Shown here: piece after piece, positions 1 through 64,000 of the stretch
Layout: every line of letters begins with the position of its first letter
How positions within the stretch are numbered: position 1 is the first letter of the stretch
Assembly: GCF_001006305.1 (NCBI RefSeq)
Contig: NZ_LBHJ01000004.1
Location: 62,001 to 126,000, forward strand
Direction of reading: 5' to 3'
Length of the DNA: 64,000 bases
DNA from: Silvibacterium bohemicum
GTDB taxonomy: Bacteria > Acidobacteriota > Terriglobia > Terriglobales > Acidobacteriaceae
Notes under the pieces: model-generated
The model's database searches: none
Told to the model about the DNA's origin: nothing
What the model saw: only the letters and a program-made list of their open reading frames with translations
Made by a program: the position numbers and the translations under genes

Positions 1-551
1 CATTGTTGGCCATCCCGCTCGGATTATTGATCGGCTGGTACAGCCGCGCCGAGATGGCCTTCAATCCGCTCCTCCAGATCCTTCGTCCGATATCGCCGCT
101 GGCCTGGATTCCAATCGCGATCTTGTGGTTTGGCGTCGGCGATCTCGCTGCCGTCTTTCTGATCTTTCTTTGCTGCTTCTTTCCGCTGCTCCTGACTTCG
201 ATTCAGGCGGTGCGCAGTGTTCCTGCGGTGTATATCCACGCCGGACGCAATTTTGGATTGAGTCCTGCAGCCATGATCGGTCGCGTGCTGTATCCCGCGG
301 TGATGCCGCAGCTCATCATCGGATTGAGAATTACATTGGGCATCGCGTGGCTGGTGGTGGTTGCGGCAGAGATGATCGCGGTCAACTCCGGGCTGGGCTT
401 TCTCATCGTCGATGCGCGCAACGCCGGCAGCCGTTATGACCTGGTGGTGGCGGGCATGATCATGATCGGCGTGATTGGATGGCTGCTCGATCTGGGTATG
501 CGCTCTCTGGAACGTGTCAGATCGCTGCGCTGGGGCTATGCGGAGGATTAA
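1..551 (+). CDS. ABC transporter permease, NitT/TauT (SsuC/TauC) type, 5' end missing
   Basis: The reading frame is open from the left edge, so the N-terminus lies outside the window. What remains, about 182 residues, is the C-terminal membrane part of a BPD_transp_1 permease. It carries the inner-membrane pore and the cytoplasmic EAA-like loop (GRNFGLSPAAMIGRVLYPA) that docks on the ATPase. The stretch IAWLVVVAAEMIAV typical of nitrate/sulfonate/taurine permeases is present. It ends 2 bases before the ATPase start. It is clearly paralogous to the second permease at 1342-2124. The substrate cannot be read from the sequence. Confidence 0.9.
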   Translation, partial: LLAIPLGLLIGWYSRAEMAFNPLLQILRPISPLAWIPIAILWFGVGDLAAVFLIFLCCFFPLLLTSIQAVRSVPAVYIHAGRNFGLSPAAMIGRVLYPAVMPQLIIGLRITLGIAWLVVVAAEMIAVNSGLGFLIVDARNAGSRYDLVVAGMIMIGVIGWLLDLGMRSLERVRSLRWGYAED

Positions 552-553
552 TC

Positions 554-1345
554 TTGTCGTCATCGATTAAGGAGGGCGCTATTTCGCCGTCACCAGAGAC
601 AAAGTTAGTCGTCGAGCACGTGAGTATGATCTTCGCGCGCGATGGCAAGAGCGTGCCGGTGCTCGCGGATATCGATCTCGATGTTCGCCGCGGGGAGTTT
701 CTCTGCATCGTGGGTCCTTCGGGCTGCGGCAAATCGACGCTGCTGAATCTGATGGGAGGTTTTCTTCCGCCGACCAGCGGTGCGATTCGTATCGACGGCG
801 AAATCGTGCGCGGCCCCGATCCGCGCCGCATCTTCGTCTTCCAGGAGCGGGGAGTTTTTCCCTGGCTCACGGTCGAAGGCAACATCGGCTTTGGTCTCTT
901 CAAGCTGTCGCGCGAAGAGCGTGAGCGGCGCATCGCGCACTATATCCAGATGGTCGGATTGAAGGGCTTCGAGCAGGCTTATCCAAGCGAGCTTTCGGGC
1001 GGCATGAAGCAGCGGCTGGAAGTGGCACGGGCGCTGGCCGTCGACCCCGATGTGCTCTTTCTCGACGAGCCATTCGGCGCACTGGATTCGATCACACGCC
1101 TGACCATGCGCGGCGAGCTGCTTCGCATCTGGGAGACGGAGGGCAACACCATCATCTTCGTCACTCACGATATCGATGAGGCGGTGCAGCTTGCGGACCG
1201 CGTAGCCGTCATGAGCAGCCGCCCAGGCAGGATTCAGCAGATCGTCGACATCGACATTCCCCATCCACGCGACATCAGCTCGCCGCGATATCTCGAGCTG
1301 CGAGCCGGCATTTACGACCAGATTGGGCTGGCCCACAGAATATGA
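554..1345 (+). CDS. ABC transporter ATP-binding protein, NitT/TauT (SsuB/TauB) type
   Basis: This cytoplasmic ATPase of about 263 residues powers the neighbouring permeases. Visible motifs are Walker A GPSGCGKST near residue 54, the Q-loop VFQERGVFPW, the signature LSGGMKQR near 147, Walker B VLFLDEPFGALD near 167 and the H-loop VTHDIDEA near 203. The start is taken as TTG 554 because GGAGG lies 7 bases upstream, at the end of the preceding permease gene. A longer frame from 479 would overlap that permease by 70 bases and adds no conserved sequence. The stop overlaps the next start in an ATGA arrangement, so the genes are translationally coupled. Confidence 0.93.
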   Translation: MSSSIKEGAISPSPETKLVVEHVSMIFARDGKSVPVLADIDLDVRRGEFLCIVGPSGCGKSTLLNLMGGFLPPTSGAIRIDGEIVRGPDPRRIFVFQERGVFPWLTVEGNIGFGLFKLSREERERRIAHYIQMVGLKGFEQAYPSELSGGMKQRLEVARALAVDPDVLFLDEPFGALDSITRLTMRGELLRIWETEGNTIIFVTHDIDEAVQLADRVAVMSSRPGRIQQIVDIDIPHPRDISSPRYLELRAGIYDQIGLAHRI

Positions 1346-2124
1346 ACTCGCTGCAACAGCCGCGCAAATGGGAGAGCTTCTTCTGGCCGCTGCTCACCGT
1401 CGCGGCATTCCTCGCGCTGTGGCACTTCGCTGTCGTGTGGACGGCGACGAAGATTTTTCCATCGCCCCTCGATGTCGAGCGAGGCATTGTTACGCTGGCA
1501 CACAAAAATGTTCTCTGGCTCGATATACGCGACTCGCTGCGCCGCGTTGCGATCGGATATGGTGCGGCGGTCGTTCTCGGCATTCCGATCGGCCTGATTC
1601 TCGGCTGGTATCCAGCGATCAACCAGGTGGTGAATCCGGCTATGCAGATTCTGCGGCCGATCAGTCCGATCGCGTGGATCCCCGTCGCCATCATTTTCTT
1701 CGGAATCGGCGACGATTCTGCTGTCTTCCTGATTTTTCTGAGCGCTTTTTTTCCTATCGTTGTCGCGTGCATCGACGGAGTGTCCAATGTGCCGTCGATG
1801 TTTCGCCGCGCGGGTCGTAACTTCGGGCTTTCTCCTCTGCAGTTGCTGGCAAAGGTGGTCTTTCCGGCGGCGCTTCCACGCATCCTGATTGGATTACGCA
1901 TCTCGCTGGGCATCGCATGGCTGGTGGTGGTCGCAGCGGAGATGATTGCCGTCGACTCCGGGCTCGGCTACCTCATCATCGACTCGCGGAATTCCGGAAA
2001 GCATTATGATCTGGTGGTGGCGGCCATGCTGATGATCGGCGTCATCGGACTGATTCTCGATCTCGGCTTTCGAAGGCTGGAGAAGATGAGATCGGTTCGC
2101 TGGGGATTCCGCTATGAGTCTTAA
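1342..2124 (+). CDS. ABC transporter permease, NitT/TauT type (second of pair)
   Basis: A full-length permease of 260 residues with about six membrane segments and the EAA-like loop GRNFGLSPLQLLAKVVFPA. It resembles the truncated permease at the left edge almost throughout its C-terminal half: QILRPISPIAWIPVAI is shared in position, and the IAWLVVVAAEMIAV segment is identical. The two products therefore probably form a heterodimeric pore around a dimer of the single ATPase. It starts by an ATGA overlap with the ATPase gene and overlaps the binding-protein gene by 11 bases. Confidence 0.93.
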   Translation: MNSLQQPRKWESFFWPLLTVAAFLALWHFAVVWTATKIFPSPLDVERGIVTLAHKNVLWLDIRDSLRRVAIGYGAAVVLGIPIGLILGWYPAINQVVNPAMQILRPISPIAWIPVAIIFFGIGDDSAVFLIFLSAFFPIVVACIDGVSNVPSMFRRAGRNFGLSPLQLLAKVVFPAALPRILIGLRISLGIAWLVVVAAEMIAVDSGLGYLIIDSRNSGKHYDLVVAAMLMIGVIGLILDLGFRRLEKMRSVRWGFRYES

Positions 2125-3172
2125 GCGCAAGATCATTCTCTTCGGCTGCGGATGGCTCGTGCTCATCACCGCGATGCACGGCTATCTGAACGTCAACTGG
2201 CCGGCGCTGCTCAATGACTATCAGCCGCTCGCCAAACGAAAGATTACGGTGGCGTATATCCCCGTCACCTGTCAGCTCACCTGCCCGGTCACCGATTACA
2301 TCTCGAAGTATTCGCAGAACGGCGAAATCTTTCTGCCGCGTATGTTCCAGGGATTTCCCGAGATCAAAGAAGCTCTCATCTCGGATAAGGTGCAGGCTGC
2401 CTTCATCGTCGCTCCCATGGCCATCGCTCTCAAGGCGCAGGGCGTGCCGATCAAGGTTGTGTATCTCGGCCATCGTTACGGCAGCGCTGTGGTGGTTCGA
2501 AGGAACGGGCCGGTGAAGACCTTCACCGATCTGCGCGGGCGCACCGTTGCCATACCCAGCCGCTTCTCCGATGAGCGGCTGTTGTTGTTCCGCGCGATGA
2601 AGGTCTGGGGGATGAAGCCGGGAGATATCAAGATGGTGGAAATGGCTCCGCCCGATGTCTCCGGGGCACTGGCTGCGGGCGCCATCGATGCGTTCTCCAT
2701 GGGAGAGCCCTTTCCCTCGCAGGCCGAGATGTCGGGCTTTGGCCGCGTACTTTTTCAGGCGAGAGAATACTGGCCGGACTATATGTCCTGCATCCTCGTC
2801 GTCCGCCAGGACCTGATCGACAGGCGTCCCGATGAAGTGCAGACATTAGTGGATGGCATTGCCAGATCCGGCCTCTGGCTGGACCAGGGAAAGCCCTATC
2901 GCGAAGACGCCGCCGATTTTGTCGGACGCTTTTATTACAACCAGAAGCCCGCGCTGCTGCGATGGGCCCTGACCAAGCCGATGGACCGCGTCGTTTATAG
3001 CCCCCTCGCACCGAGGAAGCGCGACTTCGATCTGGTGCGCGACATGATGATCGAGACCGGCGTGCTGGACAAAAAGATCGAGTTCAACGAATACACCGAC
3101 ACACGCTTCTCCGATGGAGCCACCAGCCAGACGGCGTGGCGATATCAAGCGGGCATCGCAACGGCGCGTTGA
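2114..3172 (+). CDS. ABC transporter substrate-binding protein, NMT1/THI5-like (NrtA/SsuA family)
   Basis: This 352-residue protein has a basic N-terminus followed by one hydrophobic segment (residues about 7-22) without a clear signal-peptidase site. It is probably a periplasmic domain tethered to the inner membrane. The fold starts with KITVAYIPVTCQLTCPV, a cysteine-containing version of the strand that opens NMT1/SsuA-like binding proteins. It continues through FTDLRGRTVAIPSRFSDERL and an AAGAIDAFSMGEPF hinge. It is the last gene of the transporter operon and overlaps the second permease. The ligand is unknown; candidates are sulfonate, nitrate or another small organic or inorganic anion. 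Confidence 0.85.
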   Translation: MSLKRKIILFGCGWLVLITAMHGYLNVNWPALLNDYQPLAKRKITVAYIPVTCQLTCPVTDYISKYSQNGEIFLPRMFQGFPEIKEALISDKVQAAFIVAPMAIALKAQGVPIKVVYLGHRYGSAVVVRRNGPVKTFTDLRGRTVAIPSRFSDERLLLFRAMKVWGMKPGDIKMVEMAPPDVSGALAAGAIDAFSMGEPFPSQAEMSGFGRVLFQAREYWPDYMSCILVVRQDLIDRRPDEVQTLVDGIARSGLWLDQGKPYREDAADFVGRFYYNQKPALLRWALTKPMDRVVYSPLAPRKRDFDLVRDMMIETGVLDKKIEFNEYTDTRFSDGATSQTAWRYQAGIATAR

Positions 3173-3506
3173 TCGTGGATCATTGATCAAGGCTTTGCTC
3201 TCCGTAGTCGGGTGATTTCTCCGTTTTAACTCCTCTTCGCATTCTGATTTGCCCGGCCACTCCAGGTCGCCTATAGCTTCGCAGGCAGCGGGATCTTTTG
3301 CGATAAAACTCCTCGACATACGGTTGATCGATGAATCGATGGGAGATCTCCACGGACGAGATTTTTCAGACCCGCACTAGAATCCCGAAAACGAGAAGCC
3401 GATAGATTGCCCGTAACAACAAACCACCTGCTCCAAGTAACGATTCTGGACCTCGATGGCGGAAGGGTTCGGTGCAGGCGGAATTCGATATAAGGAGCAA
3501 TACCAC
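3173..3506. other. Intergenic region between the ABC operon and fliC
   Basis: No gene is seen here. An inverted repeat TTGATC-N9-TGATCAA overlaps the stop of the binding-protein gene but lacks a T tract, so it is a poor terminator. The right half holds the sigma28-type promoter of fliC and the fliC ribosome-binding site (AAGGAG at 3492-3497). Confidence 0.6.
3378..3405 (+). promoter_or_regulatory. Sigma28 (FliA) promoter of fliC
   Basis: TAGAA, a 15-base spacer and GCCGATAG match the FliA consensus TAAA-N15-GCCGATAA and the other sites of this window. The expected start of transcription near 3412 leaves a leader of about 95 bases before the fliC ATG. Confidence 0.8.
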
Positions 3507-4685
3507 ATGAGCATCACCCTGCTGAACAACATTTCTGCACTGGTCGCAGAGAACGCCGTTTCCAACACGCAGGCCAGCCTGCAGAACACGCTCACCCAGC
3601 TGTCCACCGGTTTGAAGATCAACTCCGGCGCGGACGATCCGGCCGGCCTGTCGATCGCTGACGGCCTCGGCGCCAACATCGCTGCCCTCACCCAGTCGAG
3701 CCAGAACGCCTCCAACGGCATCGGTCTCTTGCAGACCGCCGACGGCGCGCTCTCGCAGGTCACCAACGTTCTCAACCAGGCAGTCACCATCGCGACGGAA
3801 GCCTCGAACGGCGGTCTTACCACCGACCAGGCGACCGCTCTGAACACCGAGTTCACCGCGATCCTGAGCGAAATCAATACCATCGGCCAGACCACCAACT
3901 TCAACGGCACCTCGGTCTTCAACAACAACAACACGGACTCGCTCGCCTCCGCTCAGGGTTCGGTAGCCTCTCCTCTGGCCCTGACCACGGTCCTGACCAC
4001 GGGCGATTCGGTCACCATCAACGACAGCGCAACCGGCGGCACCTTCAAGTTCACCGCTGCTGCGGGAGACACCGTCGGCGACCTGCAGACTGCGATCAAC
4101 AACGCGGTAACCGCTGGAACGCTGAGCGCCGGCACCACGCTGACCATCCCCACCGCCGGCGGCGCAGCCGCCAACCAAGGCCAGGTTGTCATCGCGACGA
4201 CCACAACCGGCGACTCGCTGCAGATTACCAGCAACGATCCCACGCTGGGCACCTTTGCCGCTTCCACCAACTCCGCGGATAATGCGTCGTTCTTCACCAG
4301 TGACGGCACCGGCGGCGGCGCCTCCACCACAACCACCTCCATCAGCAACCTCTCGGCGGCGGCACTCGGCCTGACTGCGACCGGCGTCGACCTCACCTCC
4401 GCTACCGATGCCAAGACCGCTCTGACCGCGATCACGGCTGCGATCAGCACCATTGCCGCACAGCGCGGCGACATCGGCGCCTCAGTCAACCAGCTGACCG
4501 CCGTAGGCAACGTCGAGAACACCGAAGTCCAGAACCTGACCAACGCGCAGAACAACGTCCAGAACGCGGACATTGCTTCTACAACCTCCAAGCTGACCCA
4601 GTTCAACATCCTGGAGCAGACCGGCTTCGATGCTCTGTCGCAGGCGAACTCCGCCGAGCAGAACGTCCTGAAGCTCCTGCAGTAA
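3507..4685 (+). CDS. fliC: Flagellin
   Basis: This is the filament subunit, 392 residues, exported by the flagellar type III apparatus. The conserved N-terminal D0/D1 helices (LSTGLKINSGADDPAGLSIA) and the C-terminal D1/D0 helices ending SAEQNVLKLLQ enclose a variable Thr/Ala/Ser-rich centre. ATG 3507 is chosen because AAGGAG lies 9 bases upstream and the protein then begins MSITLLNN, as flagellins do. A start at 3456 would put 17 unrelated residues before the D0 helix. The gene has its own sigma28-type promoter and terminator, and only one flagellin is present in the window. No CsrA or FliW gene is nearby. Confidence 0.97.
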   Translation: MSITLLNNISALVAENAVSNTQASLQNTLTQLSTGLKINSGADDPAGLSIADGLGANIAALTQSSQNASNGIGLLQTADGALSQVTNVLNQAVTIATEASNGGLTTDQATALNTEFTAILSEINTIGQTTNFNGTSVFNNNNTDSLASAQGSVASPLALTTVLTTGDSVTINDSATGGTFKFTAAAGDTVGDLQTAINNAVTAGTLSAGTTLTIPTAGGAAANQGQVVIATTTTGDSLQITSNDPTLGTFAASTNSADNASFFTSDGTGGGASTTTTSISNLSAAALGLTATGVDLTSATDAKTALTAITAAISTIAAQRGDIGASVNQLTAVGNVENTEVQNLTNAQNNVQNADIASTTSKLTQFNILEQTGFDALSQANSAEQNVLKLLQ

Positions 4686-4703
4686 ACTCTTCCCTTTCAC
4701 CCA

Positions 4704-4734
4704 AGCCGTGGCGCTTATGCGCCACGGCTTTTTG
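4704..4734 (+). terminator. Rho-independent terminator of fliC
   Basis: An 11-bp stem (AGCCGTGGCGC / GCGCCACGGCT) with a TTAT loop is followed by TTTTTG. It begins 18 bases after the fliC stop. Confidence 0.92.
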
Positions 4735-4747
4735 TTTCCCCGCTGAC

Positions 4748-4775
4748 TGAAAGCGACGGGGAAATATGCCGATAG
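4748..4775 (+). promoter_or_regulatory. Sigma28 (FliA) promoter of fliD-fliS
   Basis: TGAAA, a 15-base spacer and GCCGATAG lie immediately after the fliC terminator. The predicted start near 4782 lies about 68 bases before the fliD ATG. Confidence 0.8.
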
Positions 4776-4849
4776 AGAAGTGCGGTTAAATCGATGAATT
4801 CGGACGCGTGACAAGATTCGCGCTCCGAGCAAAGGAACCGGTCAAATTT

Positions 4850-6265
4850 ATGAGCTCATCTTCCCTGCTTAGTTCACTTTTAGGATCATCCAATTCGTCG
4901 ACGGGCATCAACATCAGCGACATTCTGCAGGCGCTCACCGGCGCATCGACGCCCGGTATCGACGTGACCGGTGCCGTAAATGCGGCGATCAGTGCCGCCG
5001 AAGCGCCGGAGAAACAGTGGGAGGCGCAGCAGAGCACACTGCAAAGCCAGGCTACTGCCCTGACCGCGATCCAAACCGACATTACAAATCTCGACAACGA
5101 CATGCAGTCGCTGAACAGCCTCACCGGACCATTGGCGGGTGTGAGCGTTACCTCTTCCAATTCAAGCGTGGTAACGGCATCGGCGGCTCCCGGAACCTCT
5201 GCTGGAGACAACACGGTGACGGTCAACAATCTAGCAACGACGGCCGCCTGGACCTCAGGCGCTGTCGCGGACTCAACAACCGCATTGCCGGCCGAGAGCT
5301 TCACCATCACCAATGGCAGCGGTACTTCCAAAACCTTCACCACCGACGGCACGCAGACACTGGGCGACCTGGCGAGCGAGATCAGCGGCGCCGGTCTGGG
5401 AGTTACTGCCAGCGTAGTTACTGACACCACCGGCTCTCGCCTGTCGATCGTAGCCAGCGCTTCGGGCAGCGCTTCGAATTTCACTGTCAGCTCGACAGAT
5501 TCGGCGGACTTCGGCTTTACCCAAACGGTAAATGCTGTCAATGCGTCGCTGAAGGTGAACGGGGTTGACATCTCCAGCGCGTCAAATACAGTGACCGGCG
5601 CGTTGCCGGGCGTCACGTTGAACCTGTTGAGCACCAGCACGAGTCCAGTCACCCTTGACGTTTCTGCTAATACGTCCGCGGTCTCCTCGGCCATCAACCA
5701 GTTTGTTTCGGACTACAACACGGCGATCAACGCCGTGAACGCGCAATTTACGGACACTGGTTCAGGCGAGGGTCCCCTGGCCGGCGACTCCACGATTACC
5801 GATCTGCAGAACGATCTCCAGCAGGCATTGGACTACACCAACACGCCGACCACTGGAACCACCACCATCCCCAACCTGACTTCCCTGGGCATATCCGTGA
5901 ACAAGGACGGCACGCTCAGCGTGAACAGCACGACTCTGAACAGCGTTCTCGCCAATAACTTCGGCGACGTTCAGAGCTTTTTCCAGGGCACCGCGCTGAA
6001 CGGCTTCGCCAACACGCTGGATCAGCAGCTCACCAGCTTCCTCAGCCCGGCCGATGGCGCATTCACGGTGGATCTGCAGAGCATGAGCACCCAGAACACT
6101 TCCCTGCAGAGCGACATCAACAACTTCCAGACCAACGTCATCAGTCCCCTGCAGACACAGTTGCAGAGCGAATTCAGCCAGGCCGAGATCGCACTGCAGC
6201 AGCTGCCGGGAGAGATCAAGAACATCGACGCCGAGCTGGGCGAGAATAACTCCTCAAGCAACTAG
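4850..6265 (+). CDS. fliD: Flagellar filament cap protein (HAP2)
   Basis: The cap protein that directs flagellin folding at the filament tip, 471 residues. The N-terminal FliD domain (GIDVTGAVNAAISAAEAPEK, then SQATALTAIQTDI) and the C-terminal helical FliD domain (SAINQFVSDYNTAINAVNAQ onward) flank a low-complexity Ser/Thr-rich centre. ATG 4850 is preferred to an in-frame GTG at 4808, since AAAGGA lies upstream and the protein then begins with the usual Ser-rich leader. It is followed after 9 bases by fliS. Confidence 0.93.
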   Translation: MSSSSLLSSLLGSSNSSTGINISDILQALTGASTPGIDVTGAVNAAISAAEAPEKQWEAQQSTLQSQATALTAIQTDITNLDNDMQSLNSLTGPLAGVSVTSSNSSVVTASAAPGTSAGDNTVTVNNLATTAAWTSGAVADSTTALPAESFTITNGSGTSKTFTTDGTQTLGDLASEISGAGLGVTASVVTDTTGSRLSIVASASGSASNFTVSSTDSADFGFTQTVNAVNASLKVNGVDISSASNTVTGALPGVTLNLLSTSTSPVTLDVSANTSAVSSAINQFVSDYNTAINAVNAQFTDTGSGEGPLAGDSTITDLQNDLQQALDYTNTPTTGTTTIPNLTSLGISVNKDGTLSVNSTTLNSVLANNFGDVQSFFQGTALNGFANTLDQQLTSFLSPADGAFTVDLQSMSTQNTSLQSDINNFQTNVISPLQTQLQSEFSQAEIALQQLPGEIKNIDAELGENNSSSN

Positions 6266-6274
6266 CCGGAGACA

Positions 6275-6742
6275 ATGATGGGTCCCTCAGAACTTGCATA
6301 CCGTAAAACCTCGATCGAGGGCGCCAGCGGCTTCGGCCTGTTGATCGCCCTCTACGACACCCTGGCGGGCAATCTGCGCCGCGGCGCGGAGGCCGAGCGC
6401 CGCGGCGATATCGAGACACGCTGCCGCGAACTGAACCACGCCTTTCTGGTCATCGGCTTCCTGAAGGACCGGATCGATCGCGGAGATGACGGAGAGCTGT
6501 CACAGAAGTTGATTTCCTTCTATGCCTCCTTGCGTCGCAAGCTTATCCTGGCCCAGGCCAAGAGATCGCCCAAGATGCTGGACGATATGATGGCGGAGAT
6601 TCTAAAGATTCGCGAGACCTGGCAAGCGGTCGAGCGGCGCGCGGCCACTCCTCCCGAAACACCGGCGTGGGGCGAGCAGCAGAGTCATCCTGCCGGATCG
6701 CCGGCGCAAGAGCCGCGGACGGCCTCCAGCTGGTCGGCATAG
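6275..6742 (+). CDS. fliS: Flagellin export chaperone
   Basis: The cytoplasmic chaperone that binds the flagellin C-terminus before export. The 155 residues contain the FliS helical bundle: AYRKTSIEGASGFGLLIALYD, then RCRELNHAFLVIGFLKDRID and SFYASLRRKLILAQAKRSP. A Pro/Ser-rich tail of about 30 residues is longer than in typical FliS (about 130 residues). GGAG at 6268-6271 fits ATG 6278 (6-base spacing) somewhat better than ATG 6275. It is co-transcribed with fliD. Confidence 0.9.
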   Translation: MMGPSELAYRKTSIEGASGFGLLIALYDTLAGNLRRGAEAERRGDIETRCRELNHAFLVIGFLKDRIDRGDDGELSQKLISFYASLRRKLILAQAKRSPKMLDDMMAEILKIRETWQAVERRAATPPETPAWGEQQSHPAGSPAQEPRTASSWSA

Positions 6743-6771
6743 ATTCTTTTCCATCAACACAGACAAAACGA

Positions 6772-6804
6772 AAGGCCCTTCTTCGAAAGAAGAAGGGCTT
6801 TTTG
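6772..6804 (+). terminator. Rho-independent terminator of fliD-fliS
   Basis: A 10-bp stem GCCCTTCTTC / GAAGAAGGGC with a GAAA tetraloop is followed by TTTTT. Confidence 0.92.
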
Positions 6805-6940
6805 CTGCTGACAAAGTTGTATCGGGTTTAGGAAGCAAAAGACCTTGCACTCACAACATTGGGCAGAGGCATCGGGGCTCAAGCGCACGGAATTGGACCG
6901 GCTCATTCGTGAGGCCGATCCCTCACCCTCCCTCCGAAAA

Positions 6941-6979
6941 ACAAATGAAAAGCCCGGACGAGGGATACTCGTCCGGGCT
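6941..6979 (-). terminator. Rho-independent terminator of the flgM-flgN-flgK-flgL unit
   Basis: Read on the minus strand, an 11-bp stem (AGCCCGGACGA / TCGTCCGGGCT) with a 7-base loop is followed by TTTCATTTGTTTTT. It lies about 57 bases after the flgL stop. Its 17-base core is nearly identical to that of the terminator at 29344-29381. Confidence 0.88.
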
Positions 6980-7035
6980 CGTATGCCGAGGTTTTGAAGC
7001 GTTTCCCGTGGGCGATCTACCCACCGTCATCCGCT

Positions 7036-7938
7036 TTAGTCTGGAGGGCTCAGGAAGTTGAGCAGGGTATTGGGCAGAACCTTCGCTGTGGCAGCCAGCG
7101 CGGCGCTGTTGTCGGCCTCCGCCTGGCTCAGGTTCGTTGCGGCCGTTGCCGGATCCACGCCGATGAGATTGTTCTCCTGCGAGGCGAGGGAGACGGTGTC
7201 CTGCTGCAGGAACGAATCCTGAGCATTGAGCTGATTTTCCGTGTTGGCGTAAAAGGCCTGCTGCTGGCCCAGGACGCCCAGGGCTGAGGTTATGGAACTC
7301 GACGCTGTCTTGATATCCGCGGTGTTATCGCTTTGTATCGCAGTCAGCAGCGAGCTCAGAGACCCCAAGATGCTGCTAGAGGAGTTGGTAAAGATCTGAC
7401 TACCGGGCAGATTGACCTGGATGCTGCTCTGATCGCCGACGGCCACGGAGTTGGTGTCGGTATTGCCGTTGTAGGTGTAGCCGGTCGGCGAGCTCGAGTC
7501 TACGGTGAACGGAGCGCTGCCGCTGGCTGTTCCCCCGAAGAGGTACGTGCCTCCGACCGAGGTATTGGCCTCGCTCACCACACTGGTCAGGATTCCCTGT
7601 ACCTGTTCGGCAAGAGCCTGCAAATTGGCACTGTTGTTCGTGCCATTCGCGGCTTCCGTCGCAACCGACACCGCCTGGGTCAGAGCAGTGGCCACGGAGC
7701 TTAACGCCGCGCCGGCCGTCTCGACCGTCGACAATGCACTGGTAACGTTCTGCGTGTACTGGTCGACGTTCTGCGTCTCTATGTTGTTTTGCACCATCGC
7801 GGCGGCAGCAGCCGGGTTGTCGGATGGCACGCTTACGGTTTTGCCAGTGGACAGTTGCTGCAGCGCCGTATTGAGAGACATCTGGCTCTGCTGCAAGTCC
7901 GCGAGAATTTCAGGGGCCATGTTTGGATTAACGCGCAT
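7036..7938 (-). CDS. flgL: Flagellar hook-filament junction protein 3 (HAP3)
   Basis: This 300-residue junction protein joins hook and filament. The flagellin-like N-terminal helix (LNTALQQLSTGKTVSVPSDN) and the C-terminal helix (SQENNLIGVDPATAATNLSQ) are present. ATG 7938 gives MRVNPNM, typical of FlgL. A TTG at 7947 overlapping the flgK stop is possible but adds only three residues. It is the last gene of the unit that starts at flgM. Confidence 0.93.
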   Translation of the reverse strand: MRVNPNMAPEILADLQQSQMSLNTALQQLSTGKTVSVPSDNPAAAAAMVQNNIETQNVDQYTQNVTSALSTVETAGAALSSVATALTQAVSVATEAANGTNNSANLQALAEQVQGILTSVVSEANTSVGGTYLFGGTASGSAPFTVDSSSPTGYTYNGNTDTNSVAVGDQSSIQVNLPGSQIFTNSSSSILGSLSSLLTAIQSDNTADIKTASSSITSALGVLGQQQAFYANTENQLNAQDSFLQQDTVSLASQENNLIGVDPATAATNLSQAEADNSAALAATAKVLPNTLLNFLSPPD

Positions 7939-7943
7939 ATCAG

Positions 7944-9317
7944 TCAAAAGCTCTGTGAGGATCCCATGTCAAGGGTATCCGTGCTGAGTTGCTGGATAGT
8001 GCTTACAATTCGCGCAGCCGCCTCGTAGGCGGTCTGGTAACGAATCAAGTTGGTGGTCTCTTCGTCGATACTCACAGCCGACTCCGAGCCCTGCTGGTTG
8101 GTAAGCTGCGACAGACTTTGACCGATCGCGGTGGATTGCGAGCTGGCATTGGAGGCGGCTTCGCCGACCTGAAAGACCAGAGTGGAGTAGGCATTGGCTG
8201 CCGTCTCTCCGGAGGGGAGCGCGGTCGTCAGCGCGGCAGAAAGATTGGCCACGTTGCCGTTGCTGCCCGAGGCGCCATCCGAGCTGACCGCAATCTGCGA
8301 GGCATTGGTGAGCGCTACGCTGATGCCTGCTGCCGCTCCACCAGTCGTCGGAACCGTGAAGAAGGGCTGTCCTGCGTTGCCGTTCGAATCGGTGCCCTTC
8401 GCTTGAGCGGCATTGAATGCCGTGGCGAACTGGCTGGCCAGCGTGTTCAGCTGGGTGAGAACTCCAGGAATCGTCTGATCGCGAACCTGGATTGCTCCGC
8501 CGAGCTGACCGCCCTGAATGGCGGTGGTGATGTTGTTGCCGTTCGAATCCATCACCTGCTGGAAGCCATTGGTGCCGGTCGAAGTCTGCAGGTTAAAGCT
8601 CTGCGTACCTGAGACGAGCGGCGTTCCATTGCCGGTGGTGATGACTTCTCCGTTGCTGCCTTGCGTAACGGAGATCCCCGTCAGAGTGGAGAGCTGCTGC
8701 ACCAGTTGATCCCTCTGATCTTCAACCGTGCCGCCGTCCTGGGAAGCCGGAACCTGCGAGACTTCTCCGTTCAGCTGCGCAATTTGCTGGGTCAGGTTGT
8801 TGATCTCGGCGACCGTCTGCGTTACTTGGCTGTCTGCCGTCGATTGCGCGCCGGTCAAGCCCTGAGCTGTGGTATTGAAGGCTTCTGCGAGGCTCTGGGC
8901 GGCAGAAAGAACGCCCTGCTGATCCGCCACGGTCGACGAGCTGCCCGAAAGCGCCGCGAGGCTGCTGGAAAGCGAACTGAGAGCCGTACCGATGTCGCCG
9001 CCGCTCGTCGAGAAGAAAGTCTGCACCTGACTCATGCTGGCGGACTCCGTGTTAGCCGCGCTTTGGGCCGAGGTCTGTTGCGCAATCTGCAGGTTGAGCA
9101 GCTCGTCGCGGACGCTCTGAATCGCGTCGATATTGACGCCGCCGCCGGTCACCTGGCCATCGTTGAACGTTTCGGCGTTCTCGCTCAACAGCGCTTCTTC
9201 GCGAGTATAGCCGGGGGTGTTCGCGTTGGAGATGTTGTTGCTCGTCGCGTTCAATGCTGCTTCCGACGCGTCCAATGCCTGCATGCCGATCGAGAGAGAA
9301 GTATTCAATCCACTCAT
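7944..9317 (-). CDS. flgK: Flagellar hook-filament junction protein 1 (HAP1)
   Basis: A 457-residue junction protein. It starts MSGLNTSLSIGMQALDASE and carries the rod/hook signature SNNISNANTPGYTREEALL. The C-terminus ends in the conserved heptad region SIDEETTNLIRYQTAYEAAA and STIQQLSTDTLDM. ATG 9317 is the family start. An open frame continues upstream to 9578 but there it only antiparallels flgN codons. It lies 5 bases after flgN and nearly abuts flgL. Confidence 0.96.
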   Translation of the reverse strand: MSGLNTSLSIGMQALDASEAALNATSNNISNANTPGYTREEALLSENAETFNDGQVTGGGVNIDAIQSVRDELLNLQIAQQTSAQSAANTESASMSQVQTFFSTSGGDIGTALSSLSSSLAALSGSSSTVADQQGVLSAAQSLAEAFNTTAQGLTGAQSTADSQVTQTVAEINNLTQQIAQLNGEVSQVPASQDGGTVEDQRDQLVQQLSTLTGISVTQGSNGEVITTGNGTPLVSGTQSFNLQTSTGTNGFQQVMDSNGNNITTAIQGGQLGGAIQVRDQTIPGVLTQLNTLASQFATAFNAAQAKGTDSNGNAGQPFFTVPTTGGAAAGISVALTNASQIAVSSDGASGSNGNVANLSAALTTALPSGETAANAYSTLVFQVGEAASNASSQSTAIGQSLSQLTNQQGSESAVSIDEETTNLIRYQTAYEAAARIVSTIQQLSTDTLDMGSSQSF

Positions 9318-9322
9318 AGCGT

Positions 9323-9745
9323 TTACATCTGGCAGGACCAGGTGTGATGCTTCAACCCGGCGCCAGGAGCCTCCTGAAATTGTCCTTTGAATGAGCTGAA
9401 AAGTGATGCCATCAGTGCAACGGAATGGCTGGAAAGCTTGAGCAAAATCGAATAACGGTGATTCAGGTTTTGGAGCCTGTCGTTGGCAGCGTAGATCTGC
9501 TGCATAAGGTCTTCGTCGATGCGAGTCTGCGAGGCCGCAGGACTCGCATCCACGGGAGCATCCAGGTCGTCCGCCCACTCATCAAGCTGGGCGCTTAACA
9601 CCTGCTGGTTAGCGACGCTCTCCTCGAGTTCTGAGAGAGCATTGTGAGCGATGGCCTGCATCGCTCGTTCCAGCTCATTGGCGAGAGAACGGAGCAGCTG
9701 CAGATGCGACGCCGCCTTCTCATTTCGATCCAGAATGCCTGTCAT
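9323..9745 (-). CDS. flgN: FlgN-like export chaperone for FlgK/FlgL
   Basis: A 140-residue, largely helical cytoplasmic protein with the charged and Leu-rich pattern of FlgN (HLQLLRSLANELERAMQAI, DRLQNLNHRYSILLKLSSHS). FlgN holds the junction proteins before export, and its place between flgM and flgK supports the call. The ribosome-binding site GAGGAACA precedes ATG 9745. Sequence similarity within this family is low, so the assignment rests partly on position. Confidence 0.8.
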   Translation of the reverse strand: MTGILDRNEKAASHLQLLRSLANELERAMQAIAHNALSELEESVANQQVLSAQLDEWADDLDAPVDASPAASQTRIDEDLMQQIYAANDRLQNLNHRYSILLKLSSHSVALMASLFSSFKGQFQEAPGAGLKHHTWSCQM

Positions 9746-9777
9746 TGTTCCTCGCCCCTTTAGTAGGTATCCTTCTC

Positions 9778-9801
9778 CTGGAACGAGTCACAACGTTCCA
9801 G
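9778..9801. repeat. Inverted repeat between flgM and flgN
   Basis: CTGGAACG and CGTTCCAG form a perfect 8-bp stem around an 8-base loop, directly after the flgM stop. There is no T tract. It may attenuate or protect the transcript. Confidence 0.5.
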
Positions 9802-9803
9802 TT

Positions 9804-10088
9804 TCAGGCTTTTTCGTCAATCATCGATGCGGCGATCTTCACCGGATCGAGAACATACTGCCCGCTGCTGATGGCCTGCTGCAGGCTATCCACTTTGTCC
9901 TGCCGGACCTCAGGGGTGCTGAGGGCCGTGCTAACCAGGGAAGCCACCGACGTCGAATTCGACGTGAGTGTCGCCCGGTCTTCCCCGCTCACCGAGCTCG
10001 AGGCGGCGCTGCTGTGCGCGTTTACCTTTTGCGAACTCGGCCCACTCGAAATCTGATCTGCTGACGAATTAAATAGGTCGATTCTCAT
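9804..10088 (-). CDS. flgM: Anti-sigma28 factor
   Basis: A 94-residue protein with the FlgM layout: a polar, disordered N-half and a C-terminal sigma-binding segment (RQDKVDSLQQAISSGQYVLD, then PVKIAASMID). It holds FliA inactive until the hook is finished and is then exported. The ribosome-binding site GGGAG precedes ATG 10088. It has its own sigma28-type promoter, giving the usual negative feedback, and leads flgN-flgK-flgL. Confidence 0.92.
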   Translation of the reverse strand: MRIDLFNSSADQISSGPSSQKVNAHSSAASSSVSGEDRATLTSNSTSVASLVSTALSTPEVRQDKVDSLQQAISSGQYVLDPVKIAASMIDEKA

Positions 10089-10121
10089 TTCAACTCCCTC
10101 ATATGAACTGAACCGCCGTTA

Positions 10122-10149
10122 CTATCGGCACGTCCCATGCTGGAGTTTA
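10122..10149 (-). promoter_or_regulatory. Sigma28 (FliA) promoter of flgM-flgN-flgK-flgL
   Basis: On the minus strand: TAAAC, a 15-base spacer, GCCGATAG. The predicted start near 10115 lies about 27 bases before the flgM ATG. Confidence 0.8.
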
Positions 10150-10158
10150 ATGAAATCC

Positions 10159-10569
10159 TCAGTGTTTTCCGTCAACCTGTTTAGAATCTGTCGCCGCCGG
10201 CGCAGCATGCTGCGCGTAGGCCTTGTCCGCCGCGGCGTGCATGGCTTTTGAGACCATTTTCGCGATCCCAATCCCTCCGGAAGCCGCCAGGGATTGCGAC
10301 AGCGCCTGCACCCCGTAATTCATCACCTGGTCCCTTCCCGCCTCATCCTCATCGTCTTCTGCGCCCGGAACGCTGGCGAACGACTGCTCCGCCTGTTGCA
10401 GCCAGCTCCCCAGCAGCACCGACTCGAATTCCTTGGATCCCTTTTCGATCTTGGCGTCGTCGGTCTCGGCCTTCTCCGACCGCGCCTGCTGAATCAAGCG
10501 ATCCTGCCCGGACTGGAGGGCACTGCTCTGGGCGGCGAGTGAACCCAACCCCATCATGCTGGTTCCCAT
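10159..10569 (-). CDS. flgJ: Rod-binding protein (FlgJ N-terminal domain only)
   Basis: A 136-residue protein matching the rod-binding domain of FlgJ (KGSKEFESVLLGSWLQQAEQ, then MNYGVQALSQSLAASGGIGI). It lacks the muramidase half found in enterobacterial FlgJ, so another enzyme must open the peptidoglycan. It starts one base after the flgI stop, with GGAGG 8 bases upstream of ATG 10569. It is the end of the rod/ring operon. Confidence 0.88.
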   Translation of the reverse strand: MGTSMMGLGSLAAQSSALQSGQDRLIQQARSEKAETDDAKIEKGSKEFESVLLGSWLQQAEQSFASVPGAEDDEDEAGRDQVMNYGVQALSQSLAASGGIGIAKMVSKAMHAAADKAYAQHAAPAATDSKQVDGKH

Positions 10570-11727
10570 TTACTGGACCTCCAAATCGGCCTGTAAGCCA
10601 CCCTCAGCCTTGATGGCTTGAAGGATTGCCACTACGTCGTGAGCTGTCGTACCGATAGCGTGCAGACCGTTCACCAGCTCTTCCACGTTGGCGCCATCGT
10701 CGAGCCGCATCGACTGGGCCGGTCCGTCATTGACATTGAGGTTCGTCTGCGGCACCAGAACCGTTTGCGGCCTGCCCTTGTTGTCCGGAACGATCGCCGC
10801 ACCATAGTCGGTTACCACTTGAATCGAGAGGGTTCCGTGGATCACCGAGACCGGCGACAGCTTGACATCGCCGCCCAGCACGATGGTGCCGGTGCGTTCG
10901 TTGATTACGATCTTGGCCGGCGTGTGAACACTCAGCATCAAATTTTGCACTCGGGAAATCAGCAGGGGCACGGAGGGTGAAGAGGCCTCGGCCACGCTGA
11001 TATCCACGCGCCTGCTGTCGAGAACGGTAGCCACGGGGCGATGGAAATCCTGGTTCACCACGTCGGCGATGGACTTGGCGGTAGTGAAATCGGGATTGTG
11101 CAGCAGCAGCGAGACAGTTTTGAAGTCGTGGAGATCGACGGCGGTGTCGCGCTCGACGATGCCGCCGTTGGGAATCGAACCCACCGTGGTCGAGTTCACC
11201 TCCCGGTTGTTCTGGCCGTTGCCGGCCAAATATCCTCCCAGGACAAGCGGCCCCTGGGCCTCGGCATAGACCTGGCCGTCCGGACCATGAAGCGCGCTCA
11301 TCAGCAGAACGCCGCCTTCGAGGCTCTTGGCGTCTCCAACGGAAGAGACGGTGACATCGAGCTTGGCGCCCGGCCGGGCAAAGGGTGGAAGCGATGCGGT
11401 AATGAAAACCGCGGCCACATTCTTCACGATCACGACGCTGGGTTGGATGAGCACTCCCATCTTCTGCATTGCGTTCGCCAGCGTTTGCACGGTCAGAAAG
11501 GTCTGCTGGCTATCGCCTGTTCTGTTGAGACCGGTAACCAGTCCGTAGCCCACCAGCATGTTGTCGCGCACGCCTTCAATGCTGGTGATGTCGCGAACCA
11601 GAACCTGGCGATTGGTGTCAGCAGCGGCAACACTCGGCGTGAGCACGGACAACGCAAGGTTGATGGCCACAAAATATCCGATCATCGACCGGAGCCTTGC
11701 TTTCGAATTGGAGAGTTTCAGCTTCAT
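10570..11727 (-). CDS. flgI: Flagellar P-ring protein
   Basis: The periplasmic ring protein, 385 residues with a Sec signal peptide (MIGYFVAINLALSVLTPSVAAAD). The FlgI core is visible: VRDITSIEGVRDNMLVGYGL, NVAAVFITASLPPFARPGAK, and the end NVEELVNGLHAIGTTAHDVV. ATG 11727, just after the flgH stop, is preferred to an in-frame GTG/TTG farther upstream inside flgH. Confidence 0.95.
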   Translation of the reverse strand: MKLKLSNSKARLRSMIGYFVAINLALSVLTPSVAAADTNRQVLVRDITSIEGVRDNMLVGYGLVTGLNRTGDSQQTFLTVQTLANAMQKMGVLIQPSVVIVKNVAAVFITASLPPFARPGAKLDVTVSSVGDAKSLEGGVLLMSALHGPDGQVYAEAQGPLVLGGYLAGNGQNNREVNSTTVGSIPNGGIVERDTAVDLHDFKTVSLLLHNPDFTTAKSIADVVNQDFHRPVATVLDSRRVDISVAEASSPSVPLLISRVQNLMLSVHTPAKIVINERTGTIVLGGDVKLSPVSVIHGTLSIQVVTDYGAAIVPDNKGRPQTVLVPQTNLNVNDGPAQSMRLDDGANVEELVNGLHAIGTTAHDVVAILQAIKAEGGLQADLEVQ

Positions 11728-11732
11728 CGATA

Positions 11733-12476
11733 TCAGAATCCAAAGAGCCACAGGATGGCCTTGGTAATGGGGTTAAGAGGACGGGTGGCATCCGAGATGA
11801 TCCCCTTGCCTTTCATCTCGATCTCCAGATTGCTCAGTGCCGAAGAGGCTACGGTGTTGCTCGGACCAATATCGTTGGGCCGCACCACTCCGCGGACGGT
11901 TATATCTTCATGCTGGTTGTTCATGAAGATCTTGCGTTGCGCCTCGACGACCAGATTGCCGCTGGGCAGCACGGCGATCACCTGGCCGGTCAGGCTGGTT
12001 TGAAAAGTCGTGTTCGAATCCGTCGAACCGGTCCCCTTCAATGCGGTCGAAGAGTTGGCATTGAACAGAGAGCCGAGCGTCTTGGTGCTGATATCCCCAG
12101 CCAGGCCGGTAATACCGGAGCTGGTGGCCACCGTGCGCTGATAGTTCGAGTCGCCGCTCTGCGCCGCAGTGGTTTGCACCGCGACCAGAATCACAAGGGT
12201 GTCGTTCAGCTTGCGCGCCTTGTAGTCGATGGAGAGATCCGCCAACTGTCCGCCTGCCGACCAGAGACTGCCGACTGTCTGACCCGTATCTGGCGTGCCA
12301 TGCTCCTGGAGCCGGGCGAGATAGTCCGCGCGCAGCTGGGCCGGATCGTTCTTCTTTTGCTTGGCCGCTTTCGAGGTATCGGTAGTATCGGCATGCGATA
12401 TCGGCGCGACAGCCATACCGAGAACGAGACCGGTCGACAAAATCTGTGCAGCGAGGTGTTTCTTCATCATCTTCAT
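11733..12476 (-). CDS. flgH: Flagellar L-ring protein
   Basis: The outer-membrane ring protein, 247 residues. The conserved segments GSLWSAGGQLADLSIDYKAR, LNDTLVILV and LPSGNLVVEAQRKIFMNNQ are present. ATG 12476 follows GAGGAAG and overlaps the flgA stop (ATGA). The signal peptide ends APISHADTT without the lipobox cysteine that most FlgH proteins use for acylation, which is an oddity. Confidence 0.93.
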   Translation of the reverse strand: MKMMKKHLAAQILSTGLVLGMAVAPISHADTTDTSKAAKQKKNDPAQLRADYLARLQEHGTPDTGQTVGSLWSAGGQLADLSIDYKARKLNDTLVILVAVQTTAAQSGDSNYQRTVATSSGITGLAGDISTKTLGSLFNANSSTALKGTGSTDSNTTFQTSLTGQVIAVLPSGNLVVEAQRKIFMNNQHEDITVRGVVRPNDIGPSNTVASSALSNLEIEMKGKGIISDATRPLNPITKAILWLFGF

Positions 12477-13063
12477 AGGCTTCCTCGCAGCAGGGTTCCG
12501 TCCACTACCTCGGCGACATAGGTCAGACGATGATCCTTGGTGGCAACCCGGATGGTTTGGCCGATCGTTCCATTCTCGAGACTGACAACGGGAAGCTTGA
12601 TATGCACGCGGGGGCCATCCAGCAGGAGCGTCACAATGGAACCGGCGCGCACTGCGGGTGCGGCGGTGGCTATCGATCTCGCCGGAGCAGTCATGGGCAC
12701 CGTAGCGGCTGCAGGTAATAGATGAGCTGAATCGGATGAGACGGGCTGCGCCTGACCGATCGGATTGAAGCGGACAGCGACGAAAAACGGCACACACTCT
12801 TCGGACCTAGCACAATCCAGGCGGACCATCATGCGATGATCTCCCCACGGCTCCATCGAACGGATCTTGAGCGTCGGAGTGGCGGTGGTTGCCACCACAT
12901 CCGTGAGCAGTTCGACTTGCTTCGCAGATACCTGCATGCCGGCGTTGGTCATCGTGGCAGCGACCTGCTCTGCCGTAATGACTTCGCGTCCTGCCGCCGC
13001 CCCAGCCGGCAATGTTAATGCCGCGGAGAGAACAAGAGCCGAGATTGAGTTGCGTATCGTCAT
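12473..13063 (-). CDS. flgA: Flagellar P-ring assembly chaperone
   Basis: A 196-residue periplasmic protein with a signal peptide (ISALVLSAALTLPAGAAAG). The C-terminal SAF/FlgA part is recognisable (VRAGSIVTLLLDGPRVHIKL, NGTIGQTIRVATKDHRLTYV). FlgA helps FlgI polymerise around the rod. Its place between flgG and flgH is the common flgF-flgG-flgA-flgH order. Confidence 0.9.
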   Translation of the reverse strand: MTIRNSISALVLSAALTLPAGAAAGREVITAEQVAATMTNAGMQVSAKQVELLTDVVATTATPTLKIRSMEPWGDHRMMVRLDCARSEECVPFFVAVRFNPIGQAQPVSSDSAHLLPAAATVPMTAPARSIATAAPAVRAGSIVTLLLDGPRVHIKLPVVSLENGTIGQTIRVATKDHRLTYVAEVVDGTLLRGSL

Positions 13064-13075
13064 CGCATTACCGTC

Positions 13076-13867
13076 CTACTGAGCGAGCTGATTTAACTGC
13101 TGAAGCATTTCGTCGGAGGCCTTGACTACGCGCGAATTCGCTTCATACGAACGCTGCGCCAGGATCATGTTCACGAATTCGTCGACGACGTTGACGTTCG
13201 ACTGCTCCAGCATGTACTGGTTGATCGTTCCCAAACCATCTGTGCCGCCCGGCGTGCCGACGGTTGGATTGCCGGAAGCCGTGGTCTGCAGATAGATGTC
13301 GTTGCCGATGCTGTTCAAGCCGCCGGGGTTCTGGAACGAAGCCAGCTGAATGGTGCCGATCTGCTGTGCCTGGGTCTGTCCCGGGAGCGTGGCGCTGATC
13401 GTTCCATCGCTGCCGACCGTGATGTTTGTTGCCGAGGGCGGGATGGTGATTCCGGGCTGCAGAGCATTGCCGTTGGCGGTAACCAGGTTCCCCTGCGCAT
13501 CGGGCTGAAAGGAGCCGGCGCGCGTGTAACCGATCTGGCCGTTGGGTAGAAGGATCTGGAAAAAGCCGGCGCCCTGAATGGCGAAGTCGAGACTATTGCC
13601 GGTGGTCGTGAAGTCTCCCTGAGTTTGCACGATCTCGGTATTGCCTGGGCGCGTGCCCAATCCAAGCTGCAGTCCGGCAGCGACCGTCGTCTGCTGCGTT
13701 GCCGCGGCGCCGGGCATCACGTCGCTTTGATAAAGGAGATCGGAGAACTGCATGCGACGCGACTGAAAGCCATTGGTGCTGGAGTTGGCAAGGTTGTTCG
13801 CAATGTTGTCCAGGTTGATCTGCTGTGCGGTCATGCCGCTGGCCGCCGTATAAAGTGCATGAAACAT
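13076..13867 (-). CDS. flgG: Flagellar distal rod protein
   Basis: A 263-residue rod protein. It carries MFHALYTAASGMTAQQINLD, the rod signature NIANNLANSSTNGFQSRRMQ, and the C-terminal EQSNVNVVDEFVNMILAQRS. AAGGAGCTCGACC precedes the ATG. Its length matches that of FlgG from other species (about 260 residues). Confidence 0.96.
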   Translation of the reverse strand: MFHALYTAASGMTAQQINLDNIANNLANSSTNGFQSRRMQFSDLLYQSDVMPGAAATQQTTVAAGLQLGLGTRPGNTEIVQTQGDFTTTGNSLDFAIQGAGFFQILLPNGQIGYTRAGSFQPDAQGNLVTANGNALQPGITIPPSATNITVGSDGTISATLPGQTQAQQIGTIQLASFQNPGGLNSIGNDIYLQTTASGNPTVGTPGGTDGLGTINQYMLEQSNVNVVDEFVNMILAQRSYEANSRVVKASDEMLQQLNQLAQ

Positions 13868-13981
13868 GGTCGAGCTCCTTTTAAGACATTTCTCTCGTGG
13901 TATTTCCTACCAGGAGTAGTTAGCTTTTCTTCACCGAACAGCAGATCTCTCTTCTCCGCTCGTTCCCGCTGGAAGAGATGT

Positions 13982-14719
13982 TTATCCGATCTTGGGTAAA
14001 TCCTGAGTTGCGGTCTTATCGATCTCCGAGTTGAACATCGACAGAGCGCGCTGCATCATCTCCGCCTGCCGCTGCGCGGTGATGAGCTCCACCATGCCGG
14101 AGACAGGATTGACGTTCGAGCTTTCCACCGCGCCTTGCCGCACCTCGGTGTTTGTAGCCGCGATCACGGAAGTGGCAGGCGCCGCATAGTAGTTGCTGCC
14201 GGCGCTGGTTACATCCGTTCCGGCAGTAAAATCCACAACCTTCACTTTGCCGAGGATGGCTCCATTCTGCGAGATGGTTCCGTCGGAGCTGATCGAGACC
14301 GGCCCCGGCGGCAGAGTGATAACTCCCTTTTCCCCCATGACGGCGTCACCGGTGCTGGTGATCAACTGTCTCTTGCTCGAAACCTGGAAGCTGCCGTTGC
14401 GCGTATACATCGGACCGTTCGCAGTCTGAACCACGAAAAAGCCCGAGCCTTCGAGCGCCATGTCGAGATCGTTGCCGGTCTTCTGCAGTGCGCCCTGGCT
14501 GAAGTCCAGGGTCGTTCCGCCGAGAACCCCATAATTGTTGATCGCCTGGTTCAATAGCGAGCTCGGCGCGCCGTTGGCGGACGCAAGCACGGAGCTGAAG
14601 ATATTCTTCTCGGCCCGATAACCGGCGGTGCTTGCGTTGGCCAGGTTATTCGCGATCGTATCCAAAGCCTGCATGCGCGAAACTAAACCTGTGCATGCTG
14701 CGTAGTAACCACTGTCCAT
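13982..14719 (-). CDS. flgF: Flagellar proximal rod protein
   Basis: A 245-residue rod protein with the signature DTIANNLANASTAGYRAEKN and the C-terminal ESSNVNPVSGMVELITAQRQ. It is distinguished from FlgG by length, by divergence in the middle, and by order. It is the first gene of the rod/ring operon and is preceded by a sigma54-type promoter and a 17-bp inverted repeat. Confidence 0.92.
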   Translation of the reverse strand: MDSGYYAACTGLVSRMQALDTIANNLANASTAGYRAEKNIFSSVLASANGAPSSLLNQAINNYGVLGGTTLDFSQGALQKTGNDLDMALEGSGFFVVQTANGPMYTRNGSFQVSSKRQLITSTGDAVMGEKGVITLPPGPVSISSDGTISQNGAILGKVKVVDFTAGTDVTSAGSNYYAAPATSVIAATNTEVRQGAVESSNVNPVSGMVELITAQRQAEMMQRALSMFNSEIDKTATQDLPKIG

Positions 14720-14743
14720 TTGGCCCTCTCGGCTACAGGAGAG

Positions 14744-14759
14744 TGCACGGGGCGTGCCA
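14744..14759 (-). promoter_or_regulatory. Sigma54 (RpoN) promoter of the flgF operon
   Basis: On the minus strand TGGCAC-N5-GTGCA keeps the essential GG-N10-GC spacing. The -24 half is perfect and the -12 half has GTGC for TTGC. The predicted start near 14733 leaves a 14-base leader carrying GAGAGGG before the flgF ATG. Middle-class flagellar genes are commonly RpoN-dependent in hybrid systems. Confidence 0.7.
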
Positions 14760-14765
14760 TCCCGA

Positions 14766-14782
14766 TAGGCAATCTTTGCCCA
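14766..14782. repeat. 17-bp inverted repeat, flagellar operator candidate (copy 1)
   Basis: TAGGCA-ATCTT-TGCCCA lies just upstream of the flgF sigma54-type promoter. It matches three other intergenic copies at 29287, 38220 and 46098. Confidence 0.6.
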
Positions 14783-14958
14783 AAAAACAGGCCAGATTGC
14801 GGCAAAAACCAGGAGTTTGATGAGGGTTCAATGAGAATCGTTCAGAACCTGTCGAACGCTGTTCTAAGATCGTGCCGAGTCGCTCATCAAGAGGCAATCA
14901 TCTTCGGGGAGTGTGATGGCCTGCACCATCAAGCGTGATCGGCCTAAGCCCGGAGAGC

Positions 14959-15687
14959 TTAGCCGCGCCGATGCAGCTGCGGCCGGATGCTGTATTCGAA
15001 GGGGCAATCGATAGAAGATCGATCGGCGCGCTGATGTGCGGTGCGCACGATCCCCGACCATCGGACGGGATAGCCGGCGAGATGCATTTCGCAGAAGAGC
15101 TCCATCACGCAACGGGGCAGCGACCACTGCTTGGCGATCCTGAAGCCGGTGGCGACGCTATCGTCGGAAGGAGATTCCATCCAGTCCCATCCCAGGATAG
15201 ACGGCAGCAAGCCGATCCCATGAAGCAGGCCGGCCAAGTACGCTTCGTCGGGGTTAACGTCGGGCATCTCGTCTGCGACCAGCTTCGCATGCTGCGCAAT
15301 CTGTTTGGAGTGGGCCCAGGTTTCAGCAATGGCATGACCGCCACCATCGCGAGACACGGTCATTGCGGACACGGCCCCGAAGCAGGTCACCAGCCCCAGG
15401 TCCGAGATGCAATCTTCAATGCGTGTGGGACGGCCTTCAGCATTGCCGTATTCGCGTCCGGCCAGACGCAGTATCTGCACCGCAGCGCCCATATCTCCGA
15501 GCACTAATCGAGATATCTCGGCGAGATCGACGGACATCTCCTGCATCCTGATGTCGAGAAGCAGTAGCGTCTCCGGCAGGACAGGAACGTCAGGAAAATC
15601 GCAGGAGAAATCGACCTGCAATAGCTGGTGTTTTTCTTCAGGTGGCTTGCGCCCTACTTCAGTATGGAAAACGGAATTCTTGAGCAC
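14959..15687 (-). CDS. HDOD domain protein in the flagellar locus
   Basis: A 242-residue protein made essentially of one HDOD domain. Recognisable parts are the helices VLPETLLLLDIRMQEMSVDL and LVLGDMGAAVQILRLAG, and the YLAGLLHGIGLLPSILGW stretch with the HD-like histidine. HDOD proteins are regulatory and lack phosphodiesterase activity in known cases. GTG 15687 is chosen because AGGTGG lies 7 bases upstream and because the sigma28-type -10 element (15708-15715) overlaps the codons of the longer TTG-initiated frame. Its own promoter makes it a late flagellar gene. The exact role is unknown. Confidence 0.8.
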   Translation of the reverse strand: MLKNSVFHTEVGRKPPEEKHQLLQVDFSCDFPDVPVLPETLLLLDIRMQEMSVDLAEISRLVLGDMGAAVQILRLAGREYGNAEGRPTRIEDCISDLGLVTCFGAVSAMTVSRDGGGHAIAETWAHSKQIAQHAKLVADEMPDVNPDEAYLAGLLHGIGLLPSILGWDWMESPSDDSVATGFRIAKQWSLPRCVMELFCEMHLAGYPVRWSGIVRTAHQRADRSSIDCPFEYSIRPQLHRRG

Positions 15688-15707
15688 TGTGCCACCACCT
15701 GGCACAG

Positions 15708-15735
15708 TTATCGGCAATTTATTGCAATCCTTTTA
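15708..15735 (-). promoter_or_regulatory. Sigma28 (FliA) promoter of the HDOD gene
   Basis: On the minus strand TAAAA, a 15-base spacer and GCCGATAA give a perfect match to the FliA consensus. The -35 overlaps the stop codon of the preceding gene. The predicted start near 15702 falls immediately before the AGGTGG ribosome-binding site. Confidence 0.85.
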
Positions 15736-16641
15736 CCCTAAAGAGCCGACGCATTCATCAAGAATCACGGAATTCTTCACATACCGTACATCTGCAGCGT
15801 TTTTGAGCTGAAAAAGGAGATCGATTCGGCGGCTCTTTCCCGCCAGCCTTGCCCAAATGTAATTTCGGCAGTAAGCAAAACTGGCCTCTCGCGCCGCTAT
15901 CTCCGACGCATATCCTCCCAAAGTTCTTGCCATCTGAGTCGGAGTGCCCGGATCTTCGACAACCGCCTCTTCGCATCCCGAGGTTACGGCCAGATGGTCC
16001 ATCTGCTCGCCGAATTGCGAGGGAGTGATAAAGCAGGGTTCCGCGCGGCACCCGGTAATCTGCTCGAGCGACTGCAGGAAGCTATGATCGACACGATAAA
16101 CAAAACCCAAAACCAACCGCTTGGCTGCCGCCGCGTAATGCAGAGGAACTGCAGCATAGGTTTGCATCAAAGTTGTGGGGATCTCGGCTTCGATCGGCTC
16201 CGTCACGCGGTCACTTCCGCAAAAGGGATATCCCCACTGCGCGGCCCTGGCCGCGGCAATCTGCTTCTCATTCGCAATGCCCAGCCGAATCAGCGTGCCT
16301 TCCAGCTTTTCGCCGTTGCGCTCACTCTCCACAATCGCAAAGCGAAGCTGATCGTCCGTCAAATAATTCTTCGACAGCATGATGAGACCGATGGACAGCC
16401 GCGGGTCCCGCGGCATCTCCATTACCCGGCGCCGCGACAATGCGGAGATCCGGGTACGCGCCGATACAATGAAGCAATCAACGCCGCAATACCAGGAGTC
16501 GCCGATGGTGATGCCGATGCGGCTCTGGGGAACGCTCCGCATCAGCATCTTGTTATGACACGTGGGCAACCCGCATACCGCGCGCATGTTTTTCCATCCC
16601 CGGCTCATCGATGGCAGGAAAGATCCAAGCGACAATCTCAT
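15733..16641 (-). CDS. Zinc-ribbon-like plus MshEN/GspE-N-like protein
   Basis: A 302-residue protein of uncertain role at the end of the export/switch operon. Residues 23-56 hold two cysteine pairs (C23-x4-C28 and C52-x3-C56) that look like a zinc ribbon. From about residue 80 comes an MshEN-type pattern (LSIGLIMLSKNYLTDDQLRF, then LEGTLIRLGIANEKQIAAAR), a fold that binds c-di-GMP in type II secretion and pilus ATPases. No ATPase domain follows. ATG 16641 after AGAGGT is preferred to TTG 16659, which overlaps the fliN stop. A c-di-GMP effector acting on the switch is an inference. Confidence 0.65.
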   Translation of the reverse strand: MRLSLGSFLPSMSRGWKNMRAVCGLPTCHNKMLMRSVPQSRIGITIGDSWYCGVDCFIVSARTRISALSRRRVMEMPRDPRLSIGLIMLSKNYLTDDQLRFAIVESERNGEKLEGTLIRLGIANEKQIAAARAAQWGYPFCGSDRVTEPIEAEIPTTLMQTYAAVPLHYAAAAKRLVLGFVYRVDHSFLQSLEQITGCRAEPCFITPSQFGEQMDHLAVTSGCEEAVVEDPGTPTQMARTLGGYASEIAAREASFAYCRNYIWARLAGKSRRIDLLFQLKNAADVRYVKNSVILDECVGSLG

Positions 16642-16655
16642 CGGACTTACCTCTT

Positions 16656-17456
16656 TCAACGTGCGAAATGCGACGAAATGGGTTGGGTGATTTCGGTGAC
16701 GCGGAGACCATAATTGCCGTCGACGATGACGGCTTCTCCGCGCGCGATCAGCTTGCCATCCAACAACAGCTCCACAGGCTCGTCGACAAGACGATCCAGC
16801 TCGATGACCGCACCGCTCTCCAGCTCCAGCACCTCGCGAAGCGGCAACTGGCGTTGACCGAAGCGCAGAGACACATTCAGCTCCACATCCATCACCAGCT
16901 TGAGATTGGTGGGATCAATCAGAATCTGCTCGGACTCGGAAGCAGCCTTCGATTCCGATTGAGACGTAAGCTCGTTCAGAAGCTGGCCGTCGAAGTAGAG
17001 CAGCACGGGAATGGCGGCACTTCCCTTTTCGGAAGCTTCGAGAGGAACGACAAACATTCCCCCGAAAGCCAGGCCCTTCACCTTCTCGACCTTGAAGGTC
17101 AGCTCTCCATATTGATCGGAGAGTGCAGCCGACAATCCTGGCGTGGCGGACACGATCGCTTTCTGCAGTGCATCCGCATGGTCGTCGGTGTAAGCCTCCT
17201 CAGGGTGATCCAAGATCTTCGCACCGAGAAGAGCCACCTGCGGCTCGTAGGACTCGATGAAGCATTCGCCCTGGCGCGCTCCATCGACAGTCAAACGATA
17301 GTGGACCGGCTGTCCCTGACGAGTGGCAAGGTCGGGGCTGTCTAAAGTTTTGAGATGCCACTCCGACCCAACCAACTGAGTGAGCGAATCGGCAAAGGAT
17401 TCTGCGAAAGCCGCTGCAAATACATGCGCGGCATTTTTATTGCTCTGGTTATCCAC
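16656..17456 (-). CDS. fliN: Flagellar motor switch protein FliN, long form
   Basis: A 266-residue protein whose last 80 residues are a SpoA/FliN domain (LKLVMDVELNVSLRFGQRQL, LREVLELESGAVIELDRLVD, LLLDGKLIARGEAVIVDGNY). The N-terminal two thirds (residues about 10-170) form a globular extension, loosely like the CheC-like part of FliY, but no clear phosphatase motif is seen. FliN builds the lower C-ring with FliM and FliG. It is located 5 bases after fliM. A second, short FliN is encoded at 24863-25168. Confidence 0.88.
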   Translation of the reverse strand: MDNQSNKNAAHVFAAAFAESFADSLTQLVGSEWHLKTLDSPDLATRQGQPVHYRLTVDGARQGECFIESYEPQVALLGAKILDHPEEAYTDDHADALQKAIVSATPGLSAALSDQYGELTFKVEKVKGLAFGGMFVVPLEASEKGSAAIPVLLYFDGQLLNELTSQSESKAASESEQILIDPTNLKLVMDVELNVSLRFGQRQLPLREVLELESGAVIELDRLVDEPVELLLDGKLIARGEAVIVDGNYGLRVTEITQPISSHFAR

Positions 17457-17461
17457 GATGT

Positions 17462-18436
17462 CTATTCCCCTTCCCAGCTTGACCGTTGCGCCCTGCGGCC
17501 GAGTTGCGCCGCCTTCTGAGTGCCATTCCTGACTGGCACCGCCTCGAATACTTCTTCTCCTTTTACCGTCAACTTTCCAGGGCTACGAACCGGCGCACGC
17601 AGCTTCAAGACCGATCCGGGCTGCAGGGAGATCAGATCCTTTACCGCTACTTTGATATTGAGTAACTCAGCCGCCACTTCGAAGTCGCAATCGAGAATGC
17701 GATCACGCAGGCTGGGTGTGGGGAAAAAGCGAGCTCCGCGCTTCTTCTGCGGCTGCTCCATCTTGATCTGTTTGATCAAAATATTCAGGAACAGCGTTGG
17801 AAAAACCAGCTGAAGCGAACCGGTGACGCCTGCAATCTCTATCTCGAACTTCACGAGCGTGACTTTTTCGTTGGGCGGGCAGTATTGATGCAGCACCGAC
17901 GCCTTGATGCGGCGATTGGGAACGAGAGACATACTGGGCATGCGCCACGCATTCTCCGCCTGCCGCGCGATCAGCGTCGTCACATCGTGCATGATCTCTT
18001 CTTCGATCTCCGAGAGCTCGCGCGTCTCGTTGACCGGTCCGCCACCGTTGCCGCCCATGAGCAGATCGATGATGGGAAAAACCAGGTGGATGTCGCACTC
18101 AACGATCATGGTGCTCGGGACCGTGCTCAAAGAACAGGGTGCGATGTAACTAAGCGGTGGAATGCTGGAGATATGATCCTTGATCGGCAGCTGATCCAGC
18201 GCCTGGAACTTCACTTCCAATCCGGAGCCCAGATACACGTCGAGAGCGCTCGCGAAATGCCGCGCAAACGTCTCGTGGATCGCAGTCAGTGCGCGGGCGT
18301 TTTCATTGGACAATCGCCCCGCCGACCGGAAATTGCAGGGATAGACAGATCGCGGCTTGCCACCCGGCTTGCGCGAGTCCGCCTGGCGCGACGCTTTCAG
18401 CATCGAGTCAATCTGCTCCTGATCAAACATGCTCAC
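17462..18436 (-). CDS. fliM: Flagellar motor switch protein
   Basis: A 324-residue switch protein. The N-terminal FDQEQIDSMLKASRQ corresponds to the CheY-P-binding segment. The middle CheC-like domain (IVECDIHLVFPIIDLLMGGN) binds FliG, and the C-terminal SpoA domain (LLNIKVAVKDLISLQPGSVL) binds FliN. GTG 18436 lies 5 bases after GGAGG; ATG 18430 is the alternative. The start overlaps the end of fliA. Confidence 0.94.
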   Translation of the reverse strand: MSMFDQEQIDSMLKASRQADSRKPGGKPRSVYPCNFRSAGRLSNENARALTAIHETFARHFASALDVYLGSGLEVKFQALDQLPIKDHISSIPPLSYIAPCSLSTVPSTMIVECDIHLVFPIIDLLMGGNGGGPVNETRELSEIEEEIMHDVTTLIARQAENAWRMPSMSLVPNRRIKASVLHQYCPPNEKVTLVKFEIEIAGVTGSLQLVFPTLFLNILIKQIKMEQPQKKRGARFFPTPSLRDRILDCDFEVAAELLNIKVAVKDLISLQPGSVLKLRAPVRSPGKLTVKGEEVFEAVPVRNGTQKAAQLGRRAQRSSWEGE

Positions 18437-19220
18437 GATAGCCTCCTACTGCCGTTTCCGCCGGTATTGGCCGTGCTTTCAAATGCGCGAGTGATTCGCG
18501 CAGCTTCTTCATCGTCGCCTGGCGTATCTGCGATACCCGCGACAACGCCACGCCCACGACCTCCGCGATCTCCTTCATGGTGAGCTCTTCGCGGTAGTAG
18601 AGGGAGATGATCAGCTGTTCCCTCTCGGTGAGCTTCGAGATTGCCTCGGCGAGATGCGCCTTCATCTCACCCTGCAGGCAAAGATCGAATGGATCGGGGT
18701 CGTCGAGATTCGGCGCCGATTCGATCACGTCCAGTGCCTCGGCGCGATCATTGGACGCGACCAGCTGCTGGCCGGCCAGATGCAGCCCATCGAGCTGCTG
18801 GATGATCTTGCGCAGGTGATCGGTCTCGATGCCCATCTCCTTCGCGATCTCCGCCTCGGCAGGATGCCGCCCATACCGGGCCTCGAGCTTCGCCGTGGTG
18901 TCCGCAATTTCGCGTCCACGCCGGCGCAGCGAGCGCGATCCCCAATCCGCTTCGCGCAGGCTGTCCAGGATGGCGCCTCGAATGCGGAACTTCGCATAGG
19001 TCTTGAACTGGGCGTTCTTCGAGCTATCGAAGGTCCGGCTGGCCTCGAGTAATCCGATCACACCGGCATTCACCAGATCCTCCAGCTCCACATGCTGGGG
19101 AAGGCGCTCCCGGATGCGCGATGCAATGTAATAGACCTGTGAAAGCTCCTGCATCACCAGATCATTACCCTGGTCCACTTCTGCCAAGCTTGTTTTGTAT
19201 GCCACTTCGGCTGGCGTCAT
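18423..19220 (-). CDS. fliA: Flagellar RNA polymerase sigma factor sigma28
   Basis: A 265-residue FliA/WhiG-type sigma factor. Region 2 has HVELEDLVNAGVIGLLEASR and FKTYAKFRIRGAILDSLREA. Region 3 has RRGREIADTTAKLEARYGRH, and region 4 ends in the helix-turn-helix MKEIAEVVGVALSRVSQIRQ. It reads the GCCGATAR promoters of this window and is held by FlgM. The start has GAGGTG upstream. It lies 37 bases after flhA, in the place where many genomes carry flhF and flhG first. Confidence 0.96.
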   Translation of the reverse strand: MTPAEVAYKTSLAEVDQGNDLVMQELSQVYYIASRIRERLPQHVELEDLVNAGVIGLLEASRTFDSSKNAQFKTYAKFRIRGAILDSLREADWGSRSLRRRGREIADTTAKLEARYGRHPAEAEIAKEMGIETDHLRKIIQQLDGLHLAGQQLVASNDRAEALDVIESAPNLDDPDPFDLCLQGEMKAHLAEAISKLTEREQLIISLYYREELTMKEIAEVVGVALSRVSQIRQATMKKLRESLAHLKARPIPAETAVGGYREHV

Positions 19221-19257
19221 TTGTTCACCTCATTCAACGTGTAAATATCAAGTAGCT

Positions 19258-21330
19258 TCATCGAACAGAACCTAAGGACTGTACCTGCGTCATCGGTGGA
19301 ATCTCCGAGGGTGAAATAACCACGATTTTTGGAATGAATGGCTCCAGGAGCCGCTTCAGGTAGAAGCGTCCCGGTGAAGCACAGAGAAGCACAGGGGGAG
19401 CCATCGTAACCTGATCGCCAAGCATCGAGCGCAAACCATCGAGCACCCTGCGGGCTACGGAAATCTGCATCGCGCCACCGGCGATCAACTGCGGGTTTTG
19501 CGTGCGCGAGCACTCTTCTTCAATCGAGCTATCCAGAGTGACCACCTTCAGCTGGCCGCGCTCGTTGAGCAGAGGACGAATCAGGGCGCGTCCCAGCGAG
19601 TGTCTTGCCGACTCGACCAGGGCCACAGGATTCTTGTTGATCGCTGCCGTCTCGACCAGCGCTTCGAGAATGCTTCCGATGTCGCGGATGGAAACCTGCT
19701 CGCGCAGCAATTGCTGCAGCACCTTCTGAATTTCGCCCAGGCTCATGAGCTTCGGCGTCAGCTCTTCGACCAACTTGGGATGCGAATCTCCAATGCGATC
19801 TACCAGGCGCTTCGTTTCCGAACGGGTAAGCAGGTCATGCGCGTTCTGCTTGATCAGCTCGGCGAGGTGAGCAGCCAGCACCGCAGTGTGGTCCACGACC
19901 GCATATCCAGCGGAGATAGCCTGCGCCTGCAAGTCGGGAGTGATCCACTTCGCGGGCGAATCGAAGGCCGGCTCGCGCGTCTCCTGGCCGGGAATATCTC
20001 CGGGCTTCGGATTGGAATTCACTGCAAGCAGCCGGTCCCGGCGCATCTCCCAGCGCGCAATCTCTACGCCGCGGAGATAGACGACATACTCACGCTCCTT
20101 GAGCGAAAGATTGTCGGTGATATGGATCGAAGGCACCAGAAATCCCAGCTGCTGCGCGAGATTCTTGCGCAGCGACTTCACTCGCGCCAATAATTGGCCA
20201 CCCTGCTTCGCGTCGACCAGCGGCACCAGGCCGATACCGACCTCAAGCATCAGCTCGTCGAGCTTGAGCACTGCATCCATCGGATCGATGGAGGGTGCGC
20301 CCGGAACTGCGCCCTTGCCTGCCGCTCCTTTGGCTGTTACGGCGTCGGTTGCAGCGGCTGGCTTCATCTTACTGGCGGCGTACATAGTGGCTCCGCCCAA
20401 GGCAAGGAATGCAATCTTTGGCATGCCGGGAATGAGCGCCAGAGCCACCAGCACGCCGCTGACAATCCACAGCGGTCGCGATGTTCTGAAGACCTGCTTC
20501 GTGATGTCGACGCCGAGAGAGCGGTCCGAAGCGGCGCGGGTGACGACAATGCCTCCGGCGACCGATACCAGCAGCGAAGGAATGATTGCGACGAGTCCAT
20601 CGCCGACGGTGAGAATGGTGTAGGTCTTGAGCGCCTGCGCAAACGGCACGCCCTGTTGAAAGACGCCGATCAGGAAGCCGGCCACGATGTTGATGGCCAT
20701 GATGAGGATGGTGGCCAGCGAATCTCGCTGACTGAAGCGCGCTGCGCCGTCCATGGAGCCGCAGAACTCGGCTTCGCGTGACACCGCTTCGCGGCGGGTG
20801 CGCGCCACATCCGCAGTGATGAGGCCGGTGTTCAGGTCGGAGTCGATCGCCATCTGCTTGCCGGGCATGGCGTCGAGCGTGAAGCGCGCCGTCACTTCAG
20901 CGGTACGAACCGCGCCGTGGCTGACGACGAGATATTGAATGGCGATCAGCGCTATAAAGATGACGAAGCCGACGATGTAGTTTCCGCCGACCACGAACTG
21001 GCCGAAGGCCTCGATCACCTTTCCGGCTGCTGACGGACCTTCATTGCCGTGCAGCAGGATGCGCCGGGTGCTGGCCAGATCCAGCGACAATCGCATCAAC
21101 GTCAGCAGCAGGATGAGACTTGGGAATACCGAGAACTCCACCGGGCGCAGGATCTGAATCGCGGTCAGCAGCACCAGCACCGAGGCCACGATATTCAGCG
21201 TGAGCAGCATATCGAGGATGAAGCTCGGCAGCGGCACGAGCATCACAAACACCAGGGCCACTGCCGCTGTGGGAATGACCCACTCGGATGAGGTGCGAAG
21301 CGAATTGAGCAGTCCGGATTTTTTGTTCAC
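19258..21330 (-). CDS. flhA: Flagellar type III export gate protein
   Basis: A 690-residue membrane protein of the export gate. The N-terminal half has about eight membrane segments. It contains the conserved FHIPEP-family stretch DLASTRRILLHGNEGPSAAG and the following RFTLDAMPGKQMAIDSDLNT cytoplasmic loop. The C-terminal cytoplasmic domain docks chaperone-substrate complexes. The start overlaps the flhB stop by 4 bases. Confidence 0.97.
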   Translation of the reverse strand: MNKKSGLLNSLRTSSEWVIPTAAVALVFVMLVPLPSFILDMLLTLNIVASVLVLLTAIQILRPVEFSVFPSLILLLTLMRLSLDLASTRRILLHGNEGPSAAGKVIEAFGQFVVGGNYIVGFVIFIALIAIQYLVVSHGAVRTAEVTARFTLDAMPGKQMAIDSDLNTGLITADVARTRREAVSREAEFCGSMDGAARFSQRDSLATILIMAINIVAGFLIGVFQQGVPFAQALKTYTILTVGDGLVAIIPSLLVSVAGGIVVTRAASDRSLGVDITKQVFRTSRPLWIVSGVLVALALIPGMPKIAFLALGGATMYAASKMKPAAATDAVTAKGAAGKGAVPGAPSIDPMDAVLKLDELMLEVGIGLVPLVDAKQGGQLLARVKSLRKNLAQQLGFLVPSIHITDNLSLKEREYVVYLRGVEIARWEMRRDRLLAVNSNPKPGDIPGQETREPAFDSPAKWITPDLQAQAISAGYAVVDHTAVLAAHLAELIKQNAHDLLTRSETKRLVDRIGDSHPKLVEELTPKLMSLGEIQKVLQQLLREQVSIRDIGSILEALVETAAINKNPVALVESARHSLGRALIRPLLNERGQLKVVTLDSSIEEECSRTQNPQLIAGGAMQISVARRVLDGLRSMLGDQVTMAPPVLLCASPGRFYLKRLLEPFIPKIVVISPSEIPPMTQVQSLGSVR

Positions 21331-22478
21331 AGCGGTCTCACTTCTCCTTGCGGATTGGGTGTTGGCGGTTTGGGTGCGGGCGGCTTAGCCGCAGACGGAT
21401 TCGCATACGCTCTTCTTTGTGCCTCGCGCTGCTTCACCTCGGCCTGTGCCTTGTAGACCAGGACCAGAATTTCGGCAACGGCGTGATAAAGAGCAGCGGG
21501 AATGGTGTCGCCAACTTCGACGCCCTTGTAAAGCGCCTGCGCCAAAGGCTTGTTTTCCATCACCGGGATATCGTTTTCCCGGGCAATTTCCTTGATCTTC
21601 GCGGCCAGCAGGTCGAGCCCCTTGGCCACGACGATGGGAGCGGCCATGTCTGTTTCGTAACGCAGGGCAACCGCGTAGTGCGTCGGATTCGTAACCACGA
21701 CAGTTGCAGTTGCCGCAGCCTTGATCATCTGCTTGCGCCGCGCGGCTCGCTGCATCTTTCGAATTCTCGCCTTGTTGGCGGGATTGCCGTCGGTATCCTT
21801 GACCTCTTCGCGGATCTCCTGGCGGCTCATCTTGAGGTCACCCTCGCTCTTCAACCGCAGGAGCGCATAATCCACGCCCGACCACAGCAGGAGGATCAGG
21901 CTGGACTTCCAACAGACCTCGACCAGCATGGCGCTCACCAGATTCGCGAAGGCGCGGCCATCGATAAAGGCGCTGCCCAGAATTTCGCCCCAGTGGCTGC
22001 GCATACAGGCCACACCCACCCACACGATAGCGGCGAATGGCAGCAGCGACTTGAGAACGTTGCTGAGCGCGGCTGGCGAAAACATCTGCTGCAGCTTGTT
22101 GGCCGGGCTGAAGCGCTCGAACTTCGGAGCCATGGCTTCGGCGGCAAAGACGAAACCTCCCTGCGCCACTCCCGAGGCCAGCGACACGACGAGACCAGTC
22201 ATCAAGATAGGGACCATCCAGCGGAATACTTCGACGCTGGTCCAGAACAAGAGCGGTCCATTCGGCTCGATCGTGTCGGTGCTCGCCGAGTCCAATGTGT
22301 TTCTGAAGAAGTCTGTCCAATGAGGTCCGACCTGACGGCCGACCAGCGACAGCACCGCGGCGACGGCAACCAGGGACAGAGAGCCGGTCAATTCGCGCGA
22401 ACGCGTGACCTGGCCCTGCTGCCGCGCTCTTTGGCGCCGCCGCGGTGTCGCCTGTTCTGTTTTGCTCGAATCAGCCAT
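21327..22478 (-). CDS. flhB: Flagellar export switch protein
   Basis: A 383-residue export protein with four membrane segments and the autocleavage site NPTH in VVTNPTHYAVALRYETDMAA. That cut switches export from rod/hook to filament substrates. The N-terminus has the family pattern KTEQATPRRRQRARQQGQVT. It ends in a Pro/Ala-rich tail. It lies 6 bases after fliR. Confidence 0.96.
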   Translation of the reverse strand: MADSSKTEQATPRRRQRARQQGQVTRSRELTGSLSLVAVAAVLSLVGRQVGPHWTDFFRNTLDSASTDTIEPNGPLLFWTSVEVFRWMVPILMTGLVVSLASGVAQGGFVFAAEAMAPKFERFSPANKLQQMFSPAALSNVLKSLLPFAAIVWVGVACMRSHWGEILGSAFIDGRAFANLVSAMLVEVCWKSSLILLLWSGVDYALLRLKSEGDLKMSRQEIREEVKDTDGNPANKARIRKMQRAARRKQMIKAAATATVVVTNPTHYAVALRYETDMAAPIVVAKGLDLLAAKIKEIARENDIPVMENKPLAQALYKGVEVGDTIPAALYHAVAEILVLVYKAQAEVKQREAQRRAYANPSAAKPPAPKPPTPNPQGEVRPL

Positions 22479-22484
22479 GGTGTC

Positions 22485-23255
22485 TCAATGTGCCAAATGC
22501 AGTAAACGTTCGCCGTTTTGTATGGAGCCCAGAAACAAGCGGTAGAAAAGATCCGGCCAATACTTCAGCGTTGCGATCAGAATGAGCAGCCCCAGCAAAC
22601 TCTTCACGGCCGGTCCCAGCATCATGAGGGGCATCTGCGGTGAGGCCTTGCCCAGCAAGCCGAGGACGATATCCGCTACCAGGGTTGCCGATAAAACAGG
22701 CGCGGCAATCTGGATGCCCAAAGCGAACACTTCTCCGCCTGTCTTGAATACATTCGTCGTAAACAGGCTGCTCAGGTGCGTGGCGCCCGCGGGCAGATAC
22801 AGATAGCTATTACCGATTGCATGCAGCAGCCAGTAGTGAACATCCATGCGAAGAAACAGCAGCATCACGATGCTCTGATAGAAGAGCGCGACGACCGTGG
22901 TGTCTACCTGCGTCTGCGGATCGAGGATGTTGATGAGCGAGTAGCCCATTTGAATGCCGAGCACCTGTCCGGTCAATTGCACTGCTTCAAAGACAACGTT
23001 GGTCGCGATGCCCATGCCCACGCCGATCAGAAACTCAGTGAAGACCAGGAACGGCCAATCCGACAGCGCATGAACGCCAAGCTGCTGCCCGCAGGTGGGA
23101 AATAACAGCACGCTGAGAGCAAGAACCAGGATGGCCTTCACACGCGACGGAATCACGACGCTTCCAAAGAACGGCGCGAACAGCATGAGCCCAGTCAGGC
23201 GCACGCCGATGGTCAGCAGACCGCTAATGATCGTGAGTAGGGGTATCTGAATCAT
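22485..23255 (-). CDS. fliR: Flagellar export protein FliR
   Basis: A 256-residue integral membrane protein with about six hydrophobic segments. Family features include the N-terminal LTGLMLFAPFFGSVVIPSRV and the GMGIATNVVFEAVQLTGQVL segment. With FliP and FliQ it forms the export pore. ATGA overlap with fliQ. Confidence 0.94.
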   Translation of the reverse strand: MIQIPLLTIISGLLTIGVRLTGLMLFAPFFGSVVIPSRVKAILVLALSVLLFPTCGQQLGVHALSDWPFLVFTEFLIGVGMGIATNVVFEAVQLTGQVLGIQMGYSLINILDPQTQVDTTVVALFYQSIVMLLFLRMDVHYWLLHAIGNSYLYLPAGATHLSSLFTTNVFKTGGEVFALGIQIAAPVLSATLVADIVLGLLGKASPQMPLMMLGPAVKSLLGLLILIATLKYWPDLFYRLFLGSIQNGERLLHLAH

Positions 23256-23521
23256 TGCAAATAACTTTGAAAGTTAGACAGCATGGTCAATGTGTAGTTG
23301 GCCAGATGACGCCACATCCACGGCATCATGAAGAACAACGCGGAACCTGTAGCAAGAAGCCGAATCACTGTCGAAACGGTGTTGTCCTGCAGCGAAGTGA
23401 GCACTTGCAGGATGTTGATCACCAGGCTGACGACGATTGCGACGACCAAGATCGGGCCGACCAGGATCATCACTTCCTGCAGCATCTGTCGTCCGAGCAG
23501 TACGACCTGATCTACACCCAT
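23252..23521 (-). CDS. fliQ: Flagellar export protein FliQ
   Basis: An 89-residue protein with two membrane hairpins (LVGPILVVAIVVSLVINILQ and LFFMMPWMWRHLANYTLTML). The motif QVLTSLQDNTVSTVIRLLAT is typical of FliQ. ATG 23521 lies just after the fliP stop and gives the usual family length. A longer frame to 23566 lies within fliP. Confidence 0.93.
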   Translation of the reverse strand: MGVDQVVLLGRQMLQEVMILVGPILVVAIVVSLVINILQVLTSLQDNTVSTVIRLLATGSALFFMMPWMWRHLANYTLTMLSNFQSYLQ

Positions 23522-23523
23522 GG

Positions 23524-24417
23524 TTAGTTGAAGCTCCTCATCAGCGAACTCACCAGCAGATGCCAACCATCCACCATCAGAAAAAGCAGAAGTTTGAGCG
23601 GGGTGGAAATAACCACCGGCGGCAGTTGCAGCATGCCTACCGAGGTGGTGATCGATGCCACCACCATGTCGACGATCAGGAACGGCAGGAATAACACGGT
23701 GCCGATCTGAAAGCCGGCCTTCAGCTCGGAAAGAATGTAAGCCGGCAAGAGTACGCGCATCGATAGATCATTCACGGAAGCCGGGCGCGGTTCCTTGGCC
23801 AGATCGATAAAGAGGGCTACGTCTTTCTCGCGCACATAGTGGGCCATGAACCCGCGCATCGGCTCTTCCGCTCGGCTCAATGCATCGAGAACGGAGATCT
23901 GACCCGATTCCATAGGCACAAAAGCATCGCTATAGATCTTGGCGGCAATGGGCTGCATGACAAAGAAGGTCATGATCAGCGAAAGTCCGATGAGCGTCTG
24001 GTTGGACGGCGTGGTCTGAAGTCCCAGAGCCTGACGCAGAAAGTGAAAGACGATGAGCAGCCGCGCAAACGGAGTCATGCACAGCAGGATGGAAGGAATC
24101 AGCGTCAGCCCAGTAAGCGTGACGATGATCGGCCAGGGGAGCGATTGCCCCGGCACACCCGGTGCGTTCGGCATCTGGAAGTTGAGCCCGCCAGGCGCGG
24201 GACTAGCCGACAACTGTGAGTTGCCGAAATTCGATGGCATCTTGGAAAGCTGGCTCATCGCGGATGAGGAAGCATTGGATGATTGAAACTGGCGGCCGAG
24301 CGATTGCGATGTCTCGATTCCGGGCAGAGAAAAGCGTGCCTGCGCCGCACCGGGAATGGTGGCGGAAAGGAGCAAAGAAACGATCATCACAAGTCGCCGG
24401 GCCTTGAAGCGGTTCAT
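23524..24417 (-). CDS. fliP: Flagellar export protein FliP
   Basis: A 297-residue membrane protein with a cleavable signal (VMIVSLLLSATIPGAAQARF), as FliP has. It is followed by about 60 Ser/Asn-rich residues and four conserved hydrophobic segments. PFARLLIVFHFLRQALGLQT and MQPIAAKIYSDAFVPMESGQ are strong family landmarks. It forms the core of the export pore. The start overlaps fliO by 4 bases. Confidence 0.96.
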   Translation of the reverse strand: MNRFKARRLVMIVSLLLSATIPGAAQARFSLPGIETSQSLGRQFQSSNASSSAMSQLSKMPSNFGNSQLSASPAPGGLNFQMPNAPGVPGQSLPWPIIVTLTGLTLIPSILLCMTPFARLLIVFHFLRQALGLQTTPSNQTLIGLSLIMTFFVMQPIAAKIYSDAFVPMESGQISVLDALSRAEEPMRGFMAHYVREKDVALFIDLAKEPRPASVNDLSMRVLLPAYILSELKAGFQIGTVLFLPFLIVDMVVASITTSVGMLQLPPVVISTPLKLLLFLMVDGWHLLVSSLMRSFN

Positions 24418-24866
24418 TCAGAGATCCCTTCGATGCGCAGCGCGGAAGCATTCGCAGTCTCCTGCCCCGCTCCCAGTTGGGCCAGCAGCGAAACGCCGGC
24501 CGTGCCGCCGCCAATCAGGAACTCCCGGCCTTCGATCGTGATCAGAGCGACGAATCGCTTCTCTCCGAGCGAGACCGTTTCCGCTACGCGAAGCCGCTTG
24601 TTGGTCGTCACGGTGTATTTCTTATGCAGCCATGCCCATACGCGAGTCACCGTATTCACCAGCGGCTGCTGTTGCTGCTTGAATCTCGCGAGAAAATCCG
24701 GAGCTATCTGCAGGCGGGGCCACTGTAATACGGAGTGGCTCTGTGCAATCTGAGACAACGAGGCTCGAAAGGAGGCGCCTGCGGTCGCAAACTGCGGCAT
24801 CGGTGAGGACATGCGCGGGCGCGAGGCCGGCGCAGAAGAGCGGCGCTTACGATTCTTAGCACTCAT
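24414..24866 (-). CDS. fliO: FliO-like protein without a visible membrane segment
   Basis: A 150-residue protein whose C-terminal part resembles the cytoplasmic FliO domain (LRVAETVSLGEKRFVALITI, then FLIGGGTAGVSLLAQLG). Position between fliN and fliP supports FliO, the assembly factor for the FliP ring. The N-terminal half is basic and Ser/Gln-rich and shows no hydrophobic helix, whereas ordinary FliO is anchored by one. Confidence 0.75.
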   Translation of the reverse strand: MSAKNRKRRSSAPASRPRMSSPMPQFATAGASFRASLSQIAQSHSVLQWPRLQIAPDFLARFKQQQQPLVNTVTRVWAWLHKKYTVTTNKRLRVAETVSLGEKRFVALITIEGREFLIGGGTAGVSLLAQLGAGQETANASALRIEGISE

Positions 24867-25168
24867 ACTTGATCCGTAATTCGTACGGCGAGGCAGTCTC
24901 CGATAACTTCAAACTCGGTCCAGCCAATCAATAGTTGATTCACACGCAGCGGAACGTCGCTGGTGTGATGGCAAGCAGTCTCGACGATCGAGCCCTTGGT
25001 GAGCTTGAGAAGATCGCCGATCGTAAACTGCACCACAGGCAGGTCGAGACTCAACGTGCATGGCAGCCAAGGCATGGTGTCGAGCAGATCGCCCCCACTC
25101 GGAATCGGGGTAGCCGGTGGATAGGTCTCAGCAGGCTTTACTTCCGGGTTCGGCATTGCAGTACTCAT
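24863..25168 (-). CDS. Short FliN-like SpoA-domain protein
   Basis: A 101-residue protein with a Pro-rich N-terminus and one SpoA domain (LSLDLPVVQFTIGDLLKLTK, GSIVETACHHTSDVPLRVNQ, LIGWTEFEVIGDCLAVRITD). The domain is complete, so a second C-ring component or a FliN variant is likely. ATG 25168 with GAGGA upstream is preferred to a start at 25195. It is the first gene of the export/switch operon and couples to fliO by ATGA. Confidence 0.75.
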   Translation of the reverse strand: MSTAMPNPEVKPAETYPPATPIPSGGDLLDTMPWLPCTLSLDLPVVQFTIGDLLKLTKGSIVETACHHTSDVPLRVNQLLIGWTEFEVIGDCLAVRITDQV

Positions 25169-25509
25169 TCGTCCTCGCGCGTCCTGGCGCCACACTTACC
25201 CCCCGAGATTTGGCCGATAAGATACCGGTCTGAACTGGAAGGCAATGAGTGGAGCGATTGTGCCGATGTAAATGCAATCGAAGGGCCGGAATTTTTAGCG
25301 CAGCACGGGCATCCGCGCATGTGCATTGCGCGGTGCCTAGATCATTGTTTTTAAAAGATTTGCGGATGGCTGCGTGTTAGCTGCGCAAGCCCGCTGCCGG
25401 TGAGACAGCGATGAGATAGGCGGGGCGGTGGAAGTAGCCCGCCAGGCAGAGAATCCGCCTGGCGGGAGTTTCTAATCGTACGCTAACCACTGCGAGACAC
25501 GAGCCTCGA
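25169..25509. other. Intergenic region between flgE and the export/switch operon
   Basis: No gene is seen. A possible minus-strand sigma54 element lies at 25273-25288 (CGGCCC-N5-TTGCA, correct GG-N10-GC spacing, weak -24). A strong inverted repeat at 25438-25466 (CCCGCCAGGC / GCCTGGCGGG) follows the flgE stop but has only a poor T tract. Confidence 0.5.
25273..25288 (-). promoter_or_regulatory. Possible sigma54 promoter of the export/switch operon
   Basis: GG-N10-GC with a perfect TTGCA -12 half and a weak CGGCCC -24 half lies about 105 bases before the start of the short fliN gene. Confidence 0.35.
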
Positions 25510-26751
25510 CTAGCTGATGAGCTGAATCGTTGCCTGTGACACCTGATCGAGCGTAGTCAGCACCTTGGCGTTCGCTTCATAGCCCTGCTGCGCGACGATC
25601 ATGTTAGCGAATTCGGCGGAGAGGTTCACGTTCGAACCCTCGACCGATCCGCCAGTGATGACGCTGGTGGTGCCATTGGCCTGTCCGACAGCGGCTTGTC
25701 CCGAGGCAAGCGTGGCCTGGTAGTCGGTGCTGCTGGATTGCTGCAGTCCCTGGACGTTGGCAAACTGCGCCACCGCGACCTGTCCGAGAGCCAGGGTCTG
25801 ATTGTTGCTGAACGTACCTTCCACGGTTCCGTTGGACTCGACGGTGTAGCTGGTAAGCGTTCCGTCCGGGAAGCCGTTTGTCGTCGGGTTGCTCGAAGTG
25901 CTGTCGGACGCCAGCTGCGTGATGATCGGGCTGGTGCCGGTGCCATTCAGGTTCCAGCTCATGCTCATGTTGGCTGCGCCATCCGCCAGGCCGGTAACGT
26001 TGATGCCGGTAACGCTGCCGGCAGGAGAGGTCAGTTGGCCGCTGGAATTGAAGGTAAGAGTTCCGCTGCCCACTTGGGTAGTAGTTCCGGTTCCGCCGGT
26101 GATGTTAGAAGAGGGGACGGTAACGCTATAGCTCCAATTACCGGCCGAGTTATTGGTGAATTGCACATTCAGCTGCAGCGGATTGCCCAGCGAATCATAA
26201 ACGGTGATAGGCGCGTTGAAGGTAGTGCCGGCCGCGGCATTCGAATTGAGGTTCGCTTCCACGGAGAAGCTCGTGCTGGCCGTGCCTGGAACCGTGTTCG
26301 ATTCACCTACGTTGATCGGTGCAAGCGCACCGCTGGTCGAAACCACACCGTTCGTCGCGGGGAATCCCATGACCAACTGACCGCTGGGAGTGACAAGCTG
26401 ACCGGCATTATTGGTGGTGAAGTCGCCGGCGCGTGTGTAGCTCTCTGTGCCATTGCTATTCTGCACCACGAAGAAGCCGTTGCCCTGCAGCGCCATGTTC
26501 GAAGGAACACCGGTCGAAGTGGGGCTGCCGTTGGTGAAATTGGAGGTGGTGCCTTCAACCTCTACGCCGGAGCCGATCTGGATGGGATCGCCATTTCCAG
26601 AATTGCCTGTCGCGGCATTCATGATGTCGCCGAAGTTGAGCGTTTCATCTTTGAAGCCATCCGTGTTGAGGTTGGCCAGGTTGTTCGCGATGACGTTCAG
26701 CTCTGACGAGGTTGCTGAAAGACCAGACAGTGGAATCGAGAATGCGGACAT
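25510..26751 (-). CDS. flgE: Flagellar hook protein
   Basis: A 413-residue hook subunit. It has the N-terminal signature SELNVIANNLANLNTDGFKD, the FlgE-type middle (ITVYDSLGNPLQLNVQFTNN) and the C-terminal VEGSNVNLSAEFANMIVAQQ. The Ser/Thr/Asn-rich central domain is variable, as in other hook proteins. AGGAGGAAG precedes the ATG; flgD ends immediately upstream. Confidence 0.96.
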   Translation of the reverse strand: MSAFSIPLSGLSATSSELNVIANNLANLNTDGFKDETLNFGDIMNAATGNSGNGDPIQIGSGVEVEGTTSNFTNGSPTSTGVPSNMALQGNGFFVVQNSNGTESYTRAGDFTTNNAGQLVTPSGQLVMGFPATNGVVSTSGALAPINVGESNTVPGTASTSFSVEANLNSNAAAGTTFNAPITVYDSLGNPLQLNVQFTNNSAGNWSYSVTVPSSNITGGTGTTTQVGSGTLTFNSSGQLTSPAGSVTGINVTGLADGAANMSMSWNLNGTGTSPIITQLASDSTSSNPTTNGFPDGTLTSYTVESNGTVEGTFSNNQTLALGQVAVAQFANVQGLQQSSSTDYQATLASGQAAVGQANGTTSVITGGSVEGSNVNLSAEFANMIVAQQGYEANAKVLTTLDQVSQATIQLIS

Positions 26752-27315
26752 TTATCTTCCTCCTAGGTGTGTGGAGCTTGAAGTCGTGGCTTGGGTCCCG
26801 ACGTTGCCATACAGATTCATGAACCCATTCGTATTTACGCCGTTCGTTGCTGCTGGCATCTGGCCGAGGGCCGCAGCAGCAGCAGCAGAAGCGGAGTGGG
26901 GGGAAGCTGCTCCGTTGATTGCGTTCGATGAGCCGACGACGTCAGGAGTGCCGGAACCAGAGCCGGAGCCGGAGCCAGAGCCCGAACCGGAACCTGAACC
27001 AGAGCCGGAACTTCCCGATGCGCCGCCGGTGAGGCTCGTCAACGTCGAGTTGATGGAGATAAGTTGATCCAGCTGGTTGAGAGAGACCATCTGACCGACC
27101 ATCTCGGTGGGATTAACCGGAGCCGTGGGATCCTGGTTTTGCAACTCAGTCACCAGCAGGCTGAGAAAAGTCTGCTGAAGGCTGGCCGCCGAAGTGCCGT
27201 TGCCCGCGCTGTTCGAACCGCTCGAGCTATTCGCATTGCTCGTTGCCGCAGCAGAATTGGCTGTCTGTGCATGCACCGGAGCGGACATAAGCGGGGTAAA
27301 TCCTTGAATACTCAT
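26752..27315 (-). CDS. flgD: Hook-capping scaffold protein FlgD, short form
   Basis: A 187-residue protein with the N-terminal FlgD domain (QQTFLSLLVTELQNQDPTAP, VNPTEMVGQMVSLNQLDQLI). This is followed by about 25 residues of Gly-Ser repeat and an Ala/Ser/Asn-rich tail. The C-terminal FlgD Ig-like and Tudor-like domains that form the cap in typical FlgD are missing. FlgD is needed for hook polymerisation and acts with fliK upstream and flgE downstream. GAGGAAAGG precedes the ATG. Confidence 0.88.
   Translation of the reverse strand: MSIQGFTPLMSAPVHAQTANSAAATSNANSSSGSNSAGNGTSAASLQQTFLSLLVTELQNQDPTAPVNPTEMVGQMVSLNQLDQLISINSTLTSLTGGASGSSGSGSGSGSGSGSGSGSGSGTPDVVGSSNAINGAASPHSASAAAAAALGQMPAATNGVNTNGFMNLYGNVGTQATTSSSTHLGGR
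26951..27010. repeat. Imperfect hexanucleotide repeat inside flgD
   Basis: About ten 6-base units of the CCGGAR/CCAGAG type encode the Gly-Ser run of FlgD on the minus strand. Units of 6 keep the reading frame, so copy-number change would alter linker length only. Confidence 0.85.
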
Positions 27316-27344
27316 TTGCCTTTCCTCTCTTGAAAAACTTTTCG

Positions 27345-29144
27345 TTATGCCTGGATATCCAACCGATAGCCATCGCCCGTTGCTGCCATTGCCACCGGAC
27401 TCAAGCTGCTGTCGGCTTCCATGGAAGCCTCAACACTCTCAACCTGCCCAGACCGCGCATATGCTCTGTGGTCCTGCTGCGACTGCGACGACTGTCCCGA
27501 ATTGCCGGAGAACGATGAACCCTGGTTATTGACCTCGATCACCGTGTGAAGCCCATATTCATTTCCAAGCTTCGTCTGCACCGAGGAGATATGAGCAGAG
27601 ATAGCCTGGCTCAAATCGCCGTGATCCAGAGAAATCTGAGCCAGCATCTGCTGTTGCGAAACCGAGGTGCGAATCGAGATATCGCCGAATTCGTTCGAGT
27701 GCATTCCCACACGAATCTCGGACTCGTTTATGGTCTGAATGAGTTTTGCGGTATTCACTCCGGAGGTTGCCGCGGCCTCGCCGCTCTCTACTTGAGCCGG
27801 CACCGTCTCCGCTTTTGTCTCGCTCTGGCGAGGAGCGATGTCCGCGCCATCGGTCGCACGGCTCGCGGACGCCGTCTCGTGAGAGGCCACGTGCGCCTGA
27901 ATTGTCTGAGCCTGCACCTGCATCGCCGCGCCGCCATCTGCAACCTTTACCGCCGGCAACGCCGGATCGGAAGCTCCGGATTGCGAATGCGGCGTGGGCT
28001 GCCCGTTGTTCTGGGCGCTTTGCGATGAGGCATCGGCTGTACCGCTGACCGCGTCGCCTGAAGGCTTCTTGCCCAGATCCGCAACGCTGGTGACATCGGG
28101 ATTCTTGGAGGCGGAGTCAGAAGACAGCTTCTGCACCGATTTATCCATCGCCTGGCCGGCATCGCTGTTACCGGCGAGACCGGTGGTTGCCGCCAGGTTG
28201 ATCGGCAAGGTAAAGGTCTGGCCCGCGAGCTGCGTTGCAGCATTCGCCCCATCCTGCTGCGCGACACTTGCTTGTGCGCTCGCATTCGCGCTAGTCGCTG
28301 CAGATGTCTGTCCATCGAGAGTCGCATCGGGAGAAGATGCCGAGGGCTTCGCTTGCGGTACGGCATGTTCCGCGGGGCCCGCTTCCACTTGAGGCGTAAC
28401 CGCTTGCTGCGGCACATTGCGCATCAAGGAGGCGAGGCGTGCGTCGAGGGTTTCGGTGGCGGACAATGACGACCCGTTCGCGGCCGTTCCGCCAGAAACA
28501 GCGCCGCCGCTGGCCTGTTGGCCGCTCTGTTGCGAGTTGGCCACACCGTTGGGCAGATTCCATGGAAGGGATACGGCTTTATCAGTGGGAAGAATCGGCG
28601 AGGCCACATTGGCGCCCGCATTTGTAACTGCCGCAGATACTTGTGTCTTTTCCTGCTTGGCCGGCCCGCCGCTTCCTGCATTCGCAACAGAGTGCGCCTT
28701 CGCGCCTGCGAGCGCAGAGCTGTCTTCTGTAGCGTCCTGTCCGGAGGCGTTCGCAACGACCGCCTGCAGGATGAGGTTGGAGGGAATGTTCTGCGTCGAT
28801 GTCAATTGCGCCGAACCTGTAGTGGCCGCTGAACCTGTCGCTGTCGACAAAGTCGACACGCCGGTTTCGTCGGACGCTGCACCCGAAGTCTGCCCATTCT
28901 CAATCACGGATGAGGCATCCCCATCTTGAGTGCCTGACTTCGCCTCTGCCGCGGCGTTCTTCTGATCGAATGCGGCGAGCGTCTTCGCATCGCCTTTGAT
29001 CAAGCCGTTTCCGGGAGCCGCCACTTCGGCGACGCTGGCGAGAAGCGCCTGAAAGGCGCCTCCCGCAGAATGGGCCGCCGCCGCCGATTGCGGTGCTGCC
29101 GTACTGGAGTTCGTCGATGACGCTGCGATTCGCACGCCTGACAT
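27345..29144 (-). CDS. fliK: Flagellar hook-length control protein
   Basis: A 599-residue exported protein. About 470 residues of Ala/Ser/Gln-rich, disordered-looking ruler precede the C-terminal Flg_hook domain (NESEIRVGMHSNEFGDISIR, MLAQISLDHGDLSQAISAHI). That domain triggers the FlhB switch. ATG 29144 (MSGVRIAASS) is preferred to a frame reaching 29270, because a sigma54-like element and an inverted repeat occupy that leader. It lies downstream of the fliJ terminator, so it starts its own hook operon with flgD and flgE. Confidence 0.88.
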   Translation of the reverse strand: MSGVRIAASSTNSSTAAPQSAAAAHSAGGAFQALLASVAEVAAPGNGLIKGDAKTLAAFDQKNAAAEAKSGTQDGDASSVIENGQTSGAASDETGVSTLSTATGSAATTGSAQLTSTQNIPSNLILQAVVANASGQDATEDSSALAGAKAHSVANAGSGGPAKQEKTQVSAAVTNAGANVASPILPTDKAVSLPWNLPNGVANSQQSGQQASGGAVSGGTAANGSSLSATETLDARLASLMRNVPQQAVTPQVEAGPAEHAVPQAKPSASSPDATLDGQTSAATSANASAQASVAQQDGANAATQLAGQTFTLPINLAATTGLAGNSDAGQAMDKSVQKLSSDSASKNPDVTSVADLGKKPSGDAVSGTADASSQSAQNNGQPTPHSQSGASDPALPAVKVADGGAAMQVQAQTIQAHVASHETASASRATDGADIAPRQSETKAETVPAQVESGEAAATSGVNTAKLIQTINESEIRVGMHSNEFGDISIRTSVSQQQMLAQISLDHGDLSQAISAHISSVQTKLGNEYGLHTVIEVNNQGSSFSGNSGQSSQSQQDHRAYARSGQVESVEASMEADSSLSPVAMAATGDGYRLDIQA

Positions 29145-29169
29145 ATTGCACGTTGCGCGCCAGCATCGG

Positions 29170-29185
29170 ACCAATCTGCGTGCCA
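29170..29185 (-). promoter_or_regulatory. Possible sigma54 promoter of fliK-flgD-flgE
   Basis: TGGCAC-N5-TTGG has a perfect -24 half and spacing, but GG in place of the nearly invariant GC at -12. It lies 25 bases before the fliK ATG. Confidence 0.4.
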
Positions 29186-29286
29186 TCTGCGGCCACAGAA
29201 TCCACTGATTCGAAAGCACTTCTATGCTTCCGATTTTTCGGCCATGCAAAGCAAATCGAGCAATCGGCAACCGTTGCCGAATGCAC

Positions 29287-29303
29287 TGGGCAATGTCTGC
29301 CTA
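29287..29303. repeat. 17-bp inverted repeat, flagellar operator candidate (copy 2)
   Basis: TGGGCA-ATGTC-TGCCTA lies about 110 bases upstream of the possible fliK promoter, a typical enhancer distance. Its flanks (ACT...GT) are shared with the copy at 46098. Confidence 0.6.
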
Positions 29304-29343
29304 GTTGATCGCAAGCATGGCAACTCGAGCCGCAGATACTTGC

Positions 29344-29381
29344 AAAATAAAAAACGCGCGACGAGGAATACTCGTCGCGCG
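29344..29381 (-). terminator. Rho-independent terminator of the basal-body operon (after fliJ)
   Basis: On the minus strand an 11-bp stem CGCGCGACGAG / CTCGTCGCGCG with a 5-base loop is followed by TTTTTTATTT. Confidence 0.92.
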
Positions 29382-29401
29382 GAAGAGAGAGGGATTGAAA
29401 T

Positions 29402-29839
29402 TTAGCTGCGGTGATGGCGGGCAATGACGATGTCATCGAGGCGCTTTTGCTGCGCGCGATTTTGCTCCAGATCGTACAGGCCGCGCTGACGATCCATCAT
29501 GTCGGTGAGCGTTTCGCGGTCGCGATGCGCAGCCTGGTATGCCTTCATCTGTTCGCCGCGCTGCTGTTCGAGAGTTTGAAGTATCTGCAGGAGGGTCTGC
29601 TTTTTCTCGGCCGCCGATTGCATCTCCCACTGCATGGTGTGCAGGTGGCCTGCTGGAATCATCAGCCGCATCGCATCTTCGCGATCGATGTGAGCACCGG
29701 CGATCATTGCGTTCAGAGCTTCGATCATCTGCGTTACACGGGTTATCTCGATCAGAATTTTTTGCAGCGCGCGCTCTTCGCGCTTCTCGATACTTTCGCG
29801 AACCCGAAGAACCGTCGCCAGTGGGAATTGAAAGCCCAT
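29402..29839 (-). CDS. fliJ: Flagellar export stalk protein FliJ
   Basis: A 145-residue, entirely helical coiled-coil protein. It starts FQFPLATVLRVRESIEKREE, the usual FliJ opening, and ends QNRAQQKRLDDIVIARHHRS. FliJ sits in the centre of the FliI hexamer. It is the last gene before the terminator, 61 bases after fliI. Confidence 0.9.
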   Translation of the reverse strand: MGFQFPLATVLRVRESIEKREERALQKILIEITRVTQMIEALNAMIAGAHIDREDAMRLMIPAGHLHTMQWEMQSAAEKKQTLLQILQTLEQQRGEQMKAYQAAHRDRETLTDMMDRQRGLYDLEQNRAQQKRLDDIVIARHHRS

Positions 29840-29900
29840 CGCCTGTCATGCTCCTCTCGACATCGCGCCACAAATATCGGACGCCACTATCTCAACCGGC

Positions 29901-31208
29901 CTAACCGGGCAGTTCCATCAAGAGCTTCACAACCTCTGCGTACTTAGGGAGATTGTTCGGTTTTTGTTGCAGAAACCCATTGAGCGCGGGCAGATTCTGC
30001 ACCGCGCTATCCAGAACCGGATCGGTATTTTTCTGATAGGCGCCGATGCGAATCAGATCTTCCGATCGCGCATACGTCGACAGCGCCAGGCGCAGCGACT
30101 TGGCCTTCGCAAGATGCTGCTCCGAAACCATGCTCGACATCAATCGGCTCAGGCTTTCCAGAATGGAGATGGGTGGATAATGGCCGCGCATGGCGAGATT
30201 TCTATCCAGCACGACGTGTCCGTCGAGGAGCGAGCGAACAGTATCCACGACTGGATCCTGTTGATCGTCGCCTTCCATCAAGACGGTATAGAAAGCGGTG
30301 ATGCTGCCCTGCGAAAAATTTCCCGCTCGCTCGACCAGCCGGGCCAGCATGTTCAATACCGATGGCGTGTAGCCTTTGGCCGTAGGAGGCTCACCGGCCG
30401 CCAGTCCAATCTCGCGCTGCGCCATGGCGAAGCGGGTCAGCGAGTCGACGATGAGCAGCACATTCTTGCCCAGGCTTGCAAAATATTCGGCGACCGCAGT
30501 GGCCGCCAAAGCTGCGCGGATACGCAGCAGCGGCGATTGATCGGATGTGGAGACAAGAACGACGGCGCGGCGCAAACCTTCTTCGCCAAGCACCTCCAGA
30601 AATTCGCCGACCTCACGGCCGCGCTCTCCGACCAGCGCAAGCACCGTCATGTCGGCCTCGGTGCCGCGCGCCATCATGCCGATGAGCGTGCTCTTTCCAA
30701 CGCCGCTGCCGCCAAAGATGCCGACGCGCTGGCCTCTGCCGCAGGTGAGAAAGCCGTCGATTGCGCGGATACCGCAACCCAGCGGCTCGCGGATAGCAAC
30801 GCGATCGAGCGGAAGCGGCGCCGAGCCATCGATGCTCACCGAATGTGTTGCGCGATAATCGCCTTTTCCATCCAGGGGATTGCCCGTCGGATCGATAACG
30901 CGCCCCATCAACTCCGGTCCTACTCGGACTGAGGGGCGTGCGCCCCAGGTCATGATTTTGTCGCCGAAACGAATACCCTGCGGATGGTCCGCGGCCATCG
31001 ACAGCATGGTCGATCCGCGAAAACCGATGATCTCGCCCGAGAAGCTTCGTCCGCTCGCGCCAACGATCTCGCAGGATTCACCAACGTAGCAGAAGGGACC
31101 ATTGGACTCGATCAGATTGCCCACTACCTGATTGATCCGGCCCTTCCAACGCAGCGTCGAGCCATTCTGAAGGTAGTGGGTGTAAGAGGCCAGCAGCGGA
31201 CGGTTCAT
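29901..31208 (-). CDS. fliI: Flagellum-specific ATPase FliI
   Basis: A 435-residue export ATPase of the F1-beta type. Walker A is GGSGVGKST, Walker B is VLLIVDSLTRFAMAQREIGL, and the family motif GEPPTAKGYTPSVLNMLARL is present. ATG 31208 overlaps the fliH stop (ATGA), with the usual short FliI N-terminus. A longer upstream frame runs through fliH codons and is rejected. Confidence 0.97.
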   Translation of the reverse strand: MNRPLLASYTHYLQNGSTLRWKGRINQVVGNLIESNGPFCYVGESCEIVGASGRSFSGEIIGFRGSTMLSMAADHPQGIRFGDKIMTWGARPSVRVGPELMGRVIDPTGNPLDGKGDYRATHSVSIDGSAPLPLDRVAIREPLGCGIRAIDGFLTCGRGQRVGIFGGSGVGKSTLIGMMARGTEADMTVLALVGERGREVGEFLEVLGEEGLRRAVVLVSTSDQSPLLRIRAALAATAVAEYFASLGKNVLLIVDSLTRFAMAQREIGLAAGEPPTAKGYTPSVLNMLARLVERAGNFSQGSITAFYTVLMEGDDQQDPVVDTVRSLLDGHVVLDRNLAMRGHYPPISILESLSRLMSSMVSEQHLAKAKSLRLALSTYARSEDLIRIGAYQKNTDPVLDSAVQNLPALNGFLQQKPNNLPKYAEVVKLLMELPG

Positions 31209-31873
31209 CGAGTCGCCGGCCTCAGCGCGAGAAGGTCGAAGAAGCCCTTTTCGACTTCCTTCAATTGCGTATCCAGCCCGAAGTTTGCCGAACCCAGCTC
31301 CGTTTCCAAAATGCAATCGTAGTCCGTTAAAGTCACATCCTCGACAATCTCGACCTTTGCGGTGCTGGCCTGCGCATTAAAGTATTGCTTCCACTTGGCT
31401 GCCTGTGCGGCGGCAACTCGGATGTTCACGGATGAGCCTTCGCTCATCTTCTCAATGGCCATCCTCACCAGCGCTGCAACCAGCATCGGGTCCACCTGCG
31501 CTTCCCGGTGCAGGATCTTCTTGGCGATGGCCAGAGCAAGCTGAACAACCTCCGCTTCCACTCGCGAATAGTATTCGGTCCGCTCCGTCTCAAAGGCGGA
31601 GATGGCAGTAGCAATCGTTCCGCGAGCCGCCTGCAGCTTGGCTTCGTATTCCTGACGCAGACGCTGTTCGGTCTGCCGCATCGCGTCGGCTCTCTCGTTA
31701 TTGATGCGCGTCGCGAACTCTTCCTCCGAAAGCTCTACTTCAGCCGGCCCCTTGCTCTCCGCATCCAGGGTCGCCTGCGAGCTCTCGGAAGATGGAGCGT
31801 CCGAGATGTCGCGGTATTCCAGCGTCATTACCGGAAGCGAGATCAGATTTCCGAACTCTGCGCTAGAGGACAT
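31205..31873 (-). CDS. fliH: Flagellar export ATPase regulator
   Basis: A 222-residue protein with a long charged helix (residues about 50-120, ATRINNERADAMRQTEQRLR). The C-terminal FliH/V-ATPase subunit E-like domain follows (EAEVVQLALAIAKKILHREA). It binds and restrains FliI and tethers it to the C-ring. ATG 31873 after GAGGGAG is preferred to GTG 31891; the gene overlaps the end of fliG. Confidence 0.9.
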   Translation of the reverse strand: MSSSAEFGNLISLPVMTLEYRDISDAPSSESSQATLDAESKGPAEVELSEEEFATRINNERADAMRQTEQRLRQEYEAKLQAARGTIATAISAFETERTEYYSRVEAEVVQLALAIAKKILHREAQVDPMLVAALVRMAIEKMSEGSSVNIRVAAAQAAKWKQYFNAQASTAKVEIVEDVTLTDYDCILETELGSANFGLDTQLKEVEKGFFDLLALRPATR

Positions 31874-32885
31874 ACTCGTCTTCTCCCTCACTCTTCAATA
31901 TGATCTTGCCTTCCGATTCGAGCTTGCGCGCGATGGCGATAATCTCCGCCTGGGCTCTGGCTACTTCCTTATTGCGCACCGGCCCCAGCACCTCGGAGTC
32001 TTCCTTCAGCATCTCGAGAGCGCGTGAAGACATGGTGCGATGAAAGTGGTTCCGTAAGTCCTCGCTCGCTCCCTTGAGAGCGATCATCAAAGTTTTCTTA
32101 TCGATCAGATTCAGGAGCTCGCGGAGGTCCAGCTCTGGAACCTCCATGAAATCCTCGAAGGTAAACATCAAGTCGCGGATGCCGATGGCCAGCTTCGGCT
32201 CTTCCCTTTCGATGTGATCGAGGATCTCGCGCGCCGAGATGGCGTCGAGCCGGTTCATCAGCTCGGCGACATTCCTGAAGCCCGTATCCGACCGCTTTCC
32301 GTTATCGCCGGTTGATCTCAGGCGGCGATGCAGAACTCCCGAAACCTTGCCGGCTATCTCCGGAGAATATTGGCCCAGATTCGCGAGACGCCTCACGCAG
32401 TCGGCACGCTGTTCCGGATCGAGCTTCATCAACAGCGCCGATGCCTGCTTCGCATCGAGGTGCCCGAGGATCATGGCCTTGGTCTGAGAGTGTTCCCCGA
32501 CCAGAAATCTTGCCAGCTGTTGCGGGTCCACCTTCTTCAGCATGTCCGGCTTCACCGCTGGCTGGTCGTCCGCGCGCGCCATCTTCTGCACCATGGCCCT
32601 CGCGCCGTTTTCGCCAAAAGCCTTAATTAACAGGCGGGTCGCAACATCATGCCCGCCTTCGGCAAAGAAATCCTGAGCCATCAACATCTGCTGGTATTCC
32701 TCCAGCACATTGAGCGCGACTTCAAAGGGAATCGTGCCCAGGTTTGCTACCTCATCCGTAACGCGCTGCAGATCGTCTTCGGGAAGGTTGCGCAGAATCG
32801 TTGCGGCCGGCTCATCTCCGAGTACGGAGATCAGAATCGCGGCCTTACGCGGCCCGCTGAGAGATGCGTGTTCCATGCTTGTCAT
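31863..32885 (-). CDS. fliG: Flagellar motor switch protein FliG
   Basis: A 340-residue rotor protein with ARM-like middle and C-terminal torque domains. Landmarks are LSGPRKAAILISVLGDEPAA, the EHSQTKAMILGHLDAKQASA motif, and the torque helix MIALKGASEDLRNHFHRTMS. ATG 32885 overlaps the fliF stop in an ATGA. It engages the MotA stators encoded nearby. Confidence 0.96.
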   Translation of the reverse strand: MTSMEHASLSGPRKAAILISVLGDEPAATILRNLPEDDLQRVTDEVANLGTIPFEVALNVLEEYQQMLMAQDFFAEGGHDVATRLLIKAFGENGARAMVQKMARADDQPAVKPDMLKKVDPQQLARFLVGEHSQTKAMILGHLDAKQASALLMKLDPEQRADCVRRLANLGQYSPEIAGKVSGVLHRRLRSTGDNGKRSDTGFRNVAELMNRLDAISAREILDHIEREEPKLAIGIRDLMFTFEDFMEVPELDLRELLNLIDKKTLMIALKGASEDLRNHFHRTMSSRALEMLKEDSEVLGPVRNKEVARAQAEIIAIARKLESEGKIILKSEGEDEYVL

Positions 32886-34471
32886 GAAGGCTCCTCCCGC
32901 AGCCATGCCTGGACGGCACGCGCGGTGTTGACCGGCTTCTGCTTGATAAGCTCAACCGTCTGATCTTTGAGTTCCGTAGCTCTGCGCGAGTCGTCGCTGG
33001 GCTCGGGAATACCTGCGGTAAGACGTTCCACCTCAGGTGCGGCTGCAAGCACAGGTTGGGGAGCCTGATTGGGCGCACCGGGACCAAGCGCTTTCTTCTG
33101 AATGGGGCGAAGCACAAAGAGGTAGGCGAGCAGGAAGACAGCAAGGAGTGAAACGGGCCGCAGAACAGGCGCGAAATCCGACACCATCTTCTGTGCCTTG
33201 TCCGTCCACTTCGGAGCCAGATCGTCGTTCACATCCGAATCGAACGACATGTTCTGGACGCTGATGGTGTCGCCGCGTTTCGCATCGAAGCCGATCACCG
33301 CCTTGGCCAGCTCCTGAATCTTGTCCAGCTCTTCCGGCGTTCTCTTGTGCATCGCAAAACTAACCTTGCCGCTTTTCACGGTTCGCACCACGGCATCGTC
33401 TACCAGAATGGCTGCACTTACCCGTTGAATGCGTCCGGCAGGTGTCACCGTATGCGTCACGATTTTGTTCACACCGTATTGCGCGCTCTCCGACTTCGAC
33501 GACTGAACGGAATCCTGTGTCGTAGTCGTAGTTGGCTTGGCCTGTTTCGGCGAGGGAATGTTACTCGCAGTTCCCGGCACACCGCCGAAGCCTGCTCCAC
33601 CGCCCGCCTGATCTTCAGTTCTCTGCACGTTCAGCAGAGCACTGACTGCCGGATCGTATTTCTCTTCGCTCTGTTCGGTGGCGCCGTGATCGTAGTCGAT
33701 GTTGACGCTGGCGCGAATCTTATCCAGCCCCACCACCGGCTCGAGGGTCGCGACGAGCCGCTGCGTCAGGCCCGTCTCACTGCCTTCGCCGTCCGGCTGG
33801 CCATCGCTTCCTGTGCCTAGCGACCGGTCGGAATCCGCATCGATGATGGAGACATCTTCTGGCCTCAGTTCATCGACCGCTCCCGAAACCAATCGGCCAA
33901 TCGCCTGAATGGCATCTTTCGAAAGGCCGCCCCGATCAAGCTTCAAGATCACTGAAGCTTTCGCGCTGCGCTGATGATCGATAAAGACAGAGTCGGTGGG
34001 CATTACCAGATGCACGCGTGCGCTCTGTACCCCGTTCATGGTTTGGATGGTGCGCTCCAGTTCGCCTTCAAGCGCGCGCTGGTAGGTCACCTTCTCATCG
34101 AATTCTGTCTGACCCCACGACATCTTGTCGAAGAGCTCGAATCCCATGCGTCCGCTGTGCGGCTGTCCATGAGAAGCAGTTTGAATGCGAGCCGCATCAA
34201 GCTTGTCAGCAGGTACGCTGATGGTCTTGCCGTCGGCGCTGGTCTGGTGCTGAATCCCCTCGGCGTCAAGCTGCGCAGAGAGCGTCTGCGCATCCGCGGG
34301 TTCCAGACCGGTGAAGAGTGGCTTGTAGTCGGGCGTTCCGATCAGTCGCACGAAGAGCGCCAGAAGCGCTACTGTGGCGCCCACGCCGGCGAGAAGATAT
34401 CCTCGCTGGCGCGGGTTGCGGCTTGCCCAAAACTGTTTTGCCTGCGCAGTTGCGTCTTTGAAGCCTGGCAT
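32882..34471 (-). CDS. fliF: Flagellar MS-ring protein
   Basis: A 529-residue membrane ring protein with membrane segments near residues 25-45 and 435-455. Family landmarks are YKPLFTGLEPADAQTLSAQL, ARVHLVMPTDSVFIDHQRSA and the C-terminal FliG-binding helix AVQAWLREEPS. The periplasmic loop is Gly/Ser/Thr-rich. It lies 12 bases after fliE. Confidence 0.96.
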   Translation of the reverse strand: MPGFKDATAQAKQFWASRNPRQRGYLLAGVGATVALLALFVRLIGTPDYKPLFTGLEPADAQTLSAQLDAEGIQHQTSADGKTISVPADKLDAARIQTASHGQPHSGRMGFELFDKMSWGQTEFDEKVTYQRALEGELERTIQTMNGVQSARVHLVMPTDSVFIDHQRSAKASVILKLDRGGLSKDAIQAIGRLVSGAVDELRPEDVSIIDADSDRSLGTGSDGQPDGEGSETGLTQRLVATLEPVVGLDKIRASVNIDYDHGATEQSEEKYDPAVSALLNVQRTEDQAGGGAGFGGVPGTASNIPSPKQAKPTTTTTQDSVQSSKSESAQYGVNKIVTHTVTPAGRIQRVSAAILVDDAVVRTVKSGKVSFAMHKRTPEELDKIQELAKAVIGFDAKRGDTISVQNMSFDSDVNDDLAPKWTDKAQKMVSDFAPVLRPVSLLAVFLLAYLFVLRPIQKKALGPGAPNQAPQPVLAAAPEVERLTAGIPEPSDDSRRATELKDQTVELIKQKPVNTARAVQAWLREEPS

Positions 34472-34483
34472 AATGTTTCAGTC

Positions 34484-34780
34484 CTAGAACTGCATCTTTT
34501 CGATGTCTTGGTAAGCGTTCACGATTTTGTTCCGAACCTGCATCATGAGCTGGAAGGAAACATCCGCTTTTTCGACTGCGATCATTACGCTGTTCACGTC
34601 TCCGTTGCCTTGCAGCAGGTTGTTCGCCTGTGTAGCAGCATCGTCGTTGACTTGGTTTACGCTGTTGACGGCATTTTTCAGCACATCGCCGAAATTTACG
34701 CCGCCGGCGTCACTGCCGCCGTCCATACTGGACATATCCGGCAGATACGAACTCGGAATTCCACCCAGACTTACGCTCAT
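34484..34780 (-). CDS. fliE: MS-ring to rod junction protein
   Basis: A 98-residue protein with the FliE C-terminal motif EKADVSFQLMMQVRNKIVNA followed by YQDIEKMQF. The N-terminus is Gly-rich. GGAGCGG precedes the ATG. It connects the MS ring to FlgB and FlgC. Confidence 0.93.
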   Translation of the reverse strand: MSVSLGGIPSSYLPDMSSMDGGSDAGGVNFGDVLKNAVNSVNQVNDDAATQANNLLQGNGDVNSVMIAVEKADVSFQLMMQVRNKIVNAYQDIEKMQF

Positions 34781-34801
34781 TGTTCCGCTCCAGGAAAATT
34801 G

Positions 34802-35251
34802 TTATGACGATTTGAGTATGTCGAGCGACTGCTGAATCATCTGCTTCGCTGCACTCACTGCCGACGCGTTGAGCTGATAGGCGCGAACCGCTCCCATCAG
34901 GTCCACCATCTCGGTGGTCGGGTTAATCGATGGATAGGCCACATAGCCATCCTTATTCGCATCCGGATTTCCCGGCTCATAACGCAGAATCGGAGCAGAG
35001 CTGTCTTCTACAACTTGCGACAGCTTCACTGAGCCGGTCGGAGGCTGAGAAAATTTGCCGATGCGATTAAACACGCTGCGAAAAGGCAAGCCATTGCTGG
35101 CGCTGAAAACTACTTGCTTGCGAACGAAGGGACCACCGGTATCGGTATGCGTGGTCTCGGCGTTGGCAAGGTTGGTCGAAGTGATTTCCGCTCGCTGGCG
35201 CTCTGCGGAGAGAGCGGAGGCGCTGATGTTCAGCATGTCAAACAGGCCCAT
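34802..35251 (-). CDS. flgC: Flagellar proximal rod protein FlgC
   Basis: A 149-residue rod protein. It starts MGLFDMLNISASALSAERQR, has the rod motif TSTNLANAETTHTDTGGPFV, and ends with the FlgC segment YPSINPTTEMVDLMGAVRAY. It lies between flgB and fliE, as in most genomes. Confidence 0.95.
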   Translation of the reverse strand: MGLFDMLNISASALSAERQRAEITSTNLANAETTHTDTGGPFVRKQVVFSASNGLPFRSVFNRIGKFSQPPTGSVKLSQVVEDSSAPILRYEPGNPDANKDGYVAYPSINPTTEMVDLMGAVRAYQLNASAVSAAKQMIQQSLDILKSS

Positions 35252-35253
35252 TG

Positions 35254-35604
35254 TCAGTTCCCATCCTTAATGGCGCTGTACAGGGTGTGAAGAGAAGACT
35301 TCACCATCTGCACGCCGAGCGAATACTGAAGTTGGGTTTGCGAAAGCAGCATGCTTTCGCGATCGATGTTCACGTTGTTGCCGTCGGGACGCTCCGGCAG
35401 CCCTACAATTTCCTGCGATGCCGGCTCGAAGCGTGGCTCGCCTTCGGTGTTCATTACCTGCTTCATTGCCGCCTGAAAGTTCAGATCCTTGGTGTGATAT
35501 CCAGGCGTGTCGATGTTGGCCATGTTCGAGGCGATCATCTGCTGGCGATCGGAGACCACCTTGAGATAGCCCTGCAGGACTTGAAGTGAAGAAAATGCTG
35601 ACAT
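35254..35604 (-). CDS. flgB: Flagellar proximal rod protein FlgB
   Basis: A 116-residue rod protein with DRQQMIASNMANIDTPGYHT, KDLNFQAAMKQVMNTEGEPR and a C-terminal helix LLSQTQLQYSLGVQMVKSSL. AAGGAG lies 11 bases upstream, inside the end of the response-regulator gene, so the two are coupled. Confidence 0.94.
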   Translation of the reverse strand: MSAFSSLQVLQGYLKVVSDRQQMIASNMANIDTPGYHTKDLNFQAAMKQVMNTEGEPRFEPASQEIVGLPERPDGNNVNIDRESMLLSQTQLQYSLGVQMVKSSLHTLYSAIKDGN

Positions 35605-35605
35605 G

Positions 35606-36982
35606 TTATGCGTATCTCCTTGGTGGAAGGCCGTATTCGCGAATTTTGTTGCGCAGCGTGCGCAGGCTGATGCCCAACATCTCAGCTGCGTGGGTGCGAT
35701 TTCCGTCGGTGAGCGCTAAGGTGTTTTCCAGGTGCTGGCGTTCCACCTGGCGGATGGGAATACCTGCAACCGCAGCGGATGGCGACATCGGTGCGGGCGG
35801 TGCGAGCTGCGGCCGGGCTGCCCCTTGAAACTCCATGTCGAAACAGCCGGCGTCGATCTCATGCGTTCCACTGAGCGTGAGAACACGCCGCATGAAGTTA
35901 CCCAGCTCGCGAACATTTCCGGGCCAGCTATGCGACTGCAATCGCTCCAGAAATTCTTGATGAAGATGCGGAATCTGGGTCTGCTGATGCGCGGCGAACT
36001 TAACGGCAAAGTGCCGTGCGAGTATCGGAATATCTTCACGGCGCTCGCGCAGCGGAGGCAGCGTGAGAGGAATCACATTCAGTCTGTAGTAGAGATCGGC
36101 GCGAAACTGTCCGCGCTCGACCATCGCCCCCAGTGAAACGTTGGTGGTGGCAATGACCCGGATGTCGACCTTGACCGACCGGCCTTCGCCGAGCCTCTCG
36201 AATTCGCGCTCCTGCAAAGCACGTAACAGCTTCGGTTGCAGATGAAGCGGCATTTCACCGATCTCATCGAGCAGAATCGTGCCGCCATCCGCCAGCTCAA
36301 ACTTGCCGGGCTTGGCCGCGACCGCGCCGGTAAAGGCGCCACGCCCGTGACCGAACAACTCGCTCTCCAGAAGAGATTCGGGGACCGCGGCGCAATTCAC
36401 GGCAACGAATGGCTTGCGGCTGCGATCGCTGGAGTCATGAATGAAGCGCGCCAGCAGCTCTTTGCCGGTGCCGCTCTCCGCTTCGACGAGAACATCCGCG
36501 CCGGTGCTGGCGGCGGCGCGCGCACGCTGAATCGCACGCAGCAACGCGGGTGCGCGTCCAACGATGTCGCCGGCCGGAGCCACTTCTTCCTCCGCGGGCA
36601 TCTCTTTCGCGCGATGCATCACCTGCGCTGCGGTAGCCTGCAAGCGATCGAAGGAGATAGGCTTGGTCAGATAATCGAGCGCTCCATCGCGCATGGCGCT
36701 GACTGCATCCGGCACCGAGCCGTAGGCGGTCAACAAAATGACCGCTGTTCCCGGAGAAGACTGGCGCGCGGACCGCATCACTTCCATGCCTGTGCCATCA
36801 GGCATGCGAATGTCAGTCACCACCAGGTCGAATTCCTTGCCCTCGAAATTACGGACAGCCTCGCGAACACAGGACGCTGTTTCGACCCGCCATCCGTGGC
36901 GCAAGAAGTTCGCGCGCAGAGCGGTGCGAATGCCTGGTTCGTCGTCTACCACCATGACTGAAGACGGTGCGTCATTGGTCAT
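35606..36982 (-). CDS. Sigma54-dependent flagellar response regulator (FlrC/FlgR/NtrC type)
   Basis: A 458-residue regulator with three parts. The receiver has an acidic pocket VVDDEP and phosphoacceptor D57 in VVTDIRMPDG. The AAA+ domain carries the sigma54-contacting GAFTGA loop and Walker B GGTILLDEIGEM. The C-terminal Fis-type helix-turn-helix is GNRTHAAEMLGISLRTLRNK. The Walker A reads AESGTGKE, with Ala for the usual first Gly. ATG 36982 overlaps the kinase stop (ATGA). Its operon position suggests that it activates RpoN-dependent flagellar genes. Confidence 0.92.
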   Translation of the reverse strand: MTNDAPSSVMVVDDEPGIRTALRANFLRHGWRVETASCVREAVRNFEGKEFDLVVTDIRMPDGTGMEVMRSARQSSPGTAVILLTAYGSVPDAVSAMRDGALDYLTKPISFDRLQATAAQVMHRAKEMPAEEEVAPAGDIVGRAPALLRAIQRARAAASTGADVLVEAESGTGKELLARFIHDSSDRSRKPFVAVNCAAVPESLLESELFGHGRGAFTGAVAAKPGKFELADGGTILLDEIGEMPLHLQPKLLRALQEREFERLGEGRSVKVDIRVIATTNVSLGAMVERGQFRADLYYRLNVIPLTLPPLRERREDIPILARHFAVKFAAHQQTQIPHLHQEFLERLQSHSWPGNVRELGNFMRRVLTLSGTHEIDAGCFDMEFQGAARPQLAPPAPMSPSAAVAGIPIRQVERQHLENTLALTDGNRTHAAEMLGISLRTLRNKIREYGLPPRRYA

Positions 36983-38229
36983 AAGGTTGGAAACTCCAAT
37001 TGAAAAGTACTTCCGCAGTTCACACGGCTGGAGACTCGTATCTCTCCGCCGTGTTGCATCATGAGCCGTTTGCAAACTGCCAGCCCCAATCCAGGTGTAT
37101 CGCCGCTCGCGCTGAAACCGGCATCGAAAAGGTGCTGCATCAGCGAAGCTGGAATTCCGCAGCCCGTATCCGTGACCTCGACCAGCGCGCGAGATGTTCC
37201 CAATGGCCGAATCGAAACGATGATCTTTCCGCCGCAAGGCGTGTGGCGAATCGCGTTGCAGATGAGATTGAGAATGATCTGGCGCAGGCCCTCTTCGTTA
37301 CCCTCGATGGTCAGCCTATCGTCTTCGCTTATAAAGGAGAGCGATACGCCAGCCTGCTCGGCGATGGGCCGTACGAACTCCACGCCGGTCTGCATGCAGG
37401 AGATCAGATTCAGCGGCGTGAGTTGGGGATTGGTTCCGCAGTGAATGCTAAGGACGTTGCTCACTGTCCCCGAGAGCATGCGAATGCCGGCGCGAAGATG
37501 AGAGACCCACTGCGAAGTCTGCCCCGGATCCTCAGCGATGAGGCCGGCAAACAATTCCATACTCGCTAACGGATTTCTAATTTCATGCGCCAGGATCGTC
37601 GAGATTTCCGCCAAAGCCATGGCGCTCCGCGCGGCTTCGCGCTCCTGCTCGGCAAGTTTGTTCGCGGTAATGTCGCGGAGAATCCAGATGCTCTGCAGCG
37701 GCGTTCTTCCGCTGCCCACTTCCTGGCTTGCGGGTGCGCAGGACAATTTTTGATTACCGATGGCCAGCCAGCGCTTGCCCGTGCTCGACGACAGGCACAG
37801 CTCGTTGTCGAGATGATCGTCCGATCTCGCCAGCAGAGACTCGAAGTTGATCTTGCTGATTGCAGAGAGATCGCGTAGGCTCTTCACTTCTGCGTCGCCA
37901 AGTTCTAATAATCTGCGCCCTTCCGGATTGATCATGACAATGATCTCGGCGGTATCGAGCACCAGCACGCCACAGGGCATGGAATCGATCATCTGCTGCA
38001 AGGCCGCGCGCATGCGGTCGTTTTCCGCGAGGCTGCGGGTAAGAGCAGCGTTACGCTCCGCCAGCTCGAATCCCAGGTGCGCAACCTCGCGCTGCAAGTC
38101 GCGATAAGACGCTTCGAGCAGAGAAGACGCAGAGATGAACTCCGAGAAGGCATCCGCCAACAGCCGCGGACTGCGCAGGGAGTCTGGGCCTACGTTCTTT
38201 ATTGGAGCAACATGAGAACCGGGCAGCAT
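36979..38229 (-). CDS. Soluble sensor histidine kinase, partner of the flagellar regulator (FlrB-like)
   Basis: A 416-residue kinase without membrane segments. It has a short coiled coil (residues about 40-70), a PAS domain (MPCGVLVLDTAEIIVMINPE), a HisKA box with H215 in ILAHEIRNPLASMEL, and a complete HATPase (N-box ILNLICNAIRHTP, G-boxes DTGCGIP and GDTPGLGLAV). Such cytoplasmic FlrB/FleS/FlgS-like kinases sense assembly of the export apparatus. The ATG at 38229 is only 4 bases after the predicted RpoN start, so a start farther downstream or a near-leaderless message is possible. Confidence 0.9.
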   Translation of the reverse strand: MLPGSHVAPIKNVGPDSLRSPRLLADAFSEFISASSLLEASYRDLQREVAHLGFELAERNAALTRSLAENDRMRAALQQMIDSMPCGVLVLDTAEIIVMINPEGRRLLELGDAEVKSLRDLSAISKINFESLLARSDDHLDNELCLSSSTGKRWLAIGNQKLSCAPASQEVGSGRTPLQSIWILRDITANKLAEQEREAARSAMALAEISTILAHEIRNPLASMELFAGLIAEDPGQTSQWVSHLRAGIRMLSGTVSNVLSIHCGTNPQLTPLNLISCMQTGVEFVRPIAEQAGVSLSFISEDDRLTIEGNEEGLRQIILNLICNAIRHTPCGGKIIVSIRPLGTSRALVEVTDTGCGIPASLMQHLFDAGFSASGDTPGLGLAVCKRLMMQHGGEIRVSSRVNCGSTFQLEFPTL

Positions 38230-38236
38230 TTGCCTA
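38220..38236. repeat. 17-bp inverted repeat, flagellar operator candidate (copy 3)
   Basis: CGGGCA-GCATT-TGCCTA overlaps the kinase start codon and lies just downstream of the RpoN-type promoter. It matches the TRGGCA-N5-TGCCYA consensus at 11 of 12 arm positions. Confidence 0.5.
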
Positions 38237-38243
38237 TTCCATA

Positions 38244-38259
38244 TGCACGATGAGTGCCA
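38244..38259 (-). promoter_or_regulatory. Sigma54 promoter of the kinase-regulator-basal body operon
   Basis: TGGCAC-N5-GTGCA on the minus strand has exact GG-N10-GC spacing and the same form as the site before flgF. The predicted start near 38233 is very close to the kinase ATG. Confidence 0.65.
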
Positions 38260-38292
38260 AACTGGAACGGCGACCCGGAATGGGTCATTGAG

Positions 38293-39516
38293 CTAAAGAA
38301 TGATGTGTTCGGGCTTGATTTCGTGACCGGAACCGACCAGGATGGTCGCCCGCTCGATGGCGTTGCGCAGTTCGCGTACGTTTCCCGGCCAGCGATGTTG
38401 CGCCAGCACGTGCAACGCTTCGCGGCTGAGTGAGACTCCGGGATGAAATCTCACGACGAACGCCGTCGCCAGCTCGTCCAGATCGCTGAGGCGATCGCGG
38501 AGCGGCGGCAGGTGGATTGGAAAAACCGCCAGGCGGTAATAGAGATCTTCACGAAACTGCTGCTGACTGATGAGCTTTTTAAGATCGGCGTTGGTGGCCG
38601 CTACGACGCGCACGTCGACCTTGAGATTGTCGTTGCCGCCCAGGCGCTGGACTTCGCCCTGCTCCAGGAATCTCAGGATCTTGCTCTGCAGCGAGAGCGG
38701 CATGTCCCCGATTTCATCCAGAAAGAGCGTGCCGCCGTGAGCGGCATGAATGCGTCCAATACGGGATTGAACGGCGCCGGTGAAAGAACCTTTGGTATAG
38801 CCGAAAAGCTCGGCTTCGAGCAGCGTCTCGGGAATCGCGGAGCAATTCACGACGATGAACGGCTGCTTGCGGCGCGGGCTGATGAGATGGATTTCCTGAG
38901 CCACGAGATCTTTGCCGGTTCCGCTCTCTCCGGTCACAAGAACAGTGGTGTCGCGAACAGCGACCATCCGGGTCACGATAGACACGCGCTGCATCGGCTC
39001 GGACTCGCCGATCATGCCGCGCAGCTTGAATCTGCCGTCCTGCAGATGGTGGCGCGAGCTCTCGTGATCGACCACAGTGGGTAAGACAGTATTCGTGTGG
39101 ACTGCGCCGTTGCGATTAACGACGTCCACAAGTTTTGTCGATATAGGAGTCGGCGAGGCGCTTCCGACCAGCAGCTGGCCGGTGTGCGAATTCAACATCA
39201 AAATCTGAGTATTGGGAAAGCGATCCCTGACGATGGCGTTGAACTCGTTGGGCTCCAGATCCGGCAGCAGAGGATCGAGCAACAGAACTCCGTCGTCGGT
39301 GCCGTGCTTGTGAAGGACCTCGAGCGCGCCTGAGCCGCTGGTCGCCTGGATCACGTTCCAGCGCGGCGGCCCCAGCTTTTCCTGGAGCTCCTGCTGAAGC
39401 TTGGGATTCGGGCTCACCACGAATACATCGATGGGAACCCGATCTTCAAAGCGGTCGAATTGAGTGATAGGACTGCTCATAGAGTTATCGACTGCATAAT
39501 TGTGCTGAAAACTCAT
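38293..39516 (-). CDS. Sigma54 activator with degenerate receiver and no DNA-binding domain
   Basis: A 407-residue protein. Residues about 30-125 resemble a receiver or FleQ-type domain with an Asp at D81 (VLLLDPLLPD) but without the acidic pocket. A full AAA+ domain follows (Walker A GESGTGKD, GSFTGA loop, Walker B GGTLFLDEIGDM, R-finger region FREDLYYRLAVFPIHLPPLR). It stops right after GHEIKPEHIIL, where a Fis-type helix-turn-helix would be expected. No such sequence exists in any frame of the 63 bases before the kinase gene. It may act from solution, as Helicobacter FlgR does, or regulate the other activator. Confidence 0.88.
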   Translation of the reverse strand: MSFQHNYAVDNSMSSPITQFDRFEDRVPIDVFVVSPNPKLQQELQEKLGPPRWNVIQATSGSGALEVLHKHGTDDGVLLLDPLLPDLEPNEFNAIVRDRFPNTQILMLNSHTGQLLVGSASPTPISTKLVDVVNRNGAVHTNTVLPTVVDHESSRHHLQDGRFKLRGMIGESEPMQRVSIVTRMVAVRDTTVLVTGESGTGKDLVAQEIHLISPRRKQPFIVVNCSAIPETLLEAELFGYTKGSFTGAVQSRIGRIHAAHGGTLFLDEIGDMPLSLQSKILRFLEQGEVQRLGGNDNLKVDVRVVAATNADLKKLISQQQFREDLYYRLAVFPIHLPPLRDRLSDLDELATAFVVRFHPGVSLSREALHVLAQHRWPGNVRELRNAIERATILVGSGHEIKPEHIIL

Positions 39517-39553
39517 TAGAACCTAGAACCCAAATCTCTGCACCCTGGAAAAG

Positions 39554-40237
39554 TTAATGAACTTGGTGCGCCTGCACTTCGGATGACAGCTCTTCTTGCC
39601 AATGCGGGTCGGCGTCCTGAAGAGGCAGCATCATGGACACGGAAAATGGATCTTCGGCACATGTGAATTGGCCGCGCTGGCTGCGGATGTTCGCCTCGGA
39701 TAAAGCCAGGTCGAGGCGATCCGTCGAACTCAAGCGCTTTCCGTGGGAGCGCAGGTTCTGAATCGTTGCCTCGATCACATGACCGCGGGTCAACACCAGC
39801 AGTTCGATAATGTCGCCCGCAGAAGAGCAGGAGGCTGCGATCTTCAGCGAAGCGAAAATTGCTTGCAGCGTTCTGTCCTTGTCTCCCAACACGAGCGGCA
39901 GATCGGCCGCCATTATCGGTTGGAGCTGAAGCCCTGCGGCTTCGAGGATTTCCTTCTGCGCTTCCACAACCGGCGCTAGCAGTTCTGCAATGTCGATCGG
40001 TTGATTGGCCGCTTCGGTTTGCCTGATGATCACCAGCTGTTGCAAGGATTGAAAGAGGCCGCAGGCGCGCTCGACCTGCTCCGCGGAGATATCCAGATAT
40101 CGCCGGTGATCGGCCGGCGGCAAGTTCGGCAGGGTGCAAGCCACCACCGCCGAACGAAGGATGGTGAGCGGCTGCGCCATGGCATGGAGGCCGTTCCCAA
40201 GATCAGCGTAAAACTTTTCCAACTCCGCGTTCTCCAT
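39554..40237 (-). CDS. Degenerate histidine-kinase-like protein
   Basis: A 227-residue soluble protein resembling the HisKA and HATPase halves of a sensor kinase. H18 lies in GLHAMAQPLTILRSAVV, where a kinase would read HELRNPLT. The ATP-binding half keeps the overall pattern (LPLVLGDKDRTLQAIFASLK) but lacks the N-box asparagine and clear G-boxes. It may be a phosphotransfer or docking protein for the adjacent OmpR-type regulator rather than an active kinase. ATG 40237, 31 bases after the regulator stop, is preferred to a frame starting inside that gene. Confidence 0.65.
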   Translation of the reverse strand: MENAELEKFYADLGNGLHAMAQPLTILRSAVVACTLPNLPPADHRRYLDISAEQVERACGLFQSLQQLVIIRQTEAANQPIDIAELLAPVVEAQKEILEAAGLQLQPIMAADLPLVLGDKDRTLQAIFASLKIAASCSSAGDIIELLVLTRGHVIEATIQNLRSHGKRLSSTDRLDLALSEANIRSQRGQFTCAEDPFSVSMMLPLQDADPHWQEELSSEVQAHQVH

Positions 40238-40268
40238 GCTTGCAGCCTGTCCGTTCTCTGGCTTCTCG

Positions 40269-41039
40269 CTAGGCTTCACGAAGTTCGTACCCCACACCAC
40301 GTATGGTGTGCGTCAGCTTGGACTCTCCCGGAAGATCGACCTTGTCACGTACGTATTTCATGTAAACGTCGACAATATTGGTCGAGGGATCGGACGGCAT
40401 GTTCCAGACCTCTTCGAAGAGAGTGGCCCGCGACACCGGCCGGCCGGAATTCCGCATCATGTATTCGAGGATGGCGAATTCGCGGGGGGTCAGATCGATG
40501 CGGCGGCCATTCCGCTCCACGCGGCGCTCCTGGCGATGAAGAACCAGGTCACCCACTTTGGAGCAGTTGGGAATCAAGCCGGAGTTGCGGCGCATGAGCG
40601 CCTGCACCCGGGCCAGAAGCTCGACCAGCGAAAACGGCTTGGTGAGGCAATCGTCAGCGCCGCTGTGGAAGGCGGAAACTTTGTCCTCCACCCGGCAGCG
40701 CGCCGTCAGCACCAGCATCGGCAGTCGAGGTTGGGCAGGGCGGACTCGTTCGAGCAGGCTGATGCCGTCCAGCTTGGGCAGGTTGAGATCCAGAATCAGC
40801 AGGTCGTACCGGTGGTCCTGCAGGCTGCTCAGGGCCGCTTCCCCATCGTGAATCAATTCCACGGTGAAGCCTGCCATCTGAAGTTCCCGGCAAAGAAAGC
40901 CGGCCAGCGAGACATCATCCTCGACGATCAGGATGCGGCGGCCGGCTACTTGATGGAATTCAGAAGCGCGTCTCATATTCGAGATGCCCTGGGCGGGTGG
41001 ATTAGAGATACTTCTGGCAGAAGGCGTACAGAGTTCCAT
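40269..41039 (-). CDS. OmpR/PhoB-family response regulator
   Basis: A regulator of about 256 residues. The receiver begins RRILIVEDDVSLAGFL, with phosphoacceptor D84 in LLILDLNLPKLDG and the conserved Thr/Lys region (LVLTARCRVEDKV, CLTKPFS). The C-terminal winged helix (IDLTPREFAILEYMMRNSGR, VDVYMKYVRDKVDLP, IRGVGYELRE) binds DNA. ATG 41039 or ATG 40976 (MRRASEFHQ) are both possible starts. It leads a two-gene unit with the degenerate kinase and runs toward the flagellar regulators. Confidence 0.88.
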   Translation of the reverse strand: MELCTPSARSISNPPAQGISNMRRASEFHQVAGRRILIVEDDVSLAGFLCRELQMAGFTVELIHDGEAALSSLQDHRYDLLILDLNLPKLDGISLLERVRPAQPRLPMLVLTARCRVEDKVSAFHSGADDCLTKPFSLVELLARVQALMRRNSGLIPNCSKVGDLVLHRQERRVERNGRRIDLTPREFAILEYMMRNSGRPVSRATLFEEVWNMPSDPSTNIVDVYMKYVRDKVDLPGESKLTHTIRGVGYELREA

Positions 41040-41082
41040 GTGTAATTCCGTTCCCAAAGTTTTAATTCGTTATCTGAACTAC

Positions 41083-41096
41083 AGTACTTTAGTACT
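41083..41096. repeat. Palindromic repeat upstream of the OmpR-type regulator
   Basis: Two palindromic AGTACT hexamers separated by TT lie 44-57 bases upstream of the regulator start. They read both as direct and as inverted repeats. Confidence 0.4.
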
Positions 41097-41447
41097 TGGG
41101 CCCTTCTAATAAATCAATACATATTAAGTGCCATGCCACCCGTTCGACCGGATGTATCTGCGTGGATACTACCCAATCGGAACTAAATTGCGACACAAAA
41201 GGCACAAATTTGAGATGACTTTGGTCACATCTCATGGATGCCTAATCGGGTAATTTGCACCTACGATAGGGCATTCAATAACTTGTTTTGGTTAATTCCC
41301 TAGGAAAACCTAAGGAAATCTGGACAAGAGGCGATGAGCCCCGGCTTCTTATGCTCGCAGATCGAATATCTCAACAGCCATCGCCGCTGGAAAACGCGCC
41401 ACGTCGGCTCGTTACTAGACAGTTATCGCTGGCGCAGATGGCTCACC

Positions 41448-41475
41448 TTACAGCTTTTCCCGGAAATGCCGATAG
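41448..41475 (+). promoter_or_regulatory. Sigma28 (FliA) promoter of the PilZ gene
   Basis: TTACA, a 15-base spacer and GCCGATAG, with predicted start near 41482 and a leader of about 59 bases. Confidence 0.7.
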
Positions 41476-41540
41476 TAAAGGCTCGAACTACGCTCTAATA
41501 AATCAACGACACCCTACCCATGGGCAGGCGATAGCCAACT

Positions 41541-41876
41541 ATGCAGAAATTTGAATACAGATCCCCGCGATTTCCCGTCGATCTTCCCGTGCATTTGACC
41601 GTGCAGAGCGCCACCGTCACCGGCCGCTGCCGGGAGATCAGCAAAGAGGGCATGAAGCTCGAGCTTCCTAAGCCGATGGCCGCCGGCTCTCGCGGAACCG
41701 TCTCGATGATCTATCAGGATCAGACGCTTGAAGTGAGTGTGCGTGTGGCGCACGCTGGAAACATGCACGGCCTCAAGTTCCTCTACGAGTCCGACAAGGA
41801 ACGCCTGGCGGTGGCCCGCCTCGTCTCCGCACTGGCCACGCCTCAGAACCGTCTCGGCCCAGTGCTTCTAAGCTAA
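41541..41876 (+). CDS. Single-domain PilZ protein
   Basis: A 111-residue protein consisting of one PilZ domain. The N-terminal arginine motif is RSPRFPVDLPV, and the second c-di-GMP motif is REISKEGMKLEL, with Glu-x-Ser-x-x-Gly for the usual Asp-x-Ser-x-x-Gly. It likely binds c-di-GMP. Its sigma28-type promoter and position next to motB suggest a brake or tuning role on the motor, as YcgR has, though it lacks the YcgR N-domain. It converges with motB (18-base gap). Confidence 0.82.
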   Translation: MQKFEYRSPRFPVDLPVHLTVQSATVTGRCREISKEGMKLELPKPMAAGSRGTVSMIYQDQTLEVSVRVAHAGNMHGLKFLYESDKERLAVARLVSALATPQNRLGPVLLS

Positions 41877-41894
41877 ACGCAATTTACTTCCGTT

Positions 41895-42851
41895 TTACTT
41901 CTTCGCAATTGGCATAGCAGCCGGGCTTGATTTTGCGGTCTGGGTATTCTGACTCACCTGCGTGTTCGGGCTCGCCTTGGGAGCCTGAGCGCTTACGCTC
42001 GTTTGCGCAGCCGGGCCCGCTTTCGAAGCCGGCGCATTCTGGCTTACCGGGGCCGCGGGAGCCGCTGCGGCGCTCTTCGTCTGCTGCTGCTGGATTTTGA
42101 GAAGCTCGGGCGAGGCTACTTCGCTTCCATCGATCACCTGATACTGAACGATCAGCGAGATTCGCCGATTGGACGGGTTCTGCGGCTGCAGGGGCAGACG
42201 CAGACGCTGGTCGGCGAAGCCGCGCACCTGCGATATCTGGTTTGGCCGGACTCCTTGAGCCTGCATCAGCCGCCGCGCTTCATTCGCCCGGTCCGAGGAC
42301 AGGTCCCAGTTGTCGTAGGTGTGAGCGACCGAGTAGGGCGTCGAATCCGTGTGCCCCTCGATCGAGATCTTGTTCGGCAACTTGCCCAGCTCCCCGGATA
42401 AGACCTGGAGGATTTCCGTCAACGCCGGCGTGGGCTTCGCGCTTCCCAGCTGGAAGAAGGTTCCCTTTGCCGATTCCATCAGCTCGATGCGCAGGCCTTC
42501 CTGGGTGATGGTGATTTCGATCTGGTTTTTCAGCTTGTCGAGCGGATCGAGGCGATGAATGGACTGCAGAAGCTGCTCTTTGAGCTTGTGCATGTCTTCT
42601 TTCTTCAGCTTGGTGAAGTCGCCAGGACCGTTTTTATCCGTCCCCGCCTGCTTGGCGAGGCCGTGAGGGTCCCGGAAATACCCGCCCACCGCTTCCTGCA
42701 CCGGCTTGCTGGTGTTCATTAGCCAGAGGACGATAAACAATGCCATCATCGCGGTGACAAAATCCGCGTAGGCCACCTTCCACGCGCCGCCGTGATGGCC
42801 GCCGTGGTTGTGCTTCTTCTTGATGACGATGATCTCGGGTGTCTCTGACAT
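41895..42851 (-). CDS. motB: Flagellar stator protein MotB (first set)
   Basis: A 318-residue stator subunit. One membrane segment, KVAYADFVTAMMALFIVLWL, holds the ion-binding Asp. It is followed by a plug-like stretch and an OmpA-type peptidoglycan-binding domain (ISIEGHTDSTPYS, LSSDRANEARRLM). The tail is about 70 residues of Ala/Ser/Pro/Gln repeats. The membrane segment is of the proton-type (E. coli-like). It lies 24 bases after motA. Confidence 0.93.
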   Translation of the reverse strand: MSETPEIIVIKKKHNHGGHHGGAWKVAYADFVTAMMALFIVLWLMNTSKPVQEAVGGYFRDPHGLAKQAGTDKNGPGDFTKLKKEDMHKLKEQLLQSIHRLDPLDKLKNQIEITITQEGLRIELMESAKGTFFQLGSAKPTPALTEILQVLSGELGKLPNKISIEGHTDSTPYSVAHTYDNWDLSSDRANEARRLMQAQGVRPNQISQVRGFADQRLRLPLQPQNPSNRRISLIVQYQVIDGSEVASPELLKIQQQQTKSAAAAPAAPVSQNAPASKAGPAAQTSVSAQAPKASPNTQVSQNTQTAKSSPAAMPIAKK

Positions 42852-42875
42852 GGTCTAGCGCCTTTTCGACCGCGT

Positions 42876-43754
42876 TTATGCCGCTACCGCTGGGGTGGGT
42901 TCATCCTTCTGACGGCACGCTTTTTCTACTTCCTGGAAGTTGGGACGAACGTGTTCCGGAACCGCCCGCCGTCCCATTTCGACGGCCAGGGTCGGGGACA
43001 TGCCCTTGATGAAAGCCAACATCACCACCCGCAAAACGTGGTAGTAGCCATGCTCGTCTTCAATCAGCTTGCTGAGGTTTGACGCTAAAGGTCCGATCAT
43101 TCCGTAGCACAGCAGGATGCCGAGAAACGTTCCTACCAGGGCCGCCGCGACCTTGTGGCCAATCTCTTCCGGAGGGCCGCCGAGCGAGCCCATGGTCACT
43201 ACCACACCGAGAACGGCAGCGACGATTCCGAGACCGGGCAATGCGTCGGCCATCGATGTCAGCGCCGATGCGGGGAGCGTCGCGCCCTTGTGATGAACCT
43301 CCATGTCCAGATCCATCATCTGGTCGACGTCGAAGGAACTTGCGCCGCCGGTAATAGCCATGCGCATGGTGTCGCAGACAAAGTCCCGCGCATGATGATT
43401 CTTGAGGAAGGCCGGAAATTTGGCAAAGAGCTGGCTCTTCTCCGGCTCCTCGATGTCGCTCTCAATCGCGGTCAAGCCTTCTTTGCGAGCTTTATTGAAG
43501 AGATGAAACATCATCCTCAGCGAGTCGAGATAACTCTGCTTGGAAAACTTCGATCCACTAATGACGCCGCTCAGACTCGCGACGATCTTCTTCAGCACGT
43601 ACATTGGGTTCGCGGCCAGCATCGTACCGATGGCTGCACCACCGATAATGACCAGTTCCGACGGCTGGATAAGCACCGCGATCGGTCCCTTCTCCATCAG
43701 GAAGCCGCCGATCACTGCGCCAAATACGATGAGAATTCCAATGATTGAAAACAT
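42876..43754 (-). CDS. motA: Flagellar stator protein MotA (first set)
   Basis: A 292-residue membrane protein with four segments. It starts MFSIIGILIVFGAVIGGFLM and contains GIVAAVLGVVVTMGSLGGPP and LVGTFLGILLCYGMIGPLAS. The cytoplasmic loop carries charged residues that meet FliG. Its length matches long E. coli-type MotA. GAGG lies upstream of the ATG, and transcription should start from the sigma28-type site at 43850. Confidence 0.94.
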   Translation of the reverse strand: MFSIIGILIVFGAVIGGFLMEKGPIAVLIQPSELVIIGGAAIGTMLAANPMYVLKKIVASLSGVISGSKFSKQSYLDSLRMMFHLFNKARKEGLTAIESDIEEPEKSQLFAKFPAFLKNHHARDFVCDTMRMAITGGASSFDVDQMMDLDMEVHHKGATLPASALTSMADALPGLGIVAAVLGVVVTMGSLGGPPEEIGHKVAAALVGTFLGILLCYGMIGPLASNLSKLIEDEHGYYHVLRVVMLAFIKGMSPTLAVEMGRRAVPEHVRPNFQEVEKACRQKDEPTPAVAA

Positions 43755-44069
43755 GAGCCTCGTCCCCTGGCAAGGTACGCCTGAAAGGTAATCCCCCCTT
43801 CGGTGGAGCTCTTAACTAGCGGCTGTCCTGGTGTTGGGTGGTCCACCAACTATCGGCACGGAGGGTACTGATTTCTAGGCCGATTACTCATCTGCCAACA
43901 ACCGAAAGGTGGGAGATAGCGAGGAGCTAAATAGTCCGCGGCATGATGGCCCGGAGGTGGTCAATGCTTCGTATCGAGGCACGATTTCAATCGTGTCACT
44001 TCGGACTCTGGAACGACCGGACTCGAGCATGATCGAGAGTCGACGCCCGTAAGCCGTCATGAGACCGGT
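43755..44069. other. Intergenic region between motA and the GGDEF-EAL gene
   Basis: No gene is seen. It holds the motA sigma28-type promoter, a partly palindromic GTTGG...CCAAC segment at the predicted transcript start, and a perfect hairpin CACGATT-TC-AATCGTG at 43980-43995 that lacks a T tract. Confidence 0.5.
43850..43877 (-). promoter_or_regulatory. Sigma28 (FliA) promoter of motA-motB
   Basis: On the minus strand: TAGAA, a 15-base spacer, GCCGATAG. The leader would be about 89 bases. Confidence 0.8.
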
Positions 44070-46001
44070 TTAAGCTGTGCTCGAAGCAGGCTTGATCGAT
44101 ACCGCTCGCAGCTTCTCTACAACTTGATCGACCGCAACCGGCTTGCTGAAGTAGTAGCCCTGGATCACATAGCAGTGCTGCGCTCGCAAAAACGAGAGCT
44201 GCGCTTCGTTCTCGACGCCCTCGGCGAGCACTTCGAGGTTCAGCGCTTTCGCCATGCGGATGATCGCGGTGGTGATGGCGGCGTCGTCGGGATTGACTGC
44301 AACATCTCTGACGAACGAGCGGTCAATCTTGAGCCGGTTGACCTGAAACTGGCGCAGATAGCCGAGACTCGAATAGCCGGTGCCGAAATCGTCGATGGCC
44401 AGCTTCACGCCCATCTCGCGCAGGTCCTGCAGGATCGAGAACATCACGTCGGCGTTGGTGAGCAGCAGGCTTTCGGTCAGCTCCAACTCCAGGTATTGCG
44501 GGTCGAGGCCGGTGTCGTGCAGAACCTCGCGGATGAGCTCTCGAAATCCCTGCTGGCGAAACTGCACGGCCGAGACGTTGACCGCAATCGGCACGGCCAG
44601 AAGTCCGGCGTCCTGCCATTTCTTCGCCTGCGCGCAGGCAGTCCGCAGCACCCATTCTCCGATGGGCACGATCGAGCCGCTGTTCTCGGCCACCTCGATA
44701 AATGTTGACGGTGGCACCAGGCCCAGCTGCGGATGCTGCCAGCGCAGAAGCGCCTCGAGGCCAGTAATTGTTCCGGTGCTGATATTGACCTGTGGCTGGT
44801 AGACCAGGAAGAGTTCGTCGCGGTCGAGCGCCAGGCGCAGGCCGTTTTCCAGAGTTAACCGCTCCAGGATTTCGACGTTCATCGCCTCGGTAAAGAACCG
44901 GAATTTGTTCGGCCCATCTTCCTTCGCGGAGTACATGGCCACGTCAGCGTTTTTCAGCAGAACCTCGCTGTCCAGGCCGTTTTCCGGGAAGATGCTGATG
45001 CCGATCGTGCACGAAATATTGAGCGAGTGGCCCAGGGCGGCAAATTCTTCGACGCTCAGCGCGTCGATAATTCTCTGCGCGATCTCGCCAACTTCGTCAG
45101 GGTCGTCGATGTGGGGCAGGACGATGGCAAATTCATCTCCGCCGATTCGCGCCACGATGCTCTGCTCGCCTGCGCCAATTTTGATCCTCTGCGCGATCTC
45201 CTGGAGGAGCAGGTCGCCAAAGGCGTGTCCCAGCGAGTCGTTGATGATCTTGAAGCGGTCGAGCTCCAGTAGTAGCAGCGCGGCCTTGCCCTTCCTGCGG
45301 CGAGCGTCGGCCAGGGCGTTTGCGAGCCAATCGCGGAAGAGCGTCCGATTGGGTAATCCGGTAAGCGTGTCGTAGTAGGCGAGAAACTGAATTCTCTGCT
45401 CGTCTCCCTTGCGCGCGGTAATGTCTTCGCCCGTGCCCTCGTAGCGGAGAATCTTGCCGCGCTCATTGAAGACCGCGCGAATATTCAGCAGAATCCACTT
45501 CGTTGCGCCGTCGCGGCAGCGAATCTCTGTCTCGATACCGCACTCCACGCCATTGCGCGAAATCGCCTCTCTCCACTCGCTCAGCTTGCAGGGAGAGACC
45601 AGGAGCTGCTGGCCGATATCGGAGACCTCGGCCATCATCTGCTCGGGCGACTCGTATCCGTAGATGCTCGCCATTCGGCGATTGATGGTGAGAGGCTGCC
45701 CGCGGCGGCTTATCTGAAATATCCCTACCAGCGCCTCGTCAAAGAGGGATCGATACCTCTCTTCCGACGCCCGGAGCTCTTCGTTGGTTTTTTCGTAATG
45801 AAGAAATAGCCGGTTTACGGAGTTCAGCGCTTCAAAGCGCCACTCTTCCGCGGAACGGCTGCGCCGGCGTTCGTGAAAAAAACGCGGACGAGCAGTTTCG
45901 GGAGACAGATTTCCCGCTTGCTTCTCGCCATTCGCAGGATCGGTATCGGGTTCTGAGCCTCGACCGAAAGAAGGAGCTTTTGCGAGGCCGCTGACTTGCA
46001 T
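44070..46001 (-). CDS. PAS-GGDEF-EAL protein (c-di-GMP turnover)
   Basis: A 643-residue cytoplasmic protein. The PAS domain spans about 85-200, and the GGDEF domain about 205-370 with an intact motif in RIGGDEFAIVLPH. The EAL domain spans about 385-630 with LEALLRWQHPQLG, the Asp pair of DDFGTGYSSLGYL and LKIDRSFVRDV. Both active-site motifs look complete, so it may make or break c-di-GMP depending on state. A sigma28-type site abuts the ATG, which makes it a probable late flagellar gene feeding the PilZ and motor genes. Confidence 0.92.
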   Translation of the reverse strand: MQVSGLAKAPSFGRGSEPDTDPANGEKQAGNLSPETARPRFFHERRRSRSAEEWRFEALNSVNRLFLHYEKTNEELRASEERYRSLFDEALVGIFQISRRGQPLTINRRMASIYGYESPEQMMAEVSDIGQQLLVSPCKLSEWREAISRNGVECGIETEIRCRDGATKWILLNIRAVFNERGKILRYEGTGEDITARKGDEQRIQFLAYYDTLTGLPNRTLFRDWLANALADARRRKGKAALLLLELDRFKIINDSLGHAFGDLLLQEIAQRIKIGAGEQSIVARIGGDEFAIVLPHIDDPDEVGEIAQRIIDALSVEEFAALGHSLNISCTIGISIFPENGLDSEVLLKNADVAMYSAKEDGPNKFRFFTEAMNVEILERLTLENGLRLALDRDELFLVYQPQVNISTGTITGLEALLRWQHPQLGLVPPSTFIEVAENSGSIVPIGEWVLRTACAQAKKWQDAGLLAVPIAVNVSAVQFRQQGFRELIREVLHDTGLDPQYLELELTESLLLTNADVMFSILQDLREMGVKLAIDDFGTGYSSLGYLRQFQVNRLKIDRSFVRDVAVNPDDAAITTAIIRMAKALNLEVLAEGVENEAQLSFLRAQHCYVIQGYYFSKPVAVDQVVEKLRAVSIKPASSTA

Positions 46002-46007
46002 GGTTCC

Positions 46008-46035
46008 TCATCGGCTTTTTCTCAAAAGAATTTCA
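46008..46035 (-). promoter_or_regulatory. Sigma28-like promoter abutting the GGDEF-EAL start
   Basis: TGAAA, a 15-base spacer and GCCGATGA match the other sites except for the seventh -10 base. The predicted transcript start coincides with the ATG, implying a leaderless message. Confidence 0.55.
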
Positions 46036-46097
46036 ACGGCACGAAGGCCCCCGGGGCCGAAGGCGGGTGCGGCCACGTAGGCATCTTTCGTCCTTAC

Positions 46098-46114
46098 TGG
46101 GCAACTGTTGCCTA
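46098..46114. repeat. 17-bp inverted repeat, flagellar operator candidate (copy 4)
   Basis: TGGGCA-ACTGT-TGCCTA is embedded in a longer perfect hairpin (CTTACT...AGTAAG flanks with one G:T). It lies about 100 bases before the GGDEF-EAL start. Confidence 0.6.
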
Positions 46115-46282
46115 GTAAGACAGCCTCTCGAAGCTGTTCGCGCTTGCGTGAAAACTCATTGGCTTCAATGATTTAAGGGGCAATTCTCAATTTTTCGCCG
46201 ATCTTGGAAGGCGAATTGCAATATGCAGTGGCAACTCAGCAAACCAACCGAGCCAGCAGCAGCCTCACCCAGGAGACCGACC

Positions 46283-46771
46283 ATGTCCGTCGCAGGAATT
46301 CTTGCCAGCAGCCTTTTCTCAAGCTTCGGCTCTCACCAGACCCAGAAACCTTCCGGAACCTCGTCTTCGAAGACAGAGAGCTTCGAGTCGGATTTGCAGT
46401 CCGGGAACCTCTCCGGTGCTCAATCGATGTTTTCCATTCTCCAGCAGAAATTGACCGCTCAGGGCTTGAACGTCAGCGGCAGCGCCGTTTCGTCCGAGAT
46501 GACTCAGTTGGGGAGCGACTTGAAGTCGGGGAACATCACCGCCGCGAAGGGCGATTACGCCACCCTCAAACAGACACTGTCCCATAACAATGGAGTTTCG
46601 CAGACGCAACACCCCAAATCGACCGGAGCCTTGCAATCGGCGGTCGAAAGCCAATCGAATCAGTTGACTGTGGCTTTGCAAGCGTATGGCTCGCTGCAGC
46701 AGAATCCGCTGGTCAGCGGCCAGAGCAATTCCCTGCTTCCAAATAGCAGCTCCCTCGGGCTCTACGCCTAG
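46283..46771 (+). CDS. Unknown protein with two internal repeats, in the flagellar island
   Basis: A 162-residue Ser/Gln-rich protein that I do not recognise. Residues about 33-58 (SDLQSGNLSGAQSMFSILQQ) and 78-103 (SDLKSGNITAAKGDYATLKQ) are tandem copies of one helical unit. The N-terminus MSVAGILASSLFSSFG is mildly hydrophobic but not a clear signal peptide. ATG 46283 has AGGAGA 6 bases upstream; a start at 46223 lacks one. It is monocistronic, ended by a strong terminator, and lies between the GGDEF-EAL gene and the second stator pair. An exported or surface role is possible. Confidence 0.7.
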   Translation: MSVAGILASSLFSSFGSHQTQKPSGTSSSKTESFESDLQSGNLSGAQSMFSILQQKLTAQGLNVSGSAVSSEMTQLGSDLKSGNITAAKGDYATLKQTLSHNNGVSQTQHPKSTGALQSAVESQSNQLTVALQAYGSLQQNPLVSGQSNSLLPNSSSLGLYA

Positions 46772-46791
46772 GGACTGCTGGTCGGGTCCGG

Positions 46792-46827
46792 CAAAGGGGT
46801 GCGGAATCCGCACCCCTTTGTCTTTTC
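46792..46827 (+). terminator. Rho-independent terminator after the repeat protein
   Basis: A 13-bp stem CAAAGGGGTGCGG / CCGCACCCCTTTG with a 3-base loop is followed by TCTTTTC. Confidence 0.9.
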
Positions 46828-46845
46828 AACTCCCTGTCTGAAGAC

Positions 46846-46873
46846 TAGAAGGTTTGCTTTCATCTGCCGATAG
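46846..46873 (+). promoter_or_regulatory. Sigma28 (FliA) promoter of the second motA-motB
   Basis: TAGAA, a 15-base spacer and GCCGATAG. The leader to ATG 47032 would be about 152 bases, the longest in this regulon apart from the doubtful site at 61972. Confidence 0.75.
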
Positions 46874-47031
46874 AGAGGTCTCTCCTGGATCGGGCCGCGA
46901 TTGACTTTACGGCCGAGACCCAGGAGTATCCGATCTTCCTATTTTCGGATGCCGGGCGAACTGCAGTGCATGTTATCGGCCCGTCCGGCTTCTCGTTCTT
47001 GCGTTGATTAACTGTCTTGGTGGACATGACT

Positions 47032-47820
47032 ATGGATAAGAGCACCCTTGGCGGCCTAGTCATAGCGCTGGGTGGAATTGGCGTCGGCTTGATGCTCGAT
47101 GGGGGCAAGCTGACCCAGGTTTTGCAGCCAACAGCGGCCTTAATTGTTTTTGGCGGCACAATCGGCGCGGTGATGGTGCAGTTTCCATTAAGCGTCGTAT
47201 TTCAGGCGGTCGTACAACTCAAAGATGTTTTCTGGAACCGAGTCCCGGAGTCGGACTCGCTGGTTAAGAATCTTCTGCAGTACGCATACAAAGCCAGAAA
47301 AGAAGGTCTGCTCTCCCTCGATGCCGAGCTGGAGAGGATTAAAGACCCTTTCCTGCGCGAAAGCCTGATGCTGGCCGTAGACGGCGTCAGCTCCGACGAC
47401 CTGCGCAAAATGATGGAGCTGCAGCTCGATTACCGCGGCGAGCGGGACGAGCGCGTAGCCAAAGTATTCGAAGCAGCCGGCGGCTACTCTCCAACCATCG
47501 GCATCATCGGTGCAGTGCTAGGGCTGATCCAGGTAATGCAGAAGCTGCAGGACATCAACGAAGTGGGCAAGGGCATCGCCGTCGCGTTCGTTGCGACGAT
47601 CTATGGCGTCGGCGCGGCCAACCTCCTCTTCCTGCCCTGCGCCGGAAAGCTCAAGATCAAGATCCGCGAGAGACAGGTGATCCAGGAGATGACGCTCGAA
47701 GCTGTCGTCTCGATCATGGAAGGCGTCAATCCTCGCGCTCTGGAGTTGCAGATTGGCAGCTATCTGCTGGCTCCTCCAGCCAGCCGTGAGAGCACATCGA
47801 AAGTCGCGGTCATGCAATGA
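47032..47820 (+). CDS. motA: Flagellar stator protein MotA (second set, PomA/MotP-like)
   Basis: A 262-residue four-segment membrane protein, shorter than the first MotA. It opens STLGGLVIALGGIGVGLMLD, has AAGGYSPTIGIIGAVLGLIQ and the fourth-segment IAVAFVATIYGVGAANLLFL. Length and sequence are of the PomA/MotP/MotC class. ATG 47032 has GGTGG 8 bases upstream. The stop overlaps the next start (ATGA). Confidence 0.92.
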   Translation: MDKSTLGGLVIALGGIGVGLMLDGGKLTQVLQPTAALIVFGGTIGAVMVQFPLSVVFQAVVQLKDVFWNRVPESDSLVKNLLQYAYKARKEGLLSLDAELERIKDPFLRESLMLAVDGVSSDDLRKMMELQLDYRGERDERVAKVFEAAGGYSPTIGIIGAVLGLIQVMQKLQDINEVGKGIAVAFVATIYGVGAANLLFLPCAGKLKIKIRERQVIQEMTLEAVVSIMEGVNPRALELQIGSYLLAPPASRESTSKVAVMQ

Positions 47821-48650
47821 GGAGAAGAGGGAGAAGGCACGCCCACGCAGACGAACATGTGGGCCACGAGCGGTGGCTGGTTTCGTACGCCGATTTCATC
47901 ACCCTGCTCTTCGCCTTCTTCGTTGTGTTGTTTGCCTCCGCATACAAGGACAGCCAGGAGGTTCGCCGGGTGGCCCAGGCCATCCACGCCGGCTTTCAGC
48001 AGATGGGCGCCTTTGATAAGGGCAACAATCTTCCCCCGCCTCCTCCCTCGATGGGAGAACACGACGGAACAGCGGCTTCGGCGGTGGATATCGAGGAGCT
48101 TCGCCGGCAGCTTCAAGCAGCCATCGGGCAAGAGATTAAAAATCACGAAGTGGAGCTGCGCGTAACGCCCGAGGGCTTTGTCATTAGCCTTCGCGAGATG
48201 GGCTTCTTCAACAGCGGTCAGGCTATCCTCCTGCCGGGCGCAGGCGACAAGATCAAGCGGATTGCCAACGTTCTGCTGCAGCACGGTCTGGTTATCCGCG
48301 TCGAGGGAAACTCCGACAATCAGCCGATCCACAATGCGGAGTTCCGCTCCAACTGGGAGCTGTCCACAGCACGCGCCATGGCCGTGCTGCTGCTGCTCGT
48401 CGATGACTCGGGATTCGATCCCAAAAACATATCGGTGGCAGGATACGGCGAGTACCGGCCGATTGCCGACAACTCCACACCGGACGGTCGCAAGCAGAAC
48501 CGCAGGGTGGATTTGGTCGTGGTGGCGTCAGTTGCCAAAGCGTCGGCCGCTCTCGCAGCCGCGACCAAGCCAGTCCCTCCCACTGCCGCACCGGCACCGG
48601 CCGAGAAAAAGACACTGGTTCAGCGATTGGCTTCTTCTTTCAAGAGGTAA
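47817..48650 (+). CDS. motB: Flagellar stator protein MotB (second set)
   Basis: A 277-residue partner of the second MotA. The membrane segment VSYADFITLLFAFFVVLFAS carries the ion-binding Asp. The OmpA-like domain follows (VIRVEGNSDNQPIHNAEFRS, WELSTARAMAVLLLL, GYGEYRPIADNSTPDGRKQN). The N-terminus is Arg/His-rich. Ion specificity cannot be settled from sequence alone. Confidence 0.92.
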   Translation: MRRRGRRHAHADEHVGHERWLVSYADFITLLFAFFVVLFASAYKDSQEVRRVAQAIHAGFQQMGAFDKGNNLPPPPPSMGEHDGTAASAVDIEELRRQLQAAIGQEIKNHEVELRVTPEGFVISLREMGFFNSGQAILLPGAGDKIKRIANVLLQHGLVIRVEGNSDNQPIHNAEFRSNWELSTARAMAVLLLLVDDSGFDPKNISVAGYGEYRPIADNSTPDGRKQNRRVDLVVVASVAKASAALAAATKPVPPTAAPAPAEKKTLVQRLASSFKR

Positions 48651-48747
48651 TCGATCGGCTTGAGAAATAGAGGAAATCAGGAAGAAATAACAGGAAATAA
48701 AAAGCTATGATTCGCGGGCGCGGAAAATCTGCGGCCAGCGAAAACGC

Positions 48748-48921
48748 CTAGAAGGCGTTTGGAACCGGGGACTCGGCTGCCAATTTGACCGGGCGTGCGG
48801 CTGCAACCGACCGGGCGTGAATGCGGAAGAGAGCAAAGGCTGCCCTGCAGATTCCGTAAGCGGCGAGCACTCCAAAAGCCAACGAGGCTAAACTGGCACA
48901 GACAAGCATAAGTGTATTCAT
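48748..48921 (-). CDS. Possible small membrane protein
   Basis: A 57-residue frame from ATG 48921, preceded by AGGACGCA. It encodes one hydrophobic helix (LMLVCASLASLAFGVLAAYG), then an Arg-rich region and a Pro-containing tail. Its stop codon lies within a short hairpin (AACGCC/GGCGTT). I do not recognise the family. It may be a real small protein, or chance in a 570-base gap between motB and uvrA. Confidence 0.45.
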   Translation of the reverse strand: MNTLMLVCASLASLAFGVLAAYGICRAAFALFRIHARSVAAARPVKLAAESPVPNAF

Positions 48922-48933
48922 TGCGTCCTGCAT

Positions 48934-49224
48934 GTTCTTCGCTTCTGGCCCGCTTTCCTTTCAGGCCGGTGAATTCATTATTTCCCGCTTATGGCACACC
49001 GCTTTGCCAGGCACACAGAGACTACGATGCAATTCTGACAGAACGAGAGCAAATTGACCCTCGTTTCTGTTGCCGAATAAGATACGGAGAGAGGTTTCTG
49101 TTGCTGATTCTCCCGTTTCCGTAACTTCTTTGCAAGGCGATGCCCAGCCTATATCGACAATTCATCTGAAATTTTTAGGATGGTTCGATCGAAATTTTTC
49201 TAGCCGCATCTATTTGATCCCCTC
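48934..49224. other. Intergenic region upstream of uvrA
   Basis: No gene is seen. It contains the direct repeat GTTTCTGTTGC twice (about 49063 and 49093), GAAATTTTT twice with 22-base spacing (about 49168 and 49190), and the palindrome TTCGATCGAA near 49183. One of these could be a damage-response operator, but no known LexA box is recognised. Confidence 0.4.
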
Positions 49225-52107
49225 ATGTCAATCACACACATCACGGTGCGCGGCGCGCGTCAGCATAATCTGCGGGACATCAACGTCCGCATTCCCCGCA
49301 ACACACTGACCGTCGTCACCGGTTTGTCCGGCTCCGGGAAGTCCTCGCTGGCCTTCGACACCATTTATGCCGAGGGGCAGCGCCGCTACGTCGAGACGCT
49401 CTCGGCCTACGCCCGCCAGTTCCTGGACCAGATCGAGCGGCCGGATGTGGACTCGATCGAGGGTCTCAGCCCGGCTATCTCCATCGAGCAGAAGACCACC
49501 AGCCGCAGCCCCCGATCGACGGTCGGAACCATTACCGAGATCTACGACTACCTGCGCCTGCTTTACGCCTCGGTCGGTGTTCCCCACTGCCCCGGCTGCG
49601 GACGGGAGATCTCGCGGCAGTCGGCCGAACAGATTGTCGAGCGCATTCTTTCTCTGGGACAGGGCGAGCGGGTCACGATCTATGCGCCGGTCGTACGCGG
49701 CCGCAAAGGCGAATTCAAGGATCTGCTGGACAAGATCGAGCAGCAGGGCTTTCGCGCCCGCATCGACGGCGAACTCCGCGATCTCTCCGAACCGATTCAG
49801 CTCGAAAAGCGCAAGAACCACACCATCGAAGCGGCCGTCTATCGCGCTGTCCTGAAACCGGGCATCGAAAAGGCTCTCGAGTCTTCGGTAGCCAAGGCGC
49901 TGCAGATGGCGAATGGACTGGTGCTGGTGGCCACGCAAAACAACGAGCAGCTTTACTCCTCGTCGATGGCATGCCCTGATTGCGGACTGGACATCCCCAA
50001 GCTCGAGCCGCGCAGCTTCTCCTTCAACAGCACCTACGGCGCGTGTCCGGAGTGCCACGGGCTGGGCAGCATCTACGACTTCGACCCGGCCAAGATCATC
50101 AACGACTGGTCGAAGCCGCTGCTGGATGGCGGATTGGGGCCGGGCTCGGCGTCGCAGTACCTGCTGAAGCTGATCAAGCTGGCGGCGGAGCGGTACAAGA
50201 TCGACCTGAAACAGCCATTCGAGCAGTTGACCGCGAAACAGCAGGAATTGCTGCTTTATGGTCCTCCCAAGGGCGAAGGACCGCGCACCGGCTTCCACGG
50301 CATCCTGGCTTATCTGCGCGATGCGCTGGAGGAATCGAAATCAGACGCATATCGCGAGTGGATGATGAACTACATGTCCGCTTCGGTCTGCCCGGTTTGC
50401 AAGGGACGGCGGCTGCGTCCGGAATCTCTTGCGGTCAAGGTGAGCGGCCTCTCGATCGCCGACTTCACCGCTCTCCCGCTCAATCGCGCACTCAATGCGG
50501 CGCGGGCCATCGGATTCTCGACGCGGGAAGCTCTCATCGCCGACCGGCTGCGGCGGGAGATCGTCGAGCGCCTGGAGTTCCTCACTGCTGTCGGACTGAG
50601 CTACCTCTCGCTCGACCGCAATGCGGCGACGCTCTCCGGCGGCGAAGGCCAGCGCATCCGGCTAGCGACGCAGATCGGCTCGCGGCTGCGCGGCGTGCTG
50701 TACGTTCTCGACGAGCCATCGATCGGGCTGCACCAGCGCGACAACCAGCGGCTGATTACGGCGCTCGAATCGCTGCGCAATCTCGGCAACACGGTGCTGG
50801 TCGTCGAACATGACGAAGACACCATCCGCCATGCCGACTACGTTCTCGACCTCGGCCCCGGCGCGGGCAAGCTGGGCGGCCACGTGGTCGCCGAAGGCAC
50901 ACCGGCGGAGATTATGCGCGTCCCGGCGTCGCTGACCGGGCAGTACCTCTCCGGCGCGACCGCTATCCTGCACCGCGATGAGCCGCGGCCGCTCACCGGC
51001 AAGTGGATTACCCTTGAAGGCGCTCGCAGCCACAACCTGCAGGACGTGACAGCGAAGTTCCCTCTCGGCGTGATGACCGTCATCACCGGCGTCTCCGGCT
51101 CGGGCAAGAGCACGCTGGTCAACGACATTCTTTATCGCGCGCTGGCGAAACAGCTCTATGGCTCACGTGAAGAGCCGGGCGAGCATAAAAAGATCAGCGG
51201 ATTCGAGAACATCGACAAGGCCATCCGCATCGATCAATCGCCGATCGGCCGCACCCCGCGCTCGAATCCGGCGACCTATACGGGAGTCTTCACCGCCATA
51301 CGCGATCTCTTTGCCATGCTTCCCGAATCGCGCGAGCGGGGATACAAGGCCGGCCGCTTCTCCTTTAACGTCGCCGGAGGACGCTGCGAGGCCTGCCAGG
51401 GCGACGGCCAGCGCCGAATCGAAATGAACTTCCTGCCCGACGTGTACGTCCAATGCGAAGTGTGCAATGGGCGCCGCTATAACCAGGAGACGCTGGCCGT
51501 GAAGTTCAACGGATACTCCATCGCCGATGTGCTCGATCTGGCGATCGAGGACGCGCTGCCGGTGCTGGTGGATATTCCCCAGGTCAAGCAGAAGCTGCAA
51601 ACGCTGGTCGATGTCGGCCTCGGATATATCCACTTGGGACAGGCGGCGACGACTCTTTCCGGAGGCGAGGCGCAGCGCATGAAGCTGGCCCGCGAGCTCT
51701 CCAAGCGGCAGACCGGCCGCACACTCTATCTTTTGGACGAACCGACGACCGGCCTGCATTTCGACGACGTGCGGAAGCTGCTCGAAGTGCTGCACCGGCT
51801 CACCGATCTGGGCAATACTGTCATCATCATCGAGCACAACCTGGACGTCATCCGCAATGCCGACTGGATTCTCGACCTGGGTCCGGAGGGCGGCGAAGGC
51901 GGCGGCCAGATCGTTGCCCAGGGAACGCCGGAACAGATCGCCGTCGCATCGGATTCACACACAGGCGAGTTCCTGCGGCGGTATTATCAGGCGACCGGCG
52001 CTACGCCCAAAGTCGTCGCCGGCACGGCTGCGTCGACCGATGGAACAGGCACGAACGGAAACGGATCGAAGCGGCGAGGGAAGGCAAAGAAAGACTGGGT
52101 GCAATGA
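49225..52107 (+). CDS. uvrA: Excinuclease ABC subunit A
   Basis: A 960-residue nucleotide-excision-repair ATPase that finds DNA lesions with UvrB. It has two ABC modules: Walker [15 protein letters not shown] near residue 35 and [14 protein letters not shown] near 627. The signatures are [16 protein letters not shown] and [16 protein letters not shown]. Zinc-finger CxxC pairs are at CPGC, CPDC/CPEC, and CEAC...CEVC. Full length with a short Gly/Asn-rich tail. It overlaps the CPBP protease gene by ATGA. Confidence 0.98.
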
Positions 52108-53192
52108 CGCCTGAGACGGATCCGAACGCGGCACACGAACGGTGGCAGAGGGAGATTGAAGAAGCTGCTCTGGCGGCCGCGCGAAGCAATTCTTCCGCCC
52201 AGATTCGCGACTTCGATGTCCGCGCCGCCTACGAGGAACTCGAACCTCGCGGCGAAGATGTTCCTTACTGGAATCCTATCCACAATCCCGCTCACGGTTC
52301 CACTCACGGCGCGGACCCGGTGCAGGTCGTTCCTGATTTCGGCGCGCCGGATTTCTCGGAGCCGCCGCACGCGTGGCCCCGGTGGCCGCGGCTGATTCCG
52401 CACCTCGGCCACACCCTTCTCTTCTTTGTGATTGCCCTTCTGATATTGGCTGTAGGCCAGGGCCTTGGCATCCTGCTTTTGGAGCAGACTCACCTCTTCG
52501 GCCATCGCAGCTTCCAGATGCTCTTCCGGCTTTCGGCCGACGATGCCCGGCTGAGCCTTCCCGTCCAGCTTTTCTCATACATTCTGGTAGCCGTGGTGGT
52601 GATCCCGGTCTTCGGATTGATCTGGCGTGAGCCGTTCAGCGAAGGCGTTCACTGGAATGCCGGCAAAGCGCGGCAAAAGTTTCTTCTGCTCGCCCTCATC
52701 GGACTGGCCTCCGGCTTCGGCATCGGAGCGTTGGGGAACTTTCTACCCATGCCGCAGGATCCCCCCATCATGCAGGACATGATGAAGTCGCCGCTGGGCG
52801 CATGGATGATGCTGGTCTTCGGCGTAACCGCGGCGCCGCTGCTGGAAGAACTCGCCTTCCGGGGATTTCTGCTGCCCGGCCTGGTCAACTCCTTTCGCTG
52901 GTTGGGGCGGAAGGATGTCATCTCCGATGCCGTAGTGAAGTGGATCGGCATACCTGTTTCGATTCTCTTCACCAGCGCCTGCTTTGCTCTCATGCATTCG
53001 CCGCAGGTATCGCATGCCTGGGGACCGCTGGTGCTCATCGGCAGCGTGAGCATCGTTCTCTGCATCGTCCGGCTGACCATGAACTCGGTCGCCGCGGGCG
53101 TCATCGTCCATGCCGCTTACAATTTCACGCTCTTTGCCGGAGTGCTGGCGCAGACGGGCGGCTTCCGGCACCTGGAGCGTTTGACTACTTAG
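52104..53192 (+). CDS. CPBP-family intramembrane metalloprotease
   Basis: A 362-residue protein. A cytoplasmic region of about 95 residues is followed by about seven membrane segments. The family's metal-binding motifs are in order: [14 protein letters not shown] (EExxxR), [15 protein letters not shown] (FxxxH) and [10 protein letters not shown] (HxxxN). CPBP (Abi/Rce1) proteins cleave membrane substrates or process peptides. The substrate is unknown. Coupling to uvrA looks like shared transcription rather than a shared pathway. Confidence 0.88.
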
Positions 53193-53240
53193 CCTCGCGA
53201 GCTACGATTTGCGCTGCCCCAGCGGCTACAATTCTCTGTG

Positions 53241-53849
53241 ATGACTACCAGTAACCGCGCTGCCCTGCTGCACCTGCTTTCGCGCATCTCTTTCAAGTTG
53301 GGCGATTTCACGCTCTCTTCGGGCGCGAAGAGCGACTACTACATCGACTGCCGGACCACCACCCTGCATGCCGAGGGGGGACGGCTCACCGGCCTTGCGG
53401 TCCTCGATCTCCTGCATGAGCACAAGCTGAAGCCTATAGCAGTCGGAGGCTTGACCATGGGCGCCGATCCTATCGTCTCGAATGTGGCGACCGCCAGCGC
53501 CTGGAGGGTGGTGGAGCATCCGAACGCGCATCTGCCGCTCATCCACGGCTTCCTGGTCCGCAAAGCGGAAAAGGCGCACGGCACCGGCAGACGGATCGAG
53601 GGATTTTTCGAGAAGGGCGCGCCGGTCGTGATTGTCGATGATGTCTGCACCACTGGCGCATCGACGATCAACGCGATTGAGGCAGCGAGACAGGCTGGGA
53701 TGCACGTAATCGCCGCCGTGTGCCTGGTGGAACGCGAAGAGGCGAAGGGAAGACCGGCAGTGGAAGCAGCATGCGCAGGCGCGCCGTTTCTACGGCTGTA
53801 TACCGCCGACGATGTGAGAGCTGCTCACGTCGCGCAGATGGCTATGTAA
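53241..53849 (+). CDS. pyrE: Orotate phosphoribosyltransferase
   Basis: A 202-residue pyrimidine enzyme that makes OMP from orotate and PRPP. The N-terminal FTLSSGAKSDYYIDCR, the KAEKAHGTGRRIEGF loop and the PRPP-binding motif VVIVDDVCTTGAST (residues 129-142) are all present. ATG 53241 is preferred to the adjacent GTG 53238. It probably belongs to the uvrA-CPBP transcript (48-base gap). Confidence 0.95.
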   Translation: MTTSNRAALLHLLSRISFKLGDFTLSSGAKSDYYIDCRTTTLHAEGGRLTGLAVLDLLHEHKLKPIAVGGLTMGADPIVSNVATASAWRVVEHPNAHLPLIHGFLVRKAEKAHGTGRRIEGFFEKGAPVVIVDDVCTTGASTINAIEAARQAGMHVIAAVCLVEREEAKGRPAVEAACAGAPFLRLYTADDVRAAHVAQMAM

Positions 53850-53932
53850 GGAAGTCTGCAGAGACACGAAAGCGGGAGGCGCCCGGGGAGGCACTTCCCG
53901 TTTTCATGTCTTTCCGCAGTAGGTCCGAGTCC

Positions 53933-54706
53933 TTACTGATTGCCGCTACCAGCGGGCATCCTCAGGCTACTCGTTGTCTGGCCGGGCGCCGTGGGCTCCT
54001 GGCCGTTTACGTTGGAAAGAAGCTGAATGTCGACCCGGCGGTTCTTGGCGCGGCCGGCGGGAGTGCTGTTCGTCGCAACTTCCTTATCCTTACCGATGCC
54101 AATGAGATAGAACTTGTGTGCAGGAACGTTGTGTTTGGAAGCTAAATATTGCACGACTGCCTGCGCGCGACGCTGACTTAAGTCATAGTTGTAAGCCGCC
54201 GAGCCGACTGAATCAGTGCCGCCGGTCACTTCGAGCAGATAGCCTCTGGCGCCGTTAAGCTGAGCTGCGAAGTCGTCGAGTTCGGCCTTGTCAACTTTGC
54301 TCAAATCAGCCTTGTCAAAGCCGAAATTTACCGACGTCATTGCGACCTGCTTATAGCTGTCGAGATTGCCAACGACACTCGCCAGAGAATCGGCGCGGTT
54401 AACGGCCTCCTGCGCCGACTGCTGCGCCTGGGTCGCGGACTGGCTGGCGGTCTGCGCCTGCTGATTGGCAGAGTTTGCCGAGCTCTGTGCCTGTTGAATT
54501 CCCTGCTGGGCGCGCTGATCGACGTCGTGGATATTGCGGTTATTGGCGGCTGTCGCGTCGTCCAGTTCGTTGGTGTGATTGATGACGGGAGTCGTCTGGC
54601 TGCGAACGTAATTCTTGGTGGTGCAGCCGGAGGCCAGAAGAAGAGAGATTGTGCCTATCGCAGAAGCGGTGGAGAAAATGGGAAATTGCTTTGTGATACG
54701 AGTCAT
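53933..54706 (-). CDS. OmpA-family lipoprotein (Pal-like)
   Basis: A 257-residue outer-membrane lipoprotein with a signal ending LLASGC (lipobox). An Ala/Gln-rich coiled coil follows (residues about 55-110, QAQSSANSANQQAQTASQSA). The C-terminal OmpA domain shows VNFGFDKADLSKVDKAELDD, YDLSQRRAQAVVQYLASKHN and GRAKNRRVDIQLL. It likely ties the outer membrane to peptidoglycan. ATG 54706 after GGAG is preferred to an upstream start at 54793, which lacks the signal context. Confidence 0.9.
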   Translation of the reverse strand: MTRITKQFPIFSTASAIGTISLLLASGCTTKNYVRSQTTPVINHTNELDDATAANNRNIHDVDQRAQQGIQQAQSSANSANQQAQTASQSATQAQQSAQEAVNRADSLASVVGNLDSYKQVAMTSVNFGFDKADLSKVDKAELDDFAAQLNGARGYLLEVTGGTDSVGSAAYNYDLSQRRAQAVVQYLASKHNVPAHKFYLIGIGKDKEVATNSTPAGRAKNRRVDIQLLSNVNGQEPTAPGQTTSSLRMPAGSGNQ

Positions 54707-55024
54707 TTTGTCTAACTCCGTACCTCCGCGGTTCAAAGCCGCGCGAGTTTTTTGTTCAAGTCCTTGGATGCTGCTAAATCCAGCCTGACACATGTCAAAT
54801 CGAGATTGGACACGCGTCGACTGACGTTATTCGTCTTTCGAGATGCAAGACGCTTGCCAAAGGGGAATGACAGGTGCAACCAGTATGTTTTCAGAGGGTT
54901 AACTTTCAAACCGAAACTCATTCCTCACCTTCAGATATCTACTTTGCCGGTATCTTTTACGCACTTCGGGGCAAATTGAGCGGAGAACGGGTTTGTTCCC
55001 GGCCACTAAAATGAAAATAGATCT
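54707..55024. other. Divergent intergenic region between the OmpA lipoprotein gene and uvrC
   Basis: No gene is seen. Near uvrC, GAAC-N6-GTTC (54985-54998) and GCAAATTGA (about 54971) are possible regulatory sites. The second 9-mer also occurs upstream of uvrA. Confidence 0.4.
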
Positions 55025-56932
55025 ATGGACCTCCACGAAAAGATTCGAACTCTGCCCACGAGGCCCGGGGTCTATCTCTACAAAAACGCCGAAGATGAAG
55101 TCATCTACGTCGGCAAGGCGAAAAACCTGCGCGCACGGGTTCGCTCCTATCTTCTGGAAGCTTCGCAGGCCAATGCCAAAACCGGTTCGCTCATGCGCGA
55201 GGCGGTCGATGTCGATTACATCATGGTCGACAACGAGCATGAGGCGCTGGCGCTAGAAAACAATCTCATCAAGCAGCGCAAGCCTCGCTTCAACATCCTG
55301 CTGCGCGACGACAAGACCTATCCTTATGTGAAGCTCACGCTTGGAGACCGCTATCCCAAGGTCTTCGTCACGCGGCGACTACGCAAGGATGGTGGCGCGT
55401 ACTACGGCCCGTATTTTCCGGGCAATCTTGCCTATCGCATTGCGGAGCTGATTCATCGCAGCTTTCTGCTGCCCAGCTGCAAGGTGGATCTGCGGCGCTA
55501 CTATCCTCGACCCTGCCTGCAGTACTACATCAAACGCTGCCTGGGGCCGTGCGTTGAAGGATTGACCACGCCGGAGGCCTATCGTGAGGCGGTGCGCGAC
55601 GCACAGATGTTTCTCGAAGGCCGCGGCGCCGACCTCGAAAGCTCGCTGCAGCAGCGGATGGAAGAGGCTGCGCTCGCCGAGCAATTCGAGCTGGCGGCCA
55701 AGTATCGCGACCTGCTGGTGACCATCAGCCAGCTGCAGGAAAAGCAGCGCATCGCCTCGGCCGACGACGACGATGCCGATGTCTTCGGTTATCACTACGA
55801 GAACAGCATGCTGGCGGTGAACCTCTTCCACATGCGCGGCGGCAAGATCGTCGACCGCCGCGAGTTCTTCTGGGAAGAGCTGCAGGAGCTGGTTCTGCAA
55901 GAGGCCGATCCGGAAGATGAGTCTGGTGCAGCACCTGCTTCGACGGCGGCGCCATTTGAAGCTGGGGCATTCTTCGCCGCGCTGCTCAAGCAGCTTTATA
56001 TCGATCAACAATATGTTCCGCGCATGGTCTATCTGCCAGTGGAGTTTGCCGATCGGCCCGCGTTGGCAGCGCTGCTAGCCGAGCGCAGCGGGCATCGTGT
56101 GGAAATTGCCGTGCCCGTTCGCGGGGATCGCCGCTCGCTGGTCGATCTAGCCGGCACGAATGCGAAGCAGAGCTACGATCAGCGCTTCCGCGTGATGAAG
56201 CCGACGCAAAAGGCAATCCAGGAATCGCTGCAGGACATCCTGATGCTTCCGGAGCTGCCGAAACGCATCGAGTGCTTCGACATCTCGCATATTCAAGGCG
56301 CGGAAACGGTCGCGTCGATGGTGGTGTGGGAAGACGGCGATATGAAGAAGTCCGACTACCGCAAGTTCCAGATCAAAACCGTCGAAGGTGTCGATGACTT
56401 CGCCTCCATGCGCGAGGTGGTGACGCGACGTTATCGCCGGGTGATCGAAGAGCAGCGCACCATGCCCAGCCTGATCCTCATCGACGGCGGACTGGGCCAG
56501 CTCCACTCTGCCGCACAGGCCCTGGAAGAGCTGGGACTGACGACACAGCCGCTGGCCTCGATCGCCAAGAGAGAAGAGATCATCTACCTCTACGGGCAGG
56601 AAGACGAGCCCATCGTGCTGGAGCGGCGCTCTCCTGTGCTGCACCTTATCCAGCGCGTTCGCGACGAGTCGCATCGGTTCGCCATCAGCTACCATCGCAA
56701 GCGCCGCGAGATGCGCGACCGCGATTCCGAGCTGCTCAACATTCCCGGAGTAGGCGCGCGCACGCGGACGAGGCTGATCGAACACTTCGGCAGCCTGCGC
56801 AGCGTGCGACAGGCGGACCTGGTCGCTCTCACCTCGGTGGTGCCGCAGAAAACGGCGGAGGCTATCTATGCGCATTTTCATGTGGAAGAGGTGGCCGCGG
56901 AGCCGTTTCCTATCTTGACTACTGAGCACTAA
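55025..56932 (+). CDS. uvrC: Excinuclease ABC subunit C
   Basis: A 635-residue dual-incision nuclease of excision repair. The N-terminal GIY-YIG domain is RPGVYLYKNAEDEVIYVGKA. A UvrB-binding UVR motif lies near residues 200-235. The RNase H-like endonuclease domain contains RIECFDISHIQGAETVASMV and LILIDGGLGQLHSA. The C-terminal helix-hairpin-helix (LLNIPGVGARTRTRLIEHFG) is present. Complete and in the usual size range. Confidence 0.98.
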   Translation: MDLHEKIRTLPTRPGVYLYKNAEDEVIYVGKAKNLRARVRSYLLEASQANAKTGSLMREAVDVDYIMVDNEHEALALENNLIKQRKPRFNILLRDDKTYPYVKLTLGDRYPKVFVTRRLRKDGGAYYGPYFPGNLAYRIAELIHRSFLLPSCKVDLRRYYPRPCLQYYIKRCLGPCVEGLTTPEAYREAVRDAQMFLEGRGADLESSLQQRMEEAALAEQFELAAKYRDLLVTISQLQEKQRIASADDDDADVFGYHYENSMLAVNLFHMRGGKIVDRREFFWEELQELVLQEADPEDESGAAPASTAAPFEAGAFFAALLKQLYIDQQYVPRMVYLPVEFADRPALAALLAERSGHRVEIAVPVRGDRRSLVDLAGTNAKQSYDQRFRVMKPTQKAIQESLQDILMLPELPKRIECFDISHIQGAETVASMVVWEDGDMKKSDYRKFQIKTVEGVDDFASMREVVTRRYRRVIEEQRTMPSLILIDGGLGQLHSAAQALEELGLTTQPLASIAKREEIIYLYGQEDEPIVLERRSPVLHLIQRVRDESHRFAISYHRKRREMRDRDSELLNIPGVGARTRTRLIEHFGSLRSVRQADLVALTSVVPQKTAEAIYAHFHVEEVAAEPFPILTTEH

Positions 56933-56957
56933 GACGAATCAACATCCCGGCATGCAC

Positions 56958-57383
56958 TTAGAGCACAGGGTTGTAAAAGTCCGCAATGAACTGCACCCCG
57001 GATACATAGAGTTTCTGCAATTGCTTGTCGCCGGTAAGGAACAAATCAATCCCCGCAGAAGCTGCACAAGCCAAATGGATAGCATCCCCTGCCTTGAGCT
57101 TCTCGACGGAACGCAGCTTGCTGAACGGCTGCACGGAGCCGTCATCGAAGGGCAAAAAGGTGAACCCCATTTCATCCAGCGTTTCTCGGATGACAGAGGC
57201 AGTAGGAGTGTTCGCCGTTTTTCCCACGCCCGCCATCAGTTCCCCCAGACCGAGATAACTTGAATAAAGAGAGTCGCCACGTTCATACGACTGCTTGAGG
57301 AGCTGTTGCACTCGCGGGAAATGCTGCGGATGACCCTCCAGAAGATAAATGAAGAGCATCGTGTCCCAATAGATGCGACTCAT
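56958..57383 (-). CDS. PIN-domain ribonuclease toxin (VapC-like)
   Basis: A 141-residue PIN domain with all four acidic residues: D7 (IYWDTMLFIY), E48 (LGLGELMAG), D100 (LKAGDAIHLACA) and D119 (FLTGDKQL). Such proteins cleave RNA and are normally paired with an antitoxin. The start overlaps the stop of the upstream gene (ATGA), the usual toxin-antitoxin coupling. It converges on uvrC with a 25-base gap. Confidence 0.85.
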   Translation of the reverse strand: MSRIYWDTMLFIYLLEGHPQHFPRVQQLLKQSYERGDSLYSSYLGLGELMAGVGKTANTPTASVIRETLDEMGFTFLPFDDGSVQPFSKLRSVEKLKAGDAIHLACAASAGIDLFLTGDKQLQKLYVSGVQFIADFYNPVL

Positions 57384-57838
57384 TCACTATCCTCATCGTG
57401 TCCACGAACCCACCGCATGAACGCCTCGGCCCCGCCATAAGCAGCGATCTCATCCTTCAGGAGGCCACGCAGCTTGTTGGTCAATCGATGAGCGCGAGCT
57501 GCCGGGTCTTCAGGCAGGTGAGTCTTGGATTCTATGGATTGTGGCTTTCTCGCCTGTCCCTCGGACCCGACTCGGTAGTGAACCACGACGGTTGGGCTGG
57601 TCTTCGACTGTGGACCGTCAATGCCGGTGATCTCCAAGTCATTCTCGCGCTGAAACCCACGAGTCTTGATCGCATTGCACACCAGCGGCACGTAGTTGCC
57701 GGGGAATCTGATTTCGTCGAGGTCTCTCAGTAGATCTTTCACCGCAATCGATAACTCGCTCTTACCGGCCTCTTTTGCAGGCTGCACGTATTTTCTTAAG
57801 GCCATTGCTCGCACTTTTTCACTCAGAGAAACATCCAT
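57380..57838 (-). CDS. Unrecognised protein, putative antitoxin partner of the PIN toxin
   Basis: A 152-residue protein with no family I recognise. It has a charged helical N-terminus (SEKVRAMALRKYVQPAKEAG), a central mixed region (VKDLLRDLDEIRFPGNYVPL, VVVHYRVGSEGQ), and a helical C-terminus (LTNKLRGLLKDEIAAYGGAE). It is much longer than the usual VapB, Phd or RelB antitoxin and shows no clear ribbon-helix-helix or AbrB fold. Order (upstream of the toxin) and ATGA coupling support an antitoxin role; this is inference. GAGGA precedes ATG 57838. Confidence 0.65.
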   Translation of the reverse strand: MDVSLSEKVRAMALRKYVQPAKEAGKSELSIAVKDLLRDLDEIRFPGNYVPLVCNAIKTRGFQRENDLEITGIDGPQSKTSPTVVVHYRVGSEGQARKPQSIESKTHLPEDPAARAHRLTNKLRGLLKDEIAAYGGAEAFMRWVRGHDEDSE

Positions 57839-57943
57839 GGCCTTATCCTCTCAGATACTCTAGCAAGAATGTATCTGTGAATAAAGAATATTCTTTCTTT
57901 TCCGTGCCGAAACTTTCCTATTTATTAGACGTATGCTCCACAC

Positions 57944-59542
57944 ATGGCCACCACGACCATCGCAGCCTCTGTTTTTCCACAGCCTGCCAATCTACGCGCC
58001 ATCGTCCAGTTGAGCTTCGCCTTCGCTGCGCTCAAGATCGCCATCCACATCGTGACCAACATCATGGCGCAGCATGCCGGGTATGGCATCTTTCGCGACG
58101 AGATGTACTACCTCATGTGCGGACGCCATCTGGCCTTTGGTTATGTCGACCAGCCTCCGCTGGCGGCGATTCAGGCGCGCATCACCGACGTTCTCTTCGG
58201 CTATCAGCACATGTGGTCGCTGCGGCTGATTCCCGCCATGGCAGGCGGCGCGAAGGTTTTTCTCACCGGCATGTTGGTGTGGGCGCTGGGCGGCGGACGC
58301 CGTGCCGCGGCTCTGGCCATGCTGGGGGTCATCGTCGTCGGAGTTTATCTCGGCATTGACAGCTTCCTCTCCATGAACTGCCTCGACCCGGTCTTCTGGA
58401 TGACCTGCGTTTTGGCGCTGATCCGCATCGTGCAGGCCGAGTCGCAGCAATCCGTTCGTAACTGGTGGATCGTGCTCGGCGTGAGCGCCGGGCTGGCCAT
58501 GGAGAACAAGGATTCGGTGGTCTTCTTCCTGGTGTGCGCGCTGGTTGCCGTGCTGCTCACGCCGCAACGGCGCATCCTGGCCAGCCGCTGGTTCGCCGTA
58601 GCGGTGCTGATCATGGTCGCGGTGGCGTTGCCGAATCTTCTCTGGCAGATTCACTATCATTTCCCCACGCTGGAGTGGCTGCGCGACGTGGCCAAGAGCG
58701 ATAAGGATGTGAAGCTGCCGCCGCTGGCATTCCTGAAGGCGCAGCTCTTCATGCTCCAGCCACTGACTGTGATTCTGTGGCTTCCCGGGCTTTTGTGGCT
58801 GCTCTTTGCAAAAACTGCAAAACCCTATCGTTTTCTCGGCATCCTTTATCTTCTGTTTTTGCCGCTGATGATGGCTTTGCATGCGAAGGACTACTATCTT
58901 GCGCCGATTTATCCGGTGTACTTCGCAGGCGGGGCAGTTGCGCGGTTCTCATGGGCTAAGAATGTTCGCTGGCGGAATGCCGTCAGCGGTGTATACGGCC
59001 TGTTGTTGATTTGCTCTTTGATCGTCTTCCTGCCGCTTTCCGTTCCCGTGCTGCCGCTGCAGAAGTTTCTCGCCTATGAACACAGGCTCGGCTTCAAGCC
59101 GGAGGACTCCGAGACTCACGACCCCACGATCCTGCCGCAGTTTTACGCCGACCGCTTTGGATGGACCGATATGGTTGCGCAGGTAAATACCATCTACCAC
59201 TCGCTGCCGCCATCGGAGCAGGCGGTCACCGGCATCTTCACGGGCAATTACGGTCAAGCCAGCGCGATCAATATTCTCGGCGAGCATGACGGCCTGCCCA
59301 CGGCTATCAGCGGCCACCAGAACTATTGGATATGGGGTCCGCGCGGCTATAGCGGGCAGGAGATGATCATTGTCAACGAGGAGTCGCTTGCGGATATGAA
59401 CCAGTATTATGCATCGTGCAAAGTCGCGGCGATGCGCACCAATCCGCTGGCCATGCCCTGGGAGCGCGGGCCCATCTATCTTTGCTATAGCAGGAAAACC
59501 GCGTATACGGCAGACTGGAAAGACCTCAAGTACTATCACTGA
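57944..59542 (+). CDS. GT39-like membrane glycosyltransferase
   Basis: A 532-residue integral membrane protein with about ten membrane segments. The first periplasmic loop GIFRDEMYYLMCGRHLAFGY and VDQPPLAAIQARI carries the Asp/Glu pair typical of ArnT/PMT-type transferases using polyprenyl-phosphate sugars. The C-terminal periplasmic part follows FLPLSVPVLPLQKFLAYEHR. Substrate and acceptor are unknown; envelope glycan or protein glycosylation is possible. Confidence 0.85.
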   Translation: MATTTIAASVFPQPANLRAIVQLSFAFAALKIAIHIVTNIMAQHAGYGIFRDEMYYLMCGRHLAFGYVDQPPLAAIQARITDVLFGYQHMWSLRLIPAMAGGAKVFLTGMLVWALGGGRRAAALAMLGVIVVGVYLGIDSFLSMNCLDPVFWMTCVLALIRIVQAESQQSVRNWWIVLGVSAGLAMENKDSVVFFLVCALVAVLLTPQRRILASRWFAVAVLIMVAVALPNLLWQIHYHFPTLEWLRDVAKSDKDVKLPPLAFLKAQLFMLQPLTVILWLPGLLWLLFAKTAKPYRFLGILYLLFLPLMMALHAKDYYLAPIYPVYFAGGAVARFSWAKNVRWRNAVSGVYGLLLICSLIVFLPLSVPVLPLQKFLAYEHRLGFKPEDSETHDPTILPQFYADRFGWTDMVAQVNTIYHSLPPSEQAVTGIFTGNYGQASAINILGEHDGLPTAISGHQNYWIWGPRGYSGQEMIIVNEESLADMNQYYASCKVAAMRTNPLAMPWERGPIYLCYSRKTAYTADWKDLKYYH

Positions 59543-59584
59543 TCGTTTCAGCTTGGGGATTCTCCTCGTCGGAGCCGTTTCGTA

Positions 59585-60982
59585 TTGGATATCGAACGAC
59601 CGCAGACCTCGCCGGATCAGTCCGCTTCTCAGACGCACGAACTGCCGCGGGTGCTGCGTACCTCACATGCCACGGCGATTGTCGTCGGCACGCTGATCGG
59701 CAGCGGGATCTTCCTCGTTCCTCACGAAATGATGCAGGCTACGGGATCTTCCGGACTGGTTTATCTCGCCTGGATCGTCGGCGGCCTGCTCTCGCTCTTC
59801 GGAGCGATGACGTACGCGGAACTCAGCAGCATGCTGCCTTACACCGGCGGCGAGTATGTGTATCTGCGCGGAGCCTACGGCGACCTTACCGCCTTCCTCT
59901 ACATGTGGACGTGGTTCGCGGTGGCCAAGCCGGCGTCGATCGCCAGCGTTACCACCGGGCTGGCGCGCACGCTGGCCATCTTTCCGGCTTTCGCGTGGCT
60001 TGAGGCCATCGCGTTCCGGATTCCCTTCTCGATCACCTGGGCGCAGCTCTTCGCCATTGCCGCGACCTGGCTTATCACCGGGTTGAACTACCTGGGCATC
60101 AAGAAAGCGGGAGACTTTCAGCTGGTCTTCACCTGGTTGAAGGGCATCCTGATTCTGGTGATCGCCGGATTCTGCTTCGCCTCGGCTTCCGGACATTGGA
60201 ACAACTTCGGAACCTCTTTCGTTGGGGCACATGGGGGCTTCGGCGGCTTCATGATCGCGCTCATCGCTGCACTGTGGGCCTATGACGGATGGAATGACCT
60301 GACCATGGTTTCGGGCGAGGTGCAGCAGCCGGAGAAGAGCCTGCCTATCGCCCTGATCGCCGGGCTCGGCATCGTCGGCGTGCTCTACATGGCGACGAAT
60401 GCGGCGATCCAATACATCCTGCCTGCCGCCGCGATTGCTGCCTCCCCGCGGCCTGCGGTATCGGCTCTCTCGGTGGTCACTGGACCCTGGGGAGCGGCTT
60501 TGGTTTCGGGCGTCATGGCGCTGAGCATCTTCGTGACGCTGAACGGCACCATCATGTCCGGCGCTCGCGTGCCGTTCGCCGCCGCGAAAGACGGCCTCTT
60601 CTTCAAACGCATGGCCGATATCAGTCCGCGCTTTCAAAGCCCGTCGACTTCGCTTGTGGTGCAGGCTCTTCTGACCACAGGATTGCTGCTTGCAGTGGGG
60701 CGCTTCCAGCAGCTCTTCGAGTTGGCCATCTTTGCAGAATGGCTGTTCTACATGATCACTGCGACAACGATCTTCCATTACCGTCGCAGCCTTCCCCAGG
60801 CAACGACCTATCGGGTGTGGGGCTACCCTGTGGTTCCGATTCTTTTCGTTGTCGCGGCGGCGGTGCTCCTCTATTACTCCTACGCGGAGAACCTCAAGAA
60901 TTCGCTACTGGGAACGGCAGTGATCTTACTGGGAGTTCCGCTGTACTATGCGTTGCGGCCGCGTCAGGCGACCGCTTCGTAG
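59585..60982 (+). CDS. APC-family amino acid permease
   Basis: A 465-residue transporter with about twelve membrane segments. It has the first-helix unwound motif ATAIVVGTLIGSGIFLVPHE, and ALWAYDGWNDLTMVSGEVQQ in the sixth segment, as in LAT/SteT-type exchangers. TTG 59585 is the apparent start, with GGAG about 10 bases upstream. Its end overlaps the convergent cyclodeaminase-like gene by 19 bases. Confidence 0.9.
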   Translation: MDIERPQTSPDQSASQTHELPRVLRTSHATAIVVGTLIGSGIFLVPHEMMQATGSSGLVYLAWIVGGLLSLFGAMTYAELSSMLPYTGGEYVYLRGAYGDLTAFLYMWTWFAVAKPASIASVTTGLARTLAIFPAFAWLEAIAFRIPFSITWAQLFAIAATWLITGLNYLGIKKAGDFQLVFTWLKGILILVIAGFCFASASGHWNNFGTSFVGAHGGFGGFMIALIAALWAYDGWNDLTMVSGEVQQPEKSLPIALIAGLGIVGVLYMATNAAIQYILPAAAIAASPRPAVSALSVVTGPWGAALVSGVMALSIFVTLNGTIMSGARVPFAAAKDGLFFKRMADISPRFQSPSTSLVVQALLTTGLLLAVGRFQQLFELAIFAEWLFYMITATTIFHYRRSLPQATTYRVWGYPVVPILFVVAAAVLLYYSYAENLKNSLLGTAVILLGVPLYYALRPRQATAS

Positions 60983-61848
60983 ATAAGGCGAGCAGCAGCG
61001 AGGTCTTCCGCCGCAATGCCCAGCGATTTATAGACGACTCGCCCCGTGTCCGGACGGGCGATCTCTCCAGCGAGTATCTGGCCCAGCTCCGCGTAGATGG
61101 GCGCATTGGAGCTCAGGATGTCGCCAGACTCCTTCAACGCGGCCTCGCGGGACTCGACGATCACGTGTGCGTCCATGGCCCGATTGTCCAGCTCACGCTT
61201 GTGGGGGCCTATTGCGCCAACGGCAGCTACAAAAGCATGCGGGGCGAGGTGCTTTCCGCGAATCAACGGTTCGGATACGTTCGACACTCCGATGACTACA
61301 TCCGCTCCGCGAACCGCATCTTCTAATTCCATTGCTCGGCCGCCGCACTCTGCGGCAAAGGCCTGCGCATGCTGTGGGGTTCGGCTCCAGATACGGACTT
61401 CGGGGAAGCTGCCGATGAGGCGCAGCGCCTGCAGATGCGCACGCGCCTGGACTCCCGAGCCTAGGATGGCGAGAGTGCGCGCATTGGGACTGGCGAACAA
61501 TCGAGTAGCAATTGCCGAGACCGCTGCGGTGCGCATTTCGGTGATGAGCCGGCCATCGAGAGTGGCCAATGGTTCCCCGGTAGTTGCGCGAAAAAGCTGG
61601 ATAACTGCCTGATGAGTTGGGAGTTGGGTATTCCCTTCATAAACAGTTACAAGTTTGATTCCCATTAAGTCGCCGTCGACTGCGGGCATGAGTCCGAAGA
61701 GCCCGTGATGCGCGGGTACGGGAACAATGGTGCGAACCGGTTGATTGATCTCCCGGCCCGAATAGCGGATAAGTGCCGATTCTAGCGCCGGAATCAGAGC
61801 CTCGTAAGAGAGATGGCGGCGAACAGTTTCTTCGTTGAGCAGGAGCAT
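60964..61848 (-). CDS. Ornithine cyclodeaminase / mu-crystallin family enzyme
   Basis: A 294-residue NAD(P)-dependent enzyme. It has the substrate side MPAVDGDLMGIKLVTVYEGN, LDGRLITEMRTAAVSAIATR, and the Rossmann motif LAILGSGVQARAHLQAL. Members act as ornithine cyclodeaminase, alanine dehydrogenase or pyrroline/piperideine carboxylate reductase, and the sequence does not settle which. The convergent amino-acid permease fits a role in amino-acid catabolism. Confidence 0.88.
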   Translation of the reverse strand: MLLLNEETVRRHLSYEALIPALESALIRYSGREINQPVRTIVPVPAHHGLFGLMPAVDGDLMGIKLVTVYEGNTQLPTHQAVIQLFRATTGEPLATLDGRLITEMRTAAVSAIATRLFASPNARTLAILGSGVQARAHLQALRLIGSFPEVRIWSRTPQHAQAFAAECGGRAMELEDAVRGADVVIGVSNVSEPLIRGKHLAPHAFVAAVGAIGPHKRELDNRAMDAHVIVESREAALKESGDILSSNAPIYAELGQILAGEIARPDTGRVVYKSLGIAAEDLAAARLIYEAVA

Positions 61849-61971
61849 AGGCTATGAGCCGATGATATCGAAAGGCGCTCGAATACGAGTAAGAACGGGG
61901 CTTTCCAACCCAGGGAGGGCAGGAGTACTGTCTCCGCGAGGAAAGAATTTTGAAAATAACTCCCCAAAAGT

Positions 61972-61999
61972 TGTAGCGTGACCATGGTTCTGCCGATAA
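61972..61999 (+). promoter_or_regulatory. Weak sigma28-like element upstream of the MHYT-GGDEF gene
   Basis: A perfect GCCGATAA -10 lies 15 bases after TGTAG, which is a poor -35. The leader would be about 385 bases. Confidence 0.3.
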
Positions 62000-62317
62000 A
62001 GATCCTGAATCAATCGATGAAGCAGCAACTGTTGTAACGAACTAAACCGTATTAGTAACTTTACGTAACGGTAGCTGGCTCCAAGCAGAAGAAATAAAAA
62101 GGCTTAATAGAGCGATCTAGAATATTGAGGAGGGTGGGGCCGGCTGGAACGGAGAAATCTTACCTTCATACTGCACACAACTTGTTGTTTTGTATTGACA
62201 TACGCCTTACCGAAATACCATTCTTTCCATAGCCGTACAAATAGTTAGAGTTTCAAACCATTTCTCCTGTATCAGTTGCAAGTTAACGAACACAGGTTTT
62301 AAGGGTAGTCCGCAGAA

Positions 62318-62334
62318 GTCGAACTTAGTTCGAC
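62318..62334. repeat. Inverted repeat upstream of the MHYT-GGDEF gene
   Basis: GTCGAAC-TTA-GTTCGAC is a perfect 7-bp palindrome with a 3-base centre, about 60 bases before the start codon. It is a candidate operator or small leader hairpin. Confidence 0.45.
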
Positions 62335-62393
62335 TCGCAAAACAGACGGACGATCCTTTTCAAGTTTTACGTTTCTGCCTCGGGATGACGCCA

Positions 62394-64000
62394 ATGAAGC
62401 TTTGCGGATCTTTTCGTCTTAACCTTGTCGCTCTCTCAGTTCTGCTTGGGATAGTCGCTTCCTACACCGCCTTCGGATTCAGCGACGTGTTGCTAATTTC
62501 AACGGGTCGACGCCGTGCGCTATGGCTTGCCGGCGGCGCATCTTCCATGGGTTTCGGAATCTGGGCGATGCATTACCTGGGAATGCTGGCCTTCGACATT
62601 CCAGTGCCCGCCAACTATTCCGCCGCGCTGGCTGCGCTTTCTCTGCTGGCTGCAATCTTCGCCTCGGGCGCCGCGCTGCTGAGTGTTATTGAGCAGCCGG
62701 GCAGCATTCGTCACATTCTCGGCGGAGCGGTTCTGATGGGCATCGGCCTCTCGGTCATGCACTATGCCGGAATGGCCGCGATGCAGATGGGAGCGATTTC
62801 GTCCTACGATCTGCGCGTTGAAGCTCTCTCTCTGGCCTTCGCGATCGCCTTTTCCGCTATCGCCATCAAGATCGCCATCGACATCCGCAAATTGAGCGAC
62901 AACCGTGTCCTGGTGCGCGCCATGGCGGCCAGCATCATGGGCCTGGGAATCGCAACCGTTCACTATAGCGGAATGTTCGCGGCGCATCTCACCGGCTCGC
63001 ACGCGCCGCTCGATTTCCACTGGGGCGCAGGAATCTCTTCCCTTAGCGATCTGGGAGTGGCCGCAGCCGCGGCTCTGGTTCTCGCCGCCGCTCTCATCTC
63101 TACCTCGATCGACCGCTACCTGACGCACGAAGAATCGCTCAAGGCCGGGATATTAGGAGAGCTGCAGGAAGCCAACGCGATGCGGGCGGCCATTGTTGAT
63201 AGCGCGTTACTGGCCATCATTGCCACCGACCGCAACGGCATCATTCAATCGGTGAATCGCGCTGCTGAGCGGATGCTGGGTTACTCCGCCTCCGAATTGG
63301 TCGCCAAGACCTCGCTCACCGAACTCCATGATCCCGCTGAGATCGAGGAACAGGCGATCCGGCTCAGCGTTCAGCTGAAATACGGTATTCCTGCCGACCT
63401 CGAAGCCATCACCACACCCGGCGGCAACGACAAGATCGATGAGCGCGAGTGGACCTATATCCGGAAAGACGGCACGCGCATTCCGGTCCGGCTCTCGGTA
63501 AGCCCGTTGCAGGACGAGAGCGCAGGGGATCTGGGATTTCTGGTCATCGCCCAAGACATCACGGCACAGAAGGAAGCTGAGCATTCGGTTCGCCACCTGG
63601 CGCTGCACGATCCTCTCACCGGCCTGCCGAATCGCGCTTTGCTGGAAGAGCAGATTGTGCGTTCCCTGGCGCTGGCCGGACGCCACAAGCTGCAGGTCGC
63701 TCTCGCGGTCATCGACCTGGACCGCTTCAAGCACATCAACGACACCCTAGGACGCCATGCGGGCGACCAGATCCTGATAACCCTGGCCAGACGCCTCAGC
63801 GAGGCCGTTCGGGCGTCCGATATGGTTGTCCGGCTGGGCGGCGATGAGTTTGTCATCCTGATGCCCGGCATCGATCACCCGCGCCAGTCGAACGAGGTGA
63901 TGCAGCGGGTGCTGCAGGGTCTCTCCGAAGCCGTGGTTTATGAAGGCCAGGAGCTCTACGTCACGCCCAGCATCGGCATCAGCGCCTTTCCCTACGACGG
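62394..64000 (+). CDS. MHYT-PAS-GGDEF membrane protein, 3' end missing
   Basis: The frame is open through the right edge, with about 535 residues visible. The N-terminal membrane MHYT sensor has three repeats (MHYLGM, MHYAGM, VHYSGM) in about seven membrane segments, which are proposed to bind copper and sense oxygen, CO or NO. A PAS domain follows (SALLAIIATDRNGIIQSVNR, IPVRLSVSPLQDES). Then comes a GGDEF domain with an intact motif (RLGGDEFVILMPG). An EAL domain may follow beyond the edge. ATG 62394 has GGGATGA upstream; an in-frame ATG at 62385 is the alternative. Confidence 0.9.
   Translation, partial: MKLCGSFRLNLVALSVLLGIVASYTAFGFSDVLLISTGRRRALWLAGGASSMGFGIWAMHYLGMLAFDIPVPANYSAALAALSLLAAIFASGAALLSVIEQPGSIRHILGGAVLMGIGLSVMHYAGMAAMQMGAISSYDLRVEALSLAFAIAFSAIAIKIAIDIRKLSDNRVLVRAMAASIMGLGIATVHYSGMFAAHLTGSHAPLDFHWGAGISSLSDLGVAAAAALVLAAALISTSIDRYLTHEESLKAGILGELQEANAMRAAIVDSALLAIIATDRNGIIQSVNRAAERMLGYSASELVAKTSLTELHDPAEIEEQAIRLSVQLKYGIPADLEAITTPGGNDKIDEREWTYIRKDGTRIPVRLSVSPLQDESAGDLGFLVIAQDITAQKEAEHSVRHLALHDPLTGLPNRALLEEQIVRSLALAGRHKLQVALAVIDLDRFKHINDTLGRHAGDQILITLARRLSEAVRASDMVVRLGGDEFVILMPGIDHPRQSNEVMQRVLQGLSEAVVYEGQELYVTPSIGISAFPYD

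Follow-up and report, generated by a model that had tools for sequence, protein, structure and literature searches.

A GGCA-N5-TGCC palindrome as predicted operator of an FlrC-like regulator in the flagellar gene cluster of Silvibacterium bohemicum

The flagellar gene cluster of Silvibacterium bohemicum carries an inverted repeat with the core GGCA-N5-TGCC in the leaders or at the starts of several genes, and judged by sequence comparison this palindrome appears to be a real operator of a known kind, here in Acidobacteriota. The repeats are, with considerable confidence, predicted binding sites of the cluster's own FlrC/FlbD-type regulator, which would act by the mechanism proposed below. A first-pass annotation of the window, i.e. 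the whole analyzed stretch of 64,000 nucleotides, had suggested that a flagellar regulator binds these repeats and had named the NtrC-type protein of the cluster as a candidate. This suggestion is very probably correct and finds support in the recurrence of the site in orthologous leaders and in the tracking of tandem pairs with the regulator gene.

Four copies of the 17-bp pattern TRGGCA-N5-TGCCYA had been listed, and all were located as claimed (Table 1); copy 3 has one mismatch, and the outer bases ACT...GT described as common to copies 2 and 4 are present. The four matches in the window compare with a mean of 0.40 in 100 shuffles, one of which reached four. The whole-genome scan proposed together with the original claim revealed the exact 17-mer at three places in 6,459,122 bases (6.46 Mb), all of them inside the window. 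The looser pattern TNGGCAN5TGCCNA occurs exactly at 11 places, five of which are situated within the window (1% of the genome), namely copies 1, 2 and 4 and two places overlooked in the first pass, one 23 bp from copy 2 and one inside a coding frame. With one mismatch allowed, this pattern was found 196 times genome-wide compared with 142 for the reversed control, and the bare core GGCARNNNYTGCC 67 times per genome compared with 58. The bare core GGCA-N5-TGCC by itself is non-selective, and with such numbers a genome-wide regulon drawn from it is not possible; therefore, the case depends on context and conservation. The small excess of the core over its reversed control is also what speaks for chance repeats, an explanation that is extremely improbable given the enrichment in leaders of independent genera and the fixed spacings. 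In 14 stretches around other core matches the central match always (14/14) fell within a frame open for 110 codons or more, an observation that carries little information in DNA of this kind. The repeat was also considered as a misread sigma54 promoter, a reading that was rejected because GG-N10-GC does not fit inside it (by eye) and separate sigma54-like elements exist.

Table 1. Palindrome copies, predicted promoters and genes discussed in the text (positions in the window).
Feature	Position	Strand	Remarks
Sigma54-like promoter of flgF, TGGCACGCCCCGTGCA	14744..14759	-	consensus match, score 11
Copy 1	14766..14782	.	exact match; flgF leader, about -49 to -33
Sigma54-like promoter candidate of fliK	29147..29162	-	consensus match, score 10
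Second, weaker fliK promoter candidate	29170-29185		by eye
Overlooked copy, TCGGCAACCGTTGCCGA	29264..29280	.	perfect palindrome TCGGCA-N5-TGCCGA; proximal tandem member, fliK leader
Copy 2	29287..29303	.	exact match; fliK leader, distal tandem member
FlrC/FlbD-like response regulator, proposed binder	35606..36982	-	receiver, GAFTGA, Fis-type HTH in translation
flrB-like kinase gene	36979..38229	-	PAS, HisKA, HATPase_c
Copy 3	38220..38236	.	one mismatch; flrB start, about -3 to +14
Sigma54-like promoter of flrB	38244..38259	-	consensus match, score 10
FlrA-like enhancer-binding protein without HTH	38293..39516	-	Sigma54_activat and AAA lid only
Sigma28-like promoter of GGDEF-EAL gene (44070-46001)	46010..46035	-	one mismatch, 9 bp before gene
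Copy 4	46098..46114	.	exact match; about -133 to -117 of + strand orphan gene
Sigma54-like promoter of orphan gene, TGGAAGGCGAATTGCA	46205..46220	+	score 10
Orphan gene, SGNLSAAQ-type repeats	46283..46771	+	start by conserved MSVAGI, AGGAG upstream of ATG
Looser copy	54465..54481	.	in coding frame of OmpA-family gene

In named organisms, the proteins closest to the regulator are encoded by a plasmid of Granulicella tundricola (70.6%) and by Bryocella elongata (65%). Family models, which were run on part of the cluster genes, matched flagellin, FliD, FliS, FlgK, FlgM, FlgI, FlgH, FlgG, FlgF, FliM, sigma28, FlhA, FliO, FlgE, FlgD, FliI, the kinase, the FlrA-like protein and MotAB, with FliJ slightly below its model cut-off. 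The genes flgB, flgC, fliF, fliG, fliP and flhB were named by gene order as annotated in Granulicella. The frame 27345-29270 matched no family in the family-model search and is called fliK because it is positioned between fliJ and flgD.

Regulator orthologues were found in 18 of 150 genomes of the family at E<=1e-120, the window's own genome included, and the stretches around them together with the Granulicella plasmid and Bryocella provided the leaders of relatives. Inspection of these orthologous leaders, likewise proposed in the first-pass annotation, revealed GGCA-N5-TGCC in 23 of 44 with the window excluded (flrB 9/21, fliK 11/16, flgF 3/7; the fragment JASHTZ was left out and FlgF matches of <=45% identity were dropped); of 1449 windows of 380 bp taken from other parts of these loci, 16 contain the core. 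Among Markov-resampled leaders a mean of 0.44 carried the core, with a maximum of 3 in 500 rounds. When all 4-base arms with spacers of 2-12 were counted without bias in 49 leaders (46 without the window), those of the FlgF matches of <=45% identity included, GGCA-N5-TGCC ranked first with 21 of 46 leaders. The runner-up, GCAA-N3-TTGC, reached 9 leaders and is nested in the former, and among 6-base arms TAGGCA-N5-TGCCTA came first (8/46).

The exact site is absent from 21 of the 44 leaders, counting flrB of G043 and G084; the flrB sites of these two genomes are present in the unbiased count and fall outside the flrB windows of the 44-leader count, hence 23/44 is slightly low. No exact core was found in the other flrB leaders of G010, G028b, G041, G045a, G045b, G049, G105, G123, G143 and Granulicella, the fliK leaders of Bryocella, G045a, G045b, G049 and G147, and the flgF leaders of G010, G030, G038 and G123. 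The flgF site of G028a is situated far upstream and may be due to chance. A Nitrospinia locus (L008) with RTLRNK and flagellar genes displayed no site, and a deltaproteobacterial stretch contains N4-N6 copies of the arms without clear pattern.

The link to the regulator is most visible with tandem pairs (GGCAN5TGCC-N5-16-GGCAN5TGCC), which were scanned in the 150 genomes and occur in 10 of them, i.e. in 8 of the 18 with the regulator and in 2 of the 132 without it (Fisher 3.3e-7); the reversed control matched in 8 genomes, one of them with the regulator. G041 is counted via pairs outside its fliK leader, without which the tally is 7/18. The two exceptions are G026, where the regulator match (61% over residues 134-458) is slightly below the cut-off, and G081, where the pair is within a long frame. 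Seven of the 13 tandem places are fliK leaders, namely that of the present genome (G000), formed by copy 2 and the overlooked repeat, and the equivalent places in G028, G038, G043, G071, G084 and G100. The other places are found in G026 (at a gene of the orphan family described below), G000:C13, a second place in G028 that precedes a frame of 203 residues, G041:C13 (with no identified gene), and G041:C119 and G081, both in long frames. The match G000:C13:595359-595395 (in stretch L142) is located upstream of the 259-residue orphan P0004, the leader of which has a weak sigma54-like element. A likeness of P0004 to the SGNLSAAQ proteins was seen by eye only; a search of the 150 genomes with P0004 returned itself as sole match, and it is absent from the SGNLSAAQ-protein matches.

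The spacing of the sites relative to the promoters, which are consensus matches with starts not mapped, was measured from the site start to the start of the -24 element. The better fliK promoter candidate is 118 and 141 bp away from the two tandem sites, and a promoter was scored in 8 of the 12 site-bearing fliK leaders (window included), in which the nearer site is situated 118-133 bp upstream. Where a site precedes its sigma54-like promoter by about 97-145 bp, as at fliK and others, it is a candidate enhancer. At flgF, 6 bp separate the end of copy 1 from the -24 element downstream of it, and the start-to-start distance is 23 bp in the window, 24 bp in Granulicella tundricola and 145 bp in G045a. 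For an enhancer, the distance at flgF is unusually short, which counts against the mechanism proposed here.

All four copies had been assigned to flagellar or c-di-GMP genes, an assignment that holds for the leaders or starts of flgF, fliK and the kinase gene and is probably wrong for copy 4, because the GGDEF-EAL gene possesses a sigma28-like promoter there and a sigma54-like promoter with an orphan gene is found opposite. It is more likely that copy 4, located 107 bp from this sigma54-like element, serves the divergent orphan gene, the enhancer of which it probably is. Orphan-like proteins with the MSVAGI start and SGNLSAAQ repeats are encoded in 14 of the 150 genomes, the present one included. 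Eleven leaders of this family were obtained from 17 places, the window being set apart, L231, L234, L235 and L237 having no clear start and L240 being left out; GGCA-N5-TGCC occurs within 330 bp in 6 of these 11, and the most frequent of the repeats that are not nested in it occurs in 2/11. L235, outside this count, has a site at -357. The nearer site is found about 97-136 bp upstream of the promoter, some of the promoter matches being weak. Five of the six site-bearing leaders belong to genomes with the regulator (G026 counted), and the sixth is from G063, where no RTxRN was present in the matches that were read. The leaders of a second orphan copy in the present genome (L239) and of the G071 copy (L228) contain no site. 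Searches with Pfam and NCBIfam gave no confident name for the protein, and our guess is that it could be flagellum-linked, either secreted or structural.

A different arrangement is found at flrB, where copy 3 spans the predicted +1 and the ATG (38229) is in the spacer, so that the predicted leader of the window gene is about 4 bases long. In the window and in Bryocella, G028, G030, G038 and G100 the distance from the -24 start down to the site is 22-24 bp, and by eye the site has an equivalent downstream position in G084. In G093, G127 and G147 it is found 19 bp upstream of -24. The location over the predicted +1, with a spacing kept in several genera, suggests autorepression. More generally, the distant sites seem to fit enhancers and the promoter-touching sites to fit repression. 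It would be conceivable that the flrB palindrome is kept for the protein sequence or the translation start, as the ATG is within its spacer and the frame after the ATG is alike in relatives (by eye). This is improbable, because the left arm preceding the ATG is also kept, the palindrome is found at other genes as well, and in G093, G127 and G147 the site is upstream of the promoter. It is also rather unlikely, though to be taken more seriously, that FlrC activates flrB, too, via a downstream site. In the passages of PMC4641369 cited here, the few downstream sites of D. vulgaris are mostly those of DVU1063 and are situated 40-70 bp past the promoters; the flrB site covers the predicted +1 and is too close for such an arrangement. 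Autorepression is the preferred reading for flrB.

Regarding the binder, the translated regulator has the usual acidic pair, Asp, Thr and Lys in its receiver (by eye), and RTxRN(K/R) is present in the recognition region of 21 of 22 orthologue rows (the JASHTZ row being the match to its FlrC), the match in G093 ending early. Among the 20 hits of the NCBIfam FlbD model NF050807 in this genome, the regulator ranks first with 376.6-376.8 bits, the next reaching 345.4. This score does not reach the equivalog cut-off of 750 bits, and the more general AtoC and NtrC models score higher for the regulator (433.5 and 408.1 bits). In 19 of 19 rows (window included, rows <42% identity left out) the FlrA-like protein has 0-25 residues beyond the AAA+ lid, and it is therefore unlikely to read the sites. 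Another regulator of the cluster could bind them instead, for example the OmpR-type protein encoded at 40269-41057, which has a counterpart in most of the fetched clusters. OmpR-type binding sites are usually direct repeats. Since, moreover, the core of the sites is that of the FlrC-like protein FlbD, as printed in part of PMC3333781, such a binder has a very low probability, and the FlrC-like regulator is the preferred one.

The first-pass annotation knew of no described site with this sequence, but such an absence is not supported. According to parts of PMC3333781, the FlbD motif of C. crescentus is CCCGGCAxxxxxTGCCGGG, i.e. with an identical core, and the close motif of D. vulgaris DVU1063 is GGCAxxxxTGCC. 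Like the ftr sites of FlbD, an NtrC-type flagellar regulator as well, the sites here are associated with sigma54-like flagellar promoters (consensus matches at flgF, flrB and fliK). The dual use proposed here has its counterpart in FlbD, an activator of middle and late genes that also represses fliF by acting at ftr4 (excerpts of PMC3930126). Neither this kind of site nor its use in two ways is therefore new. In contrast to FlbD, the outer bases are T-R and Y-A instead of CCC/GGG, and the receiver, called atypical for FlbD in the cited part of PMC3333781, has here the usual phosphorylation residues and an adjacent kinase gene. With DVU1063 the GGCA/TGCC arms and a flagellar sigma54 regulon are shared (portions of PMC3333781 and PMC4641369); its spacer is printed as 4 bases instead of 5 and its receiver is described as atypical. 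FlrBC of Vibrio and FleSR of Pseudomonas are kinase-regulator pairs that stand below an activator of FlrA/FleQ type in a sigma54 cascade (sections of PMC3930126), and the adjoining kinase and regulator genes are found here, too. The recognition helix, however, is GISLRTLRNKI instead of GISPRTLRYKL of a Pseudomonas protein (L176) considered FleR-like from its neighbour gene, and the FlrA-like protein lacks the C-terminal HTH of FlrA/FleQ. The latter resembles Helicobacter pylori FlgR, a flagellar sigma54 activator without DNA-binding domain (same sections of PMC3930126), but unlike FlgR it is placed upstream of an FlrC-like regulator that binds DNA. What sets the present system apart is the HTH-less FlrA-like partner, together with the ordinary receiver, the different flanks and the orphan family, and listings of the open-licence literature on flagellar control in Acidobacteria contained no such work.

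From the sites, their conservation, their spacing and their association with the regulator gene we infer the binder, the promoter use and the mode, activation or repression. The HTH-less FlrA-like activator would open the flrBC promoter, and the adjacent kinase FlrB would activate the regulator, a dimer of which may read GGCA-N5-TGCC via its Fis-type helix-turn-helix. The active regulator would assemble on sites that stand singly or in tandem (22-25 bp apart) about 100-145 bp upstream of sigma54 promoters, thereby switching on the next wave of flagellar transcription, i.e. the fliK operon together with the orphan gene at 46283, while promoter-touching sites probably act differently from distant ones. 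Once the regulator suffices, binding at flrB would most likely turn the flrBC promoter down, because the predicted +1 and the start codon both fall within the site. Much more tentatively, Acidobacteriota might use one operator code in two opposite ways. A distant enhancer, single or tandem, would drive the second flagellar wave and the SGNLSAAQ orphans, which may be export substrates of the flagellum or parts of it, and at a promoter-spanning operator with the flrB ATG in the spacer and a predicted mRNA leader of about 4 bases, FlrC would close a promoter opened by an activator unable to bind DNA, giving a self-limiting two-tier switch.

Collectively, these predictions would extend the FlbD-type DNA code to the Acidobacteriota, a major soil phylum, and provide a searchable signature for the regulon. 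The uncharacterised orphan protein family is a likely member and a putative new regulon family, and negative feedback at flrBC becomes a concrete prediction.

The window holds two motAB stator sets, at 41895-43754 (-) and 47017-48650 (+). Among the relatives, the flagellar cluster of Granulicella tundricola is carried by the plasmid pACIX901 (L140, NC_015057.1 202838-244184), and the orthologue of the FlrC/FlbD-like response regulator in assembly G043 (G043:C8:7633-8649, L099) contains an internal TGA, which reflects either gene decay or an assembly error. None of the 19 FlrA-like sigma54 activator sequences compared, namely the window copy at 38293-39516 (-) and 18 orthologues from the clusters of relatives, has an HTH domain; the motif reads GSFTGA in the window copy and GAFTGA in most relatives.

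Proteins of one orphan family share the start MS(V/I)xGI and SGNLSAAQ repeats, and several members also carry a His run; searches of Pfam and NCBIfam yielded no confident family name. Outside the window, a tandem pair of GGCA-N5-TGCC sites in the window's own genome is positioned upstream of a 259-residue orphan, which had no match in any other of the 150 genomes searched.

Features located in the window, in fetched stretches (L numbers) and elsewhere in the genome (G000)
Feature	Position	Strand	Remark
Sigma28-like promoter	15690-15760	-	zero mismatches; start of HDOD gene 14959-15717
OmpA-family gene	53933-54793	-	
Good sigma54-like promoter of OmpA-family gene	54844-54859		promoter-like element
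Loose site copy within OmpA-family gene	54465-54481		
Orphan SGNLSAAQ family members	46283-46771 (window); L225-L230, L232, L236, L238	+ (window gene)	shared start and repeats
Tandem site pair and downstream orphan gene	G000:C13:594411-595395 (= L155:9409-10400)		outside window

In the fliK leaders of G028a, G038, G071 and G084, an opposite-strand sigma28-like promoter lies immediately beyond the tandem sites, and the fliK leader of G143 has an equivalent one with one mismatch. These promoters are directed back across the tandem sites, toward fliJ. They could drive an antisense RNA.
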